Below are positions 1 to 64,000 of a stretch of DNA of 64,000 bases, piece after piece. Both the position numbers and the translations under genes were made by a program. Below the pieces are notes generated by a model. That model was not told where the DNA came from. It was given only the letters and a program-made list of their open reading frames with translations, and ran no database searches. The stretch comes from Ascidia mentula (Eukaryota; Chordata; Ascidiacea; Phlebobranchia; Ascidiidae), in NCBI GenBank assembly GCA_947561715.1, contig OX387203.1, positions 8,184,001-8,248,000 of the forward strand, read 5' to 3'. Every line of letters begins with the position of its first letter. Position 1 is the first letter of the stretch.

Positions 1-440
1 CTTTTTACATTGACGCCTAACTTGATGCTCGGAATTTTATCTGTTTCTGACACCGTGAAACAATGAAAACGTTTCTGATTTTGGTGTCATATGATCATGA
101 GAGTTTTCAAGGGTTTTATACATTGGCCAACCCGCATGTTTTCCCAAGTCCCGAGTGCAAAGGATTTAGGTTGTGGAAACAAATTGTCAGTGAAACCATG
201 TTTTGTCCGCCCATGTGGAGGTAACAAAGCTTAATGGGGATAAATGTGCGAAATGGTGTTGGTTCGAATCCCAAGGTGGGAGTAAAAGAAACAGAGAAAA
301 GCCGAACAGCTAAAAACGAAGTCTTCAAAACGGGCTCTAATTGGAGAAGAACTCTTGTCGTTTCGAATTTCCGTATTGGTTTTAAATCGTCGAAATGCAA
401 ACGTTCGCGTGTTGATGCCTTACTACTTAATTTGAATGCA
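1..440. other. left edge, no gene recognised
   Basis: No reading frame here looks convincing. Around 257-283 there is a B-box-like stretch (GGTTCGAATCC) of the kind found in tRNA genes and tRNA-derived SINEs, but no complete cloverleaf can be drawn around it, so it is most likely a SINE remnant. Confidence 0.3.
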
Positions 441-444
441 AAAA

Positions 445-907
445 GCGCGGTTGGTTCTCAAAAAGAAACACAGTCACCCCTCAGGTATCTTTGTGTTCCA
501 ATTTGTTTCTTCTAATCTCCTGTTTATCAGGGTCCCTTCGGCGCAAACCAAAACGTTGATTAAAATTAGGAAACTTTTTCCTCTTCACCTTCAATGCAGT
601 AGAACGTGTTGTTTCAGTCGTTCCAGTTTTCACGAAGGAAGGTTGTGGTTGGTTATCAGGTGGGCGACTAATTTTCTAATATTTGATAAAAGTGTTAAAA
701 ACAAATTAGAAATATTTTTGTGATTATTTTTCTGATCGATCCCAACATTTGCATGCTCGTTTTGTTTTGTGTGATTTTGCTTCCCTTGCATGTTTGTTAC
801 GCAGCACGTGTTCCAACTCTAGCATAGGAAGAAAACTAATAATATGGCACCCGTTACAACTAGCGCGTTTTTAGTCAGGTGATGCACAATCTCGTGATGT
901 TGGGATC
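445..907 (+). repeat. left arm of a long inverted repeat, containing a MITE-like element
   Basis: This stretch is similar in reverse complement to 7307-7790. The match starts near GAAACACAGTCAC and runs through the block ending TTATCAGGTG to a short element at 738-907. That element has terminal inverted repeats GATCCCAACA and TGTTGGGATC, and the match stops at its inner end. The arms are clearly diverged, with many substitutions and small indels, so the duplication is not recent. No protein family was recognised inside. It may be a compound transposon or an inverted segmental duplication. Confidence 0.6.
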
Positions 908-1794
908 GTTTCTATAACACATGATATAGATACTTTTAAAATCAACCAGCTCCTGTAATATAAAAACAATTTAGTAACCAATTATTTTTTTTGGCATGTT
1001 GCAACGGAGAGGATATTTTTGAATGTTCAACGTCTCCTTGATGGTGAGTTGGGTTCTTTTTGTAGCGGAATAAAATTTTTCGTATGCAGATAACATACGT
1101 AATTTCACATAATACACCCTCCATATGCAGATAACGTACGTAGTCGGAATGGTTAAGGATACTGTTGAATTTATGGTTATTGCTTTTAATTGGATTTGAT
1201 AAACACACTCATACAAATGGATCGCCAACAAAATCTATGTAAGGTCAGTTTTTTTTTGTGGAATTTAGTGATTTGGGTTCCAACAAAGTACTTTAGTTTT
1301 TTTAAGGAAGTTTTCCAATATCAATGCAACGTGAAACCTCATCAGTTGTAATACCTCGACTGCAAGAAGATGTTTGTTATTAATCATATTAATTATGCGT
1401 GAAACGATTGCGTATTTTTTTACCTGTTCACTTACAGCTGTTCTTGCGTCAGAAATTAAGAGGTTTAAGGAATTTGGAGCTTTGCTTCTGGGTGCACACA
1501 GAGGCGTGGCTACAAATGTTGTAAAAGCAAACCGTTACAATATTGACAGTAAAAAAATTTTGGTTCGGTCGGCGTACACAGAAAAACGGGCGTAAATAAA
1601 CTAGAAAGGTTTATTGGAATTGTGATCTGAATGTTCCACCAATACAAAAACAGATAGTGGCAATATGTTTTGGCTGTAAATTTGTGACTCATTAGGTGCT
1701 AAATGAAAGCGCGTATAAATAAAGGTAGTTTCTGAAAGGAAAGTGGTAATCGTAAAATATGAAACGTCGTTATTGTCACAATGCGATAATATAA
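908..1794. other. stretch without recognised gene
   Basis: Only short open frames, none resembling a known family. Two copies of an ATGCAGATAAC-TACGTA motif lie about 45 bp apart near 1083-1142. I see nothing else in this stretch. Confidence 0.3.
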
Positions 1795-3535
1795 GAATCT
1801 TTCGGCAAAAACTGGACAAAAACCCTAGAAAATTGATGTGAATAATTTGTGGAGAAAAACAGTTATTTTCGTGCCAAAATGCGCGTAGAAGCGTTTGCAA
1901 TTGTCACATCTGGTGGAATTAGGTGTCGGTTCGTGCAAAATCTGCATCAAAACCCTGGAAAATTGATGTGAATAATTTATCAGAATGTGTGTACCAGCAG
2001 ATATAAGGCACAACAGTCAAAAAGTTATCAATTTTCAAAAAATTTTTAAACAGTTATTTTCGTGTCAGCATGCGCATAAGCGTTTGCCACTATCACTACT
2101 GATGGAACTAGGTGTCGGTTCGTGCAAAATCTGCATCAAAACCCTGGAAAATTGATGTAAATAATTTATCAGAATGTGTGTACCAGAAGATATAAGGCAC
2201 AACAGTCGGGAAGTTAATAATTAAAAAAAAAAATTAAGCAGTTATTTTAGTGTCAAAATGCGCATAGAAGCGTTTGCAACTGTCATAACTGATGGAATTA
2301 GGTGTCGGTTCGTGCAAAATCTGCATCAAAACCCTTGAAAATTTATGTGAATAATTTATCATAATTTGTGTGTACCAGCAGATATAAGGCACAACAGTCA
2401 GGAAATTAATAATTTTTGAAAAATTTTAAACAGTTATTTTTGAGTCAAAATGCGCATAGAAACATTTGCAACTGTCATAACTGATGGAAGTAGGTGTCGG
2501 TTCGTGCAAAAACTGCATCAAAACCCTAGAAAATTGATGTGAATAATTTATCAGAATGCGTGTACCAGCAGATATAAGGCACAACAGTCAGGAAGTTAAT
2601 AATTTTTGAAAAATTTCAAACAGGTATTTTTGAGTCAAAATGCGCATAGAAACATTTGCAACTGTCATAACTGATGGAATTAGGTGTCGGTTCGTGCAAA
2701 AACTGCATCAAAACCCTAGAAAATTGATGTGTATAATTTATCAGAATGTGTGTACCAGCAGATATAAGGCATAACAGTCGGGAAGTTAATAATTTCAAAA
2801 ATATTTTAAACAGTTATTTTTGAGTCAAAATGCGCATAGAAACATTTGCAACTGTCATAACTGATGGAATTAGGTGTCGGTTCGTGCAAAAACTGCATCA
2901 AAACCCTAGAAAATTGATGTGAATAATTTATCAGAATGTGTGTACCAGCAGATATAAGGCACAACAGTCAGGAAATTAATAATTTTTGAAAAATTTCAAA
3001 CAGGTATTTTTGAGTCAAAATGCGCACAGAAACATTTGCAACTGTCATAACTGATGGAATTAGGTGTCGGTTCGTGCAAAAACTGCATCAAAACCTTAGA
3101 AAATTGATGTGAATAATTTATCAGAATGTGTGTACCAGAAGATTTAAGGCACAACAGTCAGGAAGTTAATAATTTCAAAAATATTTTAAGCAGTTATTTT
3201 CGTGTCAAAATGCGCATGGAAACATTTGCAACTATCATAACTTTTGGAATTAGGTGTCGGTTCGTGCAAAAACTGCTTAAAAACCTTAAAAAATTGATGT
3301 GAATAATTTATCAGAATGTGTGTACCAGAAGATTTAAGACACAACAGTCAGGAAGTTAATAATTTCAAAAATATTTTAAGCAGTTATTTTAGTGTCAAAA
3401 TGCGCATAGAAGCGTTTGCAACTGTAACAACTGATGGAATTAGGTGTCGGTTCGCGCAAAAACTGCATCAAAACCCTAGAAAATTGATGTGAATAATATA
3501 TCAGAATGTGTGTACCAGAAGATATAAGGCAAAAA
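1795..3535. repeat. tandem satellite, about nine units of ~190 bp
   Basis: The motif AGGTGTCGGTTCG recurs at about 1921, 2110, 2300, 2492, 2682, 2872, 3062, 3252 and 3442, a steady period near 190 bp. Each unit also has ATCAAAACCCT, AATTGATGT, GTGTACCAG and AACAGTTATTTT blocks in fixed order. Units differ by scattered substitutions and small indels. The first unit is partial and diverged and the last breaks off near 3530. There is no conserved open frame through the units, so this is a minisatellite or satellite array and not protein repeats. Confidence 0.9.
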
Positions 3536-3604
3536 CCCTACGACTCTATTTTCAGCCTTTCCATTTTTAAGCAAAAACATAAACTTAGGTAATACTTTGC
3601 CCAA

Positions 3605-4085
3605 ATCAGTTCGTCATCAGTCTTGGTGTGGAGGTTACCGTCCCCATTACATGACACGATGCACTGCGGTTCGAACCCCTGTACAGTTCGAATGATTCCG
3701 CACCATAATTTACGTTGACTGCGGACTTAACCAAACTACTTTTAGGTAAAAACTATGCACCAAGAAACCTAAAAGGGAAATTACTTCATCAAACCCTCGT
3801 CGCCATTCTTAGTGTGCAGGTTACTATCCCCAATACATGATACGATGCACCGCAGTTCGAACCCCTGCACAGTTCCAATGATTTTAGGACAACCATCACT
3901 TCACGTCGACTGCGGACTTAAAGGAATTATTTTTATGTTAAAACTATGCATCAAGAAACCTAAAACGGCAATTACTTCGTTAAACTATCGTCACCAGCCG
4001 TGGTGTAGAGGTTACCGCCCCCCTCTATTGATGCTCTGCACCACAGTTCGAACCCCGGTAAAGTTAATACTTCTTTCCCGGTAAC
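3605..4085 (+). repeat. three tandem tRNA-like (SINE-type) units
   Basis: Three units begin near 3613, 3800 and 3992, again about 190 bp apart. Each has an A-box-like GTGTAGAGGTTACC variant followed about 40 bp later by a B-box-like AGTTCGAACCCC. The spacer after each unit (GACTGCGGACTTAA, then AAACTATGCA) is also repeated. Arms do not pair well enough for a working tRNA, so I call this a tRNA-derived repeat amplified in tandem. Confidence 0.6.
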
Positions 4086-4280
4086 CGTTAATTCACTTCG
4101 GGTTCGGACTTATCCCACTCTAACTAAATTCTTCCCGCTGGTGTCACCTCTCCGTGTGTGTGCCTGTCACGGATGGGTAAAAGTAATTCGGTAATTATCT
4201 TCCCCACCCCCGTTAACTCACTAAAATCAGGCTAAGGATCGCGGCCAGGTAGCCCTGCGTTTAGTCAGGCTAAGAAGTCC

Positions 4281-4400
4281 CCGCTTCTGAGTTGGCCACC
4301 GAGATCCGAAAACACACCTTATGCTCCATCAGGGAGCGCCCCACCAGGGGGCAAGTGTCCCATCAGGGGGCATAGGCAGGTGGCCAACTCAGAAGCGGGC
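4281..4400. repeat. long hairpin with internal short repeats
   Basis: CCCGCTTCTGAGTTGGCCACC at the left is matched by its reverse complement at the right (GGTGGCCAACTCAGAAGCGGG), giving a nearly perfect stem of about 21 bp around a loop of about 78 nt. The loop carries three copies of a CCATCAGGGGGCA-like motif and is much more GC-rich than its surroundings. It could be a small foldback element or a structured RNA. Confidence 0.6.
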
Positions 4401-4800
4401 GCACGAGGAGATTAGTCAGCTAATGATTTTGTAAATTATTTAAAAAATTTGTGTATGTCCCCCGATTTTTACTGGGATTTTTGTTTAGGTTGAGACAGTT
4501 TTTTATCAACGATGCGATGACGACTGATTACAGTTTGGGGATTTTATTCATTAGGACAGCGGTGACAGTTGGGTTAATCCCGAGCTTTACGATACCGGAG
4601 AGCATGATATGATTTACCGGGACAGTTCTAATGAAATTACATGAATTTATTCATTATCATTAGCGTTTCTGGGTTAATCCCGAACATTAGGACGGTAGTG
4701 ACAGAACTTACATCATGTTGGGTTAATCCTGGGCCTTAAGATGGGACAGGTTGACAGTTTTTTCAGGACAGATTATTCGATAAGAATCAGATGAGATATT
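4400..4800. repeat. degenerate short repeats with GGGTTAATCC motif
   Basis: The motif TTGGGTTAATCC with nearby GACAG and TTAGGAC occurs near 4570, 4671 and 4718 in loosely repeated order. No gene is visible. It may be the body of a diverged repeat attached to the hairpin on its left. Confidence 0.4.
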
Positions 4801-4944
4801 CGTTAATTCAGAGTTTAACTGAGGGAGTTATGGGTTATCGAGCCAGACCTCCATATTAAGGAGGATCGCCAGTTCAATTTTACCTGAGAGGGGATAGTTC
4901 GAACCCAATGTGACCTATCGTTTATGGGGGAAAGCTGTTAACTT

Positions 4945-5040
4945 TACCGGGGCTCGAACTCGGGTGCAGAGCATTACATGAATGTGACTTTAACCTCTAC
5001 ACCACAACTGGCGACGGTTCGTTTGAGCCGAAGCTGTCGT
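4945..5040 (-). repeat. tRNA-like unit, opposite orientation
   Basis: In reverse complement this reads GGTGTAGAGGTTAAAG, then GAGTTCGAGCCCCGG. It is the same family as the three units at 3.6-4.1 kb but lies on the other strand. It is preceded by the same CGTCGCCAGTTGTGG lead-in as the third unit of that group. Confidence 0.55.
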
Positions 5041-5264
5041 TAAAACTTTCATTTTATTTATTTATTTTTTTTTTCAAAAACAACAAGGGTAGCTTACGTG
5101 AGACAACAACCGGCTATCTTGGAATTATGAGTTCAATCACGTAACCACAACAGCCAATTTGCTGACGAGCTTTTCAATTGTTAAGTGAAATATCTACTGT
5201 TTTTTCTCGTTATTTTTAAAAGACAACATATCAAACAGGACAAATCCTTTCCAAAATTTTACAG

Positions 5265-5345
5265 TGAGGTTCGAACCGAGACCCTCATACTCCTAATCTA
5301 AACAAGGAGTTCTAACCACAAGAGCAATCTGCTGCCTTTACGCTC
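5265..5345 (-). repeat. second tRNA-like unit
   Basis: In reverse complement there is an A-box-like TTGTGGTTAGAACTCC and a B-box-like CGGTTCGAACCTC about 70 nt apart. It differs from the neighbouring family in sequence. A complete cloverleaf was not found, so a SINE head is more likely than a tRNA gene. Confidence 0.4.
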
Positions 5346-6020
5346 ATTAAAAATAAATCTATTTTCCCCTTGTTCGGTGATTTTCGAGACACACTCATAA
5401 ACACCCTTAAATGAGTTTAAAGCAGGAAAGCTTGTCAGGTCAGTTAGTGTCTGGAGTAGTTTGCATAGCAACAGGTTATAGGTGAGCGATAAGTTACTGG
5501 TTCAGAGGTGGCTGATGGCTTGTCAAACGTTGAATGGTGGATGGAGGAACATCAATGGAACTATAATCAATGACGTTACTTTCATAAGATGTTGTGTACG
5601 ATAAATGCGATATGTTAACATACAAGCGCTTGATTTTTCAGATCTCGCTCCGACTTGTCGGGAAAAGTGGCTTGGCTGCAATGCTTACAAGCGTTATAAT
5701 TTTGTTAAGTTTTGAAACCAATTTTTCCTTACCACTATGACGTTTGGATCAATTGTTGGTAAGCTCGAAACTTTCCAGACGTTTACTTGACCGCGGGATT
5801 CTGTAACCAGTCTGTGTATACGATACACGCTTGTGAATTGTACTTAAATATAACAGGTCGCCTCTAAGTTTTACTTTTTTGGGGAGGGTAAGTGGGCGCG
5901 AAATTTACCACGAAGACCAAAATAGTTTAATGTAACTGAGCGCTGTTGATGCACCACCTCAACACGCATGATATTAGCAGCCAGCTGTATTTCAGCTAAT
6001 ACCAACAGCCTCATACTACA
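5346..6020. other. stretch without recognised gene
   Basis: No convincing exon or repeat was seen. It could hold the promoter and 5' end of the candidate gene at 6.2-6.9 kb, but I see no core promoter motif I would defend. Confidence 0.25.
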
Positions 6021-6177
6021 ACATGTCAAACAAGAAGCGTACTGAACGTCGTTTGAAAACAAACATTTTTGCGTCAAACGGTTTCTGTGAAAACATTTCC
6101 CACTGCTCTTCTATATTTCATTTTATTGCATCTGACTGGTCACCGGTTTTTATTGTTCTTATCCAACCACATAAGAC

Positions 6178-6908
6178 GCCGGACTCGACAACCCATTATT
6201 GGTGTCTATGCCATTTTGTGCGTAACATTTTTTGTCTACTTAAACTCTGCGTGTAATTTTAATTTCCCATTACACGAGGGCTGTGTTAAATTATATTTTT
6301 ACATTTTGCAGTATATTTAACACCCTTATCTGCATTTCACTTACCGCGGCAGAGAGTGACTTATCACTACAACAAACACCACAGTGCCGAACTCATGACG
6401 CGCTTGCTGACGAAATTTTTCAAATATTGTGCGATCAAATTCACTTCCTGATACTTCCCAGAAACGACCAAACCTCAAAAACGAATATCGACAAGTTTTA
6501 AGATTTTATTTACGCAGATGCGTTTTTTTCGCATTTCTTTTGCAACCGATCAAACCTTGTGCCGCAAATCAACGTAACCATCCTACTCTGCGTTCACAAC
6601 GTTCATAGCATCACCACCGTGTGCACCCGGAGGTTCAGTTATAAACGTTGTGAACGTATTTTTCTAACTTCTGACACTAAAACACCACAACAGAAATCGT
6701 ACAACAGCGAAGAAAACACACAATAAGCGTTACGATTTAAAGTTCTACAAACAATTCTTCGGACACATATCAGTCTTTCCAAGGGAATTGCGTTGCTGGA
6801 TTGTGATGAATCCACCATTGAAAGATTTGCAGAAACAGGATTTACAACCATATATTTGTGAAGATGAATTTGCTTCCAGCATTATACGAACGAATCCATA
6901 TACCTGTA
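6178..6908 (+). CDS. candidate multi-exon type II membrane protein, family unknown
   Basis: Three blocks join in phase. A hydrophobic block preceded by basic residues (RRRTRQ, then IIGVYAILCVTFFVYLNSA) ends at a GC|GTGTAA donor near 6250. A second block starts after TTTTGCAG at 6312 and runs to about 6498, including QCRTHDALADEIF. A third starts after CACAACAG near 6690 and runs to about 6908, including KRYDLKFYKQFFGHISVF and NPPLKDLQKQDL; it ends at an ACCT|GTAAAT donor, or at a stop 12 bases further on. The layout suggests a signal-anchored Golgi or plasma-membrane protein. I do not recognise the family. The first coding exon, the true start and the 3' exons are not settled, and the donor of the second block (AA|GTTTTA) is weak. 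Confidence 0.35.
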
Positions 6909-6929
6909 AATATAAACTGTAATTAGGTT

Positions 6930-7306
6930 TTTCTTGGTAAACGCTTTTCGTTAATTTAACACAACACTGACCTGAAATAAAAAAGAAACGTCTGTCAATT
7001 TCGTTTACTCATTCAAATTTGAACGCCAAGCAACGGAGAACAATCATTCAAGTGGCAGATAAACATCACCCACGATGTGTTTTACATCTGTAAAAGAGAA
7101 AAAAATGTGTGTATGCTTTCTAATACAACCAAAAGAATTAACTCCGGTTGAAGACGTCATACAAGATCTGAATAATATCCTCCAGGTTGCAGCATGTAAA
7201 ATAAAACATAAAAACGTTATAAATATTGCAATAAGTTCCACTAAAATATGAGGTAAATACTGCATATAATATAAGGTATTTACAGTACGGATATTCCAGC
7301 ATATTC
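6930..7306. other. stretch without recognised gene
   Basis: A possible small exon at about 7052-7092, after ATTCAAG and before CTGTAAAAG, would fit the phase of the candidate gene to the left. Support is too thin to call it. Nothing else is seen. Confidence 0.2.
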
Positions 7307-7790
7307 GATCCCAACATAACGAGAATGTGAATCACGCGATCCTAACTAAAAACGCGCTAGTTGTAACGGGTGCCATATTGTTAGTGTTTTTCCTATGCTA
7401 AAGTTGGAACACGTGATGCGTAACAAACATGCAAGGCAAGCAAAGTCACACCACAAAACACAACAACGAGCATGCAAATGTTGGGATCGATCTGAAAAAT
7501 AGTTTTACAAGCCCTTTTCAATAAACAAATGTTACAAAACATTATGGGAAGTTAATCACTCACCTGATAAACCAAACACAACCTTCCGTTGCAAAAACTT
7601 GAGCAACTGAAACAGTAAGTTCTTTGGATTGAAGGTGATAAGAAAAACGTTTCACAATTATAATCAGCGCTCCGTTTTCGTCCGCAGGGAAGCAAGGTCT
7701 GTGGAAAAATCAAAGAAACCAACAAGCACCCAAATATCCCTGATACAAGTTTTCGTGTGACTGTGTTTCTAAAAGAAACCGCGCCCCTTG
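7307..7790 (-). repeat. right arm of the long inverted repeat, with a second MITE-like copy
   Basis: Reverse-complement match to 445-907. The short element at 7307-7498 carries the same GATCCCAACA / TGTTGGGATC ends and the matching order of internal blocks (CGCGCTAGTTGTAACGGGTG, then AACACGTG). The match continues to about 7790 through CAACTGAAACAG and GACTGTGTTTCT. Both copies are of similar age by eye. Confidence 0.6.
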
Positions 7791-8477
7791 AGCAAAGTTT
7801 GTGGCGCTTTCAATTAGCAATCGGCCCTGAAGGATTGTTTGTTGGTTTTAGACACTGCGAAGAAAAGAGTAAAAGGTAACACTCGATCGAAAAATGCAAA
7901 ATTATCAGGACTTGTATTAATGTTTAACAATGAAATTCCAAATAAATATGTTTGAGATAATGTAGATCCCCACCGTTTTTCTATTAATTTCGGTCTATAA
8001 AACAGTAATTGTATAGCACGGCTCACGTTGGTCACGTTTGGTTGGTCAATGAATGTTTTAGTTGTTGCCAGTACTGATTAGGACTCTATAAAAACAGAAT
8101 AACAGTTAGATTTTAAGATGTAGAAAAAGTTTATTGGCAAATAGATAGAGTGGCAGGCGTTCATTCTGATCGGAATTGTTGATACTGCATTGTTTTAAGA
8201 TGCGCTATTTCACTGCAAAGAATGTTTTATAATTTTTCGTATTAAACAGTATGATCAAATCTGGTGGATTTCTTTCTTCAAGTGCAATTTAGAATTATCA
8301 TATGGTTTCGCAGCAAAGTAAAATGATCGGTGTCTCGAGAGTTTAGGTGACCTAATAAAGATGTCGTGAAATTAAGACAACTGCGATTTGTCTTGGAGGG
8401 CATGTGCCAACGGCGGTACGCAAGTTGCCCCGAGCCTTTCGCGCTCTACGCTCATGTGACTGACTGTGTGCTGCTGT
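7791..8477. other. stretch without recognised gene
   Basis: Another frame at about 8395-8515 is Cys-rich (MCQRRYASCPEPF, then HVTDCVLLYGFG) and stops just inside the ORF that follows. It might be a separate exon or a frame-shifted start of the next ORF. The rest is featureless. Confidence 0.25.
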
Positions 8478-8873
8478 ATGGGTTTGGAAGAAGCGATACC
8501 TTATCACACTACAAGGGTCACGCTTGATCACAGTTTGAACTTTGAACTCAGTGGAGACGAAACAACGGTTGACCGTAAAAACGTTGAGGTTTCAGTCAGT
8601 CGCTTACGCCAACTCAATGCTCTTCCAACCAAGTTCCTCCTTCAATCAGAAAATGTGCAACGCCTAAATTCTACGGTTACTTACGCAGTAAAACAACTGG
8701 AAAATCAGCTTGTCGACGGACGATTTTACGTTTACTGGACGGCTCTCCAGCAGGTAACCAACATCATAGTTGAAGGTGAAAACAACAATGTTTATGTTGG
8801 CGCGACGATAGAAAACTATGTCACTGAAGGGGAGCCAACGCATTTCACAGAAAATGCAATTGTCGACACATAA
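8478..8873 (+). CDS. unrecognised ORF, 131 aa from first ATG
   Basis: An open frame begins with ATG at 8478 (MGLEEAIPYHTTR) and stops at 8873. It is soluble-looking, with alternating polar and hydrophobic residues typical of beta strands (RFYVYWTALQQVTNI, NNNVYVGATIENYV) and no membrane segment. Length and composition are better than the random frames nearby, but I know no matching family. It could be one exon of a larger extracellular protein. A stop just upstream in the same frame means the start is either this ATG or a splice acceptor. Confidence 0.35.
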   Translation: MGLEEAIPYHTTRVTLDHSLNFELSGDETTVDRKNVEVSVSRLRQLNALPTKFLLQSENVQRLNSTVTYAVKQLENQLVDGRFYVYWTALQQVTNIIVEGENNNVYVGATIENYVTEGEPTHFTENAIVDT

Positions 8874-10553
8874 AAAGATCTGAGAATGCTTCAACAATTT
8901 GAAGGTTCAAAAAGTAATACTCTGTGAAAGTTGCCACATGGTGTTCAATGTATTTTGAAGACTCGGCGGAAGAAAGTACAATAGTATGTGCAGTTCTCCT
9001 TTAATATATTTTGTTTGCGTCTCTTTTTGTTCAACACACAATAACCCGGGGGAGAATCACGAACTACACCAAATGGTGATTTCCCCGAAACTTTTTACGT
9101 GGGCATCACCCAGACAAATGGACTTTTTTCTCCAGCGCTATTTCAAACCGTATGCATCCACACGACTGTCGCAAGTGATTTAAATGTACTTAATGTGTAT
9201 CGTTTTGACAGAACCTAGGCCTATACAGCGGATACTATAATTGTATGTGAATACTTGGCACCATTTTGATGAGTTAATCTCTGGCTCTGTAAATAGCATT
9301 CCATAAGGGGCAGCACCAGATTGGGGCAAAATAAATCTTTTCATGCCTGGATAGAATATTGATTTCCTGCTTATATCGTTGCCATGGTGATTTGTCAATG
9401 CATTGACGCGAAACGAGAAGCTACGTGCGGGTTTACTCTTAAATATATTATGTTGAATTCATGCCTGAAAGTAGGAAAGTGTAAACATATATCCTGTACA
9501 AGTTTATTGTGTCGTGCATGTTTATTTCTTGTTCATTTTTTGTTCTAGGCATTTCGATTATTAAAGATTGTACATTCCATACGATTTCGAAGCTTTTGCT
9601 TGCCTCGAAAACTACGTAGTCCGCAGTCAAGGAACTAATAACAAACAACCATTCGGTTTTTGAGACAGGAATCGATTGACCGAATAAAACAACAAAAGGT
9701 CTTAGGCTCGATTTAGTTTTTTTTTCGCGAATTCCAACTAGCTGCATATGTTGGACAAATACAATCAAAACAACATTTAAAACATGCAGCATTGTGGCTA
9801 GCAGGCGTGCTTCTGCGTACAAGTTGTCGTTAAATATTTGCCCAGATTTCTTGGACCAACAATAAGCACGTTTTATAACACTTCAGAAAGCTGGTTTAAT
9901 CTAAGACAAAGTGTCGAAGTTCTTCCCAAATATTGCCTCTAAATGAACTTCTCGAAATTGAATTGTTTCAGGAGATTTTGCTCATGCAATTCCTAACTGT
10001 TGGCACCGATACGTCAGGATTTTGTATTTTTTGACCTAATCAACGTTTTAGCAGTGAAACTGATGAGTTTAATCATAAAACCACACGTGATGATGGTGAA
10101 CAGTCGCATTTTCTATTTTAGTTGTACGTAACTTCACAACTACAACAAAACTACACAATCACAATTATCACTTCAAAAGTTAGGAACGGTGCTGTACAGG
10201 ACCAGTGGCTGTAACATTTCACTTTTGGGGCTTATTACCGTGACGACCTGGGTAAGTTTAAGCGGGTGGCAAACAAAAGGTACTTTTCCTCCCTCTGCAA
10301 GGTTGTGTGGTGGTTTTGAACGTCGAGTGGGCAACATTTATATTGGGTTTTTGACGCTATTGTCACAGGCTAGGGCACAAAAAGCAGTCAATGTTTTTGT
10401 ATGACTCATTAGTGCATTCGCGCTTTGACAGAGTCTATACTCTCGATGTTTAACAAGTTGTTCCACAAAGGATACAATTGTTGTAGGTTATACATTTTGT
10501 AAAAAATCATCCACAGTTCTTGGGAATTACTGAAGGAGTATTTAGGTCCTAAA
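8874..10553. other. stretch without firm gene; one minus-strand ORF
   Basis: On the minus strand from about 9789 to 9448 an ORF reads MLHVLNVVLIVFVQH, then RPFVVLFGQSIPVSKTEW and LTADYVVFEA. It begins with a hydrophobic segment and vaguely recalls the N-terminal part of a Golgi glycosyltransferase. Without flanking exons I do not name it. No repeat of note was found. Confidence 0.25.
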
Positions 10554-11824
10554 ATGAAGGTTTCATCTGTGAAGTGGTTGTTACACCTTGACCCTTCTAC
10601 AAGAAAGCTATACTGGACGCAGACAGAAATCACCAAGGCAACATACATGACAGCATCAAGTAAGGCCCGATTAATCCAAAATGAAACATATCAAAAAGGA
10701 TATTCGTTCTTTACGCTTGTGTTGGTTTTTCTGGTTTTGATTATGGCATGTGATATTATCTTCGAGGACCAATCAGCAAGTTTATAGTGGGTTGGTTTCA
10801 AAAAAGAACAACGAAAACTTTACCTAAAGAGAAAGAAATTAAAACCAAGACCCTTTGTGAAAACAATTCTACAAAAAGTTCTCAAAATCACAATGCAGCT
10901 AAAACCAAAAACAGCATGAAACGAAGTTTGCCAGTAACAAGAACGGAATTGTCGGAACAGCAATTCAACCTCAAAGAGTATAAAATCACGTTCCCACCCT
11001 GTCCCCAGTCAGAAAGTGTCATTTTTGGGGTTTCCTTGCAGCCAAGCCTGAAATCATTTATTGCGGGAAATACCGTCTACGTCAGCGTGGCGTCGGTTCT
11101 GCGTGGCTAACCAAGCGGAACTTCATTCAAGAAGAAGTTTCAAGTCCGAGTTAAAAGCCCTTATTTTTCCCTTTCCAAAGAGAAACCTGCAAAAGTTTTC
11201 GTCTTCGTTCGACAAAACGAAAACTTGCCATGGAAACACGAATCTGAAACAACTCTGGGTGTCAATGGGGAAATCCAATACGAAGCCAACCATTTTTCCG
11301 ACCGTGCAGTTGCCATAGAGCACACAGAAAGTACGAGTGGCAATGTCGGTTGGAAACTAACCACGTTCGGATACAAAACGTGGGTTTGTGAACGGGCAAT
11401 GGAAGTTACCTGGTACCTCCTAATCAGCAGTCAAGACTCCTTCAACGAAATAACCAAACTTCACGAAAACGATAAACTTTGCATCAAAGTACACAAATTC
11501 CGCTATAACCCCATCTACGACCTGCGCTTGAAGCTGTTCTCGGAATCGGAACAAATCACCTTCAGGCCCTTGGATCAACTTGTCAGTCGTGAAACTCTTA
11601 GGGATGATGACATACTGTCGTACAGTTTCGGTTTAAAGCTTTCGGAGGGTTGCAATGGGGACTCGTTAAATGCTTTTCCTGTGGATTACACGGTTGTCCA
11701 AGAAAACGAGTTGCGCCAAAGGGAGAGAGTAAAGAGTAGTTTTTACCTTAATTGGATTATCTCGGCATTTCAAAACGCGTGCAGGAATAATGTGTACAAT
11801 GTGCAAGTAGGAAGTTCAATTTAA
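10554..11824 (+). pseudogene. broken gene for an unknown, probably signal-anchored protein
   Basis: The first block (10554-10787) ends in a clear membrane segment (YSFFTLVLVFLVLIMACDII) and then a stop. Coding sense continues in another frame from about 10754: a Lys/Ser/Thr-rich stem (FQKRTTKTLPKEKE) and a luminal-looking domain (NTVYVSVASVLRG) reaching a TAA at 11108-11110. The same frame then continues without a break from 11111 to the stop at 11824 (FKKKFQVRVKSP, RAVAIEHTESTSGN, KTWVCERAMEVTW). So one frame change and one stop interrupt an otherwise long coding stretch of about 420 codons. I do not recognise the family. A missed small intron could explain the frame change, but not the TAA. 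Confidence 0.45.
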
Positions 11825-12111
11825 AGTCAACTTGTAAATATCTCCATTTTATTAAAATCTTGAAATAATGCACATGATATACTTGGCTGCCATTCACATA
11901 TTGCATTTTGCCAATATGGACAAGATTAAAAAAAAGTTCATAACGTTTGCTTTGCTTTGTACATTGCTTTGCTTGTTTAAACGTGAATATTTCTAAATGC
12001 GCATACATTTTTACCCCAGTATTATTATTCTGTAGTAAGGATAAGCTGTGGAAACTCTCGTTAAGCTATCTGCGTTGACATTGGTTTCGTGTTCCGAGAA
12101 AAGTTTCGTTA
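11825..12111. other. left border of the FUT8-like array
   Basis: The sequence from about 12024 onward (GTAGTAAGGATAAG, then GGAAACTCTCGTTAAGC) is shared with the upstream blocks of copies F and G and is presumably 5' untranslated or promoter sequence. Just left of it, AAATGCGCATACATTTTTAC recurs at about 41567, so this border sequence has been copied into the array. Confidence 0.45.
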
Positions 12112-15100
12112 ATGGTCATGTTATCGAGGAATTCCTTGGTATTAATCTTTATCTTGTTGGCGGTGATGGTGATTTTTTACTCAGGTTTAAACAACAGGTA
12201 CAAAACTGCACAGAGTATCAGTTATATTAAGGATTTAAAAGGGAAATGTTTTAATTAACACAGAATTTAAACATTTTTGATGATAACTGCAGTATTTTGT
12301 AATCTTAAAGATATAGAACATTAAACATATAGCATAGTGTGGTAATATATAATTTAAGCAAGGATGGTTAGATGTTGCAATTTTCTTTTCAGATATGTCA
12401 ACTTTCAATGGAATGCTGGCAAAGCAATATTGCCTGGTGAGTAGGGTTATCGAATAATCTGTAATATAAACTACAACCAACGCTAAATTACTCTGTAAAA
12501 ATCTACAACAACAAACTCTACACCAATCGACTCCATCCCAAAACGTAAAATGAACATTTATTCGTGACTAATCATTCTTACCAACCAAGTAAGAGGCTCA
12601 ACCAATTCAGGTCATCTCGCCTTGTACCTTTATCTGGTTATCGCTTCTTTGGCTGGTTACTTTTCCCGTGTCAACATGTTAACATTTCTAATGACTAGGT
12701 TCCTTTGGGACCACACGCGGTCGCACTCAAATTTAATAGATGGTTTCTTAGAAGCAAAATGCGACGATATTAAATCAATGAGCTGCGGACAATTTGCATA
12801 TTTCACCAATCAGGCCACATGAAAGCAATTTATGACTGGTGTTTATGAGACGTTGAGCTGGTAACACAATTTGTTAACAAGGAGGTTCCTTGATGGTTTG
12901 TATCTGGTACCGAACAAATCTATTGCGAAGTCATTAACACAGAGTGGAATTGTCTCTGACTTGTTAGTACAGGGCAAAAGTGCCCTCAGTCACCAGCTGC
13001 ACTGTTAAAACATAATAGGTCAAAATTGTGTGCTCTAACTAAAGCTAATAGTACAATTATTTGGGACAGAAGAAAACACATTGGAAACAGAAAGGAATTC
13101 AGCCCTGGTAGAACTACATGGTTTGGTGCAGAAGAAACTTCGGCATTTACAGGTAAAACATCCCAATAGTACAAAACGTTTTCAACAAAAGTAATTTTTT
13201 TTTGCTTTTGTTACTGGTTTTAAACCGCACTAAGATTATACTTTTCAATTAAGAATTTGTGTTATGTACAAGTAACACGTAGAAGCTATTCTTGCCATTT
13301 GACCACAAACACAATCAAATTACTATTCAGATAACCTAATCAAAATGTTTGTTTTTAATCAGAATCCGACAAACTGCTCGAAAGCGCGCAAGCTTCTTTG
13401 TAAGATACAAGCCGGTAACTGTGGATTAATATGCAATCTTCATCACATCGGATTATGTTTCCTGCTTGCGATTGGAACAAACAGAACACTAGTGTCGAAG
13501 ACTGAGTTGGCGATGTACCCTGTTAAGTCACTAAACGAGGCGTATTTGCCTCTTAGCGAAACGTGCAACGATTGGTCAGAGGAAGAGTTTAACAACGTTC
13601 CCAAAATGGCAGGTATGCAGCAAATCACACAAAAACATCATATCTTTTACAATCGCCCAAATACGATAAACAGATGGATTATTAATTACAAGACCTGTGA
13701 TTTTCTTCAATGAAAACGATATTTACTAACTGCACTTTTGTGTGAAACTTCAAAACAACATTTCTGCGATAATTTTTTGTGTCAAACACGTATTCCCAGA
13801 ACAAATTTGTCTTGTGAAATCAAGATTTCTATATTGTTAAATAGAAGCAAAAATGTTTCATCAAGTTTGTCAATCTATGATTTTTGTAGGAGACAAACTT
13901 TTTGAGACAACAAGCGATCGACATGTCGTGAAAATTACTGTCAGAAACCAATTCCGACCATTTACTCCATTCGCACCCAACACGTACCCAGAAACTCTAT
14001 CTCCTCTTTGTGACGAGCCCCAAATATGGTGGGTTGGTCAGTTGATGGAATTCATCACCAGACCTCAACCAGCACTCACCAAACGACTCGAAACAGCTAA
14101 GAGAGAGGTCACCTTCGTGCATCCAATTGTCGGGTAAAGTGAGATGCTATTCTCGGCCTAAAATGTTCTTGGAAAGTATGGTTAAGGCACTTGGACGAGG
14201 TGAAAACAGTTGGAACGAATGGAGTTGTGGAAAATAATACCATTCGCTGATATGTTATACAACATGTTTTTTTAAACATAAATTTCAAGCAACGCATGAG
14301 AGTTTTCTTTGATATTTACTTTGAAAACAAATAACATTGGGCAAAACTACAGAGTTCACGTCAGAAGGACAGACAAGTTGGCCGAAGAATCCGATATTTA
14401 TTCTCTTCACGATTACATGGTTCATGTGGAGAAATGGTTTGACAACTACAGAAACGTCACAAAGAGTAACGTCACTGGAAGAGTTTTCCTGGCAACCGAT
14501 GACGTCAGGGTGTACAAAGAGGCGACAGAAATGTGAGAAAACACATTCTTACATTAACCCCAGATTTACGATTCTGTCCCGATTTTGCAGATTTCCCAAT
14601 TACGTTTTTGTGTCCTTCGCAAACAAATCGCATTTTTCACAAAGAGGAACATCAGAAGGATTTTGGGGGATCGTTGAGGACGTTGCTTTGCTCAGTGAGT
14701 GCGACCACGTCGTTTGCACCTTCAGTTCAAATGTAAGTGAGGAACATAAACAACTTTTGAAATACGTCATTGTTTAATTATTGATAAGATAAAATACAGA
14801 CCAACCGTTAACTTTGTCGCGCAGATTGGAAGATTTGTTTACGAAAGAATGTTGGCCAAAAGAGGTTCGAGTGAAGCAACTGCGATATCTGTGGATGCAT
14901 TTTGGTCATATCCCGGTCAAAACGGCAGACATGAAACCATAAAGGATTTTAAGCCGAGGAATGGAAACGAAATACAACTTGAAGTCGGTGACATCATAGT
15001 GGACGCGAATTGTTATAAGGATTGCGTTGGGACGAACAACCGAACTAAAAAGACTGGGATTTATCCGATGAAGAATGTAAAGATAATTCCTCTAACAGCA

Positions 15101-15118
15101 GCTTACGCAGGAGTGTAG
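12112..15118 (+). CDS. FUT8-like alpha-1,6-fucosyltransferase, copy A
   Basis: GT23 enzymes move fucose from GDP-fucose onto the innermost GlcNAc of N-glycans in the Golgi. Exons: 12112-12197, 12393-12436, 13070-13152, 13363-13612, 13890-14133, 14353-14532, 14591-14732, 14825-15118. All have AG/GT edges and matching phases, giving 440 aa. Exon 1 is a signal anchor (VLIFILLAVMVIFYSGL). Exon 4 starts NPTNCSKARKLLC and keeps the six cysteines and LHH motif of FUT8. Exon 6 has VHVRRTDK and LATDD (GDP-fucose site), exon 7 has EDVALL and CTFSS, exon 8 the SH3-like LEVGDII and KKTGIYP. Exon 3 matches the end of the vertebrate stem helix. The coiled-coil stem (about 130 residues) is absent. Exon 5 lacks four codons (LKET) present in the other copies. 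Two Met codons start exon 1 (MVM); the first is used here. Confidence 0.85.
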
Positions 15119-17032
15119 AAAACCCGGTATCTTCTCTGAACTGAGTATATTTAACCCTTTAAGTCGTATTGCGACCAGACGGCGAACTCTGAGCGACCCA
15201 CAGGGCAAATTAAAAGCAATTTGACGGAAAGGACACGTGCACATAGGTGGTAAATTACCACACCGGAATTCGACCCAGAAGCCCCGAAATTTGTTCAGAC
15301 TTTGGATCAGAAAGCACAAAAAACTTATTTTCATATGCCAGTTGTTTCTTATCAATTGATGCAAAAACATTCGTGTCATGTTATGTCTTCTGTCATGTGT
15401 CACGTCATGTTAATCTATTACCAGGAATATTTCTGAGGAAATCAGCCTGCCAGCCAAACGTGAGGAGAATTCATGTATATTTCATATTCATGACAAATGT
15501 TTGAGAGAAAAGTATGCCGGGGTTAAGTAGAAGTGCTCTCAGCAACAACATTTAGTCGGAGAGAGAATTGCTTTGTTTAAAATTGTAACATCGGTTGCAA
15601 AAGTGTCTGCGCTTAATAGCGGAAGCTGGATGCAGTCGTTCGAATCATTTCACTAATACTTACAGGAAAGGGGATATTGACGCTATTTGCGAATCGCTCA
15701 TGAACAAACGTTTACTTTTCAATTATCAGATTTGGCGGCATTTTCGATGTGGTTGATAAAGGATCGACTTGAGTTTAGCACACGTAGGTGACCTCGGTTG
15801 TGGGAGTTAAAGTAGGTTGCTGTCATGCTTTGTTCAATGTGCTTTACTCATATAGGGTATATGCAGTACATAGTTTATTATACTTATGCTAATTTTTCCA
15901 CGAACGAGAAACGAAGCTTTTGTCGCTTTTTGTCATTTAATATGAAATAAGGAAGGTCTAACCACAAGAGTTTAACTTGTCATAATATCGAATGGTATAT
16001 AATCCTGGTACGTAAAAGACTGTAGTACAGATGTGTAATATGGGACTAAAATATTGTTTGGTGAAAGATAATGCCTGTACTGCCAAGCCTATTAACCTAC
16101 TGATCTTGATACGAACTGTGATCTCCAAGTAAGGAACTGCGCAGTAGGGCGATCCTGCCAATCGTGCAATTGCATTTAACATTGCTGCGTTAATTGTCTA
16201 ATTATGGTGGTTGCCTGGCAAAGTCGGGCGTTTGCGCACCAGTGTATCTTGGCCACAGTATAACTCGTGAAACCCACGAGCTCCTGTAGCTCAGTTGGTA
16301 GGGCGTGGGGCCCGGTATCCTGATTTCGTAGATCTTGGTTTGACTATTCCTAAAAAGTGGCCAATCTAGATAGGCTGCAATGCCTGGACTGCGTAGCCTT
16401 TCAACCTAGTCATTTTGATACGATAGTTGTGATCGCCATGTGAGGACCTGCGCAGTGGGCGATTCTGCCAATGATGCGATTGCATGAAATATTGTTATTA
16501 AAGCGGTTGATGGGTAATTCAGCAAGTTGTGCGGTATAGAAAAAGCGAACAACACGTTTATAAAGCGGTAGCCGCGACAGAAGAAAAAGGCAATGTACGC
16601 TTCGATGCGCAGGTCGCCACAATACAGGATATATGTGACAGAAGCGTCAGCGGAATATACACTGAAAAGTTCTTCATCTACGTTTTTGCAAGCTTTGAAG
16701 GACTGTAGTAGGATAAGATGTTGGAACTCTCGTTTAGTGCTATCTTTGTTGACATTGGTTTCGTGTGTTAGGATGGTCTTTGTCCTATAGCAGGCAAATT
16801 ATTAAACCCGTAGTGTTTATATAATGAAGCAACAGTTACGTCAGCAGATTTTATTGTTAAAAATCGATTTCGCTTGTGAAAGTTGCCATAAGCATCGTCA
16901 GTTTCTTATTCAAATAGAATTGCTGTCGTAGATAAATAAACATTGCCTAACCGTGGGCTGGATCCCTCTACAGCTTTTAAGCAAGTCCACCGTAGTGTTT
17001 CTTTGCATTGCACGAAAGTTTCACTAAGGGTC
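15119..17032. other. A-B spacer
   Basis: No gene. It holds the dimeric SINE listed separately. At 16707-16770 it holds a block (GGATAAGATGTTGGAACTC) that corresponds to the sequence directly upstream of exon 1 in A, F and G. Here about 240 bp separate that block from exon 1. Confidence 0.5.
16000..16510 (+). repeat. dimeric tRNA-derived SINE in A-B spacer
   Basis: The second monomer has a tRNA-like head (CTCCTGTAGCTCAGTTGGTA, from 16281) and a tail CTGCGTAGCCTTTCAACCTA ... GCGATTGCATGAAAT. A first monomer with the related tail (CTGCCAAGCCTATTAACCTA ... GCAATTGCATTTAAC) lies directly upstream without a clear head. The head has lost much of the region expected for the anticodon and T arms, so it is not a tRNA gene. 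Confidence 0.65.
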
Positions 17033-19676
17033 ATGTTATCGAGGAATTCCTTGGTATTAATCTTTATCTTGTTGGCGGTGATGGTGATATTTTACTCAGG
17101 TTTAAACAACAGGTACAAAACTGCACACAATATCAGTTATATTAAGGATTTAAAAGGAAATGTTTTATTTAAAATGGAATTTAAACATTTTTTATGATAA
17201 CTGCAGTGTTTTGTAATCTTAAAGATATAGAACATTAAACATATAGCATAGTGTGGTAATGTATAATTGAGGCAAGGCTGGTTTGATTATACAATTTTCT
17301 TTTCAGATATGTCAACTTTCAATGGAATGCTGGCAAAGCAAAATTGCCTGGTGAGTAGGATTATCAAATAATCTGTAATATAAACCACAACCAACGCTAA
17401 ATTACTGTGTCAAAAATCTACAACAACAAACTACACCAATTGACACCCAAAACGCAAAATTAAGATTTATTCGTGATCGATCGTTTCAAATTTGAGAAGG
17501 ATTTAACATATTGTACCTTTATGTGGTTAACGTTTCTTAGGTTGGCTACTATTTCGTTATAACAATACTTGAATTTAACTGCTGCGCACGATTATACGTG
17601 CTAATTGAGCTGTTCCTATCGTTCTGCTTGAGCTGCGCATTACGAACCGTCATTGAATTCCATGCCTGTTGCATTGTTCGGGCACCGAGAGATACGCCAG
17701 CCCGACAGGCAAAGATAGCGCAACCATGTGCTATGACTTACACTTACAGTATAGAATTATATGACGCAGATGACAAAACAGCGAATATGGAAAGGAATTC
17801 ACCACTGGTGGAACTACATGGTTTGGTGCAGAACAAACTTCGGCATTTGCAGGTAAAACATCCCAAAAGGAGGGATAATATAAACAAAAATCCTCGTTTG
17901 TATTTATAGAATCCTACAAACTGCACAAAAGCGCGCAAGCTTCTTTGTAAGATACCAGCCGGTAACTGTGGATTAATATGCAATCTTCACCACATCGGAA
18001 TATGTTTTCTGCTTGCGACTGGAACAAACAGAACATTAGTGTTGAAGACTGAGTTGGCGATGTACCCAGTTAAGTCACTAAACGAGGCGTATTTGCCTCT
18101 TAGCGAAAGGTGCAACGATTGGTCAGAGGAAGAGTTTAACAACGTTCCCAAAATGGCAGGTAAGCAGCAAATCACACAAAAACATCATATCTTTTACAAT
18201 CGCCCAAATACGATAAACAGATGGAATATTAATTACAAGACACATGATTTTCTTAATAAAAACGATATTTACTAACTGCACTTTTGTGTGAAACTTCAAA
18301 ACAATATTTCTGCGGAAATTTGTTTTGTCAAACACGTATTCACAGAACAAATTTGTCTTGTGAAAAGAAGATTTCTATATTGTTAAATAGAAGCAATTAC
18401 TTTTCAGCAAGTTTGTCAATCTATGATTTTTGTAGGAGACAAACTTACGGAGACAACAAGCGATCGACGTGTCGTGAAAATTACTGTCAAAAACCAATTC
18501 CGACCATTTACCCCATTTGCACCCAACACGTACCCAGAAACTCTCAAGGAAACTTTATCTCCTCTTTGTGACGAGCCCCAAATATGGTGGGTTGGTCAGT
18601 TGATGGAATTCATCACCAGACCTCAACCAGCACTCACCAAACGACTCGAAACAGCTAAGAGAGAGGTCACCTTCGTGCATCCAATTGTCGGGTAAAGTGA
18701 GATGCTATTCTCGGCCTAAAATGTTCTTGGAAAGTATGGTTAAGGCACTTGGACGAGGTGAAAACAGTTGGAACGAATGGAGTTGTGGAAAATAATACCA
18801 TTCGCTGATATGTTATACAACATGTTTTTTTAAACATAAATTTCAAGCAACGCATGAGAGTTTTCTTTGATATTTACTTTGAAAACAAATAACATTGGGC
18901 AAAACTACAGAGTTCACGTCAGAAGGACAGACAAGTTGGCCGAAGAATCCGATATTTATTCTCTTCACGATTACATGGTTCATGTGGAGAAATGGTTTGA
19001 CAACTACAGAAACGTCACAAAGAGTAACGTCACTGGAAGAGTTTTCCTGGCAACCGATGACGTCAGGGTGTACAAAGAGGCGACAGAAATGTGAGAAAAC
19101 ACATTCTTACATTAACCCCAGATTTACGATTCTGTCCCGATTTTGCAGATTTCCCAATTACGTTTTTGTGTCCTTCGCAAACAAATCGCATTTTTCACAA
19201 AGAGGAACATCAGAAGGATTTTGGGGGATCGTTGAGGACGTTGCTTTGCTCAGTGAGTGCGACCACGTCGTTTGCACCTTCAGTTCAAATGTAAGTGAGG
19301 AACATAAACAACTTTTGAAATACGTCATTGTTTAATTATTGATAAGATAAAATACAGACCAACCGTTAACTTTGTCGCGCAGATTGGAAGATTTGTTTAC
19401 GAAAGAATGTTGGCCAAAAGAGGTTCGAGTGAAGCAACTGCGATATCTGTGGATGCATTTTGGTCATATCCCGGTCAAAACGGCAGACATGAAACCATAA
19501 AGGATTTTAAGCCGAGGAATGGAAACGAAATACAACTTGAAGTCGGTGACATCATAGTGGACGCGAATTGTTATAAGGATTGCGTTGGGACGAACAACCG
19601 AACTAAAAAGACTGGGATTTATCCGATGAAGAATGTAAAGATAATTCCTCTAACAGCAGCTTACGCAGGAGTGTAG
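17033..19676 (+). CDS. FUT8-like alpha-1,6-fucosyltransferase, copy B
   Basis: Exons: 17033-17112, 17307-17350, 17770-17852, 17910-18159, 18436-18691, 18911-19090, 19149-19290, 19383-19676; predicted 442 aa, no internal stops. The start is the ATG of MLSRNSLVL; copy A has two extra codons before it. Exon 3 is of the second type (DDKTANMERNSPLVELHG) with acceptor GACGCAG. The frame is also open upstream of this acceptor for about 57 codons, so a longer exon 3 is possible. Exon 5 from 18556 to the end of exon 8 appears identical to copy A. All key positions of the GDP-fucose site are kept (HVRRTDK, DD, ED, SS by analogy with human FUT8). Two NVT sequons sit in exon 6 (NVTKSNVT). Confidence 0.85.
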
Positions 19677-21590
19677 AAAACCCGGTATCTTCTCTGAACT
19701 GAGTATATTTAACCCTTTAAGTCGTATTGCGACCAGACGGCGAACTCTGAGCGACCCACAGGGCAAATTAAAAGCAATTTGACGGAAAGGACACGTGCAC
19801 ATAGGTGGTAAATTACCACACCGGAATTCGACCCAGAAGCCCCGAAATTTGTTCAGACTTTGGATCAGAAAGCACAAAAAACTTATTTTCATATGCCAGT
19901 TGTTTCTTATCAATTGATGCAAAAACATTCGTGTCATGTTATGTCTTCTGTCATGTGTCACGTCATGTTAATCTATTACCAGGAATATTTCTGAGGAAAT
20001 CAGCCTGCCAGCCAAACGTGAGGAGAATTCATGTATATTTCATATTCATGACAAATGTTTGAGAGAAAAGTATGCCGGGGTTAAGTAGAAGTGCTCTCAG
20101 CAACAACATTTAGTCGGAGAGAGAATTGCTTTGTTTAAAATTGTAACATCGGTTGCAAAAGTGTCTGCGCTTAATAGCGGAAGCTGGATGCAGTCGTTCG
20201 AATCATTTCACTAATACTTACAGGAAAGGGGATATTGACGCTATTTGCGAATCGCTCATGAACAAACGTTTACTTTTCAATTATCAGATTTGGCGGCATT
20301 TTCGATGTGGTTGATAAAGGATCGACTTGAGTTTAGCACACGTAGGTGACCTCGGTTGTGGGAGTTAAAGTAGGTTGCTGTCATGCTTTGTTCAATGTGC
20401 TTTACTCATATAGGGTATATGCAGTACATAGTTTATTATACTTATGCTAATTTTTCCACGAACGAGAAACGAAGCTTTTGTCGCTTTTTGTCATTTAATA
20501 TGAAATAAGGAAGGTCTAACCACAAGAGTTTAACTTGTCATAATATCGAATGGTATATAATCCTGGTACGTAAAAGACTGTAGTACAGATGTGTAATATG
20601 GGACTAAAATATTGTTTGGTGAAAGATAATGCCTGTACTGCCAAGCCTATTAACCTACTGATCTTGATACGAACTGTGATCTCCAAGTAAGGAACTGCGC
20701 AGTAGGGCGATCCTGCCAATCGTGCAATTGCATTTAACATTGCTGCGTTAATTGTCTAATTATGGTGGTTGCCTGGCAAAGTCGGGCGTTTGCGCACCAG
20801 TGTATCTTGGCCACAGTATAACTCGTGAAACCCACGAGCTCCTGTAGCTCAGTTGGTAGGGCGTGGGGCCCGGTATCCTGATTTCGTAGATCTTGGTTTG
20901 ACTATTCCTAAAAAGTGGCCAATCTAGATAGGCTGCAATGCCTGGACTGCGTAGCCTTTCAACCTAGTCATTTTGATACGATAGTTGTGATCGCCATGTG
21001 AGGACCTGCGCAGTGGGCGATTCTGCCAATGATGCGATTGCATGAAATATTGTTATTAAAGCGGTTGATGGGTAATTCAGCAAGTTGTGCGGTATAGAAA
21101 AAGCGAACAACACGTTTATAAAGCGGTAGCCGCGACAGAAGAAAAAGGCAATGTACGCTTCGATGCGCAGGTCGCCACAATACAGGATATATGTGACAGA
21201 AGCGTCAGCGGAATATACACTGAAAAGTTCTTCATCTACGTTTTTGCAAGCTTTGAAGGACTGTAGTAGGATAAGATGTTGGAACTCTCGTTTAGTGCTA
21301 TCTTTGTTGACATTGGTTTCGTGTGTTAGGATGGTCTTTGTCCTATAGCAGGCAAATTATTAAACCCGTAGTGTTTATATAATGAAGCAACAGTTACGTC
21401 AGCAGATTTTATTGTTAAAAATCGATTTCGCTTGTGAAAGTTGCCATAAGCATCGTCAGTTTCTTATTCAAATAGAATTGCTGTCGTAGATAAATAAACA
21501 TTGCCTAACCGTGGGCTGGATCCCTCTACAGCTTTTAAGCAAGTCCACCGTAGTGTTTCTTTGCATTGCACGAAAGTTTCACTAAGGGTC
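19677..21590. other. B-C spacer, duplicate of the A-B spacer
   Basis: At every place compared it is identical to 15119-17032 shifted by 4,558 bp, including the SINE and the upstream block at 21265-21328. No gene. Confidence 0.6.
20558..21068 (+). repeat. dimeric SINE in B-C spacer
   Basis: Copy of the element at 16000-16510, carried along by the 4,558-bp duplication and not a separate insertion. Confidence 0.65.
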
Positions 21591-24235
21591 ATGTTATCGA
21601 GGAATTCCTTGGTATTAATCTTTATCTTGTTGGCGGTGATGGTGATATTTTACTCAGGTTTAAACAACAGGTACAAAACTGCACACAATATCAGTTATAT
21701 TAAGGATTTAAAAGGAAATGTTTTATTTAAAATGGAATTTAAACATTTTTTATGATAACTGCAGTGTTTTGTAATCTTAAAGATATAGAACATTAAACAT
21801 ATAGCATAGTGTGGTAATGTATAATTGAGGCAAGGCTGGTTTGATTATACAATTTTCTTTTCAGATATGTCAACTTTCAATGGAATGCTGGCAAAGCAAA
21901 ATTGCCTGGTGAGTAGGATTATCAAATAATCTGTAATATAAACCACAACCAACGCTAAATTACTGTGTCAAAAATCTACAACAACAAACTACACCAATTG
22001 ACACCCAAAACGCAAAATTAAGATTTATTCGTGATCGATCGTTTCAAATTTGAGAAGGATTTAACATATTGTACCTTTATGTGGTTAACGTTTCTTAGGT
22101 TGGCTACTATTTCGTTATAACAATACTTGAATTTAACTGCTGCGCACGATTATACGTGCTAATTGAGCTGTTCCTATCGTTCTGCTTGAGCTGCGCATTA
22201 CGAACCGTCATTGAATTCCATGCCTGTTGCATTGTTCGGGCACCGAGAGATACGCCAGCCCGACAGGCAAAGATAGCGCAACCATGTGCTATGACTTACA
22301 CTTACAGTATAGAATTATATGACGCAGATGACAAAACAGCGAATATGGAAAGGAATTCACCACTGGTGGAACTACATGGTTTGGTGCAGAACAAACTTCG
22401 GCATTTGCAGGTAAAACATCCCAAAAGGAGGGATAATATAAACAAAAATCCTCGTTTGTATTTATAGAATCCTACAAACTGCACAAAAGCGCGCAAGCTT
22501 CTTTGTAAGATACCAGCCGGTAACTGTGGATTAATATGCAATCTTCACCACATCGGAATATGTTTTCTGCTTGCGACTGGAACAAACAGAACATTAGTGT
22601 TGAAGACTGAGTTGGCGATGTACCCAGTTAAGTCACTAAACGAGGCGTATTTGCCTCTTAGCGAAAGGTGCAACGATTGGTCAGAGGAAGAGTTTAACAA
22701 CGTTCCCAAAATGGCAGGTAAGCAGCAAATCACACAAAAACATCATATCTTTTACAATCGCCCAAATACGATAAACAGATGGAATATTAATTACAAGACA
22801 CATGATTTTCTTAATAAAAACGATATTTACTAACTGCACTTTTGTGTGAAACTTCAAAACAATATTTCTGCGGAAATTTGTTTTGTCAAACACGTATTCA
22901 CAGAACAAATTTGTCTTGTGAAAAGAAGATTTCTATATTGTTAAATAGAAGCAATTACTTTTCAGCAAGTTTGTCAATCTATGATTTTTGTAGGAGACAA
23001 ACTTACGGAGACAACAAGCGATCGACGTGTCGTGAAAATTACTGTCAAAAACCAATTCCGACCATTTACCCCATTTGCACCCAACACGTACCCAGAAACT
23101 CTCAAGGAAACTTTATCTCCTCTTTGTGACGAGCCCCAAATATGGTGGGTTGGTCAGTTGATGGAATTCATCACCAGACCTCAACCAGCACTCACCAAGC
23201 GACTCGAAACAGCTAAGAGAGAGGTCGCCTTCGTGCATCCAATTGTCGGGTAAAGTGAAATGTTATTCTTGACCTAAAAATGTTCTTGGAAAGTATGGTT
23301 AAGGCACTTAGACGAGGTGAAAACAGTTGGAGCGAATAGAGTTGTGGAAAATAATACCATTCGCTGATATGTTATACAACATGTTTTTTTGAACAAAAAT
23401 TTCAAGCAACGCAGAAGAGTTTTCTTTGATATTTACTTTGAAAACAAATAACATTGGGCAAAACTACAGAGTTCACGTCAGAAGGACAGACAAGTTGGCC
23501 GAAGAATCCGATTTTTATTCTCTTCGCGATTACATGGTTCATGTGGAGAAGTGGTTTAACAACTACAGAAACGTCACAAAGAGTAACGTCACTGGAAGAG
23601 TTTTCCTGGCAACCGATGACGTCAGGGTGTACAAAGAGGCCACAGAAGAGTAATACATCACATTTTTACATTAACCCCAGATTTACGATTCTGTACTGAT
23701 TTTGCAGATTTCCCAATTACGTTTTTGTGTCCTTCGCAACTAAATCCAATTTTGCACAAAGAGGAACATCAGAAGGATTTTGGGGAATCGTTGAGGACGT
23801 TGCTTTGCTCAGTGAGTGCGACCACGTTGTATGTACCTTCAGTTCAAACGTAAGTGAAGCACATATACAACTTTTTAAATACTTGATGGTTCAGTTATTG
23901 ATAAGATAAAATACAGACCAACCGTTAACTTTGTCGCGCAGATTGGAAGATTTGTTTACGAAAGAATGTTGGCCAAAAGAGGTTCGAGTGAAGCAACTGC
24001 GATATCTGTGGACGCATTTTGGTCATATCCCGGTCAAAACGGCAGACATGAAACCATACAGGCTTTTAAGCCGAGGAATGGAAACGAAATACAACTTGAA
24101 GTCGGTGACATCATAGTGGACGCGAATTGTTATAAGGATTGCATTGGGACGAACAACCGGACTAAAAAGACTGGGTTTTATCCGATGAAGAATGTAAAGA
24201 TAATTCCTCTAACAGCAGCTTACGCAGGAGTGTAG
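21591..24235 (+). CDS. FUT8-like alpha-1,6-fucosyltransferase, copy C
   Basis: Exons: 21591-21670, 21865-21908, 22328-22410, 22468-22717, 22994-23249, 23470-23649, 23708-23849, 23942-24235; predicted 442 aa. Exons 1-4 and exon 5 up to 23198 look identical to copy B. From 23199 on the sequence departs: VAFVHPIVG for VTFVHPIVG in exon 5, SDFYSLRDYM in exon 6, FATKSNFAQRG in exon 7, ETIQAFKPRN and TGFYP in exon 8. This 3' part is nearly the same as in copy G and, for exons 7-8, as in copy E. C is therefore a mosaic whose switch point lies within exon 5. Catalytic and SH3-like motifs are intact. Confidence 0.85.
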
Positions 24236-26374
24236 TAAACCCGGTATCTTCTCTCAACTGAGCACATTTAACCGTTTAAGTCGTATTGCGACCAGATGGC
24301 GAACTCTCAGCGATCCACAGGGCAAATTAAAAGCAATTCGACCGAAAGGACACGTGTGCATAAGGGTTCATCACCACACCGGAACTTGATTCAGGAGCCC
24401 CGGAGTTTGTTCAGACTTTTGGGTCAGAAAGTACAAAAAAAAACATATTTTTATATGTCAGTTGTTTCTTATCAGTTAATGCAAAAACATTCGTGTCATG
24501 TTATGTCTTCTGTCATGTGTCGCGTCATGTTAATCTATTACAGGGAAAATTTCTGAGAAAATCAGCCTGCCAGCGAAACGTGAGGAGAATTCATGTATAT
24601 TTCATATTCATGACAAATGTTTGAGAGCAAAGTAAGCCGGGGTTAAGTAGAAGTGCTCTCAGCAACAACATTTAGTCGAGGAAAGAATTGCTTTGTTTAA
24701 AATTGCAACATCGGTTGCAAAAGTGTCTGCACTCAATAGCGGAAGCTAGATGCAGTCGTTTTCACTAATACTTACAGGAAAGGGGATATTGACGCTATTT
24801 GCGAATTGCTTACTGTAAACAAACGTTTACTTTTCAATTTTCGTATTTGGCGGCATTTTCTACGTGGTTTATAAAGAATTTAGTTCGGACGGATCGACTT
24901 GAGTTTAGTCCACGTAGATGACGTCGGTTGTGAAAGTTAAAGTATGTTGCTGTCATGCTTTGCTGGATGTGCTTTACTCATATAGGGAATTTGCAGTACA
25001 TAATTTCTTATATTTCTGCTATTTTTTCCACGAACGAGAAACAAAGCTTTTGTCGCTTTTTGTCATTTAATATGAAATGAGTAAGGTCTAACCACAGGAG
25101 TTCAAGTTGTCATAATATCGAATGGTATTTTACCCTAGTGCGTAAAAGACTGTAGTACAGATGTGTAATATGGGACCAAAATATTGTTTGGTAAAAGACA
25201 ATGCCTGTACTGCCAAGCCTGTAAACCTACTGATCTTGATACGAACTGTGATCTCCAAGTAAGGACCTGCGCAGTGGGGCGATCCTACCAATCGTGTGAT
25301 TGCATTTAACATTGCTGCATTAATTGTCTGATTATAGTGGTTGCCTGACAAAGTCGTGCGTTTGCGCACCAGTGTATCTTGGCCACAGTATAACTCGTGA
25401 AGCCCACGAGCTCCTGTAGCTCAGTTGGTAGGGCGTGGGGCCCGGTATCCTGATTTCGTAGATCTTGGTTTGACTATTCCTAAAAAGTGGCCAATCTAGA
25501 TAGGCTGCAATGCCTGGACTGCGTAGCCTTTCAACCTAGTGATTTTGATACGATAGTTGTGATCGCCAAGTGAGGACCTATGCAGTGGGCGATTCTGCCA
25601 ATGATGCGATTGCATGAAATATTGTTATTAAAGCGGTTGATGGCTAATTCAGGAAGTTGTGCGGTATAGAAAAAGCGAACAACACGTTTATAAAGCGGTA
25701 GCCGCGACAGAGGAAAAAGGCAATGTACGCTTCGATGTGCAGGTCGCCACAATACAGGTTGTTGCGACCTATTATGTCAAATATTAGGTTACATGTGACA
25801 GAAGCATCGGCGAATATAAGCTGAAAATTTTTGCTGTTTTGATTGTTCTTTGTCGTCGCTTTATTTGAGTATTTGAATCGAGTTTAAATCGGAAACGACA
25901 CTTGTTTCGCTTTTTGTTATTTTTTTAACCCTTTTAAGAAAGGCGGTCTAATCATAGCAGTTTAAGATGTCATCGGATGATGGATATTACTAGTTCGTAA
26001 ACATAAATTCACTGATGTGTTACGTTTTTGCAAGCTTTGAAGGTCTGTAGTAGGATAAGATGTTGGAACTCTCGTTTAGAGCCATCTTTATGGACATTGG
26101 TTTCGTGTGTCAGGGTGGTGTTTGTTCTATAGCAGGCTAATTATTAAATCCGTAGTGTTTATATAATGAAGCAACAGTTGCGTCAGCAGATTTTGTTGTG
26201 AAAAATCGATTTCGCTTGTGAAAATTGCCATAAGCATCGTCAGTTTCTTATTCAAATAGAATTGCCGTCACAGATAAATAAACATTGCCAAACCGTGGGC
26301 TAGATCCCTCTACAGCTATTAGGCCAGTCCACTGTAGTGTTTCTTTGCATTGCACGAAAATTTCACCAAGGGTC
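24236..26374. other. C-D spacer
   Basis: No gene. It holds a dimeric SINE and, further right, a block near 25755-26035 (GTTGTTGCGACCTATTATG, then one copy of GAGTATTTGAATCGAGTTT) that also occurs upstream of copy H. From 24236 to about 25795 it is close to the G-H spacer. Confidence 0.5.
25130..25640 (+). repeat. dimeric SINE in C-D spacer
   Basis: Same two-monomer layout as in the other spacers, with the tRNA-like head from 25411. It differs from the A-B copy by scattered substitutions, consistent with an older spacer duplication. Confidence 0.6.
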
Positions 26375-29300
26375 ATGTTATCGAGGAATTCCTTGGTATT
26401 AATCTTTATCTTGTTGGCGGTGATGGTGATATTTTACTCAGGATTAAACAACAGGTATAAAACTGCACACAATATCAGTTATATTAAGGATTTAAAGGGA
26501 AATGTTTTATTTAACATTGAATTTAAATACTTTTGATGATAGCTGCAGTGGTTTGTGATCTTAAAGATATAGCATATAGTGTGGTAATGTATAACTTAAG
26601 CAAGGATGGTTTGATGCTGCAATTTTCTTTTCAGATATGTCAACTTTCAATGGAATACTGGCAAAGCAAAATTGCCTGGTGAGTAGGTTTATCGAATAAT
26701 CTGTAATATAAACTACAACCAACGCTAAATTACTCTGTCAAAAATCTACAACAACAAACTACAACAATTGACTCCTAAAACGCAAAATTAAGATTTATTC
26801 GTGATCGATCGTTTCAAATTTGAGAAGGATTTAACATATTGTACCTTTATGTGGTTAACCTTTCTTAGGTTGGCTACTATTTCGTTATAACCATACTTGA
26901 ATTTAACTGCTGCGCACGATTATACGTGCTAATTGAGCTGCTCCTATCGTTCTGCTTGTGCTGCGCATTACGAACCGTTGTTGAATTCCATGCCTGTTGC
27001 ATTGTTCGGGCACCGAGAGTTACGCCAGCCATACAGGCAAAGAAGGCGCAACCGTGTGCTATGACTTACACTTACAGCATAGAATTATATGGCTCAGATG
27101 ACAAAACAGCGAATTTGGAAAGAAATTCACCACTGGTGGAACTATATGGTTTGGTGCAGAACAAACTTCGGCATTTACAGGTAAAACATCCCAAAAGGAG
27201 GGATAACATAAACAAAAATCTTCATTTGTAATTATAGAATCCTGCAAACTGCACGAAAGCGCGCAAGCTTCTTTGTAAGATACAAGCCGGTAACTGTGGA
27301 TTAATATGCAATCTCCATCACATCGGAATATGTTTTCTGCTTGCGACTGGAACAAACAGAACATTAGTTTTGAAGACTGAGTTGGCGATGTACCCAGTTA
27401 AGTCACTAAACGAGGCGTATTTGCCTCTTAGCGAAACTTGCAACGATTGGTCAGAAGAAGAGTTTAACAACGTTCCCAAAATGGCAGGTATGCAGCAAAT
27501 CACACAAAAACATCATATCTTTTACAATCGCCCAAATAGGATAAACTGATGGAATATTAGTTACAAGACATGTGATTTTCTTTGATGAAAACGATATTTA
27601 CCAACTGCACTTTTGTGTGAAACTTCATAACAACACATTCTTGCGAAAAAGATTTTTGTCAAACACGTATTCACACAACAAATTTGTCTTGTGAAACGAA
27701 GATTTTTACATTGTTAAATAGAAACAATCATAAGATAAGCAAAGTGGAGCCAATAATATGAATTGTGTATAAGCTGCAGACAGATGGCCACTGTTTCGAC
27801 CTAAATGGTCTCATCAGTGCAGCTGGTGTGACTTTCAGACTACTTTGCTGACCAAACAGCTTACACAATTCATATTATTGGCTCTACTTTACTTATCATA
27901 TGATTACTGTGACACGTGGCCTGACGGCACTATTGGTTGAGCTTTGCTTGGCCATGGTGTTTCCACCTTGTTTTCTCCGTAAGGTTGCGTCTAGTTTGGT
28001 GCCCAACGGATGACGGTGATTGTATAGTAACCACAAAGTGGAAGTCTTTGCTTGGCCGTTTGGTCAGCAAAGTCGTCTGAAAGTCACACCAGCTGCACTG
28101 ATGAGACCTTTTAGGTCGAAACAGTGGCCATGTGTCTGCAGATTACACAGAAGCATTCATGTTTCAGCAAGTTTGTCAATCTATAATTTTTGTAGGGGAC
28201 AAACTTACGGAGACAACAAGCGATCGACGTGTCGTGAAAATTACTGTCAAAAACCAATTCCGCCCATTTACTCCATTCGCACCCAACACGTACCCAGAAA
28301 CTCTCAAGGAAACTTTATCTCCTCTTTGTGACGAGCCCCAAATATGGTGGGTTGGTCAGTTGATGGAATTCATCACCAGACCTCAACCAGCACTCACCAA
28401 ACGACTCGAAACAGCTAGGAGAGAGGTCGCCTTCGTGCATCCAATTGTCGGGTAAAGTGAGATGTTATTCTTGACCTAAAAATGTTCTTGGAAAGTATGG
28501 TTAAGGCACTTGGACGAGGTGAAAACAGTTTGAGCGCTGATATGTTATACAACATGTTATAAAGCAAAAACTTTCAAACACATTTTTGTTTTTCCCCTTT
28601 GCAACGCATGAGAGTTTTATTTGATATTTACTTTGAAAAACAAATAACATTTGGCAAAACTGCAGAGTCCACGTCAGAAGGACAGACAAGTTGGCAGAAG
28701 AATCCGATTTTTGTTCTCTTCGCGATTACATGGTTCATGTGGAGAAATGGTTTGACAACTACAGAAACGTCACAAAGAGTAACGTCACTGGAAGAGTTTT
28801 CCTGGCAACCGATGACGCCAGGGTGTACAAAGAGGCGGCAGAAGAGTAAACAAACACATTTTTACATTAACCCCAGATTTACGATTCTGTTCTGATTTTG
28901 CAGATTTCCCAATTACGTTTTTGTGTCCTTCGCAACCAAATCGCATTTTTCATAAAGATGAACATCAGAAGGATTTGGGGGGATCGTTGAGGACGTTGCT
29001 TTGCTCAGTGAGTGCGACCACGTCGTATGCACCTTTAGTTCAAATGTAAGTGAGGAACATAAACAACTTATGAAATACGTCATTGTTTAATTATTGACAA
29101 GAGAAAATACAGACCAACCGTTAACTTTGTCGCGCAGATTGGAAGATTTGTTTACGAAAGAATGTGGGCCAAAAGAGGTTCGAGTGAAGCAACTGCGATA
29201 TCTGTGGATGCATTTTGGTCATATCCCGGTCAAAACGGCAGACATGAAACCATAAAGAATTTTAAGCCGAGGAATGGAAACGAAATACAACTTGAAGTCG

Positions 29301-29431
29301 GTGACATCATAGTGGACGCGAATTGTTATAAGGATTGCATTGGGACGAACAACCGAACTAAAAAGACTGGGATTTATCCGATGAAGAATGTAAAGATAAT
29401 TCCTCTAACAGCAGCTTACGCAGGAGTGTAG
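26375..29431 (+). pseudogene. FUT8-like copy D, exon 7 with two stops
   Basis: Exon equivalents: 26375-26454, 26635-26678, 27098-27180, 27238-27487, 28196-28451, 28666-28845, 28904-29045, 29138-29431, with usable splice sites. Exon 7 has TAA at 28953-28955 (CAA in other copies) and TGA at 28959-28961 (GGA in others), and a Trp-to-Gly change follows. Translation would end before the conserved EDVALL and CTFSS motifs and the SH3-like region. Exon 6 has DDAR in place of DDVR next to the conserved Asp pair. Skipping exon 7 (phase 2 to 0) would not restore the frame. Intron 4 carries a 0.4 kb hairpin element. Exons 1-6 and 8 are otherwise open, so the loss is recent. Confidence 0.8.
27731..28150. 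mobile_element. foldback-type element in intron 4 of copy D
   Basis: Absent from intron 4 of the other copies. The flanks AGAAACAATCA and AGAAGCATTCA may be a diverged target duplication. Two nested inverted repeats are visible: GGAGCCAATAATATGAATTG (27745) against its complement near 27870, and a longer arm CTGCAGACAGATGGCCACTG (27772) against CAGTGGCCATGTGTCTGCAG (28122). The longer arms contain TTTCGACCTAAATGGTCTCA. Related pieces occur near 60645 and 62286. No coding sequence; class uncertain. Confidence 0.6.
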
Positions 29432-31276
29432 TAAACCCGGTATCTTCTCTGAACTGAGTATATTTAACCCTTTAAGTCGTATTGCGACCAGATGGCGAAC
29501 TCTCAGCGATCCACAGGGCAAATTAAAAGCAATTCGACCGAAAGGACACGTGTGCATAAGGGTTCATCACCACACCGGAACTTGATTCAGGAGTCGCGGA
29601 GTTTGTTCAGACTTTTGGGTCAGAAAGCACAAAAAAACTTATTTTCATATGTCAGTTGTTTCTTATCAGTTAATGCAAAAACATTCGTGTCATGTTATGT
29701 CTTCTGTCATGTGTCGCGTCATGTTAATCTATCACAGGGAAAATTTATGAGAAAATCAGCCTGCCAGCGAGACGCGCGGGAATTCATGTATATTTCATAT
29801 TCATGACAAATATTTGAGAGAGCAAAGTAAGCCGGGGTTAAATAGAAGTGCTCTCAGCAACAACATTTAGTCGGGGAAAGAATTGCTTTGTTTAGAATTG
29901 TAACATCGGTTGCAAAAGTGTGTGCGCTTAATAGCGGATGCAGTCGTTCGATTCATTTCCCTAATACTTACAGAGAAGGGGATATTGATTTTTGAATCGC
30001 TCATGGAAAACAAACGTTTGCTTTTCAATTTCCTGCTTTAGCGGCATCTCCTACGTAATTAATGAATAATTTAGTCCGGGCGGCTCGACTTGCGTTTAGT
30101 CCACGTAGATGACGCCGGTTGTGAAAGTCTGTTAATTTTTCCACGATCGAGAAACGTCGCTTTTTGTCATTTAATATGAAATGAGTAAGGTCTAACCACA
30201 GAAGTTTAAATTGTCATAATATCGAATGGTATTTTACCCTGGTGCGTAAAAGACTGTAGTACAGATGTGTAATATGGGACCAAAATATTGTTTGGTGAAA
30301 GACAATGCCTGTACTGCCAAGCCTGTAAACCTATTGATCTTGATACGAACTGTGTCTCCATACGAATCTCCAAGTAAGGACCTGCGCAGTAGGGCGATCC
30401 TGCTAATCGTGAGATTGCATTTAACATTGCTGCGTTAATTGTCTGATTATAGTGGTTGCCTGACAAAGTCGTGCGTTTGCGCACCAGTGTATCTTGGCCA
30501 CAGTATAACTCGTGAAACCCACGAGCTCCTGTAGCTGAGTTGGTAGGTCGTAGGGCCCGGTATCCTGATTTCGTAGATCTTGGTTTGACTATCCCTAAAA
30601 AGTGGCCAATCTAGATAGGCTGCAATGTCTGGACTGCGTAGCCTTTCAACCTAGTCATTTTGATACGATAGTTGTGATCGCCAAGTGAGGACCTATGCAG
30701 TGGGCGATTCTGCCAATGATGCGATTGCATGAAATATTGTTATTAAAGCGGTTGATGGGTAATTCAGCAAGTTGTGCGGTACAGAAAAAGCGAACAACAC
30801 GTTTATAAAGCGTTAGCCGCGACAGAAGAAAAAGGCAATGTACGCTTCGATTCGCAGGTCGCCACAATACAGGTTATATGTGACAGAAGCATCAGCGCAA
30901 TATACACTGAAAAGTTCTACATCTACGTTTTTGCAAGCTTTGAAGGTCTGTAGTAGGATATGATGTTGGAACTCTCGTTTAGTGCTATCTTTGTTGACAT
31001 TGGTTTCGTGTGTCAGGGTGGTCTTTGTCCTGTAGCAGGCAAATTATTAACTCCGTAGTGCTTGTATAATGAAGCAACAGTTACGTGAGCAGATTTATTG
31101 TTAAAAATCGATTTCGCTTGTGAAAGTTGCCATAAGCATCGTCAGTTTCTTATTCAAATAGAATTGCTGTCGCAGATAAATAAACATTGCCTAACCGTGG
31201 GTTGGATCCCTCTACAGCTTTTAAACAAGTCCACCGTAGTGTTTCTTTGCATTGCACGAAAGTTTCACTAACGGTC
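29432..31276. other. D-E spacer
   Basis: No gene. It contains a dimeric SINE and the usual upstream block (GATGTTGGAACTCTCGTTTA near 30962) before exon 1 of copy E. Confidence 0.5.
30240..30750 (+). repeat. dimeric SINE in D-E spacer
   Basis: The tRNA-like head starts at 30525 with GTAGCTGAGTTGGTAGG (one change in the A box). A 13-bp local duplication (ACGAA-TCTCCA) is present in the first monomer near 30345-30375. Confidence 0.6.
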
Positions 31277-34200
31277 ATGTTATCGAGGAATTCCTTGGTA
31301 TTAATCTTTATCTTGTTGGCGGTGATGGTGATATTTTACTCAGGTTCAAACAACAGGTACAAAACTGCACACAATATCAGTTATATTAAGGATTAAAAAG
31401 GAATTGTTTTATTTAAAATGGAATTTAAACATTTTTGATGATAACTGCAGTGTTTTGTAATCTTAAAGATATAGAACATTAAACATATAGCATAGTGTGG
31501 TAATGTATAATTGAGGCAAGGATGGTTTGATGTTACAATTTTCTTTTCGGATATGTCAACTTTCAATGGAATGCTGGCAAAGCAAAATTGCTTGGTGAGT
31601 AGGTTTATCGAATAATCTGTAATATAAACCACAACCAACGCTAAATTACTCTGTCAAAAATCTACAACAACAAACTACACCAATTGACACCCAATACAAA
31701 TTTAGATTTATTCGTGATCGATCGTTTCAAATCTGAGAGGGATTTAACATATTATACGTTTATGTGGTGAACGTTTCTTAGGTTGGCTACTATTTCGTTA
31801 TAACAATACTGGAATTTAACTGCTGCGCACGATTATACGTGCTAACTGAGCTGTTCCTATCGTTCTGCTTGAGCTGCGCTTTACGAACCGTTATTCAATT
31901 TCACGCCTGTTGCATTATTCGGGCACCGAGAGATACGCCAGCCCGACAGGCAAAGATAGCGCAACCATGTGCTATGACTTACACTTACAGTATAGAATTA
32001 TATGACGCAGATGACAAAACAGCGAATATGGAAAGGAATTCACCACTGGTGGAACTATGACGTCAGGGTGTACAAAGAGGCCACAGAAAAGTAATAAATC
32101 ACATTTTTACATTAACCCCAGATTTACGATTCTGTACTGATTTTGCAGATTTCCCAATTACGTTTTTGTGTCCTTCGCAACTAAATCCAATTTTGCACAA
32201 AGAGGAACATCAGAAGGATTTTGGGGAATCGTTGAGGACGTTGCTTTGCTCAGTGCACTAGAAAATTAGACGTGTTGTTTTGACACTGCTACGTGTTGAA
32301 ATGACACACTTCTGTGTTGCCAAACGTGTTGTTTTGTAAGCACCGAGTGAAAACAACACGCTTGATGTGTATTTCTAACACGGCGGTGTGTGTTTTAGCG
32401 TTAAAATCTGCAAACAACACGTGTGTTCTTTGGAAACAACACGGCAGTTTCTGGCAAACGTGTTGCAAATTTGCATAATAACACATCAACGTGTTATATG
32501 CACTACTGTTAGCAACACGCTTTCCGTGTTGTTATCAGACATCTATGTTTGCATAGGATATTGACAGTCAAAATTCGAAGGCTGGTGAGAAGATAAATTA
32601 CTAAAGAAGTGTTTTGTATTGCATATCAATATTTCTATTGAAGTAAGTAATGGCGATGGGAAATGCCCAACATGTATTCCTCTGTCATAATGTATTTTAA
32701 ATTACGTCATAAAGCAAGCAATCAGTAAAATGCATTAATGCTGATTTTACTGCTAAGCACAGTTGTATGCGCAATTGCTAGTGTATAATTAAGAGCGTTT
32801 TGAGTTAGATATTATCAAACTATACTCCTATCGTTTTGGCATTGCGAGTAAAATTTAGGTTCTCTCACCCACGTTTCGAAAACGCACAATCCGAAACATG
32901 GGGATCCGCCCATTGTAAGTATAAATTAATAACTACCTATCTTATTTGGCCATTATTTCTAAACGTAAATTAACTGTATTAATACAATAACATCTTGTAA
33001 TGTCAGATTGTTATAAACTTGGAAGCTGAGAATTTTTTGGACTGTGTAGACAAGGTTTTATTTACACCTTACCTTGAAAATATTTCGGCGGGAATTTCAT
33101 GGCGAAATGTTTCAAATCAGCTTGCCAGGTTGGCTTGTTAACTATGTTGTTTTAACTACAAGGGTAAGTCGTGCCACTTCGTTTTTAGCTATGTTAAAAT
33201 GTGTATTTTGTCATTTTTAATATGAGCTGTTTGGTTTGCAAAATTCTTTTAGGTTATATTGTATAAACTAGATCCTTGTATACTGTTGATCAACTTGTTG
33301 CAACACAAATTGTGGATTAGATGGATCACCCTGAGGTTAGTTAATTAGTTTCAAGCACTTTATCAACATGTGTGCTTTTTTTAGCATGTGCTTTTATTCA
33401 CTTCATTAACAATTGCATGTACAATAAACCAAACCTCAGGCACTTTAAAACATACATAACAATAAATGTTGTGCAGATGTTATTTTTGTTGTTGAATGTT
33501 TTGTAGATTGTCTTACTTGCTGGTTTGGGTCTGATACCAGAAGAATATGTTGACACATGAAAAGTAATGTTCAGTAAGTATTGTCATTTCTTATCAAAGT
33601 AACAAATATAGCATTTTTGTGTTCTGTATTTTGCCTTTGCCCTTCGGCAAATAAAATTTTTCAACAACAATTCTTTTTAGGTTAATTAATGTTGGGGTGG
33701 ACAACATGAAGATACAAAGGAAAAAGTAATATCAGCAAGCATTCTACTGCCATTTTTGTTCCGACGAAGGTAAATATTTTTTTTATTCACAAAACAATAA
33801 GTTAGTTTTGTAAGTAATATGTATGAAGCCGCTTACAAAAACAAGTTACTGAAAATGCTCATTTTGTGGTAGCAAATTACTATATGGCATTCTTGTTTTT
33901 CATTAATTCGCATATTCGAAGGCTGAAAACATGTTGGTGATAATTTATATTCATACATTGACTTTGCAAGGCAAAGTTATATTGTTGTCTCAATTTTGAC
34001 ATGGTTTCAAAAATAACTAATTGTGTTAGTGTCAATGCTATATTCATATATTTTATCTTATGCCTATTTATTTTATTTTCAGAATGAACAGCCCAAGATG
34101 CTAGCCCATGCTTGTATTGTAATCAATACAAATAATGCTGGGTTCATTTGACCGATGTCCATTGCTGTGGATACCTCTATATAAAGTAAAGCTACCAAAC

Positions 34201-35178
34201 ATATTTGCTTGGTTGACTGTTCATTATAGTTTGATTTTGTTGAATCATGGTACTTCGCAGCCATAAAATGTTTTCAAAGTTAACATAGTTGAAGTTAATG
34301 CCTTCGACAAAATTGTAAGAAAACTGTTGACTTTGACATTTTGCATGTTTAACATAAAAAGGTGCTTGATTGTATTTCAACTACTTATGCTACTTGATGG
34401 TTTCAAATTTGGTTATAATTAGTGGCATATACACATTTTCACAGTTCTATTTGTTTTTCTGCATTTCGTTCCAGTCCTTTTCAATTGCCTTTGGTATTGT
34501 AATACAACTTGGTGCATATATAACTGTGTGGTTTAAAACAACACGCATTTCCCGTGTAATGGGCTTGTAGCCCTATACGACACATTACACGCGTGTTGTT
34601 TAGGCAGGATCGCAGATTTTCACGGCAAAACAACACGTTAGGTGTGTCACAGCATTCACAGGGAGGAACAACACGGCTGTTATGCAACACGTGTACAGTG
34701 TTGTATACGGCTACAGAATTGCCGTGTTAAAACAACACGTTTCACTTTTCTAGTGTGAGTGCGACCACGTTGTATGTACCTTCAGTTCAAACGTAAGTGA
34801 AGCACATATACAACTTTTTAAATACTTGATGGTTCAGTTATTGATAAGATAAAATACAGACCAACCGTTAACTTTGTCGCGCAGATTGGAAGATTTGTTT
34901 ACGAAAGAATGTTGGCCAAAAGAGGTTCGAGTGAAGCAACTGCGATATCTGTGGATGCATTTTGGTCATATCCCGGTCAAAACGGCCGACATGAAACCAT
35001 ACAGGCTTTTAAGCCGAGGAATGGAAACGAAATACAACTTGAAGTCGGTGACATCATAGTGGACGCGAATTGTTATAAGGATTGCATTGGGACGAACAAC
35101 CGGACTAAAAAGACTGGGTTTTATCCGATGAAGAATGTAAAGATAATTCCTCTAACAGCAGCTTACGCAGGAGTGTAG
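31277..35178 (+). pseudogene. FUT8-like copy E, broken by deletion and transposon
   Basis: Exon 1 (31277-31356) is open. Exon 2 (31551-31594) has TTCGG in place of the TTCAG acceptor. Exon 3 starts at 32011 but is fused near 32055 to the end of exon 6 (GTGGAACTA|TGACGTCAGG), so the rest of exon 3, exons 4-5 and most of exon 6 are gone; the joint reads a stop at once (32058-32060). The two parents share CTGG-AAC at the joint, suggesting a deletion at short homology between sister copies. Exon 7 (32149-32255 plus 34758-34792) is split by a 2.5 kb transposon. Exon 8 (34885-35178) is open and almost the same as in C and G. Confidence 0.85.
32256..34755. mobile_element. CACTA-like (CMC) non-autonomous DNA transposon in exon 7 of copy E
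   Basis: The ends CACTAGAAAA and CTTTTCTAGTG form terminal inverted repeats. The flanks (CAGTG before, TGAGTG after), compared with the uninterrupted exon (CAGTGAGTG), show a 2-bp TG target duplication. Removing 2,500 bp plus TG restores the 142-nt exon length. About 250 bp inside each end are dense copies of ACGTGTTG and CAACACGT in both directions, like the subterminal transposase-binding repeats of CACTA elements. The inside is AT-rich with no long ORF, so it cannot supply its own transposase. CACTA/EnSpm is the best fit by end sequence. The duplication is shorter than the usual 3 bp, so Mirage or another CMC member is possible. Confidence 0.8.
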
Positions 35179-36366
35179 TAAACCCGGTATCTTCTCTCAA
35201 CTGAGTATATTTAACCCTTAAAGTCGTATTGCGACCAGATGGCGAACTCTCAGCGATCCACAGGGCAAATTGAAAGCAATTCGACCGAAAGGACACGTGT
35301 GCATAAGGGTTCATCACCACACCGGAACTCGATCCATGAGCCCCGGAGTTTGTTCAGACTTTTGGGTCAGAAAGCACAAAAAAAACTGATTTTCATATGT
35401 CAGTTGTTTCTCATCAGTTGCAAAAACATTCGTGTTATGTTATGTCTTCTGTCATGTTAATCTATTACAGGGAAAATTTCTGAGAAAATCAGCCTGCCAG
35501 CGAGACGAGTGGAGAATTCATGTATATGTCATATTCATGACAAATGTTTGAGAGAGCAAAGTAAGCCGGGGTTAAGTAGAAGTGCTCTCAGCAACAACAT
35601 TTAGTCGGGGAGAGAATTGCTTTGTTTAGATTGTGACTTCGGTTGCAAAAGTGTGTGCGCTTAGTAGCGGAGGCTGGATGCAGTCGTTCGATTCATTTCA
35701 CTAATACTTACAGGAAAGGGGATATTGACGCTATTTCCTGCTTTAGCGGCATCTCCTACGTAATTAATGAAGAATTTAGTCCGGGCGGCTCGACTTAAGT
35801 TTAGTCCACGTAGGTGACGTCGGTTGTGAAAGTTAAAGTAGGTTGCTGTCATGCTTTGTTGGATGTGCTTTACTCATATATATATCGGTAACCGCGACAC
35901 AAGAAAAAGTAATGGCACGGTTCGATGCGCAGGTCGCTACACTATAGGCTAAATGTGACAGAAGCATCATCGGAGTATACACTGGAAACGTATACATCTG
36001 CTAGTTTAATTAAGCTTTTTTGTCGCTTTTAGTCGAGTATTTAAATCAAGTTTAAAGAGTATTTAAATCGAATTTAAATCGGAAACGAAGCTTGTTTCGC
36101 CGTTTGTTAAGTTTTTTTAACTCTTTTTAGAAAGTCTTATCACAGCTGTTTAAGTTGTCATCGGATGATGGATATTCCTGGTTCGTAAACATAAATTCAC
36201 CGATCACTGACGTTTTTTTAAGCTATGTAGTTCTGTAGTACGATAAGGTGTTGGAACTCTCGTGTAGTGCTATCTGAGTTGACATTTTGATTTCGTGTGT
36301 CTGGTCTTCGTCCCATAGCGGGCAAATTAGTAACTCCGTAGTTTTTCTTATGCGCAAGTTTCGCAA
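35179..36366. other. spacer after copy E
   Basis: No gene. It resembles the first part of the other spacers but lacks the dimeric SINE: the shared sequence jumps from TTTACTCATATA (35880) to the block beginning GGTAACCGCGACAC. Two units of the ~22-bp GAGTATTTAAATC repeat are present near 36038-36080. Confidence 0.45.
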
Positions 36367-36452
36367 ATGGTCAGGTTATCGAAGAAATCCTTGGGATGAA
36401 TCCTTATTTTGTTGGCGGTGATGGTAATATTCTACTCAGGTTCAAACAACAG
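36367..36452 (+). pseudogene. orphan FUT8-like exon 1 relic
   Basis: It has the ATG (MVRLSKKSLG), the membrane codons and the CAACAG|GTACAA donor of exon 1. A TGA replaces the codons for VL early in the anchor, and no exons 2-8 follow before copy F. The sequence after it (GATAACTGCAG, then TCTAGTCTAGATACAGAGCA) is shared with the relic at 43401. Confidence 0.75.
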
Positions 36453-37510
36453 GTACAAAACTGCACAGATTATAAGATATATCAAGGATTTGAAAGGGGG
36501 ATTTTTTATTTAACATGGAATTAAGCGTTTTATGATGATAACTGCAGTGTTTTGCAATAACACAGAAGGTACTCTATAGTCTAGATACAGCAATTCATCT
36601 TTGGGAACAGTCTAGTCTAGATACAGAGCAAATCATAAGGGAATTCGCCTAAATTAGTTGGGTCCTGTTAGCCTAGCAATTCGATACGTCGATTAAATCG
36701 CTCGACAAAACAGTTAGAGCGAATTGAAAAGGTAGTGAGGCTTTCGGCTAAGAAAATGTCGGTGTACGAGGAGGAAAGTGGAAAAAATGCACTTACGCTG
36801 GTGACATTGTGCATTCATGTATATTTTATATTCATGAGAGTTGTGGCGTTGTCTGAGAAGGAGAAGTGAGTTGGTGTTAAGTAGATGTGCCCTCAGTAAC
36901 AGCTTTTTTTTCGGTTTATTTTCATAAAACTTACAGGGCGGCGACGTTGGCGCTATTTACGATTCACTCATGGTAAAAATACTTTGGCATTTTGGCATAA
37001 TTAATACCACACGAAACCATTGTAGCGAGAGGCTCTCTATTGCACGAGCATAAAACCATAACAGTTATTTCAGCCAGACGCACTGGGAAGTGATGGGTTA
37101 GGACAATCCGCTTAGAACGATAGGTGGACACCCTTTCGTGCTGGCCAAAGCAAGGCCCATCTATTTTTTTGTCCGTGCATTCATGTGTAAACCGTATAGT
37201 TAGTGCTGACCCTTGGGTAAAGTAAATTTTTTCCCGATGCATTTATTGAGAAATGATCGTGCACTGTCGCTACTGACGCAAACAAGTAGATTGCAAGATG
37301 GCAGAATTTGAATAAAAGAGAGCACAGATTATCACAAGGGCACCGCATTGATTTCTTCCCATGCTTATACACTGACATCTTCTGCATTTGCTGGTTTAAT
37401 CAAGCTTTCTTATCGCTTAATTATTATTCTGTAGTAAGGATAAGGTGTGGAAACTCTCGTTAAGCTATCTGCGTTGACATTGGTTTCGTGTTCCAAGAGA
37501 AGTTTCGTTA
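36453..37510. other. spacer before copy F
   Basis: No gene. It is shared, with changes, with 43487-44665. Landmarks are GTCTAGATACAG (36610), ATTCATGAGAGTTG (36830) and TGATCGTGCACTGTCGCTAC (37254). It ends in the upstream block of copy F from about 37425. Confidence 0.45.
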
Positions 37511-40494
37511 ATGGTCATGTTATCGAGGAATTCCTTGGTATTAATCCTTATCTTGTTGGCGGTGATGGTGATTTTTTACTCAGGTTTAAACAACAGGTAC
37601 AAAACTGCACAGAGTATCAGTTATATTAAGGATTTCAAAGGGACATGTTTTATTTAACATGGAATTTAAACATTTTTGGTGATAACTACAGTGTTTTGTA
37701 ACCTTAAAGATATAGAACATTAAACATATAGCATAGTGTGGTAATATATAATTTAAGCAAGGATGGTTAGATGTTGCAATTCTCTTTTCAGATATGTCAA
37801 CTTTCAATGGAAGGCTGGCAAAGCAATATTGCCTGGTAAGTAGGGTAATCGAATAATCTGTAATATAAACTACCACCAACGCTAAATTACTATGTAAAAA
37901 TCTACAACAACAAACTACAACAATTGACTCTATCCCAAAACGTAAAATTAACATTTATTCGTGACTAATCATTCTTACCAACAAAGTAAGAGGCTCAACC
38001 AATTCAGGTCATCTCGCCATGCACCTTTCTCTGGTTATCGCTTCTTTGGCTGGTTACTTTTCCCGTATCAACAAATAACATTTCTAATGACTAGGTTCCT
38101 TTGGGACCACACGCAGTCGAACTCAAATTAAATAGATGGTTTCGTAGAAGCAAAATGCGACGATATTAAATCAATGAGCTGCGGACAATTTGCATATTTC
38201 ACCAATCAGGCCACATCGAAGCAATTTATGACTGGTGTTTATGAGACGTTGAGCTGGTAACACAATTTGTTAAAAAGGAGGTTCTTTGATGGTTTGTATC
38301 TGATAGCGAACAAATCTATTCCGAAGTCATTAACACAGAGTGGAATTGTCTCTGACTTGTTAGTACAGGGAAAAAGTGCCCTCAGTCACCAGCTGCACTG
38401 TTAAAACCTAATAGGTCAAAATTGTGTGCTCTAACCTCACATGTCAATTATTTGGGACAGAAGACAACACATTGGAAACAGAAAGGAATTCAGCCCTGGT
38501 AGAACTACATGGTTTGGTGCAGAAGAAACTTCGGCATTTACAGGTAAAACATCCCAACAGTACATAACGTTTTCAACAAAAGTAAATTTTCTTTGCTTTT
38601 GTAACTGGTTTTAAACCGCACTAAGATTATAATTTTCAATTAGAAATTTGTGTTGTGTACAAGTAACACGTAGAAGCTATTCTTGCCATTTGCCCACAAA
38701 CACAATCAAATTAGCATTCAGATAACCTAATCAAAATGTTTGTTTGTGATCAGAACCCGACAAACTGCTCGAAGGCGCGCAAGCTTCTTTGTCAAATACA
38801 AGCCGGTAACTGTGGATTAATATGCAATCTTCACCACATCGGAATATGTTTCCTGCTTGCGATTGGAACAAACAGAACATTAGTGTTAAAGACTGAGTTG
38901 GCGATGTACCCAGTTAAGTCACTAAACGAGGCGTATTTGCCTCTTAGCGAAACGTGCAACGATTGGTCTGAGGAAGAGTTCAACAATGTTCCCAAAATGG
39001 CAGGTATGCAGCAAATCACACAAAAACATCACGTATTTTATAATTGCCCAAATAGGATAAACAGATGGAATATTAATTACAAGACCTGTGATTTTCTTTA
39101 ATGAAAACGATATTTACTAACCACATTTTTCTGTAAAACTTCATAACAACACATTCTTGCGAAAAAGATTTTTTGTCAAACACGTATTCACAGAACAAAT
39201 TTGTCTTGTGAAATCAAGATTTCTGTATGGATAAATAGAAGCAACCATGTTTCATCAAGTTTGTCAACCTATGATTTTTGTAGGAGACAAACTTACGGAG
39301 ACAACAAGCGATCGACGTGTCGTGAAAATTACTGTCAAAAACCAATTCCGACCATTTACTCCATTCGCACCCAACACGTACCCAGAAACTCTCAAGGAAA
39401 CTCTATCTCCCCTTTGTGACGAGCCCCAAATATGGTGGGTTGGTCAGTTGATGGAATTCATCACCAGACCTCAACCAGCACTCACCAAGCGACTCGAAAC
39501 AGCTAAGAGAGAGGTCGCCTTCGTGCATCCAATTGTCGGGTAAAGTGAGATGTTATTCTCGGCCTAAAAATGTTCTTGGAAAGTATGGTTAAGGCACTTG
39601 GACGTGGTGAAAACGGTTTGAGCGCTGATATGTTATGCAAAATGTTATAAAACAAAAATTTCAAGCAACGCATGAGAGTTTTCTTTGATATTTACTTTGA
39701 AAACAAATAACATTGGGCAAAACTACAGAGTCCACGTCAGAAGGACGGACAAGTTGGCCGAAGAATCCGATTTTTATTCTCTTCACGATTACATGGTTCA
39801 TGTGGAGAAATGGTTTGACAACTACAGAAACGTCACAAAGAGTAACGTCACTGGAAAAGTTTTCCTGGCAACCGATGACGTCAGGGTGTACAAAGAGGCC
39901 ACAAAAGAGTAAGAAATCACATTTTTACATTAACCCCAGATTTACGATTCTGTCCTGATTTTGCAGATTTCCCAATTACGTTTTTGTGTCCTTCGCAACT
40001 AAATCCAATTTTGCACAAAGAGGAACATCAGAAGGATTTTGGGGGATCGTTGAGGACGTTGCTTTGCTCAGTGAGTGCGACCACGTCGTATGCACCTTCA
40101 GTTCAAATGTAAGTGAAGCACATAAACAACTTTTTAAATACGTCATTGTTTAATTATTGATAAGATATTATATAGACCAACCGTTAACTTTGTCGCGCAG
40201 GTTGGAAGATTTGTTTACGAAAGAATGTTGGCCGAAAGAGGTTCGAGTGAAGCAACTGCGATATCCGTGGACGCATTTTGGTCATATCCCGGTCAAAACG
40301 GCCGACATGAAACCATACAGGCTTTTGAGCCGAGGAATGGAAATGAAATACAACTTGAAGTCGGTGACATCATAGTGGACGCGAATTGTTATAAGGATTG
40401 CATTGGGACGAACAAGCGAACTAAAAAGACTGGGATTTATCCGATGAAGAATGTAAAGATAATTCCTCTAACAGCAGCTTACGCAGGAGTGTAG
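37511..40494 (+). CDS. FUT8-like alpha-1,6-fucosyltransferase, copy F
   Basis: Exons: 37511-37596, 37792-37835, 38461-38543, 38754-39003, 39284-39539, 39729-39908, 39967-40108, 40201-40494; predicted 444 aa, no stops. Its 5' half is of the type seen in A and G: MVM start, exon 3 with DNTLETERNSALVELHG and acceptor GGGACAG, a long intron 2 of about 625 bp, and exon 4 after GATCAG. Distinctive residues are TGKVFLATDD in exon 6, MLAERGSS and AFEPRN in exon 8, and Val in place of Ile at the first codon of exon 8. The GDP-fucose site, cysteines and SH3-like motifs are all present. It lies downstream of an orphan exon 1, so the unit has an extra promoter-like segment. Confidence 0.85.
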
Positions 40495-41548
40495 AAAACC
40501 CAATATCTTCTCTGAACTGAGTATAGTTAACCCTTAAAGTCGTATTGCGCAAATCAAAAGCAATTCGACCGTAAGGACACGTGCACATAGGTGGTAAATC
40601 ACCACACCGGAATTCGATCCAGGAGCCCCGAAATTTGTTCAGACCTTTGGGTCAGAAAGTACAAAAAAATTATTTTTATATGTCAGTTATTTCTCATCAG
40701 TTGATGCAAAAACATTCGTGTCATGTTGTGTCTTCTGTCATGTGTCACGTCATGTTAATCTATTACAGGGAAAATTTCTGAGAAAATCAGCCTGCCAGCA
40801 AAACGTGAGGAGAATTCATGTATATTTCATATTCATGACAAATATTTGAGAGAAAACAGTGAGCCGGGGTTAAGTAGAAGTGCTCTGAGCAACAACATAT
40901 AGTCGGGGAAAGAATTGCTTTGTTTAAAATTGCAACATCGGTTGCAAAAGTGTCTGCACTCAATAGCGGAAGCTAGATGCAGTCGTTTTCACTAATACTT
41001 ACAGGAAAGGGGATATTGATGCTATTTGCGAATTGCTTACTGTAAACAAACGTTTGCTTTTCAACTTCATATTTGGCGGCATTTTCTACGTGGTTTATAA
41101 AGAATTTAGTTCGGACGGATCGACTTGAGTTTAGTCCACGTAGATGACGCCGGTTGTGGGAGTTAAAGTATGTTGCTGTCATGCTTTGTTGGATGTGCTT
41201 TACTCATATAGGGTATATGCAGTACATAGTTTATTATACTTCTGCTAATTTTTCCTCGAACGAGAAACGAAGCTTTTGTCATTGAATATGAAATGAGTAA
41301 GGTCTAACCACAGGAGTTTAAGTTGTCATAATATCGAATGGTATTTAACACTGGTGTGTAAAACACGGTAGCACAGATGTGTCATATGGGACCAAAATAT
41401 TGTTTGGTAAAAGACATTGCTTGTACTGCCAAGCCTATAAACCTTGATACGAACTGTGATCTCCAAGTAAGGACCTGCGCAGTAGGGCGATCCTGCCAAT
41501 CGTGCGATTGCATTTAACATTGCTGCATTAATTGTCTGATTATAGTGC
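40495..41548. other. first part of F-G spacer with SINE left half
   Basis: Spacer sequence like that after the other copies. It ends in the left SINE monomer (about 41340-41548), which is cut at GATTATAGTG. The right monomer resumes at 43013 after a 1.46 kb insertion. Confidence 0.55.
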
Positions 41549-41751
41549 ATATTTTTGAATATATAAATGCACATACATTTTTACCCCAGTAAATGGATAA
41601 CGTTGTTTCGCTTTTCGGTATCAGCTTAAAAAGAAAGATGTGACAAAAGTCCTTACGCAAAAGTAAATAAATACTCGTACATTTATATGTGTATGTCCAG
41701 CATGTGTGCGTTGTAATGCATTGAGGAAAGTTAAGACGGAAAAAGGAAACA

Positions 41752-42003
41752 GTTAGGTTGGGACATAAATTGGACAGAGTTCTAGACGGACCTTACCGAC
41801 AACGCCAAGAGGCGATCGCTAAATGCGTGCAAGCCGCCCACGCGAGAGGATACAACGTCATTGCGTTGCAGCACGGTGGTTGGTGCGCCGGATCACGTGA
41901 CGCAGTTCACACATTCAAAAAGTATAATGCGAGCTCTGCTTGGCAATTCTGTAAAGGGAGGAGCATGGGCAAACCAAGTTTACAGAATCGACATTGGTTA
42001 CCA
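41752..42003 (+). pseudogene. fragment of a Cys-containing extracellular module
   Basis: One frame reads LDGPYRQRQEAIAKCVQAA, then GYNVIALQHGGWCAGS and HTFKKYNAS. The continuation GGAWANQVYRIDIGYQ is in another frame, so about one frameshift lies near 41940-41960. It ends at a CCAG|GTAAGC donor. The pattern of an AIxKCxxAA helix, ALQxGGWCxxS and GGxWANxVY is one I associate with small secreted or multi-domain proteins of marine invertebrates; I cannot give a firm family name. No other exon of such a gene is visible nearby. Confidence 0.55.
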
Positions 42004-42364
42004 GGTAAGCGACTTTTGTATTGCGGGAGTATTGCATACAATTCTTCCCTGTTTTTGTATAGCACTGTATACTATTGTTTATTAATACAAGCACATTGAA
42101 AACGACAAATTCGTTTAATAAAATTTTACCACTCTTACGTTTATCTATTTTTTTCAGAACATACTAACGGAAAACCATCATTTGTATCCATTGTGCACTG
42201 TGCTGTTTCCTACGGCAATAAAATTGGTGCGAATAACTGTTTTGTGAGGTTCTGCGTGAGGTTGCTGAAAAAACTGAAATGCCAGCGGACACATTACGCA
42301 ATACTGATGCTGTAAAGAAAGTTGTCTTCATTACTTTCTTTATTTTAACCTTTGCCATACGGTA

Positions 42365-42980
42365 TGGTTACGGAATTCTTTCGCCAGCACGGGAATTGAT
42401 CCTAGTATGGGTTTGAACAGCGACCCCTTACCACCAAACACAACACCAGAGCCTCAAAAAAGATCTGTACCCCAACGCTGCTTACCTAAATAAGGAAAGG
42501 CCCAGACCCTGCAATAACGGCTCAACATAGCCGAATTACCTCACACTGGTTTCACTACATGGGTGTCTGAATTTAATAAAACGTTCTAATATTAAAGCTA
42601 CTATACAAAATACATAAAATACCAAGAAACATTAATAAACCTTTCGGTGCAAATTACTCGACAACATTCAACAACCACAGTACAGCACGACGCCTATCTC
42701 GAGACCAACGAGTCATTCGTGCAGCACTACTTGCACCGGCCAATCAACCAATTAACGAACTGCATGTGAACCAATGGAGCGTTACGGAATGTGGCACACA
42801 TAAAAAAATACTGTAATGCGGAAATAAATACAAAGCGGAATTTGATAAAAAGTGAGTGCAAGAAACCGATGAAAACAAAAGAATAGTACGTGCGAAAATG
42901 TATAAAGAGTGCTTCAAATAAACAACACAGATAATCAAAGAATCCATAAAGCATTGGTGCCATATGTTGTATTCGCCACA
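42365..42980. mobile_element. old, diverged solo LTR-like fossil
   Basis: Related to the LTR at 51626-52118. Shared blocks are ACGGAATT, GACCCTGCAATAACGGCTCA, AGCACGACGCC, CCGGCCAATCAACCAAT and AAATAAACAACACA, in the same order. It starts TGG and ends CCACA, is longer than the relative, and has no clear target duplication. No internal coding region of a retroelement is seen. It looks like an old, decayed solo LTR, probably Gypsy-like. Confidence 0.55.
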
Positions 42981-43012
42981 CTATGGCTCTGTGCGATGAA
43001 ACAGTGGACAGT

Positions 43013-43325
43013 TGCGCACCAGTGTATCTTGGCCACAATATACCACGTGAAACCGCATAGCTCCTGCAGCTAAGCTGGTAGAGCATTGGGCCTGGTTAGC
43101 CCAGGGTCGTGAGTGCAAACCTCACCGGAAGCTTGATTTCCCAGATCTTGCTTTGACTGGTGCAGAAAAATTGGCTGATCCAGCTAGGCTGGTTCCTGCA
43201 CTGCGTAGCCTTTCAACCTAGTTATTCTGATACGATAGTTGTGATCGCCAAGTGAAGACCTGCGCAGAGGTCGATTCTGCCAATAATGCGATTGCATGAA
43301 ATATTGTTATTAAAGCGGTTGATGG
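43013..43325 (+). repeat. right half of the spacer SINE (F-G)
   Basis: It contains the most complete tRNA-like head of the family: CTCCTGCAGCTAAGCTGGTA (43061), an anticodon-stem-like TGGGCCTGGTTAGCCCA with anticodon position GGT (Thr-like), then a B-box-like GAGTGCAAACCTC. The tail CTGCGTAGCCTTTCAACCTA follows. It suggests that the family was founded by a tRNA-Thr-like sequence. Confidence 0.6.
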
Positions 43326-43400
43326 CTAATTCAGCAAGTTGTGCTGTATAGAAAAAGCGAACAACACGTTTACAAAGCGGTAGACGCGACACAAGGAAAA

Positions 43401-43486
43401 ATGGTCATGTTATCGAAGAAATCCTTGGTATTAATCCTTATCTTGTTGGCGGTGATGGTGATATTCTTCTCAGGTTTAAACAACAT
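43401..43486 (+). pseudogene. orphan FUT8-like exon 1 relic without donor
   Basis: It is open as MVMLSKKSLVLILILLA and further, but the donor CAG|GTACAA is changed to CATCTACAA, so the exon could not be joined normally. No exons 2-8 follow before copy G. It is paired with the relic at 36367 by shared downstream sequence. Confidence 0.75.
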
Positions 43487-44665
43487 CTACAAAACTGCAA
43501 AGTATTAGATATATCAAGAATTTAAAAGGGAGATTTTTATTTAACATGGAATTAAGCGTTTTATGATGATAACTGCAATGTTTTGTAATAAGTCATTCGC
43601 AGAAGGTACTCTATAGTTTAGATACGGCAATTCATCTTTGGGAACAGTCTAGTCTAGATACAGAGCAAATCATCAGGTAATTCGTCTAAATTAGTTGGGT
43701 CCTGTTGGCCTAGCAATTCGATACGTTGATTTAAACGCTCGACAAAACAATTAGAGCGAATTGGAAAGGAAATGAGGCGTTCGGTCCACGGAAATGTTGG
43801 TGTACGAGGAAGGAAGTGAAAAAAAAGCCTTTACGCTGGTGACATTGTGCATTCATGTATATTTTATATTCATGAGAGTTGCGGCGTTGTCTGAGAAGGA
43901 GAAATGAGTTGGTGTTAAGTAGATGTGCCCTCAGCAACAGCATTTAATCGGTTTATTTTCTAAAGACTCACATGGCGGCAACATTGACGCTATTTGCGAT
44001 TCACTCCTGGTAAAATTACTTTGGCATTTTTGACGTTTAGGTAATAAGCAATACCACACGTAACCATTGTAGCGCGAGGCTCTTTATTGCACGAAATAAT
44101 GACCCGAAAGAAGGATTTCCTTCGAAATTTTTTGTCCGTGCATTAATGTGTAAACCGTAGTCAGTGCTGACCCTTGGGTAAAATAAATTCTTTCCCGGTG
44201 CATTTATTGAGAAATGATCGTGCACTGTCGCTACTGACCCAAAAAGGTAGATTGCAAGAGGCTGGTAGAGTGCGAATAAAATAAAGCACAGATTATCACA
44301 AGGACATCGCATTGATGTGTGCCCATGTTTATCTTAATAAGAGCTTAATTGTCCCCTGGAGTAAATAGACAAGTGTATGGAAGTTCTTAACAATGGTTGT
44401 TAATGCGCATCAGATATCATTCTTTGATCGGACTTTCATGACTGCGGCTACCATATAGTTTTCTTATAGTCAACGTGGCAAAAACAATGCTATAGGCTAT
44501 GCGTGGTAGAAGCATCCGCGGGATATACACTGACAACTTCTGCATCTGCTGGTTTAATCAAACATTCTTATCGCCTAATTATTATGTAGTTAGGATAAGG
44601 TGTGGAAACTCTGGTTGAGCTATCTGTGTTGACATTGGTTTCGTGTTCCAAGGGAAGTTTCGTTA
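43487..44665. other. spacer before copy G
   Basis: No gene. It is a diverged copy of 36453-37510 and ends in the conserved upstream block of copy G (GTTAGGATAAGGTGTGGAAA from about 44590). Confidence 0.45.
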
Positions 44666-47664
44666 ATGGTCATGTTATCGAAAAAGTCCTTGGTATTAAT
44701 CCTTATCTTATTTTCGGTGATGGTGATTTTTTCCTCAAATTTAAACAACAGGTACAAAACTGCACAGAGTATCAGTTATATTAAGGATTTAAAGGGAAAT
44801 GTTTTATTTAACATGGAATTTAAACATTTTTGATGATCACTGCAGTATTTTGTAATCTTAAAGATATAGAACATTAAACATATAGCATAGTGTGGTAATA
44901 TATAATTTAAGCAAGGATGGTTAGATGTTGCAATTTTCTTTTCAGGTATGTCAACTTTCAATGGAATGCTGGCAAAGCAATATTGCCTGGTGAGTAAGAT
45001 TATTAAATAATCTGTAATAGAAACTGAAATCAACGCTAAGTTACTTTGTCCTAAAAACTACTACATCGAACTATCGACTCAATCCCAAACCGTAACATTT
45101 ATTCGTGACTAATCATCCTAACCAATCAAGTGATAGACTCAATCAAAATCAGGTCATCTTACCTTGTACCTTTATCTGGTTATCGTTTCTTTGGCTGGTT
45201 ACTTTTCCCGTATCAACAAGTAACATTTCTAATGACCAGGTTCGTTTGGGACCACATGAATGGAACTCAAATTTAATAGATGATTGTACGAGCAAAAGAA
45301 TAAATTAATAGAACAATAATTTCGCAGAAGCAATTGCGACAATATTAAATCAATGGAGCTGCCGACAATTTGCACTATTTCACCAATCAGGCCACATCAC
45401 AGCAGTTTATGACTGGTGTTTATGAGACGTTGAGCTGATAACACAATTTGTTAACAAGGAGGTTCTTTGATGGTTTGGTACCGAACAAATCTATTGCGAA
45501 GTCATTAACACAGAGTGGAATTGTCTCTGACTGGTTAGTACAGGGCAAAAGTGCCCTCAATCACCAGCTACACTGTTAAAACCTAATAGGTCAAAATTTG
45601 TGCTCTAACCTCATATGTCAATTATTTGGGACAGAAGACAACACATGGGAAACAGAAAGGAATTCAGCCCTGGAAGAACTACATGGTTTGGTGCAGAAGA
45701 AACTTCGGCATTTACAGGTAAAACATACCAATAGTACACAACGTTTTCAACATAAGTAAATTTCTTCCTTTCGTAAATGGTTTTAAACCGCCCTAAGATT
45801 CTACTTTTCAATTAGAAGTTTGTGTTGTGTACAAGTAACACGTAAAAGCTATTCTTGCCATTTGCCCACAAACACAATCAAATTACCATTCAGATAACCT
45901 AATCAAAATGTTTGTTTCTTATCAGAACCCGACAAACTGCTCGAAAGCGCGCAAGCTTCTTTGTAAAATACAAGCCGGTAACTGTGGATTAATATGCAAT
46001 CTTCACCACATCGGAATATGTTTCCTGCTTGCGATTGGAACAAACAGAACATTAGTGTTAAAGACTGAGTTGGCGATGTACCCAGTTAAGTCACTAAACG
46101 AGGCGTATTTGCCTCTTAGCGAAACGTGCAACGATTGGTCCGAGGAAGAGTTCAACAATGTTCCCAAAATGGCAGGTATGCAGCAAATCACACAAAAACA
46201 TCACGTATTTTATAATTGCCCAAATAGGATAAACAGATGGAATATTAATTACAAGACCTGTGATTTTCTTAATGAAAACGATATTTACTAACCACACTTT
46301 TCTGTGAAACTTCATAACAACACATTCTTGCGAAAAAGATTTTTGTCAAACACGTATTCACAGAACAAATTTGTCTTGTGAAATCAAGATTTCTGTATGG
46401 ATAAATAGAAGCAACCATGTTTCATCAAGTTTGTCAATCTATGATTTTTGTAGGAGACAAACTTACGGAGACAACAAGCGATCGACGTGTCGTGAAAATT
46501 ACGGTCAAAAACCAATTCCGACCATTTACTCCATTCGCACCCAACACGTACCCAGAAACTCTCAAGGAAACTCTATCTCCCCTTTGTGACGAGCCCCAAA
46601 TATGGTGGGTTGGTCAGTTGATGGAATTCATCACCAGACCTCAACCAGCACTCACCAAGCGACTCGTAACAGCTAAGAGAGAGGTGGCCTTCGTGCATCC
46701 AATTGTCGGGTAAAGTGAGATGTTATTCTCGGCCTAAAAATGTTCTTGGAAAGTATGGTTAAGGCACTTGGACGAGGTGAAAACGGTTTGAGCGCTGATA
46801 TGTTATGCAAAATGTTATAAAACAAAAATTTCAAGCAACGCATGAGAGTTTTCTTTGATATTTACTTTGAAAACAAATAACATTGGGCAAAACTACAGAG
46901 TTCACGTCAGAAGGACAGACAAGTTGGCCGAAGAATCCGATTTTTATTCTCTTCGCGATTACATGGTTCATGTGGAGAAGTGGTTTAACAACTACAGAAA
47001 CGTCACAAAGAGTAACGTCACTGGAAGAGTTTTCCTGGCAACCGATGACGTCAGGGTGTACAAAGAGGCCACAAAAGAGTAATACATCACATTTTTACAT
47101 TAACCCCAGATTTACGATTCTGTACTGATTTTGCAGATTTCCCAATTACGTTTTTGTGTCCTTCGCAACTAAATCCAATTTTGCACAAAGAGGAACATCA
47201 GAAGGATTTTGGGGAATCGTTGAGGACGTTGCTTTGCTCAGTGAGTGCGACCACGTTGTATGTACCTTCAGTTCAAACGTAAGTGAAGCACATATACAAC
47301 TTTTTAAATACTTGATGGTTCAATTATTGATAAGATAAAATACAGACCAACCGTTAACTTTGTCGCGCAGATTGGAAGATTTGTTTACGAAAGAATGTTG
47401 GCCAAAAGAGGTTCGAGTGAAGCAACTGCGATATCTGTGGACGCATTTTGGTCATATCCCGGTCAAAACGGCAGACATGAAACCATACAGGCTTTTAAGC
47501 CGAGGAATGGAAACGAAATACAACTTGAAGTCGGTGACATCATAGTGGACGCGAATTGTTATAAGGATTGCATTGGGACGAACAACCGGACTAAAAAGAC
47601 TAGGTTTTATCCGATGAAGAATGTAAAGATAATTCCTCTAACAGCAGCTTACGCAGGAGTGTAG
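44666..47664 (+). CDS. FUT8-like alpha-1,6-fucosyltransferase, copy G
   Basis: Exons: 44666-44751, 44946-44989, 45635-45717, 45926-46175, 46454-46709, 46899-47078, 47137-47278, 47371-47664; predicted 444 aa, no stops. Exons 1-5 are closest to copy F, though the anchor differs (VLILILFSVMVIFSSNL). Exons 6-8 are nearly identical to copy C (KEATKE for KEATEE). Exon 8 has KKTRFYP where all other copies and vertebrate FUT8 have a Gly before the aromatic-Pro of the SH3-like domain. This may affect folding or be tolerated. Exon 5 has RLVTAKRE for RLETAKRE. All GDP-fucose-site residues are kept. Confidence 0.85.
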
Positions 47665-48544
47665 TAAACCCGGTATCTTCTCTCAACTGAGCATATTTAA
47701 CCCTTTAAGTCGTATTGCGACCAGATGGCGAACTCTCAGCGATCCACAGGGCAAATTAAAAGCAATTCGACCGAAAGGACACGTGTGCATAAGGGTTCAT
47801 CACCACACCGGAACTTGATTCAGGAGCCCCGGAGTTTGTTCAGACTTTTGGGTCAGAAAGTACAAAAAAACACATATTTTTATATGTCAGTTGTTTCTTA
47901 TCAGTTAATGCAAAAACATTCGTGTCATGTTATGTCTTCTGTCATGTGTCGCGTCATGTTAATCTATTACAGGGAAAATTTCTGAGAAAATCAGCCTGCA
48001 AGCGAAACGTGAGGAGAATTCATGTATATTTCATATTCATGACAAATATTTGAGAGATCAAAGTAAGCCGGGGTTAAGTAGAAGTGCTCTCAGCAACAAC
48101 ACTAGTCGGGGAGAGAATTGCTTCGTTTAACATTGTAACATCGGTTGCAAAAGTGTCTGTACTTAATAGCGGAAGCTAGATGCAGTCGTTTTCACTAATA
48201 CTTACAGGAAAGGGGATATTGACGCTATTTGCGAATTGCTTACTGCAAACAAACGTTTGCTTTTTAATTTTCATATTTGGCGGCATTTTCTACGTGGTTT
48301 ATAAAGAATTTAGTTCGGACGGATCGACTTGAGTTTAGTCCACGTAGATGACGTCGGTTGTGAAAGTTAAAGTATGTTGCTGTCATGCTTTGCTGGATGT
48401 GCTTTACTCATATAGCGAATTTGCAGTACATAGTTTATTATATTTCTGCTATTTTCTGCTATTTCCAAGCTTTTGTCGCTTTTTGTCATTTAATATGAAA
48501 TGAGTAAGGTCTAACCACAGGAGTTCAAGTTGTCATAATATCGA

Positions 48545-49055
48545 ATGGTATTTTACCCTAGTGCGTAAAAGACTGTAGTACAGATGTGTAATATGGGACC
48601 AAAATATTGTTTGGTAAAAGACAATGCCTGTACTGCCAAGCCTGTAAACCTACTGATCTTCATACGAACTGTGATCTCCAAGTAAGGACCTGCGCAGTGG
48701 GGCGATCCTACCAATCGTGTGATTGCATTTAACATTGCTGCATTAATTGTCTGATTATAGTGGTTGCCTGACAAAGTCGTGCGTTTGCGCACCAGTGTTT
48801 CTTGGCCACAGTATAACTCGTGAAGCCCACGAGCACCTGTAGCTCAGTTGGTAGGGCGTGGGGCCCGGGATCCTGATTTCGTAGATTTTGGTTTGACTAT
48901 TCCTAAAAAGTGGCCAATCTAGATAGGTTGCAATGCCTGGACTGCGTAGCCTTTCAACCTAGTGATTTTGATACGATAGTTGTGATCGCCAAGTGAGGAC
49001 CTATGCAGTGGGCGATTCTGCCAATGATGCGATTGCATGAAATATTGTTATTAAA
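48545..49055 (+). repeat. dimeric SINE in G-H spacer
   Basis: Head from 48831 (GAGCACCTGTAGCTCAGTTG). Closest to the C-D copy, for example the shared CTACCAATCGTGTGATTGCA tail. Confidence 0.6.
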
Positions 49056-49332
49056 GCGGTTGATGGCTAATTCAGGAAGTTGTGCGGTATAGAAAAAGCG
49101 AACAACACGTTTATAAAGCGGTAGCCGCGACACAAGAAAAAGGCAATGTACGCTTCGATGCGCAGGTCGCCACAATACAAGTTGTTGCGACCTATTATGT
49201 CAAATATTAATCTCGAATCGGTTCTTAACAATATCAAAAAAATTACGTTACACAGGTTATATGTGACAGAAGCGTCAGCGGAATATACACTGAAAAGTTC
49301 TACATCTACTGGTTAAATGAAGCTTTCTCGTC

Positions 49333-49460
49333 GCATTTAATCGAGTATTTAAATCAAGTTTAAAGAGTATTCAAATCGAGTTTAAAGAGTATTTAAATCG
49401 AGTTTAAAGAGTATTTAAATTAAGTGTGAAAGGTATTTGAATCGAGTTTAAATCGGAAAC
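49333..49460. repeat. ~22-bp minisatellite, about five units
   Basis: Units of GAGTATTTAAATCGAGTTTAAA with small changes. The corresponding place before copy D has one unit and the one near 36.04 kb has two, so copy number varies between sister spacers. Confidence 0.75.
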
Positions 49461-49947
49461 GAAGCTTGTTTCGCTTTTTGTTAATTTTTTTAACTCTTTT
49501 AAGAAAGGTGTACGGTCCAATCATAGCAGTTTAAGATGTCATCGGATGATGGATATTACTGGTTCGTAAACATAAATTCACTGATGTGTTACGTTTTAGC
49601 AAGATTTGAAGGTCTGTGGTAGGATAAGATGTTGGAACTCTCGTTTAGTGCCATCTTTGTTGACTTTGGTTTCGTGTGTCAGGCTTGGTCCTGTAGCAGG
49701 CTAATTATTAACTCCGTAGTGTTTGTATAACGAAGCAATCAGCCTCGGATTTACGTCAGCAGATTTTATTGTGAAAAGTCGATTTCGCTTGTGAAAGTTG
49801 CCATAAGCATCGTCAGTTTCTTATTCAAATAGAATTGCTGTCGCAGATAAATAAACATTGCCTAACCGTGGGCTAGATTCCTCTACAGCTATTAAGCAAG
49901 TCCACCGTAGAGTTTCTTTGCATTGCACGAAAGTTTCACTGTGGGTC

Positions 49948-52900
49948 ATGTTATCGAATAAGTCCTTAGTACTAATCCTTATCTTGTTGGCGGTGATGGT
50001 GATTTTTTTCTCAGGTTTAAACAACAGGTACAAAACTGCACAGAGTATCAGTTATGTTAAGGATTTAAAGGGAAATGTTTTATTTAACATAGAATTTAAA
50101 CATTTTTGATGATAACTGCAGTGTTTTGTAATCTTAAAGATATAGATCACTAAAGATATAGCATAGTGTGGTAATATAAAATTTAAGCAAGGATGGTTAG
50201 ATGATGCAATTTTCTTTTTAGATATGTCAACTTTCAATGGAATGCTGGCAAAGCAATATTACCTGGTGAGTAGGGTTATCGAATAATCTGTAATATAAAC
50301 TACAACCAACGCTAAATTACTCTGTCAAAAATCTACAACAACAAACTACAACAATTGACTCCTAAAACGCAAAATTAAGATTTATTCGTGATCGATCGTT
50401 TCAAATTTGAGAAGGATTTAACATATTGTATCTTAATGTGGTTAACCTTTCTTAGGTTGGCTACTCTTTCGTTATAACCATACTTGAATTTAACTGCTGC
50501 GCACGATTATACGTGCTAATTGAGCTGCTCCTATCGTTCTGCTTGAGCTGCGCATTACGAACCGTTGTTGAATTCCATGCCTGTTGCATTGTTCGGGCAC
50601 CGAGAGATACGCCAGCCCGACAGGCAAAGATAGCGCAACCATGTGCTATGACTTACACTTACAGTATAGAATTATATGACGCAGATGACAAAACAGCGAA
50701 TATGGAAAGGAATTCACCACTGGTGGAACTACATGGTTTGGTGCAGAACAAACTTCGACATTTACAGGTACAACATCCCAAAAGGAGAGATAATATAAAC
50801 AAAAATCCTCGTTTGCAATTTTAGAATCCTGCAAACTGCACAAAAGCGCGCAAGCTTCTTTGTAAAATACAAGCCGGTAACTGTGGATTAATATGCAATC
50901 TTCACCACATCGGAATATGTTTCCTGCTTGCGACTGGAACAAACAGAACATTAGTGTTGAGGACTGAGTTGGCGATGTACCCAGTTAAGTCACTAAACGA
51001 GGCGTATTTGCCTCTTAGCGAAACGTGCAACGATTGGTCAGAGGAAGAGTTTAACAACGTTCCCAAAATGGCAGGTATGCAGCAAATCACACAAAAACAT
51101 CATGTCTTTTAAAATCGCCCAAAATAGGATAAACTGATGGAATATTAATTACAAGACATACGATTTTCTTCAATGAAAACGATATTTACTAACTGCACTT
51201 TTGTGTGAAACTTCGAAACAGCATTTCTGCGATAATTTTTTGTGTCAAACACGTATTCACAGAACAAATTTGTCTTGTGAAACGAAGATTTCTATATTGT
51301 TAAATAGAAGCAAAAATGTTTCAGCAAGTTTCTCAATCTATAAATTTTGTAGGGGACAAACTTACGGAGACAACAAGCGATCGACGTGTCGTGAAAATTA
51401 CTGTCAAAAACCAATTCCGGCCATTTACTCCATTCGCACCCAACACGTACCCAGAAACTCTCAAGGAAACTCTATCTCCTCTTTGTGACGAGCCCCAAAT
51501 ATGGTGGGTTGGTCAGTTGATGGAATTCATCACCAGACCTCAACCAGCACTCACCAAACGACTCGAAACAGCTAAGAGAGAGGTCGCCTTCGTGCATCCA
51601 ATTGTCGGGTAAAGTGAGATGCTATTGTCACGGAATTATTTCCTACTTCGGCCCGGACCCTGCAATAACGGCTCATCACTAAAGCCAAAGTCTCTCTCGC
51701 TGGTTCGCTAATTGGGCTTCTCTTTAATAAACAGCTAAAACGACAGTGAATCGTGAATATCTCAGTAAAAGCCAATACAACCATCAATACTCGTTTTGCG
51801 ACACTCCCAACCCGTACAGCACGACGCCCCTCTCAAAACTAACCGGGTCGTACCAAAAGCACTGCTTTGTCCCGGCCAATCAACCAATCAACGTACACGT
51901 AAATCAATGGGGCGTTACGGGACGACGTGGCAAACATAGAAAAACGACAATTTGTGAAAATAATGTGCGAGAAAAGTTAGAAACATAAACAAAAGTGCGA
52001 TGGGATGTGCGTATATAAGTAACAAGAGTGATTTAAATAAACAACACAAGTGAACAAAGAAAGCATAAAGAAAAGAATTAGTGTCTGTGTGTCGTGTGTC
52101 GTTGTCGTTTTCGCTACACTATTTTCGGCCTAAAAATGTTCTTGGAAAGTATGGTTAAGGCACTTGGACGAGGTAATGCGGTTTGAGCGCTGATATGTTA
52201 TGCAAAATGTTATAAAACAAAAATGTCATGCAACGCATGAGAGTTTTCTTTGATATTTACTTTGAAAACAAATAACATTGGGCAAAACTACAGAGTTCAC
52301 GTCAGAAGGACAGACAAGTTGGCCGAAGAATCCGATTTTTATTCTCTTCACGATTACATGGTTCATGTGGAGAAGTGGTTTGACAACTACAGAAACGTCA
52401 CAAAGAGTAACGTCACTGGAAGAGTTTTCCTGGCAACCGATGACGTCAGGGTGTACAAAGAGGCGGCAGAAGAGTAAACAAACACATTTTTACATTAACC
52501 CCAGATTTACGATTCTGTTCTGATTTTGCAGATTTCCCAATTACGTTTTTGTGTCCTTCGCAAACAAATCGCATTTTGCACAAAGAGGAACATCAGAAGG
52601 ATTTTGGGGGATCGTTGAGGACGTTGCTTTGCTCAGTGAGTGCGACTACGTCGTATGCACCTTCAGTTCAAACGTAAGTAACGCCACATAATAATTCCGT
52701 GGAGCTTACGTGGCAAGACGGGAGATGGGTTTAATTTGGCACGATTTGATATTCAATTTCGTCTTGCAGGGGTTTTATTTGATATAGATTTGTTCATGTA
52801 TTGTAGTGCAAAAACATTTGACCACATTCGCAAACTTTAACTGAAAATAACAGTCCGAAATGTTTTGATATGCAAGTCAAGTCCATAATGGGTTAGTATA

Positions 52901-53736
52901 ATTTTCATATCCGCACTGGGATTTGAACCCAGGATATCCTGGCCATGAATCCCGATCAGGTTCACTTCCTGGTATATGGGCCGGGCGCCTGACCAATAAA
53001 TTTCGCCAACGTTTTTTCCGGGTGATTGCCCACCACTGGCACATTGTGGACTTTACTTACACGGATTATTTTAGTTTATTTCTGCCTAATTTTATGGAAG
53101 AAAGCCGGACAAGATGTGGTTGCAAAGCAGCAACTTGTCTTTGATCTTGGCATAAAAGTCATCAACACATTTGTTCATATTTCCCAAATTTCCTAAAACA
53201 CACGCCCAAAAAAACTCAAAAGACAACTAAGGTTTCAGCTTATAGACCTTATTTATTTAAAATACGTTAGTCATGAATTCTAATGCAAAAACATTTGTCC
53301 GCGTTTTTCCCGCATGGCTATTTGTGATAATTTCTAACTATTTTCCACGCGTCATAAAATTTGTCCAGCCCTGATGTAGATTTTATATCGCTGGTTTTTA
53401 AAGTCAGGCAAATGTTAACCAAGTAATATTTTTGTTCCGCAGATTGGAAGATTTGTTTACGAAAGAATGTTGGCACGAAGAGGTTCGAGTGAAGCAACTG
53501 CGATATCTGTCGACGCATTTTGGTCATATCCCGGTCAAAACGGCAAACATGAAACCATACAGGCTTTTAAGCCGAGGAATGGAAAAGAAATACAACTTGA
53601 AGTCGGTGATATCATAGTGGACGCGAATTGCAATAAGAATTGCGTTGGGACGAACAACCGGACTAAAAAGACTGGGATTTATCCGATGAAGAATGTAAAG
53701 ATAATTCCTCTAACAGCAGCTTACGCAGGAGTGTAG
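49948..53736 (+). CDS. FUT8-like alpha-1,6-fucosyltransferase, copy H
   Basis: Exons: 49948-50027, 50222-50265, 50685-50767, 50825-51074, 51353-51608, 52294-52473, 52532-52673, 53443-53736; predicted 442 aa, no stops. The anchor (MLSNKSLVLILILLA) is intermediate between the two exon-1 types; exon 3 is of the B/C type. Intron 5 contains a solo LTR, and intron 7 is enlarged to 769 bp by a tRNA-derived SINE. It is the most distinct functional copy in exon 8 (MLARRGSS, NGKHETIQ, NGKEIQLE, ANCNKNCVG). Exon 7 has CDYVVCTFSS for CDHVVCTFSS. The catalytic and SH3-like motifs are intact. As the last gene it borders the GT10 gene on the opposite strand (convergent). Confidence 0.85.
51626..52118. mobile_element. 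solo LTR fossil in intron 5 of copy H
   Basis: It starts TGTCACGG and ends GCTACA, flanked on both sides by CTAT, a 4-bp target duplication; sister copies lack it. A TATATAAG box near 52013 and AATAAA near 52035 fit an LTR promoter and poly(A) region. There is no internal retroelement sequence, so it is a solo LTR left by recombination between two LTRs. The TGTCACGG start is common in Gypsy-type LTRs. It is younger than its relative at 42.4 kb. Confidence 0.75.
52805..53000 (-). repeat. tRNA-derived SINE in intron 7 of copy H
   Basis: On the minus strand, 52995-52915 reads GTCAGGCGCCCGG, then GGTTCAAATCCCAG (B box) about 65 nt later. A related unit lies at 53.85 kb. TGCAAAAACATTTG near both is probably part of the SINE tail. 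Confidence 0.5.
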
Positions 53737-54375
53737 AAAACTCCTATCTCATATTTGTACTAAGCATTTCCTAGTCCGTAGGAATTTTTAAACTTATTCT
53801 GTGGCTCGGGCGCCTTGACGATGATCTGCCTATATTGTTTTGTTTTTTGACCAGACCGGGATTCGAATCCAGGTTATCCTGATCTCGAATCTTGACGAGG
53901 TTCTTCTTCGTTCATTGTCGAGCGCTTAATTGATTTAAAACACCACTAAATGCTCACCACTGCCACCTTTAGCACTTGACCCCATATACAAAAACATTTA
54001 CGGACAAATAATCTCGAAAAAAAAGAAATACAATTTGCTTTGGTCTAGGCGTGTTCCAGTATTGGTCTGCATAAAAATAAAAGCACACTTGTTTGTATTT
54101 CCTAAAAAAACATGATTTCTGAATACTCAAAAGAAAAAAATTCTAGTGTACTTTGTTGCTAATGTTTCTACCAACGTAGTAATTTTATATTATGACGTAG
54201 TATGTGTTTACTATGCAGGAATTGACAATGCCGGAGGGGGAAATATATATATTCCTTTTCAGTAAACCAAGCTGATCCTGTTTTCAAAGCAAGTGCGTTT
54301 TGTAAAACAAAAACTACGTTTGTGTTTGTAGACACCACGCGTATCAAATCAACAGTTTCATTTTCGCCAGATACA
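53737..54375 (-). repeat. gap between copy H and GT10 gene, with a second SINE
   Basis: At 53935-53845 (minus) there is a tRNA-like unit with TGGATTCGAATCCCGG, matching the one in intron 7 of H (GAACCT-GTC--GATTC, then CAGGATA-CCTGG). The rest is AT-rich with no gene. The block around 54170-54280 has a diverged relative at about 58465-58555. Confidence 0.5.
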
Positions 54376-56963
54376 TCAAATTTCAGTTCCCAAATTAGGA
54401 ACTTTAAGGCATTGTTGATAATTCCTTGCGAAAAACCAATCGTACAACGAATGAACCACGCGAGGTTCAACATTGGGGATGCTTTGGTCGACTTTGTGCA
54501 AAAAACTGCACAGTTGACAAAAGTCTGTTTTTTTCTCCTGCTCTTGTATGTGAGGCATAATCTTCATCCAACTCAAATACTCTTTATAAGCTGTATCATT
54601 TTTGTCCAGATAGTTCAAATAGTCAGCTAAGTCTTTAGGCGAGTCAAAATCAGCAGCGTATATGAATGAGTTAGGAGATGGTGCTACAAGCTCGTAGTCT
54701 TTCTTAGGTGGCCCGAGCACCACTGGCACCGTGCCGTGTTTTAAGGCGTTATCCCAAAACTTCTCAGTAATGTAGTCTTTGCAGTTCCATTGATTTTCAA
54801 AGGCGAGATAGAACTTGTACTTGTGATTTTCGAAGTCATCTTTGATATTGTTGAAACATCCCCCACCTAGATCCACCTGAAGTCCGTTGTCAATCAGTTC
54901 CATGACGAAGCTCTTTCTTTCTCGAGCGTGTGGCATGACGTTGCAGTTTGATACAACCCACAATACTGTTCGGGATTTCTTTTTGATTAGTTTTTCTACA
55001 GCATTATCATTTAAAGGCAAGTTTTTGTTTTGTTTCCACAGTGAGAAGGTTGTTCCAAAGGGGGCCCAGATGTCAGAATCCCTTCTGCAAATTATCATTT
55101 AACACAACTTTATGTTGGTTTGTGGTTTTAATGGACATTGCGTTGTTTTCATTACTACTGTTTTCATGGCGTTAAACAGATTGAAATGTCAAAAGCTTTT
55201 GCATAAAACCATAGAAGCAAGCATTTTTATTTTTATTCCTTTTGTATTGTTTTTTTATGGACACTGGTGATGTTTTTCGAAGCGAAATATATTTTTCTCA
55301 AATGTCAAGCTGGCTGGTTTTAGCCTGGGAATAAACCTTTCCGTGATTGTGGCATAGATTATACATAAGGTGGAAATCGTCAAAGCTATTGCAATAGAAT
55401 GGGTAATGATTCCCCGAATCGATTGAAACGGAAATCTCAAAGCTATAACTTTTTAGGTATTGTACAGTTACCATGGTGAATAATACAGAGTGGGCACAAA
55501 CCTGTAGCTCATAGTGAGATTGAAAAACCCGTCGTATTCCCTCAAATTCATTTTGCGTAGATGGTAAATGGCAACAGGGCCTTCTCCAGTAAACCAAACA
55601 TAATGTTGATCCAATCTCCTGCCATATAAATGTTGCTTCAAAATCTCAACTTGAAGGAAAATAACAATTCAATATCTTATTGGGCTTGACACTCTGGACG
55701 GTTGGTAACTTGAAACTTTAATAAATGGAAACACAACTGATTCATAATTAACAAAACTAATTAACAGAAAAATTTATCCGGATTAGGCAGAAAATTTATC
55801 CCTTATATAATAAGTGCTTCACATACCTATGTTTCGGAGCAATATCAAACGTCGGGTCGTTGAAGTGAAAGATTAGTGCCTTGGTGTTGCCATTGTTTAC
55901 CTATAAACATTGTCTACAGTTATACGATGCCGACATTATCGTAACGCATTTTGTTTCGGTTGAAGAGGATTGGTAGTAATCAGTTGAAAAATTTTATTAC
56001 TATCTGATTCCTTTTCAAAGTGACATGTCACACGTAACTTATACAGTATCATAATAGTATGAATATGTTTTGCTTTAAAATTTTATTTAATTGTCACTCG
56101 GGTTGCACTAAACACTTTTTCACAGTTTTCAAAAAATTCTTTTTTTCTGGCATGCGTAGCCTATACTACACACGCGACAAAACAACGTTAATGGATGTTT
56201 TTAATACAACATCAAATAATAAGAAAAAAACAACACAGATGCCACCATGTGGTTTGTCCATACCTTAATTCTATCAACTGACACTTCACAATTTCCACAT
56301 TCCTTGGGCAATTGGTCCACAGGTTTATGGGTGCCGAATTGTGGATACATAATAAGGATGGTGAACTACAACAAATAAATAAATTATTTTTATACAATGT
56401 AATTTACACGGAAGCTTAAAACAAAGTTACAGACGATTTCCTTCAGTGTGTAGATCATTTGTTTTAATAAATATACTGATACGTACAAAGATAGATCAGT
56501 CGGTCAACACCAACTTGCACTGACTGATTCCTGTATTAATTTTGTGACATTTTATTTTGTAATTTACTCGTTAGTTATCAACATGTACAACTGCAGAAGT
56601 ACTTAATAAAATATATGTGAAGCTGAGTTCAGAAAATATTTTTTTTGCAGACCTACCTTTCTGTTAGGATTGTATTGTTGTATAGGTTGAAGAACATGAC
56701 TCTGAAATTATAAGAAAATTTGTGCACTCACACCTCTTGTCAAATAATTATTTTTAAACAATGAAAATAAATCTAAACCGCCACACACCAAGAGTAATTT
56801 CACGCAAATTTCATGATAGGTATCTAATGTAAGTTTCAATATCCTACATTCTCAAGCTATGCGAACCAGTATAACTTACCGGTTTTCGCATAGTGTAGTA
56901 GACACAACTAACTATGCCAAACACAAATATGGTCCACAAACAGTAATTTTTTTTTCTAATCAT
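54376..56963 (-). CDS. GT10 alpha-1,3-type fucosyltransferase, six exons, complete
   Basis: GT10 enzymes transfer fucose from GDP-fucose to GlcNAc or Glc of glycans in the Golgi. Minus-strand exons: 56963-56880, 56701-56657, 56365-56264, 55899-55826, 55618-55502, 55084-54376, all with AG/GT edges and fitting phases (0,0,0,2,2); 376 aa. Exon 1: MIRKKNYC then a signal anchor (WTIFVFGIVSCVYY). Exon 2: 15-residue stem. Exon 3: ILIMYPQFG and CGNCEVSVDR. Exon 4: KALIFHFND. Exon 5: HYVWFTGEGP and YDGFFNLTMSYR. Exon 6: RRDSDIWAPFG and the family signature FENQWNCKDYITEKFW, then TVPVVLGPP, ending with a CQLC pair. The length is normal for GT10. The acceptor (alpha-1,3 to GlcNAc, or core) cannot be told from this. 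Transcription converges with the FUT8-like array. Confidence 0.88.
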
Positions 56964-59900
56964 CTTCAAAAGTAAACAGAAGGGTGTAGTTTTCATAAAC
57001 CTGTATGTGCGAATCAGCGCACCGTTTCAAAACCTGTTTACAGCACAGCATTGCAACAAGCCTCATAACTTTTTTCATTGCATCGATACTTGGAGTAGAG
57101 GCTCATTCTATGCCAAAGGCGACTGTTTTGAAGTCAGGTTTGTTGACTGGCAATGTACATTTGAAAATCTCTCTGTTCAACTGACACTGTGGGCTGGATT
57201 GTGTGCAGGGCGCGTGTTGCGATGTAGTGGCAATCCTATCAATTTTAACCCACTTCCTGTATTGTTTTTATTGAGACGCTGAGGATGCTTGTTACAAAAG
57301 CGACATATTTGTCGAACATATCAAGACTGACAGATTTTAACCTGAAATTAACGTTTCTGTGATTGTGATATACTGACACATGAGGTGGAAATCGTCAGGG
57401 CCATTGGCAACAGAATCATATCCAGAATCAATTACCTAGCATGTTTCAGTTGAACAGAAATATTTTAAAGTGTACATGGTCAGTCAACAAACATGATATG
57501 AAAACAGTCGCCATAGGCATAGTTTAATTCAGAAACATAGAGTCAAACACCGGACAGTGCATCCATCAGTCAAACCAGATCAGAGGTTGACAACCATTAG
57601 CATGTGATTCATTTACATTGTTTCTGCACTAAATTGAAACAAACTCAGATGGACAAAACCTACGTTGGCAGGGATTGTTTTTTCGTTTCAACGTACCAGA
57701 AGCCAAATAATCATGACAAAACGTTTTAGAGAAAACCTGGAGGAACAGCCAAATGCACCACATATGAACCGCAAATGTTTAATTTTGATTTACAACACAA
57801 TTTCTTTCCTAAGCGAGTTGGCTGTTTCTATGGAGCCATAACAGATTGTCGAAAAGTCACATGTGTCTTTGACTCATAGGTAAAAGCACGTCTGTGCTCT
57901 CAGTAGAGAATAGCCTACTTTTTGTTCTGTGGTTCCAATGCGATAAAATCTTCTCTTCACACATAAAAACTAACTTGCTGGTTATTTACATCAAGGCGCA
58001 ACTGTATTGCTTTACTTCTGAGGTGTCAAGAAACCGCATTTTCTGTATTAACCTAACCTCTGAATGAACCGAATTCGCGCCAGTGTTATCATTGGCAAAA
58101 TACGACCTTGAATTCAACTCAATTTGTTTCTACGCATTGGTGTTTCATGTAAATACATAAGCTGACCATTTATTCTATTTAAACGACTGTTGTAAGAATA
58201 CACAGTTTTTGGTTACTTTTTACCTGCCAAGCTCAGTCCAAACTGTACCAGCAACCCTACATTACTAAAAAAGCTATACAAACAAAGGCTTACCACAAAT
58301 AAGCGAAAGTTTTAGTCGTGCAATGTAGTCACGTATATATAAAAACTGCACGGAAAGATGGCAGGAACTTCCGTTCGTTCTAATCAACAATAGATTGCCA
58401 GTTTGATGGCATACCAATGCTAAAAAACAATGGGTAGAAGTTTCTATTTGAATAAGACGTTTTTTAATATCATATATTGTGTTTACTGCAAGAAACTAAA
58501 GATCCCCTTTGGGCGAAATATATATTCCTAATCAAAAGTCAGGCTGATCCTGTAGTAAAAAGCTACTGCATGCTGTTTTTAGTGTAAAAAACAATAGTGA
58601 TTATAAGCGGACTAGATTTTTAGTGAGTCCAAGTAGTGCGAACGTAGTTAGTTAGTTAATTGAACTAAATAGCGAAGGTACACCACAGTGAGGTACGTAT
58701 TTACATTAAAGTGCGATAACGAAAGTCTGCAGTCGAAGCCGAATGCCAAAAAGCTGTAAGAGTTCTGACGGAAAGCTTATAACTTCGTCTGCACGCTTCG
58801 TTTCTTGGATGTTTGGGTTTCGTCAGGAAAATTAAGTCATGAAACGCGCTGTTGCTCACAAGGGAGAAGGAATTTCCGATAAACCTTTCTTTAATAGTAA
58901 CATGGATGCGTAGCGTATGGTCCTTTGTCACAGGAATTTGCTTTGGTAGTCCCCCCAGGTACTGTTTTTGCTATCCTATAGGATATAAGATCCTCCTGGA
59001 GGCTTCTTATATCCTTGCTGTGTTTTGTCCAATGAATGCTGCAATCATTTCACTCCTTTAAATAGTACCTTCATGGGTTACAGGCCACAGAAATAGTTTT
59101 GGGGATAATAGCTAACCACTCAGTATGTGTATCAATGCCGATAACTTTCAAAACTCCGGGATTTGATACTGATGAGGCCTGAAACAAGGAAGTTTTTATC
59201 AATAGTGTAACTCGTATGACTTAACAACATTTAATATTTTCTTCTTGAAATCCACCTTTTCCCAATGCCACTTGCTATGCGTGACACAGGTGGAAACTTC
59301 ACATCAAAATTACAATGTGACTTAAATCTCTGGTTTTCTCGAGCGAATCCATCCACTCCTGCGTCAGCACGCTCCTGTTCATATGCCAATTAACAATCTC
59401 TCATCTGCATTCCTTCAATTTAGCAAGGGCCCTTAGAAAAGGGGCAAGTTTACAATTACTAGTTTAGAAAATCCTCGTCCAGGTTACATGATATTTATTC
59501 ACACATAAACAGAACTGAAAATTGTTTACCGCGAACATGAACAGAACTGAAAAAAACAACGGTTTACCGCGAACTAACATGGATGCCAAGTTTTCTTGGG
59601 GATAAATATGCAGCACAAATTAATCAGTTTGCCAATTTAGCAAAACTTGAGGCAGAAAATCACAGTTTTTAATAAATCAGAGTTTAAAATATTATTGCAT
59701 GTGATATAGTTGGAAATCATACAAAAGTAAATATCTTAGTTGGAAAAGAACGTATTTTGTATACTTCTGGCAATTGGGCAACAAATCGCTTATATATACA
59801 TATATATACAAACCCAAGTCGACATGTAACAGTTGCATGCAACAAGTAATATAGGATCCGCATTAACAAAGTTTCTTGTGCACGAACATAGCTTTCTGGT

Positions 59901-60042
59901 TTCCTCCAAAATCAAAAACACCACAATCCACGTTTTTCCAATAATCCATCAAAACGAAACGCGCTTGTAACGTTTCACATCCAAAGTGGATTCCCACTGA
60001 TCTGCTGAACTTGGGTACTGACTAGCCGTGTACTTACTTTTG
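56964..60042. other. intergenic region between GT10 gene and IAP gene
   Basis: No exon recognised. About 57235-57480 is a diverged copy of part of the last intron of the GT10 gene (55215-55490): shared TGTATTGTTTTT, GTGATTGTG, GGTGGAAATCGTCA and CAGAATC. About 58465-58555 resembles the region downstream of the GT10 stop (54170-54280). A small hairpin GGATATAAGA...TCTTATATCC lies at 58979-59012, and a TATATA microsatellite at 59790-59810. Confidence 0.4.
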
Positions 60043-61742
60043 TCAAGCAGATGAGTAAGTGCGAACTGCTCGGTCAATCCGCACTCTGCATATTGGACAG
60101 ACTCGTAAGGCTCTCGTGCATTCGATGCAGCAACACAAATGCCCACAAGGAATAAAAACCATGTCAGCTTGAGCGTTAAGACAAACCTACAGAAATAAAT
60201 TTCAAGGTGTTTATTAACCGTTAGAATATATACTAAGTAGGATTTGAAACAGTGTGGAAGTCGGCCGCAATGCCTGGAGTCCAGTAGCACACGTTGAGTT
60301 CAACTGTATGAACCGTGTTCCAATATTGAAAAAATTGTGGCCCTTGCGTCGTCCCAGCACCACCTCGGCAGAAACGTCGTCGAATGGCATGGAAGTATTC
60401 ATATTTAAGTGGATCTGGTTGAATGCATGTGACATAATACACTAACAAGTATATATTAAACCAGCTTGGTTGACATTTTAATTGACTGTTGAAACTACCC
60501 ACTCATTACGTGTTGTTTTCTACTGCAAAACGCGTACTTTACCAGGTGGCGCCAGAGTGCCACAATAATTCAAATTTATAGAGCTCCAGACCGTGCACAC
60601 AGTTTTACCAGTTTTCCATTTTTCCGATAGTATGTAGTCAACGTTTGTGAGACCCTATAGGTCGAAATAGTGTCCACTTTCTGCACCTCTTGTAGGGTTG
60701 CAACATGAATATTACAGACAGAAATTACACTTGAAAGATAATGGCAGGGCGAAGTTACAAGTAATTGGGGCAATTTTCTTCCCGCCTGCGTATCCGTCTA
60801 CTTTGATGCGGGTTTGAAGAATATCTCCATGACAAACACTGTCCAAAATCGAACGTTACGACGTTGGGGACCATTTATGTTTGTAAATTACACGTAATTT
60901 TAAATTTTTAAATTTTCCACCCTGTTTGCGCTGTTATGAGAAATATTTGATGCAGTCATTTTATATTCTCTATTTCTTTACAGAGTTGAAGGACATTCGA
61001 CAATAGGGAATCACTCCATTGAAGCGTTTCGGGAAATTGAAAAAGGAGACGGCGCTTTTTGGGAAAATTATTGCTTTGATCTTAAGCAAATTTTGTTTTA
61101 AAGAGTGGACATCGTAAAAGTTTCACCTTCGCAACGAGAGCCATAAAATCCTTTTCCTGACGAAGAATTGGCACAAAACGCAATGTGTCAATTTGGAAGG
61201 CTTGTTAAATCGTTCAAATGTGGTCAGATTTCCGTCCCAATACAGTGTTTTTACATTACGTCATACAACCTCTACAATCCTTTATTATACAACCTTTACG
61301 GGCGACATTTTACAAAAAAATGTATGTATGTAGGAGGGGTGCTTTAAACCAGTGGTTCCCAACAACCGATGGTGCGCGAACCACAAGTGGTATGCGAAAG
61401 GCTTCCAGGTGGTACACAAGAACATTTGACAAATGTGTTTGGCGCAAACAATATAACCTATACATTTAACAGTTGAGTTGAAATTATTTAAAAATTATAC
61501 GATCACATACGGCCTGTCACTCAAACAATGCGACCAAAACATGGTTTAAAGATGGTACCTCACTCATTTTTGCCATAATTTTTTGGTTCGTGGCAACTGT
61601 GCAGGACTTGTTCGCTATAGAATTCAGGTTGGGAACCACTGTGTTAAACAGTCATTACCTTGCAAGTTCGATCATCTTGTAACTGCCTGAGCTGGTCGGC
61701 AACTTCCTCCTCTGATTGTAGATTTTCAGCCAATCGGGCATC
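60043..61742 (-). CDS. IAP-type (BIRC) protein, 3' end with RING finger, partial
   Basis: IAP proteins bind caspases with BIR domains and ubiquitinate targets with a C-terminal RING. Two minus-strand exons join in phase 0: 61742-61659 (28 codons, ending EEEVADQLRQLQDDRTCK) and 60186-60043 (VCLNAQADMVFIPCGHLC, then CIECTRALRVCPICR, ending AVRTYSSA and stop). Together they give the full C3HC4 RING with the family-typical helix before it (human IAPs have LRRLQEERTCKVCMD). Splice sites are TTCCAG / AAG|GTAATG and TTCTGTAG. The intron between them (1,472 bp) holds a hAT-type MITE. No BIR exon was found up to the right edge, so the 5' part is probably outside the window. A truncated RING-only relic is the alternative. 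Confidence 0.8.
60640..60700. repeat. fragment related to the foldback element of copy D
   Basis: GAGACCCTATAGGTCGAAATAGTGTCCA corresponds to one arm of the element at 27731-28150 and lies in the IAP intron. It is only a short, diverged piece; the element ends cannot be set. Confidence 0.35.
61350..61641. mobile_element. hAT-type MITE in the IAP intron
   Basis: Terminal inverted repeats CAGTGGTTCCCAAC and GTTGGGAACCACTG end a 292-bp element with no ORF. The flanks CTTTAAAC and TGTTAAAC match at 6 of 8 positions, consistent with the 8-bp target duplication of hAT elements. The end sequence is typical of non-autonomous hAT (Charlie-like) families. Its right end is only 17 bp from the IAP exon. 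Confidence 0.8.
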
Positions 61743-64000
61743 CTGGAACAAAATACACATTGGTGTTAAATAGCTAACTTCCCTTAGCAGCCAGAGGAGA
61801 ATGTCACTGTCAAGATTGATGAAAAAACAATGGTGTTCCTTCTCACGTATGAGAAAACCCCGAACCGCCATTGGCGTAGAATTCAACCCCAATTGGAAGC
61901 TTGGGAATTTTCCATACGCAAATGTGCGAAACATGAAACCTTATGGAGAAAATTTTCGCCTGTTCTTATTCGTTAACCACAAAATCTTAAGCAAAAGGGG
62001 CCAGAGTTCCATGACTGATTTTCTGATTTTCCTGTGTGAGAAAATCCCACAAATTTGATTTTGAATGTCTGCGTCGGGAATGGCCCAAGTGTTATGTTAT
62101 ACAAATTAGTTTATCTGAAGAAAATGGAGGAACACGTCCCAGTAAGCCTGTAAAGTCGTTTTGTGAAGCGTGGGATTAAATTTCAGTGTCCAAGTTTCGT
62201 CAACAGTGAACTATTGAACCTGCACATAACTTCCGAAACCGTTTTGAATGCCGATCAAAGTTCAAGGTAACGTTTGATTGGGAGCTGCAGACAGGGTGTA
62301 CACGCACTGTTTCGACCTGTAAGGTATCACTGGGCTAGCTTTTACACCAGCAAGAACACAAATTATGGGCTTTGTGGTACCTTTTGGTCAACGTCGATCC
62401 GTTGGGTGCCCAACTGGGTACCAAACAACAGAGACGAACCACTGTGGAGCGCTTTGCGACCAAACAACTGCTAGTGCTACCGGCCCTTTCTGCAGCTCTC
62501 AATGAATTTTATGGCTCTTTTTGCACAACGTTGGATTGTTTTATAACCGAAACCTAACGTTTTTGACATTTCTTGTACACAGGCATTTGTACCCACCAGA
62601 GGCCCTCAACTGTGTTTTACATTGTACTCAACGGATAACACAGTGATACCCGATATAAGTGTGTACACAATTACATCATGAATACATTGAGCGCGTAAGT
62701 TACAATTCTACAGAAAGCCGTACCACTGAACACCTTGGCGGAGACAATACAATGCGACAGTTATAAGAGTTTTGGATATGAAGCCAAATTATGGGCTATA
62801 TAGTCAAGCGCCACTGTCTATAGTTACAGCAAAAAGCCACTTAAACTGTCCGTACCACTAAGTTCTCGCGGCATCTCTTTCTGTTAAACTTTAACCATTA
62901 CCATCGTCAGCAAAAATGGAAAAAATATATTTGTTTGTGAGCAATGCTTTGTCTTCAACGTCACTATACACAGCATAGGGGCAACGTTACAAACACTTTG
63001 CCTGGAATGTGCTTCAGGTGAAGCAGACACTTAAGTAGGGCCAACGTGATGGTTTTTGTGCGGAGGGTGCTGAGCCCACTAGGGTTTATGAGTTTAGAGG
63101 GGCCATCATATTCACTGTTTGCATTGTAACTGAGGGGTTTCTACCGTAAATTCTTGTTTTGCTTTGGTTCGACTTTGATTAACTGCAACGCCAGCACCCT
63201 TCCCTCTGGCATTCACAACACTTTTTCAATTACGCCAACGCAAGGCAACACGCCCTTTAAACACAAAATGGTTTTGCCAAAAATAACGTTTACTGGAAGT
63301 GGTTCAGGTGCTATTTGGTTTACAACTTTCACTTACAAGGGTCTGTGACCTTTTATGGGCAAGTGCACTTAACTATACCAGGATCCCGATGGCTTTCACT
63401 TCCCGGTAACAGATGTGTGTACACAAGCATATCCATATATGCACATCCGCATATATGAGCAAAAAAGCACGCATTTTTAACCCAAAAACGCGTTGTTCCG
63501 CTTCTGCAGAGCTCGCATAACTCCCATTCACAAAGAACCTATTTGGATTAACCCTCGCCCTGCAGCTGCAAATTTGCACGCTCGAGTGATTTTTGTTCAG
63601 CGCAGCTTAAATTTTAAATGCAGCAGCGGTTGCATTTTCTCGAACAAAGTTCATTGTTTTGCTGAATCAGCTTTGCAAGAATGTACCGAGTAAGTATTTG
63701 CATTCATCTGTGTTCATGTTCACATCGTGCAAAGCGGATGTAACTCACGTCGCAGCTAGCAACCGGAATGTTTAATATCAGCCAGCTCATATAAAGCGCT
63801 AGCTGCGTGGTATGTACACAAAGTAAGTGCTGAGGAACCATTTGAAAAGCAGCCATATATCAACATTGCCTAAGCGGAACAGAAAAAGAAATCCAATAAT
63901 ACAAACGAGAAACGACCTTCAAAATGATTTGTTTGGCGAAGCGAATAGGTACGAAGTCCCTAAGGGCTTCGGTGTTGTTGTAACTCCCAATGTCACCCTC
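61743..64000. other. right edge, no exon recognised
   Basis: Expected to contain introns or upstream sequence of the IAP gene, but no BIR motif was found on the minus strand. About 62286-62500 holds another diverged relative of the copy-D foldback element (CTGCAGACAGG, CACTGTTTCGACCTG, GGGTGCCCAAC). On the + strand an ATGTACCGA|GTAAGT at 63681 could be a first exon of another gene, without further support. Confidence 0.3.

Follow-up and report, generated by a model that had tools for sequence, protein, structure and literature searches.

We analyzed 64,000 nucleotides from chromosome 7 of Ascidia mentula, which we call the window, by an exon-by-exon search of its whole length in which splicing was also checked. 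Eight GT23 (FUT8-like) units lie in tandem between positions 12118 and 53736, all on the plus strand and at irregular spacing from one unit to the next. An earlier reading of the DNA, made from sequence alone, had proposed such an array, with six intact members, two pseudogenes, and two orphan first exons, and both the exon search and the splice check bear this out. The six intact units (A, B, C, F, G, and H) each have an open frame from ATG to stop and seven GT-AG introns out of seven. Gene A (12118..15118) has eight exons (12118-12197, 12393-12436, 13070-13152, 13363-13612, 13890-14133, 14353-14532, 14591-14732, and 14825-15118) and encodes 438 amino acids, with an in-frame deletion of four codons in exon 5. 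The other five intact genes have eight exons and 442 amino acids each: B (17033..19676), a chimera of C and A; C (21591..24235), two bases apart from G in exons 6 to 8; F (37517..40494); G (44672..47664), our reference copy, with exons at 44672-44751, 44946-44989, 45635-45717, 45926-46175, 46454-46709, 46899-47078, 47137-47278, and 47371-47664; and H (49948..53736), with the most diverged exon 8 and a seventh intron of 769 bp.

The remaining units are dead. Pseudogene D (26375..29431) keeps all eight exons of the intact genes, but its exon 7 contains two nonsense codons. Pseudogene E (31277..35178) retains exons 1 and 2, the start of exon 3, the end of exon 6, a split exon 7, and exon 8; the rest of exon 3, exons 4 and 5, and most of exon 6 are gone. 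The single eight-exon structure attributed to all members in the sequence-only reading therefore holds for seven of the eight units and fails in E. Exon 7 of E is interrupted by a 2,500-bp insert (32256..34755, no strand assigned); its inverted ends are CACTAGAAAA, its target duplication is TG, and it appears transposon-like, with an end motif that we take to be CACTA/EnSpm-like. One orphan first exon (36375..36452, plus strand) has lost its ATG and contains an in-frame stop, and the other (43407..43485, plus strand) has lost its splice donor GT.

The intact copies show purifying selection and are mosaics of one another. Identity among those of equal length is 92-97% (10 pairs compared), and Ka/Ks, which had been named as a check, lies below 1, with dN/dS of 0.24-0.43 over 15 pairs of intact copies. 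Measured against a singleton relative at C71:4.37 Mb, seven array copies gave dN/dS values of 0.19-0.24. Pseudogene D itself gave 0.23 in that comparison, and a low dN/dS alone is therefore no proof that each copy works now. Gene B is identical to C in exons 1-4 and to A in exons 6-8, without a single difference, and blocks duplicated at 97%, the longest of 7.9 kb, span both genes and spacers. Seven copies are comparable, each with its own indels and insertions, and dS over their 21 pairs ranges from 0.04 to 0.16.

Protein architecture and the active site

We found that spliced copy G matches human FUT8 chains in the PDB (E = 1e-77, with the catalytic and SH3 regions covered) and the Pfam profile FUT8_N_cat at 306.8 bits (cut-off 27.6; E = 3.8e-91), a profile match that places it in GT23, as the sequence-only reading had supposed. 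Copy G also resembles the NodZ profile weakly in the nucleotide-binding region (18.4 bits, below the 28.3-bit cut-off). NodZ is a bacterial alpha-1,6-fucosyltransferase that acts on chitin oligosaccharides and has no SH3 domain. The alignment to human FUT8 (6X5S, 6TKV, and 6VLD), at about 38% identity, spans array residues 51-431, taking in the catalytic domain and running through the SH3-like end; the SH3-like motif previously given as KKTG is KKTR in copy G. Because 69 residues precede the NP at the start of exon 4, instead of the 199 in human FUT8, the array proteins lack the FUT8 stem helices and coiled-coil. Exon 1 encodes one hydrophobic stretch, whose best 17-residue mean hydropathy is 2.7-2.8 in G and A.

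The introns between exons 3 and 8 have phases 0,1,2,2,0, and they match chordate fut8 sites i4c, i5l, i7l, i7c, and i9l by phase, order, and exon size, as these are given in PMC4204859. The duplication therefore took place at the DNA level, and retrocopies, which we had also considered, are ruled out.

We compared individual residues in a MAFFT alignment that included seven array rows. All seven retain R365, R366, D368, K369, E373, D409, D453, and S469, and thus both the RR-x-D-K donor motif and the catalytic Glu373, Asp409, Asp453, and Ser469 by which we recognized GT23 enzymes. The acceptor side differs. Human FUT8 grips its N-glycan via K216, D295, Q470, D495, Y498, and H535, the first three of which contact the two core GlcNAc units (PMC7033129), and none of these six contacts is present in the array rows: all seven rows have K216->A, D295->N, Q470->N, D495->A, and Y498->S, and H535 is lost. 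The residue in the H535 column depends on the method, being N by MAFFT and Y by HMMER. Q470, an Asn in the array, is also described as coordinating GDP-fucose in a passage of PMC12930516. In the 14 acceptor columns examined, the seven aligned array copies have identical residues. From residue correspondence at about 38% identity, we infer that the acceptor site of the array has changed from that of FUT8. The donor side is altered too, with Y220->L, G221->I, and V450->I. In human FUT8, Y220 and G221 are backbone contacts.

GT23 genes across the Ascidia mentula genome

A genome-wide search, restricted to Ascidia mentula, found no fewer than 37 GT23 copies, spread over 16 loci and eight of the nine chromosomes. 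As to lineage, an origin from Daphnia, considered because glycosyltransferase clusters in that genus affect parasite resistance, is rejected by the mitochondrial code, in which AGA/AGG reads Gly at invariant COX1 glycines. In our tree, the array and the singleton at C71:4.37 Mb form one clade (support 100/100), and human FUT8 forms another with two C2 genes (98/97); an expanded clade of 32 rows, which holds the array, stands apart at 100/97. The array thus does not group with human FUT8, in a tree that has long branches and midpoint rooting only. The C2 gene at 10.099 Mb is a conventional FUT8, 67% identical to the human protein, whereas the array copies are 35-37% identical to it. It has all six of the acceptor contacts that the array has lost, and of the tested acceptor contacts it departs from human FUT8 only in V531->I; its donor columns differ from human at Y220->F, H363->Q, and D410->E. 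Its exons 4-8 have the same splice phases as those of the array. FUT8-like GT23 is a better name for the array genes than FUT8, given their position apart from the clade of human FUT8 and the presence of a distinct conventional FUT8 in the genome; that conventional gene likewise rules out an array of a single FUT8 orthologue.

Two other tandem groups allow a comparison with the array. The group at C52:18.15-18.21 Mb has eight copies that are 54-57% identical to copy G, and the group at C71:15.88-15.91 Mb has four that are 41-42% identical to it. Like the array, both have the same splice phases in exons 4-8 and R365, R366, D368, K369, and E373, and in their undamaged copies CTFSSN replaces CTFSSQ. 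Their acceptor-site residues are unlike those of FUT8 and unlike those of the array; D295, for example, is kept at C52:18 Mb. The sequence-only reading had suggested diversification of fucose transfer, or dosage. Diversification receives support between GT23 subfamilies, whose acceptor-contact residues depart from those of FUT8 and vary from locus to locus, but not within the array; there, dosage or turnover is the better fit, because the copies are near-identical and their acceptor columns uniform.

A single FUT8 gene is the rule among the animals surveyed. The earlier statement that most animals have one or a few, a number exceeded by this tandem expansion, agrees with PMC4204859, by which one or two are usual. 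Expansion of GT23 in animals is nevertheless not without precedent, given the rumen fluke Calicophoron daubneyi, for which PMC11727788 reports 11 alpha-(1,6)-fucosyltransferase genes, where 17 platyhelminths average 1.7. That expansion is also lineage-specific but, compared by description only, smaller than that in Ascidia mentula.

Candidate functions of the array

We think it rather probable, judging from residue and domain comparisons, that the array encodes working fucosyltransferases whose acceptor is not the standard glycan of FUT8, and that it was recently amplified. In this view, a single gene from a divergent GT23 clade would have been amplified in tandem, recently, by unequal crossing-over and gene conversion. 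Each intact copy would produce a short enzyme of putative type II membrane topology, in which a linker some 43 residues long joins a hydrophobic anchor, encoded by exon 1, to a GT-B catalytic domain with an SH3-like end. Because the stem is absent, this enzyme would not be expected to multimerize in the manner of human FUT8; human FUT8 deprived of its stem is less stable in cells, with its activity unaffected, according to PMC9709245. The near-identical copies would presumably serve dosage and act as a pool in continuing recombination. We also infer the donor and linkage of the array enzymes. The readings that follow overlap with this one and with one another, and their probabilities need not sum to one.

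The copies may instead do FUT8's own job, core-fucosylating N-glycans, perhaps truncated or paucimannose ones, with amplification for dosage or tissue use. We regard this as possible, if somewhat doubtful. The catalytic base and main donor residues are retained, the activity of stemless FUT8 just mentioned is in its favor, and the authors of the fluke study take that GT23 expansion to be core fucosylation (PMC11727788). Human FUT8 can also act on high-mannose glycans without the usual GlcNAc when these are protein-attached, as a section of PMC7033129 describes, and N-glycans could be acceptable even to a weak acceptor site. However, the replaced residues include K216, D295, and Q470, the very ones that contact both core GlcNAc units, and the gene at C2:10.099 Mb already provides a conventional FUT8 with these contacts.

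That the array is largely birth-and-death debris, with one or two working copies and the others passengers of unequal crossing-over heading for loss, seems unlikely to us, and in part it can be compatible with the working, amplified enzyme that we prefer. Two of the eight units and the two orphan exons are dead, and damaged GT23 copies occur also at C52:18 Mb, C71:15.9 Mb, and C73; yet six of the eight are open over 438-442 codons with every splice site present, and the dN/dS values among these intact copies argue for constraint.

We consider it highly improbable that part of the clade takes a changed donor, GDP-L-galactose, and makes the alpha-L-galactans of the ascidian tunic. L-galactose is 6-hydroxy-L-fucose, and Y220->L and G221->I sit in the donor site. 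Sulfated alpha-L-galactans are listed for Styela and Herdmania, with Ciona added by a cited title, in passages of PMC3366676 that do not name the transferases; but the majority of donor residues are FUT8-like, and a passage of PMC12930516 on the donor names no contact that reads the C6 of fucose. Least probable of all is that one or two genes were falsely duplicated in assembly, as near-identical blocks and the indistinguishable exons 1-4 of B and C might suggest: the window contains no N and comes from a HiFi assembly (74x) at QV 64.9 with 1.2% duplicated BUSCO (PMC11109543), which makes errors of scaffolding or collapse improbable, and the dS among the 21 pairs, the copy-specific indels and insertions, and the irregular spacing also speak against it.

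GT10 and other fucose-related genes

Searches of the genome for other families gave a range of outcomes. GT11 returned no matches, with a control that was likewise silent, so this result is uninformative; GT29 sialyltransferases, searched as a contrast, gave one exon match (two candidates scored) with silent control genomes, such that diverged genes may be missed. For the GH29 fucosidases, two places together gave 30 exon matches; we read these as about six genes, so that this family has not expanded to the extent that GT10 and GT23 have. GT10 matches form about 96 clusters.

Tentatively, and with more doubt than conviction, we raise the possibility that ascidians underwent a radiation of GT23 into non-core fucosyltransferases, which, with the larger GT10 set and sometimes in linked GT23-GT10 pairs, would write variable fucose epitopes. 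One example under this reading might be the egg-coat fucosyl glycans thought to be bound by sperm alpha-L-fucosidase in Ciona and Halocynthia. If it is true, recombining arrays would create copy-number and sequence variation in fucose epitopes between individuals. GT23 was previously described as undiverged in animals, and here one chordate genome has 37 copies or more, divided among several deep subfamilies, with the chemistry retained and the acceptor site seemingly rebuilt. If active, these enzymes would be natural variants for probing the determinants of FUT8 acceptor choice and might represent an animal GT23 role outside core fucosylation, for which we found no report in searches of one open-access library, which may miss work in other journals.

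Next to the array itself, a GT10 fucosyltransferase catalytic exon (54376..55098, minus strand) lies tail-to-tail with it. Our test of GT10-GT23 proximity was designed after adjacent pairs had been noticed, and its p values are thus descriptive only. A reading frame at 55468-55668 was judged by eye to be GT10 N-domain-like.

Structure of the tandem array

An exon-by-exon search of the window, together with checked splice models, confirmed the earlier claim of a tandem GT23 array of eight units and two first-exon relics, and placed the eight units (A to H) at 12118-53736 on the + strand. Seven of them (A, B, C, D, F, G and H) have eight exons each, with GT-AG at all introns and intron phases 2,1,0,1,2,2,0, and six of these seven are open, A encoding 438 aa and B, C, F, G and H 442 aa. 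Unit D carries two nonsense codons in exon 7. In unit E, exon 3 runs directly into the last part of exon 6, and exon 7 is interrupted by a 2,500-bp insert (32256-34755), possibly a CACTA/EnSpm-type element, whose inverted ends read CACTAGAAAA and which is accompanied by a target duplication of 2 bp, TG. Both orphan first exons are dead, one having a stop and no ATG, the other no splice donor.

The spliced protein of G, our reference copy (44672-47664), matched human FUT8 PDB chains (E = 1e-77, residues 51-431) and scored 306.8 bits against Pfam FUT8_N_cat (cut-off 27.6). Since array proteins have only 69 residues before exon 4, versus 199 before the corresponding human point, the stem helices and coiled-coil are absent. 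Stem-less human FUT8 is described as still active, with fewer multimers and lower stability (PMC9709245). A single hydrophobic stretch within exon 1 is consistent with a putative type II anchor.

Active site and recombination among copies

We took residue roles as given in PMC7033129 (human FUT8 numbering) and mapped them onto 36 GT23 models of the Ascidia mentula genome. R365, R366, D368 and K369 were conserved in all 36, and E373 in 34, with Asp at C71:8.00 Mb and Arg at C73; the seven array rows also retain D409, D410, D453, S469, Y250 and H363. On the donor side, Y220, G221 and V450 are replaced in the array (by Leu, Ile and Ile), and the donor pocket is therefore partly altered. Five acceptor contacts are replaced in all seven rows (K216 by Ala, D295 by Asn, Q470 by Asn, D495 by Ala, Y498 by Ser), as is A374 by Ser, while D494, G501 and Q502 are retained; H535 has no counterpart, its column reading Asn by MAFFT and Tyr by HMMER. 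Q470 is also given as a GDP-fucose contact (PMC12930516). The gene at C2:10.099 Mb, which resembles conventional FUT8, shares 67% identity with human FUT8 and retains the acceptor contacts, with V531 changed to Ile, but departs from it at Y220, H363 and D410. Genome-wide, one of the 36 models conserved K216 and three conserved H535 (C72 and both C2 genes); of the 34 models not on C2, 33 have Asn in place of Q470. Acceptor-site changes vary by locus; D295, for example, is retained at C52:18 Mb.

Array copies have whole blocks in common, spacers included, extending up to 7.9 kb at 97%. Exons 1-4 of B and C, and exons 6-8 of B and A, show no differences, and C and G differ by 2 bases in exons 6-8. 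These patterns mark the copies as mosaics, produced by gene conversion or unequal crossing-over. Pairwise comparison of the intact copies (15 pairs) gave dS of 0.04-0.13 and dN/dS of 0.24-0.43, and the six pairs including D gave 0.19 to 0.48 in the same analysis. Against the gene at C71:4.37 Mb, a singleton relative of the array, dN/dS was 0.19-0.24 in all seven array rows, D included. D probably died recently, and given that its dN/dS against the singleton lies in the same range as that of intact copies, a low value alone is no proof of present function. The six intact copies differ from one another at 18 of 69 positions in exons 1-3 and at 42 in exons 4-8, with a deletion in A accounting for four of the 42. 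All 14 mapped acceptor columns are invariant within the array; among the mapped donor columns, variation is confined to two guanine contacts, 436 (Ala/Ser) and 471 (Ile/Val).

On the most economical reading, the array would encode a functional stem-less GT23 fucosyltransferase, maintained as several recombining copies and acting on an acceptor different from the standard FUT8 glycan. For Ciona and Halocynthia, egg-coat fucosyl glycans and a sperm alpha-L-fucosidase are reported to take part in sperm-egg binding (PMC9265791), and sulfated alpha-L-galactans are described from tunics (PMC3366676); both glycans are candidate places to look for a role of the array.

The GT23 family across the genome

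A Pfam search of the genome (86 of 171 candidates scored) found at least 93 GT23 exon matches, and an exon search of the matched regions found at least 37 copies, counting E along with 36 multi-exon ones; they fall into 16 loci and occupy 8 of 9 chromosomes. A further search, by exon 4 (36 of 36 candidates scored), hit 34 places, every one at an already known locus; it missed the C72 and C73 copies, and E has no exon 4. Of 36 automatic exon 4-8 models, built with splice phases imposed, 33 satisfied the splice rule; 30 of the 33 had no internal stop, and two of the 30, one each at C52:8.28 Mb and C52:18 Mb, looked frame-shifted, leaving 28 without evident lesion. The two C1 copies yielded no exon 8 in this modelling. 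An eight-copy GT23 tandem array lies at C52:18152000-18212000, with five extra partial exon-6 copies between its units. The genome searched comprised 79 contigs and 195.8 Mb; PMC11109543 gives 95 scaffolds and 197.0 Mb for this assembly (kaAscMent1.1, HiFi 74x, QV 64.9), in which the window is on chromosome 7.

One fut8 is listed for most animals and two for zebrafish, Xenopus laevis and Saccoglossus (PMC4204859), and a table row there, 'C. intestinalis A', hints that Ciona may have more than one. A rumen fluke is credited with 11 alpha-(1,6)-fucosyltransferase genes, against a mean of 1.7 across 17 platyhelminths (PMC11727788), so GT23 expansion has precedent; our open-access literature search, judged largely from listings, found no report of one in tunicates.

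In a maximum-likelihood tree of 36 rows (human plus 35 from A. mentula, C73 being omitted for its poor model), human FUT8 grouped with the two C2 genes (98/97), adjoining a very long C72 branch, and the expanded clade of 32 rows stood apart (100/97). Full support (100/100) united the array with the C71:4.37-Mb singleton in one clade, whose internal branching is unresolved. Because long branches meet and the root is a midpoint only, the tree does not securely date the divergence from FUT8.

Neighboring GT10 genes and other features

Gene H has a GT10 fucosyltransferase as its tail-to-tail neighbor (window 54376-55098, - strand). Elsewhere in the genome, this GT10 is best matched (75% identity) by C71:4378654-4379364, about 6 kb from the C71:4.37-Mb gene, and this adjacency of the closest GT10 paralogue to the array's closest GT23 relative suggests that a GT23-GT10 pair was duplicated jointly; orientation differs between the two places. 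Of the 16 GT23 loci, four have a GT10 locus no more than 100 kb away, where 0.71 would be expected (p 0.006), or 0.90 when the comparison is kept within chromosomes (p 0.010); the test was picked after the pairs had been noticed. The GT10 set, with 109 exon matches in about 96 clusters (matches, not verified genes) at 38 loci of the 196-Mb genome, outnumbers the GT23 set. A contrast search run without a positive control gave one GT29 sialyltransferase exon match.

The window also holds a tandem repeat (1796-3616; nine copies in register, unit about 190 bp), a tRNA-like Rfam match (43060-43133, + strand, 37.7 bits) for which ARAGORN called none, and a short reading frame (60043-60186, - strand) whose Cys/His pattern, recognized by eye, resembles a RING finger. 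On the mitochondrial contig C79, AGA/AGG were read as glycine, as in the ascidian code, at COX1 positions that we take to be invariant glycines. At 19,461 bp, this mitochondrial genome is larger than those of Corella and Clavelina, listed at 14.5 kb.
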